DNA from: Utricularia gibba
Lineage: Eukaryota; Streptophyta; Magnoliopsida; Lamiales; Lentibulariaceae
DNA length: 64,000 nucleotides
Reading direction: 5' to 3'
Assembly: GCA_002189035.1 (NCBI GenBank)
Contig: CM007989.1
Coordinates: forward strand, 6,615,501-6,679,500
Shown: piece after piece, positions 1 to 64,000 of the stretch
Layout of the letters: each line of letters opens with the position of its first letter
How positions within the stretch are numbered: position 1 is the stretch's first letter
Made by a program: the position numbers and the translations under genes
The notes under the pieces: generated by a model
Databases searched by the model: none
What the model was told of the DNA's origin: nothing
What the model saw: only the letters and a program-made list of their open reading frames with translations

Positions 1-548
1 TTCCATTGAAAATTATCTTGAGATATTAATATTCTTTTTTAGAAAGAAAAATGATCAATTTTAAATTCCAGAAATACTCACTTGGGCAGGCCGTACCGTG
101 AAATCATTAATGGGCCAATAATTGGGCCTCAGACCGATGAATCCGCGTTCCGAAACTAATGATGTTGTCTGGGTCTGGGAGTGGGAGCCAGTGCCTTGTG
201 ATTGAAGGAAGCGGCTACGCAATAGCATCGATGTAGAATTGGAAAGAAGGCGATTTCTTTTGGTAGGCTGCCGATCAATTTTGCACGCGCTCTATTTTTT
301 TTTTTTTTTTGATTCGCTTCCCGGGTTTGATTTTGGTGTGGTTGATTTTGGAAGGATACCGCATTGTTGTACTGATTATCCTTCTTCCGAATGTGACTCA
401 GGGAGGGATGGCCATGCTTGTATATTGATTTCTACTATCTACTGTTACTTGGGTCATCTAGTCTCTAGATCTGATGAAGTAAGAAGAGGGGTGCTGTATT
501 TGGAGCTTATTTTTCATACTCAGCTCTGGATAGAGTTTGATTATTTCG
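1..548 (+). other. Upstream region and leader of the nucleotide-sugar transporter
   Basis: No credible coding exon is visible here. The stretch contains a pure T run near 295-310 and mixed-composition sequence ending at the proposed transporter start codon. It probably holds the promoter and 5' leader; no clear TATA box was identified. Confidence 0.4.
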
Positions 549-2076
549 ATGGAAATCAATCCCAAGAGGTATTTAACTTTTATGTTTCGCCTCACACTTT
601 TTTGAAGTTTATCCACAATGGTTGTTTTGGATATTTAATCTGCTAGTCTCCTTTAGGAGGGCGATGCTTCCATTGGAGATTCTATTGAGTAATTTGATAT
701 TCAAGGGCAGATATGCAATGTGTTGTCCTTTAATGATTATTTGCTACGTGCTGCAGCTTAATTGCCGCTACGGCATATGGGTTTGCGTCAATGGCAATGG
801 TGTTCATCAATAAAGCTGTGTTGATGCAGTATTCTCACTCGATGACTCTTCTCACACTTCAGGTAAATCACATAAAGCTGTGTTGTAGCCCTTTCTGCCT
901 AGTTGATTGACCGGTGTTTCTTTTTTATATTGTTTGAGTTTCTACCAGCAATTGATGACATGTTTGCTTATACACTTTGCCAAAGTTATGGGGTACACAA
1001 AATCCAGAGACTTCAACTTGGAAACTGCTAAAAAACTTTTAGTAGTTTCCTTATTCTATAATGCAAATGTGGCCTTCGCATTAGCAAGCTTGAAGGGAGT
1101 TAATATTCCCATGTACATAGCCATCAAGAGGCTCACTCCGTTGGCTGTTCTTGTGGCTGGTCTCTTTACTGGAAAACGAAGGCCTACAAAGCAGGTTATC
1201 ATTGCTCTCTACAGCCGTTTTGAATTATAACATTGCTTCTCAACCAGCTCGTGGCTTCTTCTCAAAATCTTCAGGTCACTTTTTCTGTGATTCTGACTGC
1301 TGCTGGATGCCTTGTAGCTGCACTTGGAGACTTCTCTTTTGATCTTTTCGGCTATGCCATGGCATTCACTTCTGTTTTCTTCCAGGTGAACGAGTTTCTT
1401 GTTACAATAACGTGTAAACTCGATTGATGATCTACTCACAAGTCTGTATGCAGACAATGTATCTCTTGTTAGTGGAGAAATCTGGTGCAGAAGACGGACT
1501 CTCTTCCATTGAAATCATGTTCTACAACAGCATTTTGTCTCTACCATTTCTAATGTTCCTCATAATAGCTACCGGTGAATTCCCAGGATCCATGGCAGTT
1601 CTATACGAAAAGGTAAGCTTAGCATTACAACAAGAGCCACCACCAACACATCTTTTATATACTGATATTTTTCGCTCTGTGAGCAGAGTGGCTCATTGTA
1701 CTTCACCGTGATTCTGCTTCTGTCATTGGTGATGGGGATCGTGCTGAACTACACAATGTTCCTATGCACAATTGTCAACTCAGCGTTAACCACAACAATA
1801 GTGGGAGTACTGAAAGGAGTTGGCTCCACAGTCAGTTTCTGAGACATGAACTTCTTACACTCTGTGGCTTGCTGCTCCTTCATGTCACTGATCCTCCAAT
1901 TTCTTCAACAGGTACTCGGCTTCTTCGTGCTCGGAGGAGTTCAAGTTCGTGCACTTAACGTCATTGGGCTGATAATCAACACATCAGGTGGTGTTTGGTA
2001 TTCTGTTGCTAAGTACATGCAGAAGACATCAAAGCTCCCAAAGGTGGCTTCTGATGCAGTAGAACACCAGAAGTGA
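549..2076 (+). CDS. UGNT1: Golgi-type nucleotide-sugar transporter, UGNT1-like (7 exons)
   Basis: Multi-pass membrane carrier of the drug/metabolite (NST/TPT) superfamily that exchanges a nucleotide sugar for a nucleotide monophosphate across the Golgi or ER membrane. Exons: 549-568, 757-862, 949-1194, 1275-1385, 1454-1612, 1687-1830, 1912-2076; all phases agree and give 316 residues. The first exon is only 20 bases (MEINPK plus two bases), so the start is the weakest part. Conserved stretches include FINKAVLMQYSHSMTLLTLQ, NANVAFALASLKGVNIPMY, KRLTPLAVL, VEKSGAEDGLSSIEIMFYNS and NSALTTTIVGVLKGVGST. From memory the closest relative is Arabidopsis UGNT1, a UDP-GlcNAc transporter; substrate is inferred from that resemblance only. 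No frameshift or internal stop was seen. Confidence 0.85.
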
Positions 2077-4795
2077 GTGATGTTCTGTTAGCAAGAGCCT
2101 TGCAAACATATGAGCATTGAGCAAAGCCTTCTAATCTGTTGGGAAGCATTCACATAGGGCAATTTACCTCATCATTTGTTCGTTTTTCGTCGAAAATTTC
2201 AAAAATCGAAAGCAAATTTAAAATCCATCAGCTTCACTTTTCAGTAGTTGTTTGTGGTTTTAGGATTGTTGGATAGGGTATGAAATATTATTTTGTATTA
2301 ATTAATTTTATTATTATATTAAATATAATGTTAATTTTGTTACTAAATCATAGTGAAATACAAGTGTAGTGACTTTAGTTATCCTTTTTATTTTAAATGC
2401 ATTATAATTTTAACTATCATTTTTATTCCTTTGTATGTTAATATAAATTAATTATCTGTTTTCATTATTTTTTTTGAATTTTCTACATTTATAAAATATA
2501 ATTTCTTAGAATTTAAATTATTAGTATTTTTTAATATTTTTTAGTTATTTTTGTAACATTTTTACGCAATGTATATTTTGGATATTTTTATAAAAACTTT
2601 TTTAACTATAAGTATTTTAATAAACTTCTATATAAATTTAGTTTTACAAGAACCATAATTTTATGCCAAACATTGAAAACAATAATGAATTAAATTAGGT
2701 TTTTTATAAAATACTCACAAGTTTTTTTTAAATCATTTATCTTTATACAAATTAATCCTATTCATAATTAATTTGATCAAATTAATACAAACAACCAAAC
2801 GAACTGATTGATTGTTTAACTGATCAAATAAACATCTAAGGCTTTGTTCGTAACACTCTGGGCTTCTGGAGAAACATTCAAACAATTTCATTATCTTATG
2901 ATACGTTTGCAAAAATCACTCTAAAATTGATTTTAAGAAAATTAAAAATTTTGATAGAAATATAATTAATATGTTCAAAAGTTTTAAGAATCAAACATTA
3001 TTTGAATTCTTATAAAAGAGAAGTAATTATGATAAATAAATTATAATTATATTTTGATGGGGTATAAATCAGATTCAGTTAATCGGTCTCTGAAAAGTAG
3101 CCGAAAGTTGCCCTGATCGACTGGCTCAAGCCGACAGACTGATATATGTCAGAGATTTGACAGTAGCAGCCGTTTTGCATAATCTGAAAAGTGGTCGAAT
3201 TATGGCAGAACAGACGACGGTTATTTGAAAAGTAGGACCACAATACATATTACAAGCGTAGAAAGCATTCAACATCTACATAATTCATGATTCGATCAAA
3301 TCGACCTCTTCTACAAGTATGAGGAATTCACAAGAGAAAATGATTCGACTTTAAGCCCTCCAATTTATATTTTCTCTCCACCTCCATCTAGTGAATATAT
3401 TTTCCAGCAAGTTTTGACAGTTTTGTAGTTTTTCCATTCTCTGACGGTTTCTACGTTAAAACCTCGATCTTATTTCATTTCAAGTTAACAGGATTACACC
3501 ACAAAGAATATTCGGATACGGCATGCTTGTCTACATCCGTGACCCGAAAATCGACTCTCACTCTAACACCGATTTTTGCCCTTAACATATTTTATATCAT
3601 AAAATTATTTTATTGATTTATAAAATTATGCGTTATATTATTATTTTAACTTAAATATATTGATGTTAAAATTATAATTTAAGAATTAAAGTAATTAAAC
3701 TAGTTACAATAAAAAAGCTTGCCGGACTAGTGGGGCCCTATCTGGAGACATACTCAAAACCATGCCTTTCGAACCAAAATAATAATTTTAATTATTTATA
3801 AAAAAAGTATAATTATAATTTCAATCTTAAAATCAATTATCACAGATTCCATATTTCTCATAAAATTGAAATAATTCTAAAATTTTTTTCATATAAATAA
3901 TTTGATATACATTTGAAATAAAGAAATAATTTTACAAGAATAGAGTTGATTAAATATACTTTAAAATATTGCTTCAATTTTTAATTTTTAAGAAGTATTT
4001 TGTATTTCCCAAGACACTGAATCCATTGGGTTTAAAATTTAATTGCTTCAATTTTTAATTTGCTCCAAGTCAGTTGCCATCAAGGAACAGAAGCAGGAGG
4101 TATTGTAAATATTACTCCACCATGAATAAAATTTAAAATTTGAATCTTAAATGTGAGAAGTTATAGTGGATCGTTGGAAAAAAAAAATCATTGAAATCAT
4201 GGGTTTTGAAATTTCGAACAAATTTTAAGAGAATTTGAAAATATTTTATTGCATAAAAATTCGAAGTTTTATGAATTTATCCGATTTAAAAAAACAAGAA
4301 TAACACAAAAATTGAAGGATTTGCGACATGCATTTAACGGCCGTGTAAAACCTGTCGTGGGCAAAGTGGGGCCGGGGCGGTAGGGGGGGGCTGGACCCCC
4401 GATTTGCAGCCATTATTGAAAAAATCTTCGTCGGTGGGGCGTCCAATTTCACCAGGGGGGAGATTTTGACCGGTGGTGGGAGCGATTCTGGCGAGGCAAG
4501 ACACGAGTTAATGCTCTATCGCAACTCCATCCAACTGGCTGCTGGTGCAAGAGCAGCTTGCTTCTCAGAAACCACGTTGCTTCCCTCCCTTCCGATCCTG
4601 ATTTAGGGTTCCGGGAGCACTGCGGAGGGTGGTTACCGGTGTCGGTGGCTGTTATCCTGATGATGCGCCAGACAAGCTGTAAATGCCCAAACATAGGGTG
4701 CTGAATTGCCGATTCAGTTGATGATGAAGGGATGGAGGTTGATTTCTTCTGCCTGATTTCTGTGAAATTTTGCTGGTTTTTACCTCGGGGAGAGG
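2077..4795. other. AT-rich intergenic region with an LTR-like island
   Basis: From 2250 to 4250 the DNA is mostly A/T-rich with no ORF that looks real. The exception is a more GC-balanced block at 3055-3587, listed separately as a probable solo LTR. The last 500 bases (4300-4795) become GC-rich, with a G run near 4381-4392, and probably form the promoter and leader of the EXO70 gene. Confidence 0.6.
3055..3587. mobile_element. Probable solo LTR (533 bp) with 5-bp target duplication
   Basis: The block begins TGATGGGGTA and ends CCTTAACA, so it has the TG...CA ends of a retrotransposon LTR. It is flanked by the same five bases, TATTT, at 3050-3054 and 3588-3592. Its base composition differs from the AT-rich surroundings. 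No primer-binding site, polypurine tract or second LTR is seen in the window, which is what a recombined solo LTR would leave. The TSD is A/T-only, so a chance match is possible. Orientation and family are unknown. Confidence 0.5.
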
Positions 4796-6814
4796 ATGCC
4801 TGTGAATGGAACGATGGATGCAGGCATTGAGCATGTGGTATCTGCTGCGGAGGCGGTGAAGGCCTGTTTGGCGGAATCCAAAGCTCTCCATTCCTCTCTT
4901 GATGAAGTGGGCTGCAGGTTAGATGAGATTAACCACCGATTGCCGTCTCTAGACGTCGCGCTTCGGGCTCAACGGGATGCCCTCAGTGCTGTCGGAGGAC
5001 GCATCAGTAGAGCTGTAGTTCCAGCAACTGCTGTTCTCAAGGTCTTTGACGCCATTCATGGGCTGGAGAAGTCATTGTTTGAACCTCAAACTGATCTTCC
5101 AGGGTATCTTGCTGTCCTTGAACGCCTCGAGGAGGCTCTGGCCTTCTTGGGAGAGAATTGTGGGATGGCAGTACAATGGTTAGCCGATGTCGTCCAGCAT
5201 CTGGAGGATCACGAGGTGGCTGATCCACGCTTCACTTCTGGAATGAAGAAGGCACTTGGAGATCTGCAGGAGCTAGAGAAAGGTGATGACAGGGGTGGTC
5301 TTGATGGAGGGCTCTTTGATGCTGCTTTGGACAGACTAGAGAATGAGTTTCAGCGTCTGCTGAAAGAGAACAGTGCTCCATTGTTGCCGCCGCCCACCTC
5401 CGAGCCGTCTAGGATGAGCGAACAAGCCTCAATCTCTGCGTCTCCCATGCCTGTGTCCTGCATCGATAAGTTGCAAGCTATCTTAGTCTGGTTAAATAAG
5501 CACAAGAGACTTGACAAGTGCATCTCCATGTATGTCACAATCCGAAGTTCGACTGTACGGGAGAGCTTGCAAGCTCTGGATCTGGGGTATCTCAAACTAA
5601 CAGTTTCCGAGTTCAATGAAGCAGCTGATAAGGAGGCTTACGTGGAGAAATGGGGCAGGCATCTGGAGTTTTCCACAAAGCATTTGTTTGAAGGGGAGTA
5701 TAAGCTCTGCAGGGACATGTTTGAGAGGATAGGACTGCAAGCGTGGAAGAGCTGCTTTGCCAAAATAGCTGCCTCTTCAGGAATTCTTTCTTTTCTGCAG
5801 TTCGGGAAAACAGTGGCTGAAAGCAAGAAAGATCCCGTCAAGCTGCTCAAGCTGTTCGACATATTTGCTGCACTGAACAGACTGAGATTGGATTTCAACA
5901 GGCTCTTCGGCGGTCCGGAATGCATGGAGATCCAAAATTTAACGAGGGATCTGATCAGGGGTGTGATCCAAGGTGCCTGTGAGATTTTCTGGGAGCTACT
6001 GATTCAAGTTGAGCTGCAGAGACAAACACCACCACCATCAGATTGTAGTGTCCCGAGAGTGGTGATCTTTATTACAGATTATTGCAATAAGCTTCTTGGA
6101 GATGACTATAAGCCAATTCTGCTACAAGTTCTAGTCATCGAGAAAAGCTGGAAGCAGGAAAAGTTCCACGAAAAAAGACTGATCAAAGAGATCCTGAACC
6201 TGGTCAGAGGTATTGAGTTGAACCTGGAAACATGGGCGAAGGGCTACCAAGATGCTGTTACTTCCTCTGTGTTCTTGATGAACAATCACTGGCATTTGTT
6301 CAAGCATCTCAAAGGCACGAAGCTCGGCATGCTTCTAGGAGATTCATGGCTAAATGAGCAAGAGGAGGTCAAGGAGTATTGCGCTGCTGCTTTGGTGCGA
6401 GAGAGCTGGGGGAGGCTACCTGCCCTTCTAAGCCGGGAAGGCCTGGTTCTGTTCTCCGGCGGGCGTGAAACTGCACGAACTCTGGTGAAACAGCGCCTGA
6501 GATCTTTCAATGAAGCTTTTGATAAAATGTATCAGAAGCAATCCAGTTGGATGATACCCGACAAAGATCTCAGGGATAGAATCTGCCAGGACATTACTCA
6601 GACAATAGTTCCCGTCTACCGCAGCTACATGCAAAATTATGGTCCACTGGTGGAACAAGATCAAGCTGAAAGCAAGTATATCAAGTACACAGTTCAATCA
6701 ATGGAAAGAATTTTCATGTCCCTTTTCCATCCCAAATCCATGAAACAAGGGAGCTTCAAGATGAGCAAGGTGATTACAGCAGATCAGCACCAAACTTCTG
6801 CCAAAATTAGGTGA
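4796..6814 (+). CDS. EXO70: EXO70 exocyst subunit, clade G-like (single exon)
   Basis: Subunit of the octameric exocyst that tethers secretory vesicles to the plasma membrane; EXO70 binds phosphoinositides at the target site. The gene is intronless and encodes 672 residues. The N-terminal third is helical and ends in a proline-rich linker (about residues 195-210). The Exo70 domain (Pfam PF03081) covers roughly residues 270-640, with recognisable stretches such as LQALDLGYLKL, WGRHLEFSTKHLFEGEYKL and IFMSLFHPK. Plant EXO70A1 genes have many introns, so the single exon, together with the remembered motif NCG-AVQWL-DVV-LED, points to another clade; my best match is EXO70G1, with clade uncertain. 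The ATG at 4796 gives the family-like MPVNG start. A candidate poly(A) signal lies downstream. Confidence 0.93.
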   Translation: MPVNGTMDAGIEHVVSAAEAVKACLAESKALHSSLDEVGCRLDEINHRLPSLDVALRAQRDALSAVGGRISRAVVPATAVLKVFDAIHGLEKSLFEPQTDLPGYLAVLERLEEALAFLGENCGMAVQWLADVVQHLEDHEVADPRFTSGMKKALGDLQELEKGDDRGGLDGGLFDAALDRLENEFQRLLKENSAPLLPPPTSEPSRMSEQASISASPMPVSCIDKLQAILVWLNKHKRLDKCISMYVTIRSSTVRESLQALDLGYLKLTVSEFNEAADKEAYVEKWGRHLEFSTKHLFEGEYKLCRDMFERIGLQAWKSCFAKIAASSGILSFLQFGKTVAESKKDPVKLLKLFDIFAALNRLRLDFNRLFGGPECMEIQNLTRDLIRGVIQGACEIFWELLIQVELQRQTPPPSDCSVPRVVIFITDYCNKLLGDDYKPILLQVLVIEKSWKQEKFHEKRLIKEILNLVRGIELNLETWAKGYQDAVTSSVFLMNNHWHLFKHLKGTKLGMLLGDSWLNEQEEVKEYCAAALVRESWGRLPALLSREGLVLFSGGRETARTLVKQRLRSFNEAFDKMYQKQSSWMIPDKDLRDRICQDITQTIVPVYRSYMQNYGPLVEQDQAESKYIKYTVQSMERIFMSLFHPKSMKQGSFKMSKVITADQHQTSAKIR

Positions 6815-6971
6815 GGAAATATCAAGGCTTGTGACATGAATGCGGATAAGGGGCTGAAGTTTGAAGATTTTGGGGTAATGGAGAAAGGGGTGATAGGATA
6901 GATTGCGGAGGGATATTGAAATAGCTTGATTTGTACATGATAGCAAAATCATGTCCTTAGAAAATATCTCC

Positions 6972-6977
6972 AATAAA
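6972..6977 (+). promoter_or_regulatory. Poly(A) signal AATAAA after EXO70
   Basis: A canonical AATAAA lies about 160 bases past the EXO70 stop codon, a usual 3' UTR distance. Plant polyadenylation signals are loose, so this is a candidate only. Confidence 0.5.
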
Positions 6978-7652
6978 GCTTAGAGAGGAATTTGCTTTCT
7001 TCCTCCATGTGCCATCCTCATTGGTTGTATTCTTTGGGAATGAATGAATTTTATTGTCCAACAGCACAATAGACACTGTAAAGTCTTCAAGTTTTGCATT
7101 GGCTAAAGCACTTCAGAAAAGCAAACCAAGCGAAACGTGACAAGATTTGGATTCAGAAAATCATGGCATCACAGACCCTAACGCTAATAAATTAATCCAG
7201 AGCTAATTTTCTGAGGAGCTATTTTCGATTATAACAATAGTATTAAACATGCTACACGCATAAAAGTAGAAAAATAATAGAAAAAAAAGAACCTTCGGTA
7301 GATTAAAAGCTCATATCGGTCCATAAGAAAGCAAAGAAGGCAAGACACGCCTTAGCGGAGTATTCACAGATCAAGCAAAATTCAACTGCCAACATGGACC
7401 GGACCCCCAAAATGACCATGAGATCCTAAAGCAATAACCATAGAACCAGCTAGCAATGACAGAAATATGAGAGAGCTTCTCTATCACTTATTTGGTCCAA
7501 ATTGACGCCAACCAGAATCATCTTGCACTCCTTTGCTGGGTTAAACAAAAACACAAGGGTTATAAGGAGCACTGCAAAATACAACGTGGATCAAGCACGC
7601 GGAGAGGTACAAAAAATGCATTTTATACATGTAAGTGAAAGAGAATGTCAGG
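6978..7652. other. Convergent intergenic gap (EXO70 / DUF1644 gene)
   Basis: 3' untranslated DNA of two converging genes. I see no supported coding region; the short ORFs on both strands lack family features. Confidence 0.5.
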
Positions 7653-7858
7653 TTAACAGAAGGATACATAAAATGTCGGAAAGTATACCTCTTCGTCATC
7701 ATGAAGAATTGTGGAGTGACGTGGTTGGGAACTGTGGGGCAAAAAAAAAAAACTTCAGTTAGCTGAGAGTAGGAAGAAAAATGATCAACATCAAACTTCG
7801 AGCAACAATCAATCATAAGTTGAATATTGTTCATTTGAGTGCCTGCTTGGACATTCAC

Positions 7859-8653
7859 TTACTTTCCATGTTCAATGAGATCTTCAAAAGGATAGTTTCT
7901 TCTGGCAGAATTTCTTACCCTTGAAGGTCTTCTTCTGTTCCTTGATTTCCTAGAATTTCCAGGTGCGTAGCAAAATATGCAAGATGGCCACCATTTCCCC
8001 ACTCGACCGTGAAAGCTATCAAAATCATCTCCAGAATTGTTGCCGCCCCCATAATCAATCACATAATCTCCAAGGACAATCCCATTGGGAACTTCAGCGT
8101 GAATGGTGTCCAAAACATCAATAATCTCAGAAGATTGCTGAAGATGATCCCAATCCAGTTTCCGAGCTGGATCAATTTTCGCCGGATAAGCATGAGGATG
8201 CTCTACCAGTGCATGCTTTTGAAGCTCAAAGTAGTTTCCAGAAAATCGACACTTCTCTTCTTCACACGTTCGATTCTTGGCATCCAAATGTAATCGAGCT
8301 TTATCAATCACCACCCATCCAGTAACTTCTCCACGGCACAAGGGGCACAGAAGCATGATATCAGGTGCTGGATCATCGAATTGTACACTTTCAACAGAGC
8401 TAGGTGATTCTGAGCCTGAGCCAGAGTACTTCCCATTTGCTATCTTAAGTCTTTCCAAACAGTTGGAATGCAAATGGTCTGTGCCGCATACAAAAGGTCG
8501 GCATCCTGTTCCATATGAAGAGCACTGGAGGAGAACACAGTTGTGTGGCACATCTAAACATATGGGACATAAAACATCATTCCAACTAACACATGACACC
8601 GCATCCTCCACCAATTTACTGTCGGGAGGGCGTCCATCTGCCAGGATAACCAT
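7859..8653 (-). CDS. DUF1644 zinc-binding protein
   Basis: Plant-specific DUF1644 family, often annotated as putative RING-type E3 ligase or zinc-finger protein; biochemical role unproven. Starting at the ATG at 8653-8651 the product is 264 residues. Cysteine pairs run CPICLD, then C-C-FVCGTDHLHSNCL, then CPLCRGEV, followed by a C2H2-like segment with two Cys and H-ALVEHPHAYP, and a basic C-terminus (SRKSRNRRRPSRVRN). A longer frame is open upstream only to a TTG, and a stop codon lies further up in frame, so 8653 is the first usable ATG. The TAA stop at 7861-7859 lies inside a perfect GTAAGT donor. A good acceptor (TTTTGCCCCACAG) follows, so splicing could replace the stop and add about 24 residues ending near 7653. 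The 5' UTR probably contains an intron. Confidence 0.85.
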   Translation of the reverse strand: MVILADGRPPDSKLVEDAVSCVSWNDVLCPICLDVPHNCVLLQCSSYGTGCRPFVCGTDHLHSNCLERLKIANGKYSGSGSESPSSVESVQFDDPAPDIMLLCPLCRGEVTGWVVIDKARLHLDAKNRTCEEEKCRFSGNYFELQKHALVEHPHAYPAKIDPARKLDWDHLQQSSEIIDVLDTIHAEVPNGIVLGDYVIDYGGGNNSGDDFDSFHGRVGKWWPSCIFCYAPGNSRKSRNRRRPSRVRNSARRNYPFEDLIEHGK

Positions 8654-10126
8654 ATTCTCCAACTTCAGGATTCCAGGAACTAACCAAGCACACCCTTATC
8701 TCCAGACATCTAGCACACAGAAACCATTTTTCAGTAGTTGGTTAATGAGAAACAATTTAAGTTCGAAGAATTCACAACATGCAAGTTCGATACAAATTAA
8801 AGAGCCCTCTTTTCCACATAATAACATCAAGATACCCAATAAAACGCATCGAAGAATGAATTCCAAGAAAAATATCGTCGCCCACAATTTTTTTTGTTTG
8901 TTTTTGAAACAAACAACAGTGAGAAAGGTCAGAGATCCGGCCCCCCCACGCAGTAAAAGTCGACCGACCTGGGGGGTGAAAAAAACAGCCATAGCGAAGC
9001 GAATGATTAGACTAGAGGTATTCGAATCTCCATGAATAAATGCAAATCAGAACAGAGAAGAATGAACCCATCCGCACCTGAATGCTGAATATCCCAAATT
9101 CAATACACGTAGGCGTAAGAAAGTCAAAAGAACTCTCCCTATGGACAAGTGGAGCTAGAAGATATCACGCAGATAGGTGGTGGAGGACAACACCTTTTTG
9201 TCCTTTCAAAATAATTTACTTTTTTATATTCGGTTATACTGCAATTCTTTATTTAAAAAGTTCTTTTTACATTATTAGTTATTAATTATGTACCTAAATA
9301 AAAAAAATTAAACACCATGACAATTTTAGTTTAGTGTTTTCTTTTAATTCTGGTATTAAATAAGAGGGAGGATTTCCATTCTTCAATGTAAAGTTCCTTT
9401 TGCGGTGACCTGAGCATTTCGTCGAACATTAGGAAGGCAAAGAAAGACACATTACCAGATCAGGCTTGTAGACGTTGTGCCCAAGGGAAGCGCCGCCCAG
9501 AAGTGACGTTACTACTACTACTCGTCTACGCCCGACGACACCGGAGGTGGAGTCCCAGTCAGCTCCTTCCCCCCGCCGCAGCAGCCACCGATGAGGCTTG
9601 GGATCGCGAGGCGCGTCCAAGCTCCGGAAACTTGAGGAGTGAATTGAGACAGGGCATTCTTGTACAGGCCCAAATTGCTCCAATTGGATATTTATACATT
9701 TAATTTTTAAATAATATGTTTCATTATAAATTATTTAAACGGGATAAGATTTGAAAAAGTTGAAAAAAATTAGATAAACCGATTATTATTAATTTATATT
9801 TTTTTATATATTTAATTATTTCATTTTCAATATAAGATTCAATAAACAGTTTATTATAAATCTACCAATTATTATTAAATTGCAAAGATTTGATTGGTTG
9901 TTCCCATGTAAGATTGTTTAACTCTTTTTACAGTAAGTGCTGAAAGCAGCTCTGTGATTGTTGTTGATGATGCAATGCTGAAAGGGAGATTTGACTCAAG
10001 TCTGTGATTGTCAATGTGTAGATTGTTACTGAAAATAAAGTTATCTTTAATTCTGATTTGGAGAACACGGTGTAGATTCCAAGACAAAAGTAAATGATGT
10101 GATCACTGAAACATGCAACCAAAGGG
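8654..10126. other. 5' region of the DUF1644 gene and 3' flank of the peroxidase
   Basis: A GC-rich patch at about 9440-9680 stands out. Read on the minus strand it ends in a plausible donor (CTG|GTAATG near 9457), so it may be the untranslated first exon of the DUF1644 gene. The rest (8720-9400 and 9700-10100) is AT-rich. No separate protein gene is supported. Confidence 0.35.
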
Positions 10127-11235
<1,109 letters not shown>

Positions 11236-11303
11236 TGTGTTTGCCAACAACACAAATGCCGCTGAATGCCCGCCTGCCTGCCTTTGCATGGGGCTAGGGC
11301 TCC

Positions 11304-11310
11304 TTTTATA
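11304..11310 (-). promoter_or_regulatory. TATA box of the peroxidase gene
   Basis: On the minus strand the sequence GGGTATAAAAGGAG is an excellent TATA match. It lies 69 bases before the peroxidase ATG, leaving room for a short 5' UTR of about 35-40 bases. Confidence 0.75.
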
Positions 11311-13808
11311 CCCAAATTTCTCACCGGGGGTCCGCCCCTTCCGATGCCGGCGAAATGGTACGTACGGCGTTCAACGGGGAGGAGCATACAGGTTGACCGT
11401 GTGTGTGCCGTCATGTAGGTTCCTATTCACAAGGGAAGTCAGACAAATCTCCTCCTGGACATTTTTTCAACGCGGGGTGAGGACGTGGACGCGTCAAACG
11501 TAGCAGCAGGGCAAGGCATCCATCTGGCAAATCAATTGGCACACATATAACAAACCCTCACATGTTATTTTTTATGATGGTCGCTGTGCTATTTACTCCT
11601 TTAACGTGTTGTAACGGATAGATTGTGGGAGTTAATAATATGCAATATTGTTGTGATTAAGCAAATACAAAATTGACACAAAGTATGGTAACCCTGACAC
11701 ATCTAACGTGGCTCAAAGAAATATCTCGGGCTTAGAGCAAACAATATTTATCATAATTGATAGAACATTAAATTGATAATTCTTCAAAGTATAATAGTGT
11801 TGGAATAATGGTATTGGAGAAGGCATGGATATCCCATATTATTAATTTAAATGGTTTTTAACTAGTTTACATGAAATATCAATTCATTAATTTTGATGGA
11901 AATAAGAGTAAATTAAACCTTACACATAGGTATGGTGATTCTAATTTATTAAATCGGGTAGGGTTTTCGAAGCGTCCTAAAACCCAAAAAGACCACGAAA
12001 GGGGGGTCAACCCTTTTTTTGCTTCATTTTTGTCTTAAGACTATTAGATTTAACATATATATTCAATTGATTTATGAGACCAAAAGAGTATTTTTTGACT
12101 TGAATCCTACGGTTATGATCTTTTCTTCTTATTCATGTTTGATTTACAACGGTCCAAAGGAGTATTTCGATGGATCTAGCTGACATCTCTTCTGAAAACC
12201 CTACTCTGTCGCTATTCGTGCCCTCAAATACCAGTACAATAACTTATTGAATCTTGAAGTATAGATAAATCTTTTAGGTCAGTATTTCATGTGACTGCAG
12301 TTTTAATCTTTTATTCTTCTTTGTGTTTGATTTACAACAAATAGAGCTTCAATCAATAAAAAAAAAGAAAAAAACTTTTACAATAACATACTACTCAAGC
12401 ATCAAAGTTCAATTTAATCACCTTCCACAATCACTTGAATTACCCACTCAATTTGTCATTAAGAATATTCAAATCTTGAAATTACTTCTCTCTTTCCCTT
12501 TCTCTTCTCTACCAACCCTCAATGATTGAGAAAATTTGTAATCATTCATCTTGGATTTAAATAAAAAATCAAATTCATATTAAGCTATTATTTTACAGCA
12601 ACATAATATTTGTAAAATAATTCCGACCTAACACTCATGACTTATTAATGAGTTTAAAATAAGGTTCTATTTGATTTTACTCCAAAATTAATTTTCAAAA
12701 AATGATTTTGATAAAATATAAAATATAAAATAAAAATTTATAATTTTTAAATACAATAATAAATGCTTTTAGATTTATACTCTTTTTACACTAACAATTG
12801 TTCATATTTCTCCAAGGCTTCAATGCTCAATGTGCTCTTATATCAAATGTGACAGAATTGCACTTTAGTTGATACAAAAATGGTGATTGATTTCAGTGGC
12901 TCTATTGTCGAGATTTTTGGTGAAATATCATTTTTTAATGTGATGTATGAGACATCACATTATACTTTTTGTTTATAAAATATCATTTTTAACTTAAAAT
13001 TATTTTTTTATAGTCTATGATTTGTAAAGTATTATTATTATCAATTTTTTTGATACATGTGAAAATTCTTTATTTCTTTATTACGTTTTTAGAATCTAAT
13101 AATATTTACGATTTTTCATTTCTCTTGTTAACCGCTTCTTATTTTCTAAGATTTCCATCCCTCTTTTTCATTATCTTTTTTCATATAATTTAAATTATAT
13201 AGAATTAAATCAATTTGGAGATTATATAATTAGAATTAGTTTGAAATTATAAAAATGTTTTGTAAAATAACATAAAATTATATTATAAAATTTAATAAAA
13301 TAAAATATAAATTGTAAAATTTAATATATTAAATTATATAAAAATTTAATATATTATATTATATAAAATTTAATATATTATATTATTATATAATTTAATG
13401 TTATGATATAAATATATATTTAGAATAGATAAAAATAAATAATATAATTTCTCTAATTAACATTTTTTAATCTATGAAATAGTTATTCAAAAAATTCAAT
13501 AATTTATAAAATTAATTATAAAATCTAAATTTTTTATTTTACTAAAAAATAATTAAAAATTAAAATCTTCAAAAATTAAATAAAATCAATTCATAAAAAT
13601 TTGAAACTGAATTGATTTGGATTCTCCAGAATTCTGCCATGAGGTCATGTAATAACAGCCACGGAGTACAATTCCTCTATACACCAAATGGTGAAGACAG
13701 AAGCTGATGCATATGAGTGCTGTCTGAGGATGGAACGCAACGGCCTTGGGAACTCAAACAGCTTCCAAGAAGATGATGCAAATGTGGACGCAGTTGAGGT
13801 CTTCATTA
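11311..13808. other. AT-rich intergenic region
   Basis: The first 250 bases are probably peroxidase promoter. From 11550 to 13620 the DNA is largely AT-rich, with an extreme stretch at 13180-13600. A less AT-rich piece at 11940-12340 contains a partial direct repeat (a TTTGATTTACAAC core near 12138 and 12329) and may be an old transposable-element remnant; no ends were found. No gene is supported. Confidence 0.5.
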
Positions 13809-16253
13809 TCACGGTGCTATTCTCTGCGGGTCTCGGGGGAACAGCGACGTCTTCCGGATGTTGTTTAGCGCGCAGAAGAGCATCACCACCCGCTCTAATC
13901 CCACGCCAAATCCGCCGTGCGGCGGCGCGCCGTACCTGGCCACAGACCAACGTGATTCGTTCACAAAGTGGACAGGGGAGAGGAGGGATCGATCGTGTGG
14001 TGTGTATGCAATGCTTACCTGAAGGAATCGATGTAGGTTGATATCGTTTTGACGTCGATCCCACATGCTTGAGCACGCTCAGTCAAGAACTCCGGCACAT
14101 GGACACGCTGTGCGCCGGAAATGATTTCCTCGCCTACACAGAGAGCATGGGAGTTGAGAGGATCATCTGTTTGGGATGAATGGGATCAGCCAGGGAAGTT
14201 TTAGTTACCTCGTATGAAGACGTCAAATGAATTGCTGTACTTTGGGTCATCATGGCATGGCATTGTATAGAATGGTCTCACGGCTAGAGGGTACCGGTGA
14301 AGTATATAAAATTCCGTGCCATATCTGACATGATGACATGAATTTGATTCTTAAAAACTGAATGCGTGTGGAGGGAAGGAACAGGAGCTTACTTTTCAAG
14401 TACCAGTTGGCCGAGCCTTCTCTCTGTTTCGGTGTTGAGATCTCCAAAAGGATCGATTGCAACTCCAGCTTCCTGAAAGAATTGACTGATTAGCAAGGCA
14501 GCTCTGAGAAAAATGCTATCATGTTCTCTCACCTTCAGCATCTGAACACCCTCTTCAAAAGTTAACCGCAAGGTCTTTCGTAGGTACTGAAAATTTGAAG
14601 TCAGTGAGTATCGGATTCATAAGAGGATATGCATGTCAAACAACAACAACAGACGTAGTAACCTTGAGGTTTTCAAATGGGTGTTGACGATTAATGGCCT
14701 CAAGCTCTGCCCCACAATGCTCATTCAAATAGTCGAACATTTTGACAAAAAGACGGTCAACAACATCCATGACCTACACACGTACCCTTGAGTGATGACA
14801 GAAGTTATTAGATCTACGTAAGGTGTTAATAAAATTTTTATACCTCTGAGCAATGCTCCTTAATCTCCATCTCAACGTCAAGACCAGTAAATTCACATAA
14901 ATGCCTGTGTGTGAAAGAGTCCTCAGCTCTGAAGACTGGGCCGATCTCAAAAACACGGCCAAGATCCCCACAAATTGCCATTTGTTTGTGCAGCTGCGGT
15001 GACTGTGCCAAGCATGCAGGAGTTCCCTTGTAGTCTAATCTAAAAACAGCTGCACCACCCTCACTAGAACCTGCTATCAGTTTCGGGGTGTGTATTTCAT
15101 TAAAACCTTCAGACAACAAGAATTGCCTAAATACCTGCATAATAACAGACCCACATTAAAGAGACAGCAGAAAGACAGCATGGACAGAACGCACTTCACA
15201 CAAAGACAGCTGCAGCTTCATCCATCTAAAATAAGGACTTTCCACAGCCAGAGTAGAGGCTTCGTTTAGCCGATTCGAATCCAATACACACTTACATTTC
15301 CAACTTGGCTTTGGATTCGGAAAATTCCCTGATTAGCTGGAGTTCGAAGGTCAAGAACTCTGTGATTCAATCGAGTATCCTGATTGACACTAACCAGGTG
15401 CTCTCCCTCCTGCAACCAAGAAAGAATCAGTATACAAACATTTCTCCCAATGGCAAAGAACACCCAGCTCCATATAATGGAAATGTATACGGCATCTGAT
15501 TCATACCTCTAAAGCCTTTTCAATTTCAATCTTGCTTCGTGCTGCATCCTCTAGATTAATAGGTAAGACAGGAACAGCTCTGTTTATACAATAGAGCTTC
15601 CTCACTTGCACTTCAACCTAGACCAAGATAATTACATGCATTAACAAAAAACTATATTTGCCGCATGTCGAGGAGTCGAATAAGGAACAGCCGGAAGAAA
15701 AAGCTTTATCTCGAAGGTTAACACTTGTGCAGATACATACCTGCTGAGTAGCGCCTTTTATGGGTTGCTCCGGTACTGAAACAATCCCGACGACATCAAC
15801 TATGCTCTCTTTGCTTAAGCCGGTGACAAATTTCACCATCGGCGAGCTCACCAAATCTTGTGCCACCACCAGAACGCATTGCACGGTAAAACCACGCTCC
15901 CTCACCACCACAAAGGCCATCTTCTTCCCCACGGCCCGGATTGCCTGCGCGCGGCCCCTGATCAACACGACTTGATCTTTCAACTCATCATTCAAGTCTT
16001 TAATCTTCGTCCACTTCTTGCCGGAGATTTCCTTAGACTGCAAGTCTTTTAAAGGTTTATCACCATAATTACCCGCCAGTGGATCCTCGCCGTCAATAGA
16101 CACTGCCGATACGCCCGAGGCTGCAGATGCCGCCGCGGCTGCTTCTTGGCGCTTCTTCTGACGCTCCAATTTCGCTTGCTCTTTCTTAGATAGCTTCTTC
16201 TCGGAGCCCTCCCCGGCCGCCGGATTCTGTGAATGTTCTTCGGAAGCTTCCAT
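13809..16253 (-). CDS. IBI1: Cytosolic aspartate--tRNA ligase (AspRS, IBI1-type), 10 exons
   Basis: Charges tRNA-Asp with aspartate. In Arabidopsis this enzyme (IBI1) is also the receptor for the priming compound beta-aminobutyric acid. Exons on the minus strand: 16253-15741, 15617-15507, 15409-15296, 15134-14844, 14773-14663, 14586-14533, 14472-14393, 14324-14209, 14133-14019, 13935-13809; phases all agree, 543 residues. A lysine-rich eukaryotic N-terminal extension ([18 protein letters not shown]) is followed by the OB-fold anticodon-binding domain. The class II core shows motif 1 ([16 protein letters not shown]), motif 2 ([20 protein letters not shown]) and motif 3 ([18 protein letters not shown]). 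No organellar presequence is seen. It lies head to head with PRMT5. Confidence 0.96.
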
Positions 16254-16622
16254 CGGAAATCAGGCAATAGGATTTGCGTGAGCGCAATAAGCAATAAGCG
16301 TGAATCAGAGAATTGTGGCGGCGACCTCCGCCTTTTCTTCTTACCGTATCCGTGGTTTTGCACTTGGGCCGTTCTCGACGGCGGCCCAGTATCAGTGCCC
16401 GTCAACGGTGGTCAACGAATAATACGGTATAGTCTTGGCGAACTTTTTTTTTGTCGTTCTGTTTAAAACCACTCTTTTCCCCTGAAACTTGAAAGTATCA
16501 AATTCCAAATTAGTCGGTTACTCGGATTTTGGCGGCTGCAAAACCCTAACCCTTGCCGGCATTTGAAAGTTTCTGAAACAGTTTTACCAGAAGACGCCGG
16601 AAGCTCAACTGTGTTGAACAAA
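16254..16622. promoter_or_regulatory. Bidirectional promoter between AspRS and PRMT5
   Basis: Only 369 bases separate the two divergent start codons, so both genes must share this upstream DNA for their leaders and core promoters. No TATA box is obvious on either side, which fits two housekeeping genes. Confidence 0.6.
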
Positions 16623-19600
16623 ATGCCGCTCGGGGAGAGATACGCAGGAGACAAATCCGAGTCTCGCTACTGCGGCGTGGAGGTGGAGTTCGACGACGAA
16701 GTAGCCAGCGTGCTTTCGTCCAACCTCTATGGCGGATTCGACTTCGTTCTTCTTCCCCTTGTTGGTTTTTTTTCACTTTTCGCATTTTTTTCTGCATTCA
16801 TTTTCGTTCCGGCATTGCATATTTGCACGCTTCTTCAACGTAATTCATGTGTGTGGTGTTGATTTCTCATCTGTGTTAGAATTACTTTGAACTTAAAAAG
16901 TCATTAAAATGGATTATGTTATCTAGGATTAAGTTCTCCATGCATCGCGCATTTCTTTTTTTCCTGGCATTAGAATTTCTTCGAGAGTAACCTTCGCATG
17001 TGTTTCATTGATTTAGATGAACCCTAAGTATCGGCCTAGTCTACTGAATGATGAAGATAAAAGATCACATGCGCTGCCGTTTGCTGGATCTGATTTGGTC
17101 CTGAGTCCTTCACAATGGAGCAGTCATGTTGTTGGTTTGTACCTTTTGAGAGATTTCTCTTGTTCCATCATGCAGTTTTTTCATTCTTTGACGATATATT
17201 AGTCTATATTTAAAAAATATGCCTTTTTTCTGTTTACAAGTAAGTAGTGTAGTTTACTGCTTGTTATGAGCCTGTCTGTACGACTTTCTTTGTTTGATAT
17301 TCCCTGGAAAAGTCTCTAATTCAGACTTGGAAAAGGGATCCTACGAAAGCTCAACGATAACTTGTTTTCTTAGTTTTTTTTTTGAACAGTAAGTCTTGTT
17401 TTCTAATCCAGTGTGCTGTGTAGGTAGAATTAGCTCTTGGATTGACTTAGATTCCGAAGACGAGGTCCTGAGTGAGGATTCTGCAATTGCATTAAAGCAA
17501 GAAATTTCTTGGGCTTCTCATTTATCCTTGCAGGTGAATTATCTTGTCTCAAAAAAGTACCCATTAAACATCATGTCACTTTGCATTTCTTTCATTTGTT
17601 TCTCCTTTCTCCCTCATTGGTTGTTTGTTTTAGTTGTGCTATACGAGAAACCTGTTTTGCATGCAGGCATGTATTTTGCCCACACCTAAAGGAGTGTCAT
17701 TTGCAAATTACGCTAGATGTGTCAACCAGATTTTGCAGAGCGTTGGTGGGATGCAGGTACGTACAACTTAATCAAAACTACGTCTCTTGTTTCAATGGCT
17801 TTGTTGCTTATGCTGTTTTTGCTTCCACATGGAAGCTCTGGCTCAGAATTCCACTGCTCATGACCCTGGAGAGCTCTGGTGCTGATGATCTAGACTGTGA
17901 GGTTAGTTGCTTTTGGTCAATACAAATGATACAGTTAGGTGGGGTTATGTGTAGACTGGATTTCCAATTTTTTTTTTCATTTCACACCTACGTCCTTCAT
18001 ATGAAAATTTGTATATGGCTTACCCCTTTTTGATCATTAAAACTACTTCTTTTGTGTGTTGATTTGTTTCTTGATAAAGTCGCAACTTTTAGTTGTATAT
18101 TCGTTTTTCATGCGTACTTACATAAGTTTGGGGGTGTGATTGCTCTTTTATTATCACTTGTCCTGAACTTATTGTTTCCCTATTATTTATTTCTCAGGAT
18201 AAAAGGCAAGTTGATTCATGGGAACTGTGGAACACATTCCGAACTCTTTGTGAGCATCATAGCCAGCTATCAGTTGCAATTGATATTGGGTGAGCTCCAT
18301 TTGTAATATGTCTTTAGTATTTCGAGTTTTACTGACGTTTTTATGCAGGCCGTCACTATCTCCATCAGCTTCTGTTGGACGATGGCTTGGAGAGCCCCTG
18401 AAGGCAGCCATTATCAGTACAACTGTAAGGATGTATTTTTTTTAAACAAAAAATCAATAAAACAGTTCTGTTGTATATGCACAAGTTAATTAGTTATAAT
18501 TGATTGTAATAACACATTTGACAGTCTTTTTTGACCAATGCCCGAGGCTATCCTTGTTTATCAAAACGCCACCAAAGCTTGGCAACCGCATTTTTTCGTC
18601 ACTCTATTCAGGTAGTTTTATGCATCACTTCCTTCTATTTCGTATCTCTCCAGACTTGGATTTTTTTCTGAATTAATGGACTTTCTAATGGATGAAAGAT
18701 TCTCTATTTAGTATGTTTCTGAATGTGATGTCCATCTGAAATGGATTTTATGTTTTGTTTGTCACAGGAGCACCTGTGTTTATTTTTTGGACCATTCTTA
18801 CTGTCTTGTGACAATTTTTTTATAGATAGTTGTCTCTGGAAAATTGGTTCACAAAATACCAACTCAGGTTTCAGAATCAAAATCTGATAATCATGATGGT
18901 AATGCATTTTTCCAAACACCATCTATTGTATTGCATTTTATTGTATATATTGATGTGTAAATTTATATTTTCTTCCTAGGAACAAGACATCCCTTAAAGG
19001 CATACTTGGATTACCTTGCTTACCTCTATCAAAAGATGGACCCCCTTCCCGAGCAGGAGAGGTTTGAGGTGAGGACTCCGTCCTAAGTGCCATCTTGATT
19101 GTACGTTGTATTATTCTTGTAATCCCATGGCGTTTACTTTACTTTTCATCCTTGTTTTTCTTCTTCCAGCTTGGATACAGAGATTATTTGCAGTCACCGT
19201 TGCAAGTAAGTCTCTCACGCTGTTTAAATTTTATTTTAATTTCCTGCTGGTTCTGATCTCTTCATTGTTGCATTTCCCCCCTCCCAAATGTGCAGCCTCT
19301 CATGGATAATTTGGAGGCACAGACATATGAAACCTTTGAGAAAGACACTGTAAAGTACATTCAGGTGTGCTTTCCCTGAAAATGCTGATATATTGTGTTA
19401 GAACTTCAATAATAGGGTCGTTACGATTTTTTTTTTTTTTTTTTTGTAGCCACTTTACATCGAAGCACTGATAAAATCTGCATTTTCTTTATCTGTTATG
19501 AGTTTTTTTAATATATGAACCATTGATGACAGTACCAACGGGCAGTTGCTAAAGCATTGCTTGATAGGGTTTCAGATGAATCCGCATCCGCAGTGACCAC

Positions 19601-21552
19601 TGTACGTGTCTAGCTGTGGTTCTTTGCCTATTTTGTAAGAAGCAGTGATATTAACTTTTTTGTGGCTGCTATGACTTTTTTTGCTGTCTTATATAGGTAC
19701 TGATGGTGGTAGGTGCAGGACGTGGGCCTCTTGTAAGAGCATCGCTACAGGTATATGTATGTTTAGGCAGTTGATATTATGTTGAGGCAGTTTTGCAATT
19801 CTCGTCCTTGCACACTACAGGCTGCAGAGGAGACTGACAGGAAATTAAGAATATATGCCGTGGAGAAAAACCCAAATGCTGTGGTGACGCTCCATGTATG
19901 CTTTTCTTGTCTTGCATATGTGTTAATAAGTTTGTGCCAGCCCATCTGCTATGGAAAAAAGCTACTGATTTCTTTTGAACAGAATCTAGTCAAGATGGAG
20001 GGTTGGGAAAGATATGTCACCATTATCTCCAGTGATATGCGCAGTTGGAATGCTCCAGAGAAAGCTGATATATTGGTATATGTATTTACAGTTTATTAAC
20101 TGTGAGATACCTTCAAACTAAAAACATATCAGTAAGCCATGTTGCTACACTCGGTAATTTTAAATATGGTGTAGGTCAGTGAGCTATTGGGGTCGTTTGG
20201 TGACAATGAGTTGTCGCCTGAGTGTCTAGATGGAGCACAGCGATTCTTAAAGGAAGATGGGATTTCCATTCCGTCATCGTAAGACCCAGCTTTCCTTGTC
20301 TTCTCCGTCTTTTTGTGTAATTAATTGTTTTTTTGTCAAAATTCTGGTAGACATTAGCGTCACACATTTCATGGTTGTGCCTAGGGGACCTGTCATTTTT
20401 AAGTGATTATCCTGAATGAATTTCATAGGTATATGACTGATCATTCTATACTAACATTGGAGTTGGGATTCGCAGTTATACAAGCTTCATTCAACCTGTG
20501 ACAGCGAGCAAGCTTTACAATGATGTAAAATCACTGGCATTTCTATTCATCATGAATCTGATTTACCTGTTGCCGGATCTCTTAGATTTTTTTTTTTTTC
20601 TTTTATGATTCTAAACTGTTTCCTTGAATGATGCAGATCAAGGCTTATAAGGATCTTGCACATTTTGAAACTCCATACGTTGTGAAGCTTCATCGTGTGG
20701 CTAGATATTCACATCCGCAGCCAGTTAGTTGCACCTTCACTCTGTCAATTTTTTCGAATTTGTTTTGACTAATTGGTATCCTAATCTCCCAGGTGTTCAC
20801 TTTTACCCATCCTAGACGCTCTGCTGAAGCGAGCAATGACCGCTATAGGAAGCTTACCTTTGATATTCCTTGTGAAACTGGTTCCACCATGATCCATGGT
20901 ACGTTGTTGGTAGTAATAATAGTAATCTACACTGTAATGGCTTGAATCCCATGTTAGAACCTCAATCATGCACTTTCTCTGGACAAGTTTTTCTTATTCT
21001 TTGTTGACCGTCATAAAGTGCACGCCTGAATTCCACTAACAAACACTGCATTCGTCTTCAGGATTTGCCGGCTACTTTGATGCAACACTCTACAAGGATG
21101 TACACCTTGGTATGGAGCCATCAACGGCTACTCCGAACATGTTCAGCTGGTACGCAAAGCATTTGATTCCATCCTCTGCCATATGTTACTGCGCTATATG
21201 AAGAAAAGCTTGCTGATCGGAAAAAATCGAGCTTCAAACTGTTCTTAAAGCATCTCACTAGACTTTTATTGTAGTTTTTAGCTGTTGGCTGTCCTGCAAA
21301 CAGGTTCCCAATATTTTTCCCTCTGAGGACACCAGTTTGTGCGAGGCCAGGCGCTCCCCTGGAAGTTCATTTCTGGCGTTGCAGTGCATCCACCAAGGTA
21401 TCCCTACTCCCCTCTCCTCCCTGGCCTGTACATCGTAGTTTTTAACAGAGGACTGAAACACGTGCCAGGTGTGGTACGAGTGGTGCGTGTCGTCCCCTTC
21501 CCCGTCGCCGATACACAACACAAACGGCCGCTCTTACTGGGTGGGACTCTAG
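16623..21552 (+). CDS. PRMT5: Protein arginine methyltransferase 5 (PRMT5/SKB1), 23 exons
   Basis: Type II methyltransferase that makes symmetric dimethylarginine on histones (H4R3) and Sm/LSm proteins; in plants it affects splicing, flowering and the clock. Exons: 16623-16760, 17017-17134, 17424-17533, 17667-17756, 17836-17901, 18198-18289, 18349-18424, 18525-18611, 18826-18898, 18980-19068, 19170-19205, 19296-19364, 19533-19601, 19697-19750, 19821-19895, 19983-20075, 20175-20278, 20476-20524, 20637-20723, 20793-20898, 21062-21149, 21304-21397, 21469-21552; every phase fits, 648 residues. N-terminal TIM-barrel part includes [13 protein letters not shown] site: [20 protein letters not shown]; double-E loop: [19 protein letters not shown]. 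The C-terminus ends NGRSYWVGL, as in the family. Intact; no frameshift. Confidence 0.97.
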
Positions 21553-22333
21553 GCGTTTGCCATGAGGCGAGATCCCTCCCGAATGCTCGGCTGTGTTATC
21601 TGTTTTAGTTGGCAGGTGAGCTCACATTGCTTCCTTGTCACTAATATACCTGATACGGCGTCTGCAGCTTGATAGGCTGGAGAAGTAGATGACTGCACGC
21701 TCGCTCGCATTAGCGCACTGCACTACCGGTTTCGCTTCTTTATTTCCTCGAGCGACTCATTTGTTTAGGATACGTTGGGCATGTTTTTGTTTCTTATTTT
21801 TCATTTTCAAAAATAGAAATTAATGGTTTTGTAGGATGTTATTTATATCTATTTCTACAGAAAATGTTTCTATAAATTTGTATTAGAAACTAAAACTAGG
21901 TATGCTGTATTTTTGAAAATGATTTCCATTTTTATAAATTACAGCATATTTTTGCATGTTATTTTTATTTCTCATTCTATTTTATTTTTAAAAATTGCGT
22001 CACGGCTGATCGTATTTAGGAGACGATCCCTTTTGGTAAAAAAACAAATATGAATTAGAAATATAGTTATGTAACATAAATTGTATGATAAAAATTATTA
22101 TTTATAATATAAGCTTTTTAATTTAATGTGTAATAAAGAGTGTACGGTAGATTATTTTTTCAAATGACCCTAGAAGAGAACTAATGAATCACTTCATTTT
22201 GAGACCAGGTCTCCGATAATCATGTAATAATTTGTGGTTTCCCAAACTCTTGTGGTTTGACAAACGCTTCTAATATATAAATTTTACTTTTCGGACAAAG
22301 AAAAGATGCTGCTTGAGGCCGAGTCACGAGGAA
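21553..22333. other. 3' flank of PRMT5 and intergenic DNA
   Basis: Presumed PRMT5 3' UTR up to about 21760, then AT-rich DNA. No gene is supported. Confidence 0.5.
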
Positions 22334-23605
22334 GGTGATGTAAAACGTATTAACAAACAGATTGATGCTGATCTTCGTAAAGACCTTGAGGAAGCTGCTT
22401 GAGACCGAAGGCATGGTGATTCCTCTGCTTCTGAAACTGAGGATTTAGATATTGAGCCGGAGAAACGAAGAAGGGACCTGCCTCAGCCTCAGACACACAG
22501 GAGAGTTAAGAGGCATAGTTCCTCATCTGGCACTGATTTTGAATCGGGATCGAAAACTTACTCTCAGGGCAAGAACAGGTCAAATCGCAGGTGTTGTGAT
22601 ACAGGTGATGCTGATGACTCTGGAAGAGAAACAAGAACCAGAAAGTAAAGGCTTTCATCTTCAAAACATAAAAATGATAAGGGTTATGATCATCAACCTA
22701 AGAATAGGAGAGCCAAGTTCAGGAGCCACTCCATTGTTGACTCAGAAGAACATGATGAAAAACAAGCCTGGAGGGGGAACAAGAGAGGTGGAAATGATGG
22801 TCGGAATTCACAGGAAAAAGAAACCATAAACAGCAAGATGCAGCGCTATGATTCTGATGATGATTTCTATGCCACTAAATCTGGCAAGCATGGTGATGAT
22901 TTAGCAGAGACAGGTCGTGAGAGGCATACTCTTAAGATAAAAACAAGATAGAGGAATTTGGCGCGCTCAGGAAGTTGGGTCTAGAAAAAATGAAAACATG
23001 GAAAAAGCTCAGAAGAGAGGTCGACATGAAAGTAGGGCTGAGCAGGCACAAGGCGAGTCTAGAAGACAATAAACAGTCTGGTAAGGATGGGATTGGTGGT
23101 GGGAATGAGCTCCGAAATGAAAAAAGCAAAGAGTTTCACAACTATGAATCTCATGGTGATATAGAAGATCGTCATGGAAGAAAGTATGAGATAGATGATC
23201 ACGAGATGCGCCATAAGGGACACAAAGAACGAGAAAGGGAATATGAAAATGATGCAGGCAAGAAGATGTGTCTCATAGTAGAACAGAAAGAGATGATGTA
23301 GAGTATTGAAGCATGAGAAGGATGGGGATGACATTCCCTATCAGAGACACAGTGAGCATGGAAGAGAGGGTGACTTTAAAGGTGACAGAAATAGGGAGCA
23401 CGGTTCAAAGAGAAGCAGCCAAGAGGATTCATCTCCTGGTACAAGAGGACAGGGAGATGATCCTGAAGACCACCACAAGTTACATAGAGAACACGCCAGG
23501 GAAGATGAGAATGATATGAAGGTCCCAACAGGAGCAGGCAGGGCATAAAGAAATACCTCATTGCGGAAGAAGGCACAAAGAAGATCACCTGGATAAACAA
23601 ACAGT
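22334..23605 (+). pseudogene. Decayed intronless copy of a charged, splicing-factor-like gene
   Basis: About 1.25 kb reads as protein-like, highly charged sequence with Arg, Lys, Asp, Glu, Ser and His repeats (KRINKQIDADLRKDLEEAA, DLDIEPEKRRRD, RVKRHSSSSGTDFESGS, HGREGDFKGDRNREHGSKRS). The first frame is broken by TGA near 22399 and TAA near 22646. The sense reading moves to other frames after about 22940 and again near 23290, with more stops. No introns interrupt it. The composition resembles SR/CWC21-type splicing proteins, but I cannot name the parent. It is best read as a retrocopy or truncated duplicate. No poly(A) tail or target duplication was found. Confidence 0.6.
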
Positions 23606-25301
23606 CTCACTAATTTCATCCATCACACCGAATGTCAATCCAATGCTTTTTTAGTAATCTTCTCCTTTTTTTTCCCCTTGTAGGCCTCCCTCCCATTGTG
23701 TACCATGGAAGTTCAACTCTTTGGCAGCTGCTCCTGCACAAGTTCCCAATGTATTGGAGTGTCATGTCAATTTTACTTTATTTCTGAAAATTTAGTTACT
23801 AAATTTTCATTTTATTTATAACTATTTACATAACACAAATTATTTTCGAAAATTTAAGGTATCATCTTTATTATGTCCATTTTAATGAATTTTCATAATG
23901 GAAATGAAAATTCTATTCAATGAAAATCCAAAAACTTCCATTAAAACTTAATAAACGAAATGAAAGTGACACGTAAACTTCCGTAAAAACCATTGAAAAT
24001 GCTCTAAAAACTCCAACTCATCTTTATCTTTCTAAAACAGCCTGATGCATCATGGTTTCATCACGCAGCTCTGTTGGCATTCCGATACATACATGATCCC
24101 ATCATGCTGTTGGGTCATGCCTATCTTTTCTGCTAAGTTGAAAAACGGTAGCTTCCACTGAACCCGACCCGGTTCAGTCATCAAGTGGAATGCGGTGTGA
24201 TCCAGTGGGTGAAGTCAAAAGGAAAATATTCTGGCATTTATTAAGCGTAAGCTCTACTCTTGCATTTTCTATGGTGATGAATCTTAGTTCGATTTCCCCG
24301 GATACGCATACGTGTCAAAGTCCACCCTAGATTCTGTTGTTACAAAAAGCTGGAAAAAAAAAGAGGTTTTGTACTCTTTATTCTTTTTAAAATACAATTC
24401 GATAATATTTGTTAATAAAATTAATTGTAATATATTTGATATAATTATGACAAATTTTACAAAAATAATTTTGTTGTTAAATATTAAATTTTTTATTTAA
24501 AAAATCTAGTAAATGAAAATTGTGATGAGTTAATTTTTAAAAGAAAATTACAAGGTAAACATCTCAAATTTTGATCAATATAAAGATTAATTCTCAAATT
24601 TTAAAATTATAAAAAAATTTAAATCCAACAAAATTTTGTGCTAAAACTTTTTGTATTTACATATGGAGTTTATCAAATTGAATGATATCTTTATTAAGGT
24701 TATATAACATTTGTGTTTCATATAATTCAAAATAAAAATGAGTATATCGTATTTGCATTTGCGTCTTGTGTAATGTATCATTATAATATTGTTAAAATCA
24801 AAATTGATTAGTTTTGATAATATGAAAAGTTAAATATACAATTTCATAAATTCGAGGATAAATTATTTACAAAAAACAAAATTTAAATGTATATGATGCA
24901 ATATTGAGATTTAAAGTTTAAATTATTTATAATGACTGTAAATTGCAGTTCCACCGACAAAATCGACCCTAATTTTTAATTAGTTTTTGTTTTATCAGAA
25001 TTATTTTCGAAAAATATTTTTCAATAAGCGATTTTAATGAACGTTTTTTTTTTTTTTTGCGCTCCAATACACCAGATGGTTATGTGTTGTTCTTAATGGC
25101 GTAATTCCACCCTAATTACAATAATTACCCCCAGGCGCGCATTATTTCAAAGCTGCGCTTGAAGCATAATCAACTCCTACGCTTGAAAAAACAAAGAAAA
25201 CACTCGCAATTAGCGCCGTAATTAGGAGATAATTAATCCACTTGACTAAAGCGCATGCGCCGGAGGAAGCTCTTCTTCTACAAACAACTCCGGGGATCCC
25301 C
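23606..25301. other. Intergenic region before the GT4 pair
   Basis: Mostly AT-rich, especially 24360-25060, with no supported gene. The last 150 bases become GC-rich as the GT4-a gene begins. Confidence 0.5.
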
Positions 25302-26776
25302 ATGCCGCCCCTCAGAATGGACGCCGCCGCCTCCGCCGCCCCAAAACTGAAGAGGGCCTCCGGCATGGGCTCAACCTCAACGCAGTTTTCTCCTTCTGTC
25401 TCCTCGTTGTGTTCTTCATCGTCCCCGCCATGGTCCTCATGCGCACGCCCGCATCGGGGGCTGATCTTTGCTCCCACGTGGCTACCGAGGTGAAGCCCTG
25501 GTCCGGTGACCTCCGCGAAGCTGAATTCGCGTGGAACAAGCTTAAGTTCCCCGATTTTGGGGCGCCGCCGGTTTCGCTGCGGATAGCGGTTTTCTCGAGG
25601 AAGTGGCCAACGAGCTCGACGCCTGGAGGTATGGAGCGCCACGCGAAAACCCTTTATACGGCGCTGGCGGAGCGGGGGCACCGCGTCCATGTCTTCACTT
25701 CTCCGCCGTTCAATAAGTCGGCGGTCACGTCGGTGAATCCGGTCATCCACTGGTACCCTGGGGAACCGGATCGATGGCTGCCGAGTAAGGCGTGGGAGAT
25801 TTTTGAGGAAGAGCATCAATTGGGTTTATTCGACGTGATTCACTCGGAGAGCGTCGCCCTCCCCTTCTGGCTCGCGGAGGGGTTGAAGAATTTGGCCGTT
25901 TCCTGGCACGGCATCGCCCTCGAAAGCGTCCAATCGAGCATTTATCAGGATTTGGCTCGGAACTCCGGCGAACCCAGATCCGCCGATTTCTCGAAAAGCC
26001 TCGAGGATTCGATTCCCAAGGTTTTGAACGAGATCAGGTTCTTCGCCAAGTACGCCCACCATATCGCGATTACAGACAGCTGCGGCGAAATGTTGAGAGA
26101 CGTGTACCAAATCCCGTCCGAGAGAGTCCATGTGATTCTCAATGGCGTCAACGATGAAGATTTTGTATCCGATTCTGAGTCGGGGAAGAAGCTCAGATCC
26201 GACATCGGCATCCCCAAAAACGCCTCCCTAGTTCTGGGGATAGCCGGGAGACTAGTGAGGGACAAGGGCCACCCTCTGCTCTTCGAAGCCTTCTCCAAGT
26301 TCAGAATCAAACACCCCAACGTGTACCTAATCGTGGCTGGGTCTGGTCCCTGGGAGAACAGATACAAGGAGATCGGCTCCCAGGTCCTGGTTCTGGGCTC
26401 CATGAATCCGACGCAGCTACGCGCCTTTTACAACGCGATCGACATTTTCGTGAACCCCACTCTCCGGCCACAGGGGCTCGATCTAACTCTGATGGAGGCG
26501 ATGATGACCGGGAAGCCTGTGATGGCCTCACGGTTCCCAAGCATCAAGGGGAGCCTCATCGTGGACGATGAGTTCGGGTTCATGTTTTCCCCTAACGCCG
26601 ATTCCCTGTACAAAACCCTGGAAGCTGCCCTGGCGGAGGGTCCCCGCAGGTTAGCTCAGAGAGGGCAGGCCTGCAGGAGGTACGCCGGCTCCATGTTCAC
26701 CGCCAGGAAGATGGCTGTTGCCTATGAGAGATTGTTTCTCTGCATCAGTAATTCCAAGTACTGCTCCTTTCCATGA
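25302..26776 (+). CDS. GT4 glycosyltransferase, copy a; one-base frameshift near the start
   Basis: Single-exon retaining glycosyltransferase of CAZy family GT4, like the uncharacterised Arabidopsis proteins I recall as At1g75420/At1g19710; substrate unknown, probably Golgi type II membrane protein. The N-terminal tail (MPPLRMDAAASAAPKLKRAS) is in one frame from the ATG at 25302. The membrane helix (AVFSFCLLVVFFIVPAMVL) and the whole catalytic part are in another frame to the stop at 26774-26776. The switch falls at the G run 25367-25369, where one extra base would join them into about 491 residues, as in copy b. The donor-site loop PGGMERHAK is present, as are GIAGRLVRDKGHPLL and the GT4 E-x7-E region (LDLTLMEAMMTGKPVMAS). 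If the frameshift is real, the first ATG in the catalytic frame (25430) lies inside the helix. Confidence 0.85.
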
Positions 26777-27586
26777 TCACCTCCTCCATTGTGCATTTTT
26801 CCCTGCACTATTTTCCGACAAGGCACCCGAACCCGAACCCGTATTTGCCTTAACCGGTTTGAATGGGATCCCGGTTAGATTCTCCCCAAAACCATCCATC
26901 CCGCCGCATAAATAAATAATCTTTAGAAAATTACGAAAAATCGATCAAAAATTTCCAAACCCTAAAATCTAAGGATGTGTGTTGTTAAGATATTTTAATT
27001 TATTAGATATAATTAAATTATTTTTATTTTCTCTCTTTTTCTAATTTATCAAAAAAGGTTGTCAGTTCATTTCATCTAAAATAATTATTTTATTATAATA
27101 AATATAAAGCTAATTATTTAAAATTACAACCTAATTTTTTTATTATAAAAAATAATATACTTCAATTCATATACCAAACAGTACCTTCTCATACACGTTT
27201 CTCTCACACGTTTTAGGGCTCTCCTTTTGCACTCAATTTCCATTTTTTTTAGGGCTCTCCTTTGACCTAAGGTTTTTTGAGCTACGGTCTTCCATTATTT
27301 ATATATTGTTTTTTTAATATTTTATTTAGGTTGAAAAAATAATAAATTGATTGATAAAAAGGATAAAATAAAAATGATATTGAGAGGAAAAATAAGTTTA
27401 TGAGTAAAAATAGGTTTTTATTTCATAATGATTTAAATTAAATAATACATAATTTGTCATATTAAATAACACACTTATCACTTATGTTATTTACGAAACC
27501 ACCCCCATCTCTTAAACCAAAACCACGAATTTAGATCCTCATCCGTACACCCTTTCCAGAGATGGATCCGCTAACCTGCATGGATG
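26777..27586. other. Intergenic region between GT4-a and the LEA gene
   Basis: AT-rich from 26920 to 27480. A small direct repeat (AGGGCTCTCCTTT near 27214 and 27250) is visible. No gene is supported. Confidence 0.5.
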
Positions 27587-27638
27587 ACACGTGGATGACA
27601 TGAAGCTGAACACGTGTCGGTTAGCCACTATAAGAAAA
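27587..27638 (+). promoter_or_regulatory. Paired ABRE/G-box elements of the LEA gene
   Basis: ACACGTGG at 27587-27594 and ACACGTGT at 27610-27617 are two CACGTG-core ABA-response elements 23 bases apart. A weak TATA-like sequence (CTATAAG) is near 27628. Paired ABREs of this kind drive ABA- and drought-induced LEA genes, so inducible or seed expression is likely. The ATG is only about 50 bases further on, so the transcript leader would be very short unless another TATA is used. Confidence 0.6.
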
Positions 27639-27667
27639 CGCTGGAGTGTTTGCCACCCTGCCGGAAA

Positions 27668-28066
27668 ATGCATTCAGCCAAACAGAAAGCCAAGGACGCG
27701 GCGGCGGTCGCGGCGGAGCACGTCGAGATTGCCAAAGCCAAAGCCGAGGAGAAGGTCAGCATCTCTCTCTCTCTCTCTCTCTCTCTATTCCTTTTTATTA
27801 AGCTACGAAACCCTAACGTTTGGGCACTTGGGAATTTTTCGTAACAGGCGCAGAAAGCCGTGGCGCGGAGCAAGACCGATAAGGAGATAGCGGAAGAGAT
27901 GCGGAAGGCGAGAGAAGCCGAGGCGAAGATGAAGATGCACGATGCTAAAGCTAGGCACGCCGAAGAGAAACTCACCGGCAACCGCCACCACGTCACCGCG
28001 GCGCCGACTCATCCCGGCGCCACCGCCCCGCCTCAGGGCTCTACTGCGTCTGCCCCGTACAAGTAA
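27668..28066 (+). CDS. LEA_1-type late embryogenesis abundant protein (2 exons)
   Basis: Small hydrophilic protein of the LEA group PF03760, thought to protect membranes and proteins during drying. Exons 27668-27754 and 27848-28066 (phase 0) give 101 residues. The N-terminal half is an Ala/Lys/Glu-rich amphipathic helix (AKQKAKDAAAVAAEHVEI, KTDKEIAEEMRKAREAEAKM); the C-terminal tail is His/Pro/Thr-rich and flexible. The single intron at this place is typical of the family. The gene sits between two copies of a GT4 gene, so the GT4 duplication is not a simple adjacent tandem. Confidence 0.9.
27762..27786 (+). repeat. (CT)n microsatellite in the LEA intron
   Basis: A pure 25-base CT repeat begins eight bases inside the intron, next to the donor site. 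Repeat length is likely to vary between individuals. Confidence 0.9.
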
Positions 28067-28660
28067 ATGTGTCAAATGCACAAGACCGCTGTACAGCCGA
28101 TGCTGTGTTTGTGTGTGTGGTATATAATACGTATTTAAAATATTTCTTATATAAATAAAATATTTTACGTAATAAGCTAATATATATGTATATATATATA
28201 TAATTTTAATAGGTAATAAATTATATTAATTTTTCAAAGTCAACATGAGCGAGATTGGGTGACGGTTTTCTGTTATTTAAACAGTTGGCCATTACTATAA
28301 ACGTCTTTGGCTATAAATAGATAGACAGCTCCCATCTAGACATGCAAATTAATTCATATTTATTTGGAAACGTTAATGAAGCGAAGTCAACCCTGGCTGC
28401 CCACCGTCCGTTTCTCTCCCCCCAGGAATCTGGAAGATCGACGGCTGTAATCACCCCAAGGACCCTTACTGACTCGCGAGGGTAACTTTTACCTTTCACG
28501 AAATTGTCTTACAACTGTTGTTTAATACTGGGAAATTAATTATTTTTTATTAAGATGAAATTTATTTTTGAATTATCCTAATGTTGAAAATGGTATTTGT
28601 TTTATTATTTCTTTTTAGTTCATGCGTTTGCAGTAGAGAGTGCTGCTTCAGGTTGTGCAT
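28067..28660. other. Intergenic region before GT4-b
   Basis: AT-rich, with a short TA run near 28183-28202. No gene is supported. Confidence 0.5.
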
Positions 28661-30139
28661 ATGCAGCAGGAGCCGGAACTGCCAGAGGTGTTCCGGAACC
28701 CCATGCCGCCACTACGGTTAGGCGCCGCCGCAGCCAAGCTGAGAAGGCCTCCGACGTTGGGCCCTGATCACAAGTTTGCTTTCACCCTCGTTGGGCTCCT
28801 TCTTTTATCCGTGTCCATCGTCCTCCTCCTCCGATCTCCCCCCAGAGAATGCAACTGTCTCAGTTCCTCTCCGGGAGGAAGCCCGCGGTCCGGCGACCTC
28901 CGCCTCGTTGACTTCGCCTTGAATCGGCTCAATTTAACGGGATCAACGCCGCCGCCGGAGGCTCTGCGGATCGCTGTTTTTTCAAAAAATTGGCCGGTGT
29001 CGACGCTCCACACCGCCCTCGCTAGCCGCGGCCACTACGTCCACGTCTTCACGTCCCCTCCGATCAACCAAATCGCTAAAACAACAAAATCCCCCAATTT
29101 AATCATCCACTGGAACGACGGGGAGCCGGAAAAGTGGCATTACGATCAGGCGTGGGAGCAATTTCAAGAAGAGGACCGCCGCAAGAAATTTGACGTCATC
29201 CACTCCGACGGCGTGGCGCTCCCGTTCTGGATCGCGCAAGGGGTCCAAAACGTCGCCGTTTCGTGGCACGCGTTAGCCCTAGAAACCGTGCAATCGATTA
29301 TCTACCAGGATCTGGCCCTGAGATCCGACACGCCGCCGTCGCCGGAGTTCACGCGAGCGCTCGAGGAATCCATTCCTAAGGTCCTCGACGAGATCAAATT
29401 CTTCTCCAAGTACGCCAATCACATCGCCATGACGGACAGCTCCGGAGAAATCCTCAGAGATGTTTATCAGATCCCTTCTGAGCGAGTTCATGTCATCTAC
29501 AACGGCGTCGAAGACAAGGACTTCCGCAAGGACTCGTCACTGGGAAAAAAATTCAGGTCCCTTGTAGGCATCCCGACGAACGCCTCTCTCGTCTTGGGAA
29601 CAGCCGGCAAATTGGCAAGAGACAAAGGCCACCCATTGCTCTTCAAAGCCTTCTCCAAACTGAAGCTGAAGCACCCAGACGTGTACTTGATGGTGGCCGG
29701 CTCCGGTCCCTGGAAAAACAAGTACAGGCGCCTGGGTTCCCAAGTCGTCGTCCTGGAATCCCCGAAGCCAGATCAACTGCAAGCCTTCTACAACGCGATG
29801 GACGTGTTCGTGAATCCGACACTGAGACCGCAAGACCTGGATTCCATGATGATAGAGGCCATGATGACCGGGAAGCCCCTGGTAGCGTCGAGGTTCCCGA
29901 GCATCAAGAGGACCGTCGTCCCTGATGGTGAAATGGGGTTCCTGTTTGCTCCAAACGTGGAGTCTCTCCACAACGCTCTGGAGCTGATTGTCCGCGACGG
30001 TGCGCGGAGGCTGGAGCAGCGAGGCGCAGCCTGTGCCAGGTACGCACGCTCGGTGCTCACCGCCGCCAAGACGGTGCTTGCCTATGAAAGATTATTCTCC
30101 TGCATTGCCTATCCAACACGACGCTGTACATTCCCTTGA
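28661..30139 (+). CDS. GT4 glycosyltransferase, copy b; donor-loop deletion
   Basis: Paralogue of the gene at 25.3 kb, single exon, 492 residues from the ATG at 28661 (MQQEPELPEVF). Order: cytosolic tail with PMPPLRLGAAAAKLRR, membrane helix (FTLVGLLLLSVSIVLLL), stem, then the GT4 catalytic domain with GTAGKLARDKGHPLL, VAGSGPWKNKYRRLGSQ and a LDSMMIEAMMTGKPLVAS region. Where copy a reads KWPTSSTPGGMERHAKTLY, copy b reads NWPVSTLHTA. Eleven residues (33 bases, in frame) are missing, including the Gly-Gly-Met-Glu-Arg-His loop that contacts the nucleotide sugar in GT4 enzymes. The rest is intact and conserved, so the protein may be expressed but is probably altered or inactive as a transferase. 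Confidence 0.9.
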   Translation: MQQEPELPEVFRNPMPPLRLGAAAAKLRRPPTLGPDHKFAFTLVGLLLLSVSIVLLLRSPPRECNCLSSSPGGSPRSGDLRLVDFALNRLNLTGSTPPPEALRIAVFSKNWPVSTLHTALASRGHYVHVFTSPPINQIAKTTKSPNLIIHWNDGEPEKWHYDQAWEQFQEEDRRKKFDVIHSDGVALPFWIAQGVQNVAVSWHALALETVQSIIYQDLALRSDTPPSPEFTRALEESIPKVLDEIKFFSKYANHIAMTDSSGEILRDVYQIPSERVHVIYNGVEDKDFRKDSSLGKKFRSLVGIPTNASLVLGTAGKLARDKGHPLLFKAFSKLKLKHPDVYLMVAGSGPWKNKYRRLGSQVVVLESPKPDQLQAFYNAMDVFVNPTLRPQDLDSMMIEAMMTGKPLVASRFPSIKRTVVPDGEMGFLFAPNVESLHNALELIVRDGARRLEQRGAACARYARSVLTAAKTVLAYERLFSCIAYPTRRCTFP

Positions 30140-31865
30140 AGTTAAATTGAGAGGAGTCTGTTTTTTTACATTTCATTTTTACTTTTTTTTATTATTATTT
30201 TAATGATATTTTATTTTCATAACTTTTCTTTATTTTTATTAATATTTTCAAAGTTGTTTGTTTAAATTCCAATAATTTCGTGGGAAATTACCAAAATTAA
30301 TGCTTTCTTTGTACGAAATTGTTTATTTCAAATTGAAACCTTATAGTTTTTTTTTTATTTTTGATTAGAAACTTCTTGATGATCACACATCTTAAAATTA
30401 CCCTGGATTAAGCACACTTAATTTTGAAATTACTATCAAAGATCTTCAACCGTATTTGTGAAAAGGCCCCGTACAATTTTTACATAATAATTATATTTAA
30501 TCTCTTCCTCTACTCTATCCGTAATCCAATGGAATTTACCTAAGTTTGGTTCTGCCATCCTTCATTAGATGGAACCTTACATTTTGAATAATTCTTCAAT
30601 TTGTAACAAGGGTGTTTATGTAATTTTAATCCAAAATGTCAATTATAGCATGTATCACTAGTTTAAATTTTGGTCTGAAGTTTTGGATTTTTTTTGAAAT
30701 AGAATATTGTCAAAATAGACAAAATAATAATTCATTACAAGATATGGGATTTATTTTTCAATATTTTTGGATTTTATTTTTAAATTTTTAAAAGTAAAAT
30801 TAAAAGTATTATTTACTTTTGGTATCTATTTTTAGATATTTCATCTAAAAAATGATTTTTAAAGAACACCCACTTTCTACTTCAATACAAAAGTTTCCAT
30901 TTTTATTTTTACTTATAATTGCATTATCATCAATTTTCTACCGTTTAAAAAATGAAAATAAAATTAAATAAACTTGTGTGAATAATATAAATGGAAAAAA
31001 CTCATTACAGTAGATTTTCTGTAGTCTGATTAGCATGCAATAAAGAGATGTCATCGTCTGGGATGCAGATTTTTCTCTTTTGAAAATGTGACTGCAAAAG
31101 GAAGTCATTATCGGAGATGGCGACACTCCATTTAGGAACATCTCATCTTCTACTTGTGATGTTGGGAGTGATTGGAAGGGGATCCGATTGCGGCAATCTG
31201 ATACTGGGCGGGGTACATCTTACCAAAAATCCACTGAAAACTGTGAATCCATGCAGATTTTCAGATCCCGATGAATGAAATCTGATCTTTTTGTGTAACG
31301 ATGATTCTGTGTGATCCCGGTGACCCATCGTCTTCTACCTTAGCCATTCAATGCATAGCGCGTAAAATAATGAAATTATGTGTGAATCGGTTGGGCGGTA
31401 GGCGTGATGTCTTATGGCTATGGGTGCGGACAAAAAATGCACATGTGTCCATGTCGAATCCCTTTATTCAATTCCTGCTCAATGATAAACGAGTTCTCCG
31501 CGTCCACTACAGTTGTCTCTTGAGTTTTCATTGTTCTACTAAGGCGAGTGCATTTGTTTGAAAGCAGCTGAGCTTTCACGTTTCTGCACTTCCCTTTTGG
31601 TTAAAGACGGTCCCTTTGTGGACCTGGAGTCGAATTTTTGAACTGGGTTCTGGAATCTGTTAGCAAAGCTGCGAAAGGTGAGTTCTTGGTTATCCTTTTG
31701 TGGGGTTGTTTGCTTTGAATCGTTTGATATCCCCTACCTTTCAATGTTTGATTGATAGCAGATTGTCACTCCTACTTTTGAGATCCATCTCTGTAATTGA
31801 TGCCAGTTAATGCTCATTGATTTCTGTGTGTAAGGACTAATTGTTACATTTACGATTCAGGAAAT
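30140..31865. other. Intergenic region and 5' leader of the pectin acetylesterase
   Basis: AT-rich to about 31000. From 31560 the DNA looks like a leader: AAAG|GTGAGTTC near 31677 and CAG|GAAATATG at 31860 suggest a 5' UTR intron of about 180 bases just before the start codon. No other gene is supported. Confidence 0.45.
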
Positions 31866-33958
31866 ATGAAGGGAAGACTAGAAGCTTGCCTTCTGGTTTT
31901 GATGCTTTTTGTAGTGACAAGTGAGAGCGTTTTCGTTGGTATCACTTATGTTCAGAGTGCTGTAGCAAAAGGAGCAGGTGAAACACGCTGAGACTTCCAA
32001 AAACTTTGTTCAGTGATTGTATTTTCTGATCTCTGTTTTTTTTCCTTGTTTTCAGTTTGTTTGGATGGTAGCCCACCTGCATACCATTTGGATCCGGGCT
32101 CCGGAGCTGGAAGTAACAGTTGGATAGTCCATATAGAGGTTGCTTCTATCATCCCTTTGTTGACATCAGTTTTTGAACTGACTGTTAGAAGTTGAATTCA
32201 TGAGCTTTCACTTTGATCTTTTATTTCTGCTGCTCCTTGTTAAAATAGGGAGGCGGATGGTGCAACAATGTTACAACTTGCCTAGCCCGAAAAGGAACTC
32301 GGTTGGGATCCTCCAAGCAAATGGCTACACAGATTGCTTTTTCTGGGATTTTTAGCAAGCAGGCGCAGTTTAATCCTGGTATCATTCGCATCTCAGTGCC
32401 TTCATTTTCATTTTTTTGCTTGTGGTTCTCTAACTTGAGATTGTATGCCAGATTTCTATAACTGGAACAGGGTCAAGGTTAGATACTGCGATGGAGCATC
32501 TTTCACTGGCGATGTAGAAGCTGTGGATCCTGTAAGCGCTGCAATATTATGCCTTATGTTACAGCTGATGCCTGTGATTTGACATTCTGTCAAGAAAGAT
32601 CGATGACAATTTGTGATTGATGATCAGGCTACTAAACTGTACTATAGAGGGGCAAGGATCTTCAATGCTGTAATCGAGGACTTACTGGAGAAGGGAATGA
32701 AGAGCGCAGAAAATGTTCATTTCTTCCTTTTTCCTCTGCCGTTTCTTTGTCCAAGTGGCTTCAAGAGTGGGAAAAAATAAGAACTCGTTTTGTTTTTTTG
32801 TATAGGCTGTTCTCTCTGGATGCTCAGCTGGTGGATTGACATCGATTCTCCATTGTGATAAGTTCAGAGCTCTTCTTCCCTCGAGCACCAAAGTGAAGTG
32901 CTTTGCAGACGCTGGCTACTTCATCGATGCGTAAGCTTCATGGATCACTACACTTTGTAGAATCCTCTTGTGACATGATCCAGATCTTGTCTGTAAAAAA
33001 CTACAGGAAAGATGTCTCTGGAGCGCCACACATCAGCGATTTCTACAACGACGTCGTAACAACGCATGTAAGGAACCAAGTTTCTTGATGTGTCACGTTC
33101 TCCCACTTCTGATATCTTGTAATGCAGGGATCTGCTAAGAACTTGCCATCAGGGTGCACATCCAGCATGAAACCAGGCCTGGTAAGAGAACTTCGATTAA
33201 CTTCATTGTTTTGGCATTCCCCTGCAAACTTGTTTCCTGATGATTCATTCACCTGTTTGTGCAGTGCCTCTTTCCCCAAAATGTAGTGCAAGGAATCCAA
33301 ACACCCCTTTTCATTGTCAATGCTGCCTACGATTCTTGGCAGGTCAGGGAATGTTTCCATGCAATCCACATTTCGAACATGGCTGCATATATGTTAACAA
33401 ACCTGACTTGAGCCAGATTAAGAACATTCTGGCGCCCGGCGTGGCGGATCCCCATGGCCTCTGGCATGACTGCAAGACCGATATAACCAAGTGCTCTTCT
33501 TCTCAACTACAGACCATGCAAGGTAAAACAAGTTTTACAGAATATCTGTGACTTGCAGCAACATGTGATCTTGAGCTGGATGCTGCTTCTTCAGGCTTCA
33601 GACTGCAGTTTCTGAACGCACTCGGCGCATTAGGCTCCTCGAGTTCGAAAGGCTTTTTCATCAACTCCTGCTACGCACATTGCCAGACAGAAATGCAGGA
33701 AACCTGGTTGAGAAGCGACTCCCCCCTGCTGAATGACAAGGTACCATAGTTTCTGCTGGTTTTTGTGATCCTCAAGCCTTAATCTTTTGAATGTATCTGT
33801 GGTTTGAGCTTCTGGTTGTGTACTCTCAGAGGATCGCAGAAGCAGTTGGGGACTGGTTTTTCGAAAGAAGTTCATTTCAAGGGATCGATTGTGCGTACCC
33901 ATGTGACAGAACTTGCCACAACCGTATTTTTGATCCTCAGGATCACTCTCTTATGTAG
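31866..33958 (+). CDS. Pectin acetylesterase (CE13), 12 exons
   Basis: Secreted esterase that removes acetyl groups from cell-wall pectin. Exons: 31866-31977, 32056-32138, 32249-32378, 32452-32531, 32628-32714, 32806-32930, 33007-33067, 33128-33181, 33265-33342, 33417-33522, 33595-33740, 33830-33958; phases agree, 396 residues. Signal peptide about residues 1-20 ([17 protein letters not shown]). Oxyanion region HIEGGGWCNN, nucleophile elbow LSGCSAGGL with catalytic Ser, Asp in NAAYDSWQI, and His in [16 protein letters not shown]. Cysteines are placed as in the family. A candidate poly(A) signal follows at 34022. Confidence 0.95.
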
Positions 33959-34021
33959 AGATAAGTGAAGCACACAACAGGAACACACAGGCAGCAAGTG
34001 AATTGTTCATCAAGGCCCCAG

Positions 34022-34027
34022 AATAAA
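34022..34027 (+). promoter_or_regulatory. Poly(A) signal AATAAA after the pectin acetylesterase
   Basis: Canonical AATAAA 64 bases past the stop codon. Confidence 0.5.
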
Positions 34028-35047
34028 GCATATGATATGTCTGAACAAGGACATGTATGCTAGTGAATGTGATGTCTTTGCAGATGCAATGCAAGTCATA
34101 CGAAACATTGTAATACTTGTTATGTGGAACATTCCGACATATGTGTTTGTTGTATACATTTTCAACTGCTGATAAAGTTACTAGCCATCGTTATGAACCG
34201 GAATCCGGAATAGCATCAGAGCCACCGCCCGCCTGAACGGATTCTGGGCTTTCACGTACTGGGGTTCAGGCCCGACTTAAATGGTTGAAAGTTGAAACCC
34301 AACATCAATCGGGCTCGAGGGTTTGGTGGCCCTATCCGATTTTGGAAACCTCTCGCATCCACCGTTTCCGTCGCTTGAGGTGGGATCCTCGGAGTTCAAC
34401 GGCTCTGTGTTGTTGTTACCTCTGTCAAGGTAAGCAGAAGAAGACTACGCATGTTGTCAAAGTGTTTTTCTTGAGTGAGGTTTGATGCTGATTAATTTGA
34501 GAATTATATGGCGGAGTGTCCACACTAGGGTTGTGTTGGATGCATTCGCCATGTCATGATTCCTATGCCCATTGATCGTCCGCTTTCTCCCTTCCACCAC
34601 CTGTTTGTTGAAATGCTTTTTTTCTATGGCTGTTGAAATGTGGGCTTCGTTCTGTGATTGAAGATGATAACAATAGGACGCCTATGACTGTTTTCATCAC
34701 TGATTTGGAATGATGGATTCATTGTGTAATAGATTGGACATGTTTCTGGTCTTGGATTACAAGTATATGCCTGATAAAAGAAAGATTTAGAGGAATTACT
34801 ACCTGTTCTTGGTACTCATGCTTTGGATTCATTGATGGCTTTGAAAATGTAGAGAGTAGAGAGTTCTGGAACCAGGTCTTTGAAAGGCATGTTACAGTAG
34901 AGGAAACTATAGCTTTTACCATTTTCAAGGTTTTTTATCTCATAAAAAGGAAACTTGATGAGTTTGATGACCTTGTTTTGTCTCTACATAGCTATGTGTT
35001 AACCAGATAGTTTCACCCATCTGATGGGGCAGTTTTCAGTCACCTCA
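34028..35047 (+). other. Leader and 5' UTR intron of the small membrane-protein gene
   Basis: A GC-rich stretch at 34200-34430 ends in CTGTCAAG|GTAAGC, a good donor, and TTTTCAG at 35034-35040 is a good acceptor just before the next ATG. This fits a non-coding first exon and a ~600-base leader intron. No other ORF is convincing. Confidence 0.45.
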
Positions 35048-35405
35048 ATGGAAGAAAAGGATGCATCCAAAGCAATGGGCTTCAAGAGCGTGGTAGACGG
35101 TGAGCCTGGCGAAGAAGGTCCTGTGAAGAAAAGGCTCCGCAGAAAGATGAGGCAAATCCCAGACTTCTACTTCCTTCCTCGAAAATCCTTACCGTCTGCT
35201 GCCCTGTACTACGGATCATGGATAGCTGCTGGACTGGGAGCCGGGATGCTGACAGAAGTTTGGATCAAGAAGAAGGTGAAAGGTTCGAGTGAGTTGTTGC
35301 TTTTGAAATGGAGCTGCGTGTGTTTGGTTTCTTGCTTATGACACAAAACCACTGTGGGTTGCAGAGGATGGAGGCGTCATATGGGAGTTCGACAAGCCCA
35401 AGTAG
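35048..35405 (+). CDS. Small one-helix membrane protein, plant-conserved, unknown role
   Basis: Exons 35048-35282 and 35365-35405 join in phase (1+2) to give 91 residues starting MEEKDASKAMG. A basic stretch (KKRLRRKMRQIPDFYFLPRK) precedes one predicted membrane helix (ALYYGSWIAAGLGAGML), followed by a short tail ending VIWEFDKPK. I recall similar short proteins in other plants but no function. If the intron at 34430-35040 is not removed, an upstream in-frame ATG at 35024 would add eight residues. Confidence 0.7.
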
Positions 35406-36614
35406 GTGGATACAAGTTAGCAGGATCACAAGGAACTACTACTCCCACCACTGCACTTCTGCTCATTCTTTTTAGTACACCGTACCAGTGTTTTAAATGG
35501 AAAAAAAATCATGAATTATTTGTAGTTTTATAATTTAAATAGATTCAATAATATTGAACTTTTTTTTGAAAAAATGTTTTTTAATGTTGTTAATATGAAA
35601 CAAATGTTAAATCATGATTTAATTATAATTAGATTGTGATTAAATTGTAATTGAATTATAATTAAATGGGCACTCGGGATATAAATTGTTACGATTAATC
35701 TCCAATGTTTAATGAAAAAGATATAAGCAGTTTCTCATTGATATATTTAATTTCCAAATTTTGCGTACTTGTCATATTTAGTTCTTAATTTTTGATGTAA
35801 CAAATATATTTAATCTCCAATCTTTTTTTTCTATTATTTTTTATCCCCATTATTTAAATACCATTTATAATTTATCCTAAGTATATTTGGTCCTCTATTG
35901 TATAATAATTTGATAAAATTGATCCTCATTTTCTCCGACCACCGTCTAGCCGCCGTCGACGACTACCAACATCACCCACCGCTCGTACACCATCGGTCGC
36001 CACCGTGGGTGGACATGGGCAGCCAGCGAACCGGCGGTGGCGATCAATTATAAAGGATTGTGTTGGGAATTAAAATACAAAATTGAAGGATTAATTATAT
36101 CATTTAAATAAAAAATTGATATCTGCGTACAATTTTTCCATAATGAAATTTTAATTCTTTTATATATATATATATATTTATTTATTTAAAATTATTTAAA
36201 TTTTATTTAATCGATTCATAGTTCAAAATATATTTCGTTTGGATAAATGTTAAAAATAGAAGGGTAATTTCCCTTAATTAAAGTTCCAAAAAAAATAAAT
36301 AAATAAAGGAAGCGTTGATGCGCGAGAATGCGAATCGTCATCTTCACAATAAAGAAATGCATATTCTTTTATCCACTCCATAGCTGTCGCAGAGAGATTA
36401 TATGAATGCTTTGTTCGAAGGGGGTATGCGGCATCGTGGATAACTCGCGGCAAGCATGCAGCTTGAAGTGTAATAATTGGATGCTAATGTAATGATTTCA
36501 ATTGTTCTGGGAATTGCTTCCCACTTGTGAAAATAGGTAAATGCTTTTATTGGATATGAGATGATGATGTTTAGATCAGATTGGAATAAAGATGGCCGTT
36601 AGAATGAATCGCCA
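35406..36614. other. Intergenic region with a GC-rich block
   Basis: AT-rich apart from 35935-36045, a short GC block with CCGCC and CGGCGGTGGCG repeats that may be a transposable-element fragment. A TA run lies near 36160-36175. No gene is supported. Confidence 0.4.
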
Positions 36615-39600
36615 ATGAAGGCACTTTCTCCGTCGCTTCGCCTACAAAGTCATATCACTCGCTTCCCTGAGCATTTCGACCACGTATTTGCATCCAAGTT
36701 GCGCTGCAGGCGATCAAAGTACGCTGCTTTATGCCACCCCACATTCACCATTCTTCTCTTCTTGTTCATTTTTTGGTATCCTGCTTGCGTTTTTCTAGTC
36801 TTACCAAAAGTGATTAGTCATCAACAACTGTTTGTGGATGTGGTAATGCTTTTCTAGTGTTAGTGATAGGCTACTTTTTGTTTTGTGTTCGAGAAGTATG
36901 TGTCGCTGCTGCCTTTTTTTTTTTTTTTTTTTTATCTTTTGTTTATGTGTGGTTGATTTACGTTTTCTCGATTTGGTGAAGAAGTACAAGATTTAAGGTG
37001 AGGATGGGCGCTGGAAGATCAACCGAGTCATCGATTACGAGTGACAGTGAAGCGAAGCCACTGGGTTCGGATTCACAGTTTGGGAAAATGGTTTTTCAAC
37101 CCATACTTGAGAAGGGAGTATTTCGCTTTGATTGTTCTGAAGATGATAGAAATAATGCATTCCCAAGTATTTCTTTTGAGAAACCCATTCTTCGGGATTC
37201 CCCTATCGCTGACGCACGTGAAGTTCCTTCTTTCGTTCCAAGTTTCAAAACTGCTAAGGGGCAACAGACAGTTGAGATTAAGGTAAACACGGATCATACT
37301 TGTGTATGCAAGTTTGCTGCTTCTTTTCCTCTTATAAATTTCTTCTCTGTATTCAAGTGGTTGAAACCTTCGAGTTAGTCTTATTTATTCTGCTTGTACT
37401 CCAGTTTCCACCAAATAGCTCATTTTATGGCACTGGAGAAGTCAGTGGGCCGCTTGAGAGGACGGGGAAGAAGGTGAGCTTTGTGTTCTATAGCCGATGG
37501 TTTGCAATATTCATTGTGTATTCAGCAGCTCTTTATTGTGTTAAAGGTTTATACATGGAATACTGATGCATGGGGGTACGGTCCTGGAACTACTTCATTA
37601 TACCAATCACATCCCTGGGTGCTTGTCCTTCTTTCAAGTGGGGAGGCCATAGGTGTTCTTGCTGACACATCTCGACGGTGTGAGGTAATGTGATATCTCA
37701 GTCACGTTGGTTGTGTTGACTTCTGCTCTGATACTTCATAAGCAGATTGATCTGGAGCATGAATCTGTTGTAAAGTTCGTGTCATCTTCCGCATATCCTG
37801 TTATCACTTTTGGCCCATTTTCTTCACCAGTTGATGTACTGGTCTCTTTCTCAAAAGCTGTTGGTAATTTGCTTTCTCCACTTTTCTTATTCCTTCATCT
37901 GTTTAAGCTTTTACTTGGAATTTTTTGGTCATGCGAGTCTTTTTCCTTAGGAACTGTTTTCATGCCTCCAAAATGGTCCCTGGGTTATCATCAATGCCGC
38001 TGGAGCTATACTTCTGATACACGAGTTCTTGAGGTCACACGTGTGTTTTATGCTGTATTATCCCCAAATTTTGCTCTTGTCATGTCTTGGTAAACTTCAC
38101 TCTTTGGCATATGCAGGTTGCAAGAACATTTAGGGAAAAGGGCATACCGTGTGATGTGATATGGATGGATATAGATTATATGGATGGTTTCCGCTGTTTC
38201 ACATTTGACAAGGCATGTTCTATTCTCGGAACCTTGAAGATGTCTCTTCTTTTGTGCGTCAGTTGTTCATATTGCATTATTCAAGTTGAATCTTTTATTT
38301 AAACTTTCCTTGGTTTTCAACTTAGATGATCATCATTCATATTCCAATGCAGTGGCATGCTATGTAATTTCTGAAGTAAGTCATCGTATTGTTTGCAGGA
38401 ACGTTTTTCAGATCCAAAATCCCTTGTAGATGCTCTACATGAGATTGGCTTCAAAGCCATCTGGATGCTTGATCCAGGAATAAAAAATGAAAAAGGATAT
38501 TTTGTCTATGATAGTGGTTCTGAAAGAGATATCTGGATTCAAACTGCTGATGGAAAACCTTTCGTTGGTATATGATAGTTTTTTTTTCTCTTTAAAAAAA
38601 ACACGTCAAAAAAATTGTAGAAAGTCATTGAGAATACAGCATAGTTTCTACTTGTTGCTGTAGTTTTGTCCTTAATCAAGCAAATTATTCAATATTTACA
38701 TTTGCCTTCAGGGGAAGTGTGGCCTGGCCCATGTGTGTTTCCTGATTATACTCAGTCAGCTGCTCGCTCTTGGTGGGCTGGTCTGGTTAAAGACTTCATT
38801 TCGAATGCTGTAGATGGTATATGGAACGACATGAATGAACCTGCTGTTTTTAAGGTGCATTCTGAGTGGTTTAGCTTTTCAAAGTTTTTTTTTTTCCTTT
38901 CTGACAATGACTTTGCCTCAGTCTGTTACAAAAACAATGCCCGAGAGCAACATCCACAAGGGAGATCCTGAACTTGGAGGCCACCAGAAGCATGCGTACT
39001 ACCACAATGTACCTACCAATTTTACTGAAATTCGTCTATTAAGAATTGGCAACAAACCTTTGTCATTGTTGTTATACTAGGATTCTGGTGTACAGCGTTC
39101 CTGTGTCATTCTTTAAAACTTGACTTTCAGGTATATGGTATGCTGATGGCCAGGTCCACATATGAAGGCATGAAACAAGCAAATGAACAGAAACGTCCCT
39201 TCGTTCTTACTCGAGCTGGTTATGTTGGAAGCCAAAGGTATGCTGCAACATGGACTGGAGATAATCTTTCTACTTGGGAGCACCTCCATATGAGTATCGC
39301 CATGGTTATTCAGCTGGTAAGTGTCCAACAAGAATGGATCATCACTTTATACGTGATTCTTCTCATCTGGAAACCATGAGAGGAAAGCCTGGAGAACGTT
39401 GTAGATGAAATGGAGTGAAACCTGCTTCTAGTGGACCATGTTTGTTACATTATGCGAGCATTCTTGGTTGCTAGTCACATTTTTTGATAACCATATTACC
39501 GATATCTATGTACATAAATTTTGTGTATGCTTGAGTTGAATAATCTGATGAGATTAGTGTTTCTCCAGGGGCTGAGTGGCCAGCCATTGGCAGGTCCAGA

Positions 39601-42157
39601 TATTGGTGGTTTTGCTGCTAATGCAACCCCGAAACTTTTTGGAAGGTGGATGGGAGTCGGAGCAATGTTTCCTTTCTGCCGCGGTCATTCTGAGATGGAT
39701 ACCACTGATCATGAACCTTGGTCCTTTGGAGAAGAGGTATGTCTCCATTCCCACATGCTTGGATCTGATGAGAGGCTTTCTAAAGAAACCTTACTCTCTG
39801 GGTTGTTGCCCCTTGTTTTGTAAACAACTTCCCTCTTTTTAACTTTCACATATTCATACAGAGCTGAGTAAAATTGGTATTACTTTGCAGTGTGAGGAAG
39901 TTTGTCGATTAGCACTAAAAAGACGATATCGGCTTCTACACCACATGTACACCCTGTTTTACATTGCTCACAAGCAGGGAATTCCAGTAGTGACTCCCAC
40001 ATTTTTCTCTGGTGTGTTCCCTTGCTTCAAAGATGCATATTTTACTTAGGGGTCAGTGAGATTTATTTTTACATGTTTGTTATCATGGTTGTTTCAGATA
40101 CTCAAGATCTGGAGTTAAGAAAACATGAAAATTCATTTCTCTTGGGTCCACTTCTCGTTTATGCAAGGTTTGAGATCTCTTTCTTGCAGATGGATTCGAG
40201 TATGCTGTATTTTACTTTGTACTGTTGTTTCTTCAGCACCAGAAAAGATCAGGAACTGTATCAAATGCATCATCATTTGCCAAAAGGCATATGGCAGAGT
40301 TTTGATTTTGAAGACTCTCATCCAGTATTGCTTTTTTCTCTAGCTTCTTGCTTTTCACATCATCCCTTGTGTGGATCAACCTACTCTTGTTATCCAGGAT
40401 TTGCCTGCATTATATCTTCGAGGAGGATCCATCATTCCTATCGCCCCCCCTTCTCAAAATGTCAGTGAAGCGAATCCAGAGGATGAGTTACTGCTTCTAG
40501 TTGCACTAGACGATGAGGGTATCTTTCCAACTTCCAGTTTGGTTCCCTCCATTACTCAAAGCAGTCAGTCACCAATGGAGGTTGCATTTCTTGGCTTGAT
40601 AATCCAGGTAAAGCTGAAGGCCTTCTATTCGAAGATGATGGAGATGGATATGAGTTCACCAATGGAGGTTACCTCTTGACAACATATGTTGCTGAAAGGC
40701 AATCCTCTGTAGTGACAGTCAAGGTCTCAAAAAGCGAAGGATCATGGCAGAGACCCAACCGTCGCCTGCATGTTCAGCTTTTGCTGGGAAAATATGCCAA
40801 GGTGAAGATTAGCTGTCCATCTTCTCTTTACTGTTGATTTACACTCATGTTTCTGCTTCTCTTTTCGAGTTTTTCTTCAGGTTGATGCCTGGGGACTGGA
40901 TGGACTCGCAGTGCAAATTCCCTACCCTTCAGAGAATGAGCTCTCTGAGATAGTGAAAAACAGCCAGGAAAGTTTCAGAAACCGTTTAGGTGAAGATCAT
41001 TCTTTTTTCCTGTCCTACTTTGCCGCATCAGTCTTAGTGCCTGAGATCATCCTGTTGATGTGATCACAGGAAATGCGATTCGTATCCCAGACGTCGAGGC
41101 TGATTCTGATAGCAAGGGGACTGAGCTCTCAAAAACACCTATCCCCATCAAAAGCGGAGACTGGGATCTCAAAGTTGTGCCATGGATTGGAGGCAGAGTC
41201 ATCTCCATGGAGCACCTTCCTTCAGGCAACTCGAATTCATCCATCTGTTGTTGTCTCTTTCAAGCTCTGAATCCCAGACGGGTTTTGAACTATGTCCGGA
41301 TGCAGGAACTCAGTGGCTGCACAGCCGTGTCGACATCAATGGCTATGAAGAGTACAGTGGAACGGAGTACCGATCAGCTGGTTGCTCGGAACAGTACACA
41401 GTCATCAAGTATGTATCCAGATTGGATGCTATTATCCGGTACTTTGTATTCGTCTTGATGAGTCTCTGTTGGAAACAGGCGGGATCTGGAGCAGGCCGGA
41501 GAAACGGAATCCGTCGTACTTGAAGGCGATATTGGAGGCGGCCTGATCTTCCAACGGCAGATATGCATACCAAAAGACAACCCCAGCATCCTCCAATTCC
41601 ACTCTGCTATCGTTGCTCGCAACGTCGGCGCCGGATCAGGAGGATTTTCAAGGTCAGGCAGCTCCCTTTCTGTCCATCCTGTTAGCTCTACAGCAGCAGC
41701 AGAATGTTGGTAAAAGTTTTGTTTCTTTTGCTGTGATAAGGTTGGTTTGTTTGCGGGTGCACCCTGTGTTCAATCTCCTGCATCCGACGGAATCATACGT
41801 GTCGTTTACGGCCATCGACGGATCGGAGCAGGAGGTTTGGCCGGAGTCCGGTGCTCAGGCTTCCTTCCAAGGCGATCTCCGGCCAAATGGTACCATCTGT
41901 TTGAGATTGTTCATTGGAAAAGGCCTTCTGGTAAACCTGTTTTTTGAGATGTAGGTGAGTGGAAGCTGGTGGACAAATGCAAGGGAGTGTGTCTAGTGAA
42001 CCGGTTCGAGTCGAGTCAGGTGGAAAAATGTGTTGTTGAGTGGGGAACCGGAACTGTGAACCTGGAGCTCTGGTCCGAGGAACGGCCCGTTTCTCAGCAT
42101 TCCGCGCTTCAAATTTCCCACCACTACGAGGTACTCCCGGTTCAGTCAGCCGTATAG
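36615..42157 (+). CDS. HGL1: GH31 alpha-glucosidase, heteroglycan glucosidase 1 (HGL1) type, 23 exons
   Basis: Large GH31 glucosidase matching the plant HGL1 group (Arabidopsis At3g23640 from memory). Exons: 36615-36718, 36991-37282, 37405-37473, 37547-37684, 37746-37863, 37951-38033, 38117-38212, 38399-38567, 38712-38854, 38922-39008, 39131-39316, 39569-39736, 39891-40011, 40098-40167, 40237-40324, 40398-40518, 40608-40801, 40881-40989, 41070-41225, 41306-41408, 41479-41652, 41741-41889, 41955-42157; phases agree, 1046 residues. A basic, Ser/Arg-rich N-terminal presequence (about 35-40 residues) suggests organelle targeting. The catalytic nucleophile Asp is in GIWNDMNEPAVF and the acid/base Asp in ATWTGDN; the substrate wall includes GPDIGGF. 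Two introns (38213-38398 and 41226-41305) begin with GC instead of GT. Confidence 0.95.
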
Positions 42158-42870
42158 CCCGGCCCAACTCCCTTCTAAACCGTTTTATTGGGATGAACCG
42201 TTTTGGGAACCGGATGTTTTGATTTAGAAATTTAAAATAATGTCTGATTTATGTATTTTATTATATCAATATTTCAAAACTCGTAATAATAAAATTGAAA
42301 TAGAAAGATAAATAATAATTTTAAAATATGATCGTTTAATTAATTACATATTAGAAAGATTTATGATTTAATTAAAATACGTGTTACATATTTCTAATTA
42401 AAAACATGTTTCATATAAGATTTACAATCCAGGGAATTTTTAATGAAATTAAAGTATTCAAATATATGGAAAAAGGTATTAAAAAATAAAAATAATTGTT
42501 GACCAATTTGACTCAGAAATTATATTATAAAAAGGCTTTGGGCATGGCCATAGAATAAGGATAATGGGGCTCAATGGGCCCCGTTGGAGATGGTTGGCCC
42601 GTTGGGCTCTCCGAGGTTTCGTGAGCCCGCCGGTGGAGGTAGTAAATGCGTGTCGCTTTAAGGGGAAGTCTCACCAAATTTTCGTGGCAACCGACAGGAT
42701 CCTGGGTTGTTTGTGAATTCCTATGTTTCTGTAGGTGAGCTTTTGATTTTTGTTTTTTAATTTAGATGGATGTGTTCTTAAATGGGTCATGGATATGTTG
42801 TTTATTTTCGATTGTGTCGATGTTCTTGAAATGAATGTAGTAGCGGATGTGAAGGGAAGCCTGTGCTGAA
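42158..42870. other. Intergenic region and leader of the transporter gene
   Basis: AT-rich to 42540. The GC-richer part at 42560-42740 is a likely first non-coding exon (TCTGTAG|GTGAGC near 42734), with an acceptor AATGTAG near 42840. No coding region seen. Confidence 0.45.
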
Positions 42871-44285
42871 ATGAGGGAACACACTGACTCTGATTATGTT
42901 GAAATTGGGGAGGTTCCTTCTCCCAGGGTTAAGCATGGGCGAAAAGTCTCGGTTTTGCCGCTTGTGTTCCTAATATTTTATGAAGTATCTGGAGGACCAT
43001 TTGGTGTTGAGGATAGTGTGAAGGCAGCTGGGCCACTCCTTGCTCTTGCTGGTTTTTTGGTGTTCCCAATTATATGGAGTATTCCAGAGGCTTTAATAAC
43101 TGCAGAAATGGGAACCATGTTCCCAGAAAATGGTGGGTATGTGGTTTGGGTTTCATCTGCGTTGGGGCCATTTTGGGGGTTTCAGCAAGGGTGGATGAAA
43201 TGGCTTAGTGGTGTGATTGATAATGCTCTTTACCCTGTCCTGTTTCTTGACTACCTGAAATCAGGGGTTCCATCTTTGGGAGACGGTTATCCTAGGGTGG
43301 CCACTGTGTTGGTTTTGACATTTTTGTTGACATATATGAATTATAGGGGCTTAGAAATAGTTGGATGGGTTGCTGTTATTTTGGGAGTTTTCTCAATTCT
43401 GCCGTTTTTTGTTATGGGGTTCATTTCCATACCCAAACTAAAGCCTGAAAGATGGTTTGTCGTGGACATTCATGATGTTGATTGGAACTTGTATCTCAAC
43501 ACTCTCTTCTGGAATTTGAATTACTGGGATTCAGTGAGCACCCTTGCGGAGAAGTGGAGAATCCCAGGGGAACTTTGCCAAAATCTCTGTTTTATGCCCT
43601 GATTGTTGTTGTTCTGGGATACTTCATCCCTCTGCTTTCTGGCACTGGAGCTATTCCCCTGGACCGTGATCTGTGGACCGATGGCTACTTTTCCGATGTT
43701 GGAAGAATGATTGGTGGAGCATGGTTGACATGGTGGATACAAGCTGCTGCTGCCCTGTCCAACATGGGAATGTTCCTAGCAGAAATGAGCAGTGACTCAT
43801 TTCAGCTTCTTGGCATGGCCGAAAGAGGGATGCTTCCTGAGATGTTTGCTAGAAGATCCCGATACGGAACTCCGGTGGCCGGGATCATATTCTCAGCATC
43901 AGGAGTACTTCTTCTTTCTTGGCTGAGCTTCCAAGAGATCGTTGCTGCTGAGAACTTCCTCTACTGCTTTGGCATGATACTAGAGTTCATAGCATTTGTG
44001 CATCTCAGGATCTCAGCCCCATCCGCCCCTCGCCCCTACCGGATCCCCATCGGAACCGTCGGTACGATTCTAATGTGCATCCCTCCCACCATACTCATCT
44101 GTGTTGTCTTAGCATTCTCCTCCCTCAAAGTCATGGCCGTGAGCCTCGTCGCCGTCGCCATCGGCTTCGCACTGCACCCTTGTCTCAGACAGTGTGAGAA
44201 GAAGAGATGGATGCGGTTTTCTTCCAATTCCCATCTTCCAGATATTCAATCCTCGAGGTATGAGAATGAACATGTGGTGTGGTGA
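42871..44285 (+). CDS. Polyamine-type amino-acid permease (PUT family) with one-base frameshift
   Basis: Twelve-helix APC-family transporter of the plant PUT/LAT group (polyamine and paraquat uptake). The coding part is one exon. Reading from the ATG at 42871 shows family motifs ([51 protein letters not shown]) up to YWDSVSTLA near 43546. There the frame shifts: the conserved continuation ([19 protein letters not shown]...[17 protein letters not shown]...GTPVAGI) is in another frame to the stop at 44283-44285. The break lies at GCGGAG, 43547-43551, where one more G gives the family sequence GEVENP and a 471-residue protein. As written the first frame ends about 15 residues later. Everything else is intact and unmutated, so an assembly error or a very recent lesion is likely. 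Confidence 0.88.
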
Positions 44286-45205
44286 CAGAATCCCCTCCAA
44301 TCTCATGACAAACAGCTTGGTTTTGGTTGAGGCACTCAGCAGCTTGAAGCAGAGGTCGTTTCCAGATTCAGATGCAGACATGGGAGTAGCACACAAGGAA
44401 GTGTAGTATGAGACATGAAGGGAAGCAACCATCTTCCCCAGCTTGTTCCCTTCCTCTGTAACATATGGAATAAGAACAGGGAGTGCAGGCTCATGCTGCA
44501 ATAAAAGGGATTTGGTTAAATTAGTTTTTATTTGTAATCATTTTGTTATTACAAAATAGAAATGAATGACCATTTTCATGATTCAAATGTTCCCATCAAA
44601 ATAATATGATCTCCATTCTAGTGATCATTTTATATGAATAAAAATGTTGTGGGGTTTGGGAATATTGTTATAAATTGAATAATTAAAAATATATTTAAAA
44701 CATCTTATTTTTTACGTAATTTTATTATAAATTATGAAAGATTTTTTTAAAAAAAAATATTTAGAAATACAGAAAATTAAAAAATCATTTTTAAAAAAAT
44801 ACTAGAATCAAAAAATCTATAAAAATTAATTAATTATTCATTTTAAAAAGAGATTTAATTTTTAGATGTTGTAATCAATTCGAAATCAATGGATTTAGAT
44901 TTCAATTAGATACATTTAAGAGTTGGTTTCAACTCCTCTTCAATTTAAAACAAAAGTTTGTAAAAAATAAAAAAAAAACAAAACAACACAAAAAATACAA
45001 ATTATTTAGCCGTGCTTTCTTTTGGATCATTGTATTAATGTGCTTAATGGGTGGAGGACGTATTGAACTTCACATATGGGTCTCAGAGCTAAACTTAAGG
45101 CCTAGACTTCCATTTCCTATCTTATTTATTTTGTGCATAGCATACGTGAGACCGTGGCTCTTGTTTTCCCGCGTTTGGGAGGTTCAAACATCCTAAATAG
45201 CCTTC
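44286..45205. other. 3' flank of the transporter and intergenic DNA
   Basis: Probable 3' UTR up to about 44510, then AT-rich DNA. No gene is supported. Confidence 0.5.
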
Positions 45206-45652
45206 ATGAATGAGGATAATCGCGAACAACAAGTGTCAAGCATCCAAAACGCTCATGATCCTGTTGATAACATGCTCTTTCCTATGCTTCCTATTTTGGT
45301 GGCATTCTTCTCGGTGAGTATTGATGCTATCTTCAAAGCCCACATTCGCATGAGAACAAATAGAGATTAAATTTGAACAATGGATATTATGAATTTGGGT
45401 TGTTGTTGTGTTTCTGGGTGTAACCTTCCCATCTCGACATATCTATAGGTGGAAGACACTGGTGTGGCATGGGAGATCTCTGATATGCTTGTTGCACCAC
45501 TGCCTACCAATGTGTTCCCTCCCAATGACAACCACATGGAATACCGAATCGCATATCAGTATAAAGTTAAGGGGATCACCGGGGTATATGGCAATGAGGG
45601 TAGTTTGGTGATCAATGTATTCCCTCCCAGTGCCAACTACTTGGAATACTAG
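45206..45652 (+). CDS. Possible two-exon gene of unknown type
   Basis: Tentative. Exon 45206-45313 (MNEDNREQQVSSIQNAHD...) ends at a good donor (TCG|GTGAGT) in phase 0; exon 45449-45652 starts after CTATAG in phase 0 and ends with TAG, giving 103 residues. Exon 2 holds an internal repeat: TNVFPPNDNHMEY and INVFPPSANYLEY, about 34 residues apart. I recognise no domain. It could be a transposable-element or gene remnant rather than an active gene. Confidence 0.25.
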
Positions 45653-46557
45653 GACACAGATCAGTAGAACGATAAAAGGATTATTGGCTTTTACATCAAC
45701 GAAGCTAAATAGTATTTCTTTCTTTTGTAAATGTATGATTCACAAGATCTTGTATGCACACATGATCTTAAACATTGGCAGCTGATAGCTTTATGAGGAA
45801 TCACCAAATGCAACCACTATACAATCCACAAATTCAACAGCAGGTGGTTTTATGAAGCTCCTGCTTCAATCCTTCCACATCAAAATGGCAGTTGGATTGG
45901 AGGTGGTGGCAATCAACCACCTGCAATTGTTAGTCTTGAGAGTCCAAACCTAGTGAGTCAATTTATGTATGGAGGCAGCAACATCATATAATCCTACAGT
46001 TGGGAGGAGGTTTGGAGATCCTTGAAAATGAGCATTGAATAAGAGGTGTGTCATCTGGAGAAAGACAAGAGTCGAGATAAAAAGGAAAGAGAATCACATG
46101 GTCTTATGAGGAGCATAGATTTATAGCCGATAAACTTGTTACATTCTTTCAACACTTCATTCCATTAGAATATTGATACTACATCACCTTTTGGGTCTGT
46201 GATGTAAACTCATTTGGCAGCTCACACGCATCTCACAGCTGGGGGACTTGCACTGACATTCCACCGAATATCTTCATCGCTTGAGATGAGTGTTGATACT
46301 TGGATCAGAAGTGAATGGCACATATGTTTTTTTTATTTACAAGCACCGCACTCGATCAATCCAATTAATTTACAAAGGCGAGACATCGGATAATTTTCCC
46401 ATGAGGGGTTTCCAAAGCAAGTGAGTTATTATTACACGCAGCTGGGAAAATCAGAAACAATAGGTTTGGGCTGCAGAAGTAGAGATGGTGTGGAAAGTTA
46501 GGGGTCAGAGACAACAAGCAGGAGGGACTCCACAGCAGCAACCGCACCGGTGATCGA
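45653..46557. other. Uncharacterised stretch with coding-like remnants
   Basis: Base composition is less AT-rich than other gaps. Between 45800 and 46000 one frame reads like protein (YEAPASILPHQNGSWIGGGG, NQPPAIVSLESPNL) without a start, which suggests a decayed exon, possibly linked to the ORF at 45.2 kb. No end points could be set. Confidence 0.25.
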
Positions 46558-46797
46558 TCAGATTAAGGCCGCCATAGCAGAAATGCTGTCGTTTGGGGCT
46601 GCGTTTGTAGACAATGGAGGGAGGCGACGTTGAAGGTTGTTAATAAGGCTCTTCTTGATATTCCTGGCAGAATCACGCTTCCGTCTTCTCTCAAAAGGGT
46701 TAGGGTGCTTGATTCCTGGGACATATTCATCTAATGCGAGTTTAAGCTTTGATCTTTTCTTTCCGAATCGCTTTTTGTGACTTACGCGCTTTGTCAT
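46558..46797 (-). CDS. Small basic protein, 79 residues, unknown
   Basis: Intact ORF starting MTKRVSHKKRFGKKRSKLK, very rich in Lys and Arg (about one third of the first 45 residues), followed by a Ser/Ala-rich tail. The basic patches resemble nuclear or nucleolar localisation signals. It is less AT-rich than its surroundings, which argues for real coding. I recognise no family and no introns. Confidence 0.5.
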   Translation of the reverse strand: MTKRVSHKKRFGKKRSKLKLALDEYVPGIKHPNPFERRRKRDSARNIKKSLINNLQRRLPPLSTNAAPNDSISAMAALI

Positions 46798-47646
46798 GCC
46801 TTTCCTTTACTTTCTTTTTAGGAATCTTTTTTTGTGAACTTGAGGGAGAAAAGACGTGTGTTTGTGTTTCTTTTGAAACTATGATTATTAAAACACACAA
46901 TATTACGTAGATATTTGAAAATAAAATAATTAAATATATTTATTTTTTTGTAATATAATTCATATATTTTTTATATATTTATACTTAACGTGTATTCTCC
47001 CCTTCAATGCATTATAGTTTTGTCATTTCCTTGCAATATCCAAGGTCGTGTGCAACCAGCGAATCGCAGGTTGGTCAAGGGATATGATACTTGTTATGGA
47101 TCCCCCAAAGTTGTACCATATTTATATTTCGCATATTAAAATAAAAATTTAATATTTAAATCACTAACGAAAATACTTGAGTTTGATTTTTCAAACTTTT
47201 TTTTTATCTTAGTTCACGAGAAATCAATTTCATCGAAAACCTCATCAAACATGATACTTTGATCAAATTGAATTTTGGAACAAAAGGTTGATTTTCTTTT
47301 AAAAAAGAAAAAAATTGCTTTTGTCATACGAAAAATAGTTTTTTAATAATGATTTAATATAGAAATACAATGATAATCGTTATAAGGCTTTTGAAAATTC
47401 AAAGTTTAAGAAAAATCTGTACTTTAAACATTGTCTTTTTTTGACAACCTTTTTTTTTCCAAAATTATCTTATCTTTTCCAACACTATTCCTCCAAAAAT
47501 AGTACACAAAATTACATTCATAATTTTTAATTAAACATTACAAAATGTGACAAAATATTATACATCATAGACGCGTTCACTCAGTGCATAAGGAAGGCTC
47601 TTAACAGCCGTTATTTTATATATGATAACAAGACAAGCAGCTCCGA
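46798..47646. other. AT-rich intergenic region
   Basis: No ORF or repeat worth naming; A/T-rich throughout. Confidence 0.5.
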
Positions 47647-48281
47647 TCATGCCATCAGTAGCCTGCGCGGCGGCGGCGTTGCCTCGATGTCGGAATCAGC
47701 TTCAGTTTCTTGGGCGCAGTTGCGGCGGAGGAGATTCCAGCTATCCCAATTCGCTGCAACAATCAGAAGAATAGAGAGAGCAACAGCTGGAATGAAAGAG
47801 AAGCGCGTAGGCATGAAGAACGCGAGGAACGCGGAGAGAGCAAAGGCAGCAGAGGCGGAAGCAGCAGCGTAAAAAAGGCGCCCGTTTTTCCAGTGGGGGT
47901 AAATGATGGCGAGAATGTGTAGAGTTGCATAAACAAACAGAGACGTGAGGAAGATCTGTTGTACACCGTTCAGGTTCGTCTTGTCGCGTACAAGTGTTAG
48001 GAGAAATATCGCGACCGGGATGATGTTTTTGGTGAAAAATTTGAAAATCTCCATCAGCTTCTCCGTCTTGGAGCTCGTAGAATCGGGCAAGATGGTGGCG
48101 TCGACTGGGGCGGGGAAGTTGATGATGATGTGGTTCCTGGTGAAATGAGGGCTTTTCATTTTCATTTCACAAAGAGACTGAGCAAGCTGTAAGTGCACAT
48201 GAGATTATTTTCGGTTTCATACCTTGCCGGGAAGTAGGGATCCGCCGTGCCATAGCCGCGTGCGTTCTGGTAGACGGCCAT
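47647..48281 (-). CDS. Four-helix membrane protein, unknown role (2 exons)
   Basis: Exons on the minus strand: 48281-48223 (MAVYQNARGYGTADPYFPA) and 48151-47647, joined in phase (2+1) over a 71-base intron with GT-AG ends, giving 187 residues. Without the splice, the long frame would start at a Met at 48198. Four hydrophobic helices are seen: IIPVAIFLLTLV, QIFLTSLFVYATLHILAII, LFYAAASASAAFALSAFLAF and SFIPAVALSILLIVA. The C-terminus is acidic then basic (TEADSDIEATPPPRRLLM). I know no function; it resembles small plant DUF membrane proteins in layout only. Confidence 0.65.
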
Positions 48282-49301
48282 TGTCCAATGAAAGTTCGAA
48301 GTGGAACAGTGGGGATTTATAGTCGTAGTTATGCAAGTGTTTACAATTGCATGACGATTTCAACCAATGGTCTCGCAATCTCCCATTGTCAGCATGTGAG
48401 GTGACAGTGGCCATTTAGAATTGCAAGTGGCCATTTTTTGCCACTTTTTTAAATCATCCGATGTGAAATTCTTATATAAAAAATTATAAATTATTAATAA
48501 TTAATTAAAATTAATTTTTTATATTATAATTCATGTTTCATCTGTACTTAAGTTTAATGAGTGCGTTCATCCAACCCAAATAACCAAAATAACCCAGATT
48601 ATTATGAATTTCAACACAAAGTAAGACAAAAATTTTACACATACCGTGGCCACTTTTCTCACACAGTGGGATGACAGGGGCCATTTTTTTAAATCATCAT
48701 TTTGAAAAGTACCCACTGTTCATTTCTCTATCACACACCACACACAAAAAATTGCACACAGTACGAGTATATTTTTAACACATACAAGACACAGTGGTAT
48801 TTTTCAAAAAAAACCCCCACAAATAACTCGGCTGAGGAAATCTTCAAAAAGAAGTGGAGGGTGCTGACACGCAGACTTACGTTGCCCATTTATCAACAAC
48901 CCCGTGGGGCCCATAACTCGAGAATATAGGCTGCCGAAATCAATAAAAAGACGAGTTAATTAGAAAAGTCGCCGTGGCCGTGGGTGGAAAAGCGACTGTG
49001 TTTTTTATTTTATACAATTGACCATTTAATTTTTTAAAAATAATATTATATATATTATTATTTATTTAAAAAGAATATATAATTATTTAATAAAAAAAAT
49101 AAGATCAAATGATACAATATTTAGTTAATTTCGATGAATTTTTAAATGTAATGTCATAAAATGATTTTATTGGTAAATTTTTTGATTGTATGTTGCACAA
49201 GTTAAAGTATAAGATAGTAAAATGAAAATAGATTATATATTGTGATTTAAAAAATGATTTTTTCCTAATATGTACATAAATAATTGTTTTATTTTTTACA
49301 A

Positions 49302-49360
<59 letters not shown>

Positions 49361-50221
49361 TAAACTTATTATAGTTAAAATAATTACATAATAATATTAA
49401 TTCAGTTTATTAATAATGACTAAATTTCATAGAATACAATTTTTTCAATTATTGCTGTGATTAAAAATCAGATTATGGGGGATGTGTTGATTTCTGAGGG
49501 GTAACTTAGTAACCGGCCGATTCGCTTGGATTAGACTTCGATTTTGGTTATTTGGAAAATGAAAAAAGTGAGACGTAAATTTTTTACGTAGAAATCATCG
49601 TGACAAAAAATCACGAAACTGGTTTAACCAGTAGAAATTGGTCTAGGATTAACTGGGTTTTGCCATGCCACAGATTAACTGGTAAACTTATTTCTGATTT
49701 TAAACATTTTATGATTAATTCTCTAAACTTTCTTCTTTCAAAATGTGGTGTCCTAAATTACTTCAACAACCGTGGTACAATCATTAATTACAATTTATTT
49801 TTACCCATATATTCTTGAACATCACCCCTTCTTCAACAAACAACAACCCTAAATTAGGTGATTTTTTAATTAAATGAGTATTGATTTAATTTTTTATTTA
49901 AAATATATCTTTTATTAAATATAATATTATTTTAAATAGGCGTTTTTAAAATTTATGTAATAAATATATTTTAAATTTTAATATTTATTCTTACAAAACA
50001 TTCCAACATAACCGATCAGAACTCGGGTGAATTTTTGAACCGGATTGAATCCGGCACGTCTCGGAAGCTAAACCGGAGGAAAACGGTTTTATTTATATAT
50101 TTTTTTAAACTCGTTTTTTTTTCAATAAAATGGTATAAAAATCCCTTCGGGTGTTGCGGGGCACGGTTAACGGCTCTGAGATTCGGCGGCGCTTCGGTGC
50201 AGCAGTCGGAATCGATAAGCG
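48282..50221. other. AT-rich intergenic region with TA repeat
   Basis: Contains a repeated motif (GGCCATTTTTT...TTAAATCATC near 48431 and 48680), suggesting a small duplication. It also holds the TA microsatellite listed separately and the upstream region of the ankyrin gene from about 50030. No gene is supported. Confidence 0.5.
49306..49357. repeat. (TA)n microsatellite, about 52 bp
   Basis: Uninterrupted alternating T and A. Its length is likely unstable and may be collapsed or misassembled. Confidence 0.9.
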
Positions 50222-51250
50222 ATGCAAAGTGTAAATTGGGTCTGTTCTTGATTTCATCTTCGAACTGCTTACTGATGAATCTTTTCGTGTTGCTATTTTC
50301 AGCATTCAAAGGGGGGTAGGGGAAGGAAGCCCGAGGAAGGAGCTGGGGGCAAGGAGGATTTGCACGCCGCGGCGAGGTCCGGCGACCTGCCGGCAGTGGT
50401 GGCGATATGCAGCTCCAATCCTCTTTCCGTCAATTCGCGTGACCGCCATTCCCGTACTCCGTATCCTAAACCTCATCCCTGATTTTTGTTTCCAGTCTAT
50501 ACTAGGGCTTCGAAATTCAAGAGGTCAATTTGAGCATAGAAACCCAAGTAAGCTGCTTTGAGCTATGAGTTCAAATTTTTTTTCAAGTTGGGGCTTCCGA
50601 CATTCCACTTGTTTATGCTTTCTGCTTCACATGGGTGTTCTATGCATGGTGCCTTGTAATCTGCTAGTTCAAGTTCAAGAAAAAAGTACTACGAACTTTG
50701 TGTTTGTCCTTAAGCACAGGGAATTCATGAATGTAGACTTCATCTAGCTGCATGGTCTGGCCATACAGAGATCGTGACATACTTGTGCAAGAACAAGGCA
50801 GATGTGGGCGCTGCAGCCATGGATGACATGGGAGCTATTCACTTTGCAGCACAGAAAGGTCATTTGGAAGTCATAAAGATTCTTGTTTCACACGGAGTAC
50901 AAATCAAGATCGCAACCAGAAAGGGCATGACTGCACTTCACTATGCTGCTCAGGGATCCAATCTCAACCTTGTCAAGTACCTGATGAAGAAGGGGGCTAA
51001 AGTGGATTCAAAGAACAAAGCTGGAAAGACGCCGGTCGATCTTGCCAGTAGCGAAGAAATGTGCCGTGCGTTGATGGAACGGGAGAGGGATCAGGTGATG
51101 TCCAAGGATGATTTGGGCGAAGAGGGAAGTGAGAAGAGAAGTGGGGAAGCAACTAACGAGGATCAACGGAATGCTAAGAAGCCCAAGGTGACGTTAGACC
51201 ATCTTCTAGCTGCGGAAGACACACAGGAAGATCAAGAGAATGCCGATTAA
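50222..51250 (+). CDS. Ankyrin-repeat protein
   Basis: Protein of three to four ankyrin repeats, an adaptor fold. Exons 50303-50460 and 50737-51250 are well supported: DLHAAARSGDLPAVVAIC, TPLHLAAWSGHTEIVTYLC, GAIHFAAQKGHLEVIKIL, ALHYAAQGSNLNLVKYLM and KTPVDLASSEEM. The start is inferred: a nine-base first exon (50222-50230, Met-Gln-Ser) spliced over 72 bases fits the phase and gives 226 residues. The C-terminal tail is charged (Lys/Glu/Asp) and ends in KPKVTLDHLLAAEDTQEDQ, a pattern I recall from a conserved plant single-copy protein. It converges on histidinol dehydrogenase. Confidence 0.85.
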
Positions 51251-51974
51251 ACTAAACTGCACAAAACAAGTGTTCTGCACTTCTAGACATCGGTATTTGC
51301 AGTCTTTTCTAATACACTCTGCACCTTGACAAGTATTGCACCACCAAAAGAGCAGTCTTTACCCTTCAGTTTTTTGAACGTATGTTCTGATCACTGGTAA
51401 ATTACCCATCTTGAACTGCACAGGCAACTCTGCGAAACCGACTGAAGGGGAAGACGAAAACTACAAAATTGATCTATGAAGTAAAATGTGAGAAGGATTT
51501 AGTAGATAATAGCTGAGAGAGAGCGACGATATCTGTGGATCCATCTCAGCGGTTGTGGCCGCCGCTGGCTTCGGAATTCTGCACTCCTGCTCAGTTTTCG
51601 TTTCAGTCGAAACAACAAGCCTTCCATACGACAAGGGTGCAGTTTCTTCACATACTGAAAGCAGATCACAAGAAAAAAAAAAAAAAAAACCCGCAAGACC
51701 TTCTCGAGCGCGATGCAGAAACAGATTGCTGCAAATTTTGTGAAAAAACCCTCTGCAGGGGAAGATGGAAGACGATGGCTATTTGTAATATGTGTTGGCC
51801 CATTATGCCAATTCTGAAAGCCCCCCAAGTGGTAACACATGCAGACGACAAGGCTGAGAAGTTGGTCAAAATTGTGGAGATAACACATGAAGATGATCAG
51901 AATTGCTGTAGTAGCACCAAGAGATGTTCAGAGCGCCGAAGGATGTCGTCCTGGACTCGAACTCAAATGGTTAA
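51251..51974. other. Convergent intergenic gap (ankyrin gene / histidinol dehydrogenase)
   Basis: 3' regions of two converging genes. A 17-base A run lies near 51671-51688. The small ORFs on both strands are not conserved-looking. Confidence 0.5.
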
Positions 51975-54900
51975 CTACTCACCAGAGTAGTCTGGGTTGG
52001 CTTCTATGTCCTGCAATCTCAAAGTCACAGCTCTCTTGTGAGCATCCAGACCCTCAATCTGCGCCATGGTGGCTACATATGGCCCAAGGTTCCTCAGCCC
52101 TTCTTCTGTCAGCGACTGAACAGTGATGTACTTCATGAATGAGTCCAATGAGACGCCACTGTACATGCGGGCATAGCCGTAAGTCGGAAGAACATGGTTT
52201 GTTCCACTTGCATAATCTCCAACACTCTCCGGTGTCCACTTGCCCATGAACACAGATCCTGAATCAGAGCACAGCATCAAACCAGTTTTATGGTCGGGCA
52301 GTTGCATCATTTTACGGTTACCAACTTGATAGCAACAAGTAGGGAGAGTGGTTTCACAAAGAAAGATTGTTTCTGGAATCTGGGATTTACCTGCATTTTC
52401 AACAAAGCCTTCCCACTTCTCAGCATCCTTAACATTGAGTATCAAATGCTCAGGTGCGTACATGTTGGAAAAAGAAAGAGCCTGTGAATGACATAGAAAC
52501 AAAAGGAATCATGTACATCTCAGTGGTTTATAGCCTGTGGAAAACTCAATTCAGGAAGCATCAAGCACATTTCTTCGAGTGTCAAAAAATGCAGCAAAAC
52601 TTCAAAAAACGAAATCTATCATAATAAACTTGCATATTTAAGTTCCATAATCACTTGATGAAATATGCTACTACGTAAACATATCCTAGATCCACTTTCC
52701 AAATATCAACAGAATTCCCGGACAAAACAGTTCATCATGGAAACTACTATGCAATATTCAGTTAGCCTTATAAGGTAGGTGAATTAGTTCAGCGCCCAAA
52801 TGCGGAAAGGTCAGAAAGTTGAATATATTTCAAACCTCATTCATGTCTTGCGCATGAAGTATAAAGCTATGGCTTAGTGCTTTTGAAGCAAAGGTTCCCC
52901 GTGGAAGAGTACTGCACTGTTTGTGGATTTCGGTCTCAATTGCAGATACGTCAACATCTCCAACAACAATGAGAACAACTTGGCTATCCGGACCATGCTC
53001 AGCCTGAGAACAAATGACGAAAAGATGAAAAGTATATGGCCAGTTCAAATGATGCCACACGGATGTGGCTTTGCTGTAATTTTTAGTGTAGTCAGTTCAG
53101 AGGTTTATACTGGTTGTCATTTTGTTTTTTTTTTTTTTTGGGCAGCTGACAACAATACATGAAGAATAGTGAAGAAACATAACTAGTGGAATAAGCACGT
53201 AGATACCTGAGAAAGCAAATCAGCTGCCACATGAACAGGGCTTGCATACTTATCTGCAATAACAAGGACTTCTGATGGTCCAGCGGGCATATCTATTGAA
53301 ATCAATGCTTCACTGTTCTATTGAAATCATGTAGAAAGTTAATAATTTGAAGTACCTGTAGAATCACAATAATATGTGAACCAAATAAATGTCTACAATC
53401 TGAAGTACCTGTAGAATCATTTTTGCAGCTGTAACATACTGGTTTCCAGGCCCATATATCTTCTCAACCTGCGTCACATAATGGGATTGTCAATGATCAA
53501 AGATGGAGCATGGAGTTGATTAGACCAAGACTAAAACATAACAGTGCTGATTTGAGAAGCATACAAAAACTGATACACTAGAAACACCTACAGACCTTGT
53601 GTAGCAGTTAAAATCAACCTTCCAAAGGTTGGATAGGGATCTTTTCCATTTGTGGACAACTTTAAGCGCAGAAACATTAACAAAAGTTACCTTTGGGCAT
53701 GATTCCGTTCCCCAGGCCATAGCAGCAATTGCCTGAAAAGTTTTCCCACTGTTTGAGAAAAAAAAAATTAAGATATGAACAAAATAAAATCAAACCTGTG
53801 CACCCCCAGCTTTCAGTATATGGGTGACACCAGATTTCTTTGCACAGTAAAGAACCTCCTACAAATAAAGGCTTGTAAGACACACATAGAAACCCTACCA
53901 AAAATTATTTCAAAGTTTAAAAAACTACCTTACAAATGTTTCCATCTTGCGTAGGAGGAGTTGCAAGTACAACTGTTTTGCATCCAGCAATCTGAGCAGG
54001 CTGATTTTAACATCCATATAGGTGATTTCAATTATTGTTTGACACAAAAAAAAAAAAAAATTTCTAGGTTAAGGCATCATACAACTGAAAGCATTAAAGC
54101 AGTTGACGGCAAAACAGCAGTTCCACCAGGTACATATAGCCCAACTGATGAGATGCTCCGTGCGACCCTCTTGCATCTCACACCCTGAAGAACATACAGT
54201 AATATAATAAGACATATCTAAAAATAAACTTTACGGGATAAACATCCATTACATACCTTCATATTCTCGATAATTTTCTCAACTGGCCTTTGCTCAGCAT
54301 GGAAAGCAAAAATGTTATCATACGCCACATCAAAGGCCTTGCGCACAGCTGGATCAAGCTAATTATAAAATGAGCACATACAAATAATTATGTAATTCAT
54401 AAAAGATAAAAGAATATTTCTCATATCATAGCACAGGAAAAACATAGATGAAAGATGCGAAAACATGGTAGTATAAGAAATTTACCAGAGGATCTGGAAG
54501 GTCATTGATATACTCCAAGACGTTATCCAGTTCAACTTTATCGAACTGCAATGTATAGCTGTATAGCATAAACATATCTTTAGCATACAATACGTTATTA
54601 AAACCTTTATAAAACGAGAGATGGGGCAAAAAAACTGTTCAGAATTGATCCACGATGTTGCATTGGGTGAATAGTATTACCCAACTCAGTGCACAAGATG
54701 ATGCTAAGTTTGGCCATCATACACGGTTAAAAAATGGGTAGTGTAGAGATAAGAACGCCTCACATTGAAATCAAAATACTGGCAGTTGAATAGATATACG
54801 AAAGACTGAATTTCAATAAACAGAAACTATTCATCCTTTCGCTAACCAGGAGGGTTGGCTTCAGGATTTTAAGATTATAACTCTTGAAGGTTATTGACTC

Positions 54901-55226
54901 TTGCATGCATGTTTTCGTTTCATGACCAAATATCAACATAAACAACGTAAGGAAGTCCACTCATAAACAAAAAAGAGTGCACGCGATGCATACTCCTTAA
55001 CTGCTGCATCACCTCTGCTCCTCACATCATCAACAATAGGATGGACCTGCACATACACGGTGCTGTGATGAAGTCGAAATAAAAAGAAGGGAAATTTTAC
55101 AAGTCAAGGTAATTGCCCAGGCCTAAGGCTCACCACATTGAAAATGGACGAAAAATCAATTCGAGGCCGGACTAGAAGGCTAGCAACCTCAGTCCTTGAA
55201 AGATCCACCAACTTATAGGATTTCAT
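51975..55226 (-). CDS. HISN8: Histidinol dehydrogenase (last two steps of histidine synthesis)
   Basis: Plastid enzyme oxidising L-histidinol to L-histidine with NAD. Exons on the minus strand: 55226-55134, 55046-54981, 54545-54486, 54358-54257, 54184-54083, 54000-53929, 53858-53796, 53732-53691, 53468-53409, 53317-53207, 53003-52836, 52481-52391, 52258-51975; 437 residues from [10 protein letters not shown]. Conserved: [20 protein letters not shown]-like [53 protein letters not shown] and [19 protein letters not shown]. The region before MKSYK should carry a plastid transit peptide; in-frame residues QTCS precede it, but I could not place the first exon (perhaps near ATG 55840). The donor after KEYASR is CGT|GCACTC, not GT, so that intron is abnormal or misplaced. 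Confidence 0.93.
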
Positions 55227-56294
55227 AGAGCAAGTTTGAATGAAAAAACTTGATCCTAAAAATGTGACAGATGAGATAGATATAGAGTTGATAACTGAGA
55301 TAAAAAGAAAATAAATAGCAGAAGAAAATTATTAGAATAGAACTTAACACACAGCTTAAGGCTCCACGCTTTTACGTCAGTGAAAATAAAAAAAGTTAAA
55401 CATCGCATTACATCACAAACACAATAGACGAATATGGATACGGTATGAGTATCTGAGAATCCTAAACACATCCGAAAAACAAATTTACGCATGTAAATTA
55501 GATGTTTGGATGAAAGGCCCTGCATTTCACACCGTCCATGTCAAATTCTACAGCCGCATCCAAAGAAAGGCATAAAAACTAAGCGGGGACTCCTAAAATT
55601 GTGCCAAATAAGATTTGAAAGTCGTAATGAAGAGAGTCATACCGGAAAGTAACATAATACCGGCCGGAGAAGTGCAAAAACGGGCTGTTAGGCCACCAAC
55701 GGCGTAAGGCTACGGGAAATCCAAACGAGAAAAATTCTTGCAATCTTGGCCCGAGACACCAAAGCTGGAACACTAATCAGGCAGCGTTTGAGCGAGTGCT
55801 ACGAGAGACTGGAAAATGAAGAGAGTCTAACGGGCGGCATCGCCGTAGCACGCCAGGCCACACCGGTTGAGTCCGCGGGCCAAAAGATACACTAAAGCCC
55901 GTATGTCCGGCCGGGAGCATAAATAACAGACCCGATCATCATTCCTGGATACAATGCCCCAATGACTCCCCCTCCCCGGGCACACTGTGAAGCCCAAGTC
56001 GAGATCCCCTCCCTATTGGGTCCTTCGTTTTTAGGGGTCAGGCTTGGCATTCATGTCGGGCTCTTTCTGTGCCGAGGATCACTGTCCAAATCCCGGGCAC
56101 GCCAGGCCTCAAAGGCACTGATTTATGAGATCACTGAGCTGTACGGTGAACAGATCACCGGCGGGGACGTGCCGCGGCTATGGGCTGAGCCGGCCCCTGC
56201 CCAACTCCACAGATTTGGATCCATGACAGATTATTTAATATTTCAAAATTTGGATGCTGCTGTTTGCGTGGCTGCAAGCGAGTTTCCGGTGGCA
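55227..56294. promoter_or_regulatory. Divergent upstream region of histidinol dehydrogenase and PsbP-domain gene
   Basis: GC-rich from about 55600 to 56294. It should contain the missing first exon of histidinol dehydrogenase (candidate ATG 55840-55838, minus strand) and the leader of the PsbP-domain gene. Both encode probable plastid proteins, so shared promoter elements are plausible but unseen. Confidence 0.4.
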
Positions 56295-58189
56295 ATGATC
56301 ATATCCAAATTCTTGCTGCCGCTGACAGCCTTGCCGCCGCGGGCGATGGCGGAACCCGTGAAGCCGGCATCTTTGCCGCTCGCCAATGATGCTCAAAACT
56401 CTTTTCTCCAAAGGAGAAACTTCATTTTCGAAACATCGATCGCCTCCACATTTGTTGCTTTATTTTCAGCAACTGCCTCAACTGAAGGAGCGGCGCCGTC
56501 AGAGAATACTTTTCTTTCTGGCATTGCAAATACCAAGTCTTGGTTCCTCTTCTATGGCGATGGGTTCGCCATTCGGGTGCCTCCTGACTTTCAGGATATC
56601 ATGGAACCTGAGGTACATCACTCAAGCGCTATTCATCTTGCGCTCTCTTTGATTCTAGCTTTTTCTGGATTCCGGAGGCATTCTTAATCTTTCAGACACC
56701 GAAGTTATGTAATAAAAATGATCAACTTGCAAAACCTGAAACTTATATTAAAATCAAATTGCTAATTTCTATCATCAATGTTTTCCAACTTTTCTAGAGC
56801 ATATAGGTGGAGGGTATGGTGTCCCATTTTGATTTCTTCAGGTTGTGACGCAGTGTTTTTGTAGGACTTCAATTCTGGGTTATCACTTTATGGAGACAAA
56901 GCTAAGCCGAAGACATATGCTGCACGATTTGCATCTTCAGATGGGTAAAACATTATAATCTTAAGTATATCAATGAAATGATTTCATTAGACTTATGCTT
57001 TTAAAGTGATGTTAATAAACTGAAAGAAGCAGTATATTACAGTGAATTTATAATTATGAAAGCAGATCTCAGAAATTTATATTCACCACTCTAGAAATGG
57101 TTCTGATAAAAAAAATGATGGTCCTAATTCTAAACGGTGGTAACGCTGAGATGTCTGAGCAAAATTACATTGTGGGTATTCATTGAAGTACAATTCTAGC
57201 CGAGTCGACTGAACTAGAAACCAAGGTCTACTTGTGTTCCCCCAATCCTAATCTAGCCTCATAAAATTGACTAAAAGTTCTTTGAAGCGTTTATCAGGTT
57301 AATGTTTACATTTTGGATACGCTAGTTGCAAGAAGTGTTAATTTCCTGTTTTCTGACCTGGGAAGGTTTGGTTGTTCGGTTGCTATGATTTGCAGATCTG
57401 AGTTCCTTAGTGTAGTGATTCGGCCATCTAATCAACTTAAGATCACATTTTTAGAGGTCTGTGGCTGCACAAAAAGAATTCATTCATCAATTTACGAGTG
57501 AATATGGGTTAAAATCAAGGCAAGACGAGTTTCTTTTTCTTTTTTCTTTTTCAGGCTAAAGACATTGCTGATCTTGGATCATTGAGGGAGGCTGCACGTA
57601 TATTCGTTCCAGGTAATTAGTTATGGGAAAGATAAGTTTCTCTTCCTTTCATGTGAGTGGTTTATCTGGTGTTCATTTAGGTGGAGCGACTTTGTACACT
57701 GCCCGCACTATCAAAATTAAGGAAGACAATGGCTACAGGTATCCTGTGCTTACTGCTGTGCTTTCACAGTTGAGTTGATCATACACTACGCCAATCACTC
57801 CTGATTGGCTAGCAATTCACTTGAGCAACCATATCTTGATGGTGCTGACTGCTGAGTTCCGTTTTTCATTTTAACTCAAACGAATGATAATCATGTGGAT
57901 CGAAAAATTGCTGATTTCGTTTAAATTCAATGACAACTGTTTCAGGAATTACTATTATTATGAATTCGGCAGAGATGAAGAGCATGCTGCGCTTGTTGCT
58001 GCCGTAAATAGTGGCAAGGTTGCTGTGTTTATTTTCCGATCTCTTGATATACCCGGACTCCACTGAGTGTCTAATCTCTTGTGCCTGTTTTTATAGGCCG
58101 TTGTTGTTGGAGCTACTGCACCCCAGAAAAAGTGGGAGGAGGATGGTGTTAAGCTTCGGTCTGCTGCCATCTCCCTTACACTTCTCTAG
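56295..58189 (+). CDS. PsbP-domain protein, probable thylakoid lumen
   Basis: Member of the PsbP/Mog1/DUF1795 fold family, whose plant members are mostly lumenal helpers of photosystem assembly. Exons: 56295-56612, 56865-56944, 57396-57456, 57555-57612, 57681-57738, 57946-58018, 58097-58189; phases agree, 246 residues. The N-terminus looks like a bipartite presequence: a Ser/Pro-rich stretch, then a twin Arg before a hydrophobic segment (LQRRNFIFETSIASTFVALF), typical of the Tat route. The domain follows (FYGDGFAIRVPPDFQDI, KPKTYAARFASSDG, FEAAR-like REAARIFVPGGATLYTAR). The frame stays open upstream; an earlier ATG at 56223 is possible. Which PPD/PPL member it is, I cannot say. Confidence 0.85.
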
Positions 58190-58399
58190 TCTCTTCCTAA
58201 GAAATACTTATAATTGCATTCCATTTACGTGAGAATATGCTTGCGTTGTAGCTGTGAAATGCTTCCAGTGTCCAGGAACATCCCATTTTTGTAGACTTGT
58301 AGAAACAAAACCCAAGATTGTAAGTGATCATACAACAGTTGAAATGCCTTCAAGGAAGTCTCAATAATCTATTCTTGTATGGCAAAAAGTTCTCTGGTT
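58190..58399. other. Convergent 210-base gap (PsbP gene / APC8)
   Basis: Both 3' UTRs must lie here or overlap, so antisense transcript overlap is likely. Confidence 0.5.
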
Positions 58400-60634
58400 T
58401 CATCCATCCAAATGTTGAGGGAAATGCTCCACATCTCTTGCAGATCTTATCCCTCGAAGAAGACTCTTTGCTGTCTCCTTTTCCTGGTGCAGGAAAAAGT
58501 GAGAACACAACATCACAACACATCAGCATAAGTTTACAGAGCCATGGAAGAACTTACAGAACCAGTGTAGTCGAGGAGACGCGTACAATAAACCTCAGCT
58601 TCTTCGAATCTTTTGTGGGTTTTACAGTGCTGAGCTAAGAACATGAGAGCTTCAACCATGTTTGGTCCTTCCCTATCCTCCGAATCCATCCTTTCCAAAT
58701 CCTTCTTGTAATAGAAAGCTGCCTCTTCAGTTCGACCAAGTTCGGCATGAAGCTTTGCAAGTCTGTGCAGTGCTATGGCTTCTTTATCATCACAACTAGC
58801 TGCTCGTCTATAGCACTTGATGGCTTCCTCAAGCATATGCAGCTGTTCAGCTTCATAACACTGAGCCATGGCAATCCACAAACGAGAATCACTTGGTTGC
58901 AGGAATACTGACTTCTTGAAGTAGTGAAGAGCATATAGTGGCATTCCCATCATTTCATAAGCCTGGCCTAATCCATACCATGCTCTATAATCACATTGAT
59001 GAATGTCGACTGCACGACGATACGCATAAACTGCAGCAGACATATTCTTCATCTCCACATACTCATGGCCCATCAGGGTCCAAGCTGACAAATAGTTCTT
59101 GTTCAATTTCAAGGCTCGACTGAAGTACATAACAGATTTTTCATGGTTCCCTTTCAAGCTGTAGTAGTTACCAATAATGCAGCATGTTTCCGGCCTATAT
59201 TTATCCGTTAGAAACACACGGTGTGCAAGATAACTCAGTGCAGAGAAACATTCCTTGGCATAGAGCACATTGGAGTACATATCCATATCATCAATTCTGT
59301 AGGGATCATTCTTCAGTAGTTCTTCAAACATACCTTCCACTTGCTCAAACTCCCTGAGGTTGTACTGGGCCTTCGCAACCTGTGCCAGTATGTAGTTGCT
59401 ATTGGAAAAAGTCCCCATCAGATATTCATACTTTGTCAAAGCCTCGTTGTGCATCCGAAGCTCTTGGTAAGCACTGGCAAGGAAGAAATCCTTCATCCAG
59501 TGATTGTTGAGATTAAGCATCTTTAAAGACTCTGCTGTTGTGCACAGCGTTTGTAGCTCAGACCAAGCACTCCAGTTCCAAGGGTAGCTGTTCACAGATT
59601 CGACAAGGACATTCCTTGCTAGATTCTCATTGCCCTTCTCCTTGAGAACAAGGCCATACATGTAAAGACCAAATGGGTCGATCCAACCATTACTGCGAAG
59701 TTTCGACAGTTCTCTCTCAAGGGAAGGCAGTTCTTTATTCATGGTATAGCATTTCCCCAAAGGCCCCCCCAGTTCTACTGTCTCTTCTTCTTTTCGCTTT
59801 TCCCCGGCCTTGAGCAGATGGAAATCAAATTTTAAGCAGATGAGCTTAAGAGAAAAATCACTAGATATAGCAAACATGGTGCTCAAAACAGTCCGCAGTT
59901 TCTCAAAATGGCTACTTGCAAAAAAGATCGAAGTGAGAACACTGCATAAACAAATAAGCTCCGAACTTTGAAAGTGTTTCATGCTCGTTTTGATACCGTT
60001 AGTAATGCATTTAAATAACCCACAGCAATCACTTATTCTCCATAATCAAAGAAAGGACAAGCACAAGGTGCAATTGAGAAAAGTGTTAGAAAACACCAAC
60101 CAAATAGAGAGAATAGCAGCGCAAGAACACAGCTTTATCGTTGGTTTGATCTCGGAGCACATGGGCAGCCCTTCTGTACTCTCTGCAATCAAAATATGAC
60201 TTGGCCAATAAATACAAATCGCCACTTATCACGTCGCAGTCTAATTCCTCAACCTCCGCTTGCGGCGGTGTGGCTACGAACGGCAGGGTGGCAGAAGGTG
60301 TGAACGATGAGTCCGCAACAGTGACGGCGCGGTTGCGGAGGCGAACCCCAGAGCTCCCCCGCTGGAATCGAGACTGCAAAGGGGTTTGCTTCATGGAATC
60401 TTGCTCTATTCCAATCAACTGCTCCGCTGCCCTTCAAAAACCCATAAAAGATTCGATTTCACGACGATAAAAAACCGGCATTTTGAAACGAATAGATGAA
60501 GTTCGCAAGAAATAAGAACGTGGGGTTTTGAAACTGATAAAGGTTTACCATTTTGCCGCGGAGTTCAGGCCGCGGTCTCTCAGCTGCCGGACGGCGGAAC
60601 GCAGCTCGTTTCTGCAAGCTTCCTTCGTCGCCAT
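58400..60634 (-). CDS. APC8: Anaphase-promoting complex subunit 8 (APC8/CDC23), 4 exons
   Basis: TPR scaffold subunit of the APC/C ubiquitin ligase, which drives mitotic exit by marking cyclins and securin. Exons on the minus strand: 60634-60549, 60431-60101, 59808-58558, 58483-58400; phases agree, 583 residues. N-terminal MATKEACRNELRSAVRQL, then at least seven TPR units (for example AWTLMGHEYVEMKNMSAAV, RAWYGLGQAYEMMGMPLYAL, RLWIAMAQCYEAEQLHML). The C-terminus SLLRGIRSARDVEHFP matches the family. Splicing is required: a stop would follow the third exon otherwise. Start, length and sequence all agree with Arabidopsis APC8 as I remember it. Confidence 0.96.
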
Positions 60635-62049
60635 TACCCTTACCTATTCTTAACCAACAGACGGCGCCCCCAACACGAATCAATTGAATCCAAATCCTCA
60701 CTCACTTCACTTCAGTACTCCAATTCCAAGTTGCGATAGGTATATACCAACACTCTCACCGTCTCCAACAACCACCGTGCCGAGAAATATAATTTTCTCA
60801 TTTCAAAGGGAGAATTTGAATTTGATGCAGAGGCAATGTAGATGCCGAACGCAGAACATATCTTTTTATATATTTTATTTTTTAACATTATTTAGATAAA
60901 TATAAGTTAAAATTAAAAATATATTCGATATTTAAACTTATACATACGAATTTAATAATTATTTTAAAAGATTAACTCCAAACAATTATTAATGATCTCC
61001 AAATTTTTATATATTTTATTATTTCATTTTCAAATCTTAAAGTATTATTTATCTTAAGATTATCTTTACCAAGTTTCGGAAATGCTAACATGTTATTTTT
61101 GGAAATTGAATTATTGAATTTCGTTTATCAAATTCATTTTATGTTTATATTCATTTTCGAAAATTATAATATTAAAATAATTTAAAATTACCATATTTTT
61201 AATCATTTTCAGAAGTAAATTGTCTTTCCTTATTTCCGTTTCATGAAAAAAGAAAAAAAAAAACACATTTACCAATTTTCAAAAATCTTTATTCTATTTT
61301 CGAAAACCCCATATCAACATTTCCAAAAATAAGTAAAAATACTCTAATAAGTTGATGGCATTTAAATTCCCTGTGTAAACTTCCTATTAACTTTGGGTGT
61401 GTGTGGAGAGTTGTTTCAAAATAAGCATTTGCTTGCAGAGTCTCATTTCCAATTATGGGCTATGAAATTACCTTCTGACCCCAACATATTCCATTTCTTC
61501 ACTTTCTAAGGATGTGCATATATTTTTATATCATGTTTCTTCTTCTTGACAAATGTTTCCAATTGGGTGTATTTTGCCTAACACACAAGTATAAGTACAT
61601 TATCAAATGTACATTTCTAATAAAGTGACCAATACATTATTGATAATTACATATATTTTTTTTAGATGGATGAAGGATGAGGAAATATAAAACAGCTCTT
61701 CAGAATTAGAAAAATGACAAAAAAACGACATACAATGCTGGTCAGAATTAGAATTAAGGCAAATATCAAATACGTAGGGTGAGCTAAATAAGCCAGGTTT
61801 CATGAATACTTGTGCCATGCAATGCTGGTCAGTTGCGGTTGCGGCGGTTCTGTAATGGTGAGATTGGAACTGTATAACTAACCAAAATTGCACAGTACAG
61901 CATCTTTTTGCACCACATCAGAATAAAGGGAACAAAATGCAATATTTTCAGTTGAAAACTACATTTCACAAGCGACAGAAATCGTGTTCGTGAGATTAAA
62001 AGGGATGGAACAAAAAAAAACCTGGAATTTTAGTGGAGTTTCAGTATTT
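60635..62049. other. Intergenic region between APC8 and RPN9
   Basis: The first 200 bases are APC8 promoter; 60850-61700 is AT-rich without a gene. The RPN9 3' UTR probably covers the last 150-300 bases before 62050. Confidence 0.5.
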
Positions 62050-64000
62050 TTATGGTGCAGCAACCAAATCAGGTGTCTCGGCTTCAACGGAAAGCAAAGC
62101 GGTGTGCACTTTGCCGACCCAGTTATTGAGACGATCACGCAAGGGCTTGACCTGAGGGATTCCTAAAACTCGTGGCTGCATCCATGATACATAAACAGTT
62201 CCCTCTACTTGGTCGATGATCCCTTCTATGAGATGCACCTGGAGATGGTTCATTGAGAAATTAAATTGTAACATAACTCCAGATAACACAGGCAAGCATT
62301 GAAATATGAATTTCAGGGGGGGGGGGCGAAGGATGTGCTCAAGGTTGTGTGAATTTGGAGGGCTCGAATTAATGGCATGCACATCAAACGACCATGTGGA
62401 ACCGAACAATTAGGAACTGAATAGATGCGGGACTTACTGATAAACTCTTCATAAGAAGATACTCCACATTCTCCACAGTAAGTCTTGTCTGTTCAGCAAT
62501 GACTTGCAACGGTATAGTCCTCTCTTCAGATGGTCGGCTGGAAATGTTAAGTAGTGTACCGGGATTAAATAAATACGGAAGGCGATCTGTTTTTTTTTTT
62601 TAAATAAGGGTTGCAATTACCATCAATCACCTGAATATGATCTCCATCAAACAAAGTATGTTGATTTTCTCCAGAAGCCTTTTCTCATTCTGGACTAAAG
62701 CTGGTTGGGAGTTTAGAGCAGCTCCATGCACACGACATAGCTCCTGATAACGTGCCAGGTCACCCGAATTGGATGCTTCTAGAAGATAGTACAGCCATTC
62801 AATTTTCGTTCCAAGGAGACTTTTTATCTGTATGGAAGACCAAAAAAGGAACCATGGAACTTGAGCTGGGACATCTAAGCGATACATACAACAGAGTCAC
62901 ATTAGAGATAGTGTGATAACTCATGCTTACAATTGGATGGGCAAGAAGTTCACCGAAATTGTAGATATTGTCCCCAACAATGCAGAAAGTGATAAATCAA
63001 ATGCCAAGTCCTAGGTGAGAACTTTAGTCAATACTTTGACAATACATTCAAAACAAGATAATGTAAACCAGGAGTAAAGAACTTGAATAAAGATGCTTAG
63101 AAATCATAACTTTCACCATTCACATACAAATCAACTAAAAAATAAATGATTTTATCCAATCAAAAGCATGTTTAAGGATAATATACCAGCTTAAATGGTT
63201 CTGAAAGTGACTCCACTGACGTGTAAGCTAGATAGAGCAGAGCACTTCGGTAGAACTCCGAAAATTCCTGAAGGGATTTATGATGTTGTGATGAAACCCA
63301 ATAGTAGCTGGCGTACACAGTAGGATCAATGTCAGTCATGCTATCAAGTGTACTTTTTCCTTCCAGGAGAAGATTCTTGCAATCTTTTTTATCTCCTTGC
63401 TCAAGCTTGAATAACGCAATTTGCATCTTAGCATAAAGTATTGGCTCCTCTATGCGTGCTTCTCTGGTAATCCGAAGCTTCTGAATTACTCCTTCAAGAT
63501 ATTCTATCGCTGCTTCTTTGTCTGAGTAGTGCCGTGAAACTATGACGGCAAAATGTGCAAGCTTGAGAAGATTGATCTTTGTCTCAAAATCAGAGATGAA
63601 ATTGTGGTAAAGCTGAATTAAGGCATCCCCAGCCTGAAACAAAACATTACAGATATTAGAAAAAAAGTGACAAAATTGAACCTTTAGAAAAAGGAAACAC
63701 GAACAACACGCAATGACAATGCAAATAAGTTTGAATAAGAAAAACTTCATAACAAAAGTCAATGCACTCGAGACATTGGAAATCACAGAGTCATCATCAC
63801 GAAGCATGACATTAAAAAATAATAACAACATGGAACAAAAAACATAATTCCAGGTACTGTGGAAGATCCAGAAGGAAGATCCAGAACCTGAAACACAGCA
63901 AGCGCAACGAATTGTTCGAGTTTCAGCGTCAGTTGGTGCCAGAGCTTCCTCTGATACAGATCTGAAAGCGTGTTGTACCATTCTGAGAGCTCCGGATGCG
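62050..64000 (-). CDS. RPN9: 26S proteasome subunit RPN9 (PSMD13), partial; one-base frameshift
   Basis: PCI-domain lid subunit of the proteasome regulatory particle. Exons on the minus strand: 64000-63888 (starts mid-gene at HPELSEWYNTL), 63633-63187, 63010-62931, 62827-62631, 62537-62438, 62238-62050. The start of the gene is beyond the window. The PCI region includes LLEKINILCLMEIIF, LTVENVEYLLMKSLS and HLIEGIIDQVEGTVYVSWMQ; it ends AETPDLVAAP. Exon 63010-62931 is 80 bases but should be 81: reading breaks after LSLSALLG, and the family continuation (NIYNFGELLAHPI) is in the next frame. The missing base is in the C run 62972-62975 (a G run on the gene strand). Everything else is intact. Confidence 0.93.

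Follow-up and report, generated by a model that had tools for sequence, protein, structure and literature searches.

Single-base frame breaks at short G/C runs in a Utricularia gibba window: very probably consensus errors of the assembly

Introduction

In a stretch of 64,000 nucleotides of the Utricularia gibba assembly (contig C1 6,615,501-6,679,500, in a 100.09-Mb genome of 516 contigs; hereafter called the window), three genes change reading frame partway through their coding sequences. The question that this locus raises is whether the genes are broken in the plant or only in the assembly. A preliminary description of the window, made from the sequence alone, had ascribed all three breaks to a likely systematic sequencing error. 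Here, the breaks are examined one by one and compared with lesions of the same type in other genes, in loci that were assembled more than once and in a tandem repeat.

The three frame breaks

The genes and their breaks are located as follows (positions within the window):

25302..26776, + strand: GT4-a, a glycosyltransferase family 4 gene (its downstream frame of 455 aa matches Pfam PF13439/PF00534; three-frame translation)
about 25355..25390, + strand: interval of the GT4-a frame break, with GGG at 25367-25369 as the candidate run
42871..44285, + strand: AA_permease_2 (amino-acid-permease-type) transporter gene, in two frames (PF13520)
43546..43549, + strand: frame break of the transporter, with one base missing from GCGG (CTT GC GGA GAA; as read, the run is just GG)
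62050..63999, - strand: RPN9 gene, 26S proteasome non-ATPase subunit, PSMD13-like (PF22037 PSD13_N; plant chain 8amz_O, yeast/human RPN9/PSMD13)
62972..62975, - strand: frame break of RPN9 within a G run (CCCC on the + strand; three-frame translation; same break in the paralog on contig C412)

The first frame of GT4-a is opened by the ATG at 25302 (MPPLRMDAAAS...), and the conserved frame resumes one base short (LNAVFSFCLL...) and is open up to the stop at 26776. Paralogs of this gene are present at 28640-30139 in the window and on C409. The break can only be confined to an interval because the N-termini of the relatives are too divergent; within it, the frame change most likely falls at GGG (25367-25369). 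In the transporter gene, profile positions 4-189 of PF13520 are matched in frame one and positions 213-401 in frame two, and the frame switch falls in the conserved TL-GEVENP segment. A frameshift-aware alignment with the intact paralog on C4 (L017; 479-aa open frame), in which 332 of the 437 residues are identical, contains exactly one -1 break and no stop. The break in RPN9, the 5' end of which lies at or past the window edge, interrupts LSALL/DNIYNFGELL, a segment that runs on unbroken in the plant, yeast, and human proteins of known structure. All RPN9 exons after the break are open. An RPN9 intron holds a run of 11 Gs (window 62316-62326) that the C412 paralog lacks; the printed size of this run is probably unreliable.

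Three-frame translation and the alignments thus bear out that each gene has one frame change with one base missing, and that it carries no further lesion: the break is single, there are no stops, and the later frames are open. The statement that the breaks lie at G/C runs holds in that GGG, GG, and CCCC were found, but the word homopolymer is generous for the transporter, the run of which has two bases.

The same lesion in other genes

Gene families that are mostly intronless or have long exons (GRAS, HSP70, and UGT; 76.3 kb of coding sequence) were surveyed by frameshift-aware protein-to-DNA alignment. Genes with several lesions or stops, which are likely real pseudogenes, were left out regardless of sequence context, an exclusion that rested on the author's judgement of alignment quality. 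The survey yielded 18 clean frame breaks in genes that are intact apart from them (GRAS 9, HSP70 6, UGT 3). Among the affected genes are HSC70 genes of C451 and C496, which are essential and near-invariant, as well as one HSP70 gene of C255. All 18 are losses of a single base (-1; sign test p = 8e-6). For each break, a zone of 8 bases, lengthened so as to take in whole runs, was compared by permutation with random zones in the same genes. A G/C run of at least three bases was present at 14 of the 18 zones against 3.6 expected (p ≤ 5e-5), and the same permutation test gave no enrichment of A/T runs at these 18 zones.

The survey rate of 1 break per 4.2 kb of coding sequence predicts 2.4 breaks in the approximately 10 kb of window coding sequence that was checked. 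As 3 were observed, the window is typical of the assembly and not peculiar. Being mostly mid-contig, the survey, drawn from three families, is a better estimate of the rate than the redundant contigs and the satellite described below. Rates from these two sources are upper guides that may not hold mid-contig, as they come from small contigs or contig ends with weaker polishing.

GRAS paralogs have break sites in common at C runs, for instance GGNCCCCC; where paralogs are intact, the runs are interrupted, as in GGCCCTCCC. A split of GRAS genes at profile position ~138 was considered as a conserved intron and rejected for L036, L037, and L040, in which the frames abut and one base is missing in a C run. 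Outside the surveyed families, one EF-1alpha copy on C1 has one- and two-base losses within its coding sequence. The near-identical EF-1alpha copies are spread over about 11 kb, in both orientations (L006-L008, C1:2,665,423-2,675,757). As a sign of bulk undercalling, the spectrum of G-run lengths says little: the ratio at length 5 is 0.188, only slightly lower than the 0.238 of its neighbours.

These data bear on the alternative that the three genes are real pseudogenes, lost recently and independently by single-base deletions. Real pseudogenes probably do exist in this genome, as clearly degenerate members with multiple lesions or stops occur in some families (e.g. GRAS L031 and L032), and the loss of the transporter could be tolerated given its intact paralogs. 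Each of the three genes, however, has only a single lesion and is free of stops. RPN9 encodes a proteasome subunit and is broken in both of its copies, and lesions of the same type occur in HSC70 and EF-1alpha copies. A spectrum that consists of deletions only and is bound to G/C runs differs from that of pseudogenes. Of the signs of a pseudogene, several lesion types were not found in any of the three genes, nor was relaxed selection in RPN9, which is still constrained. Gene loss is accordingly regarded as a very improbable explanation of the three breaks.

Loci assembled more than once

A single GRAS locus recurs on three contigs: it is intact on C422, has one deletion at the start of C416, and has several at the end of C414, the proteins being otherwise identical. 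This set, together with C241/C304, makes up about 25 kb of redundant sequence. Among runs of at least four bases, run length was discordant between the redundant contigs at 9 of 116 G/C runs versus 6 of 425 A/T runs (p = 0.001), and losses at G/C runs of two and three bases occur between them as well. At one position, C422 reads AGGATAGGGGGACAAAG and C414 has four Gs, the same GGGGGACAA string being expected at RPN9. The pair C316/C412 was rejected as a redundant pair, since it is rich in substitutions and partly truly diverged, and was kept as a contrast only: the ratio of gaps to substitutions is 26:25 in the redundant contigs versus 8:47 in this partly diverged pair (p = 7e-5). A difference of another kind between C422 and C416 is seen in a five-base stretch (L064 8778-8782 against L065) that reads AACAC in one copy and GTGTT, the complementary sequence, in the other. 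This is possibly an inverted-repeat loop flipped between assemblies of one locus.

A 628-bp satellite as an internal ruler

The genome-wide search for the RPN9 string brought up a tandem repeat of ~628 bp, the units of which carry TTGGGGGACAA. The repeat fills several small contigs (L106, C99:300-9100; also C92, C106, C133, and C435). Loss rates were taken from 13 aligned units of C99. For run lengths 1 to 5, deletions at G/C runs numbered 7/2106, 11/468, 13/260, 5/26, and 3/13 (0.3, 2.4, 5, 19, and 23 %), and those at A/T runs 5/1781, 1/546, 0/182, 3/104, and 0/26. The dependence of loss on length thus holds for G/C runs and is weak for A/T runs. In total, 49 deletions and 5 insertions were counted, and none of the insertions was at a G/C run in the 13 units. 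The deletions are spread over 38 columns and are mostly singletons; substitutions are confined to 11 columns, and the common ones recur among units. Scattered deletions would behave in this way if they were errors, and shared substitutions would do so as real variants of the repeat.

Of the 15 occurrences of the 11-base RPN9 context TTGGGGGACAA in the satellite, 3 were read with only four Gs. A genome-wide depletion of TTGGGGGACAA (188 hits with five Gs, 353 with four) was dropped as an argument because the satellite pads both sets.

Within the assembly, the losses therefore form a pattern of deletions only, specific to G/C runs and dependent on run length, and copies of the same locus disagree with one another. 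Such a pattern is statistical and vouches for no single site, so a mixed case has to be weighed, in which miscalling is systematic yet one of the breaks, most likely that in GT4-a or in the transporter, is a genuine mutation. The run in the transporter is only GG, and the missing base of GT4-a cannot be placed. Against this, losses are common at G/C runs of two and three bases in the satellite and are found between the redundant contigs too, and GT4-a and the transporter are otherwise perfectly open. A single genuine mutation among the three is considered unlikely.

RPN9 and its paralog

The paralog of RPN9 on C412, ~84 % identical over the best-aligned stretch, has an identical short run and an identical break. 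Upstream of the break, dN/dS between the paralogs is 0.044/0.43; downstream it is 0.033/0.35 (about 0.1). As purifying selection has acted on both sides of the break, the whole protein was made for most of the time since the duplication.

This combination could also be read as a real break, older than the duplication, that programmed -1 frameshifting or transcriptional slippage at GGGG would bypass. The identical short run in both paralogs and the purifying selection that still acts on the frames downstream of the break in both would fit such a history, and, if it were true, a proteasome subunit of U. gibba would be made only via frameshifting or transcript slippage. By inspection, however, no slippery heptamer of the form X XXY YYZ is seen in the zero frame GCA TTG TTG GGG ACA, and a run of four Gs is short for slippage. 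Moreover, adjacent units of a single satellite array give this 11-base string now with five Gs, now with four, and the plant, yeast, and human RPN9 proteins are continuous at the break point. Shared breaks are not special to RPN9 either, as GRAS paralogs likewise share break sites at C runs. A bypassed ancestral break is for these reasons extremely unlikely.

Besides a hotspot that hit both copies and a real event before the duplication, chance was weighed as a third reading of the shared break. A miscall hotspot explains it better than programmed frameshifting does. A generic run-length error would produce a shared break only about 1 time in 5, the rate seen in the satellite, so that a hotspot dependent on context must be assumed; because TTGGGGGACAA fails about 1 time in 5 in the satellite, a double failure at the two RPN9 copies is unremarkable. 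From the sequence comparisons, RPN9 is taken as a very probable double miscall, with a small opening left for a real shared event. The earlier contention that all three genes carry the same lesion stands as far as the -1 type is concerned, which recurs across the assembly. The paralog break implies a context hotspot at RPN9 and not independent accidents.

Origin of the breaks and consequences

Taken together, it is very probable, as far as sequence comparison can tell, that a long-read-only assembly introduced the three breaks as consensus errors and that the genes are intact in the plant. The proposal of a systematic sequencing error is supported by three tests inside the assembly, namely the gene survey, the redundant contigs, and the satellite. 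The assembly is very probably an HGAP/Quiver assembly of PacBio reads. During repeated incorporation of one nucleotide, successive signals may merge, and the consensus would then drop one base, far more often at G/C than at A/T runs. This signal-merging step and the instrument are inferred from the literature, from general knowledge, and from the identity of the assembly; the status of each of the three sites as an error is likewise a deduction from the pattern.

Many genes in the U. gibba assembly will look broken though they are intact. If the sampled rate held genome-wide, approximately 1 in 4 genes with a coding sequence of 1.2 kb would carry a false frame break, and claims of gene loss, pseudogenes, or domain loss made from the assembly would be suspect without support from reads or transcripts. 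The length-dependent loss rates provide a prior for which breaks to distrust. More generally, redundant contigs and tandem arrays can expose the error model of an assembly without the use of reads.

A truncation already reported from this genome was considered as a possible case of miscalling. The N-terminally truncated DCL3 of U. gibba has been confirmed by 5' RACE (PMC8333044), and a genome-wide search of the assembly gave three matches to Dicer_dimer. The DCL3 truncation was not attributed to miscalling.

The lengths of five contigs, C1, C2, C409, C505, and C507, are exact multiples of 500 (8,500,000; 6,192,500; 2,492,500; 3,452,500; and 642,500, respectively), which suggests that contigs were cut where one window of a windowed consensus caller met the next.

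Comparison with known systems

The U. gibba genome was assembled by HGAP from PacBio reads at 88x (PMC5793159). Residual errors have been described for other assemblies of this type. In that of Streptomyces albus SM254, made from P6-C4 reads with HGAP and Quiver and with a QV above 50, 205 indels were left, nearly all of them at G/C homopolymers (PMC4832174), and the assembly of Enterococcus faecium ATCC 700221 kept 561 single-base deletions (PMC4888979). The residual G/C-homopolymer deletions in these two bacteria are like those described here, and could be removed there by short-read polishing. The estimated density in U. gibba, about 1 break per 4.2 kb of coding sequence, is much higher than that in S. 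albus, where the 205 indels are spread over 7.2 Mb. A further difference is that very short runs, down to 2-3 bases, would be affected in U. gibba. In raw PacBio assemblies of Plasmodium falciparum, about 25,000 indels versus 1,800 substitutions were found, mostly at homopolymers and resulting in false frameshifts in genes (PMC5964635). The errors in that AT-rich genome were mainly in tracts of >14 bp, whereas those of U. gibba are at short G/C runs. The pattern in U. gibba matches this published artefact and is ordinary in kind.
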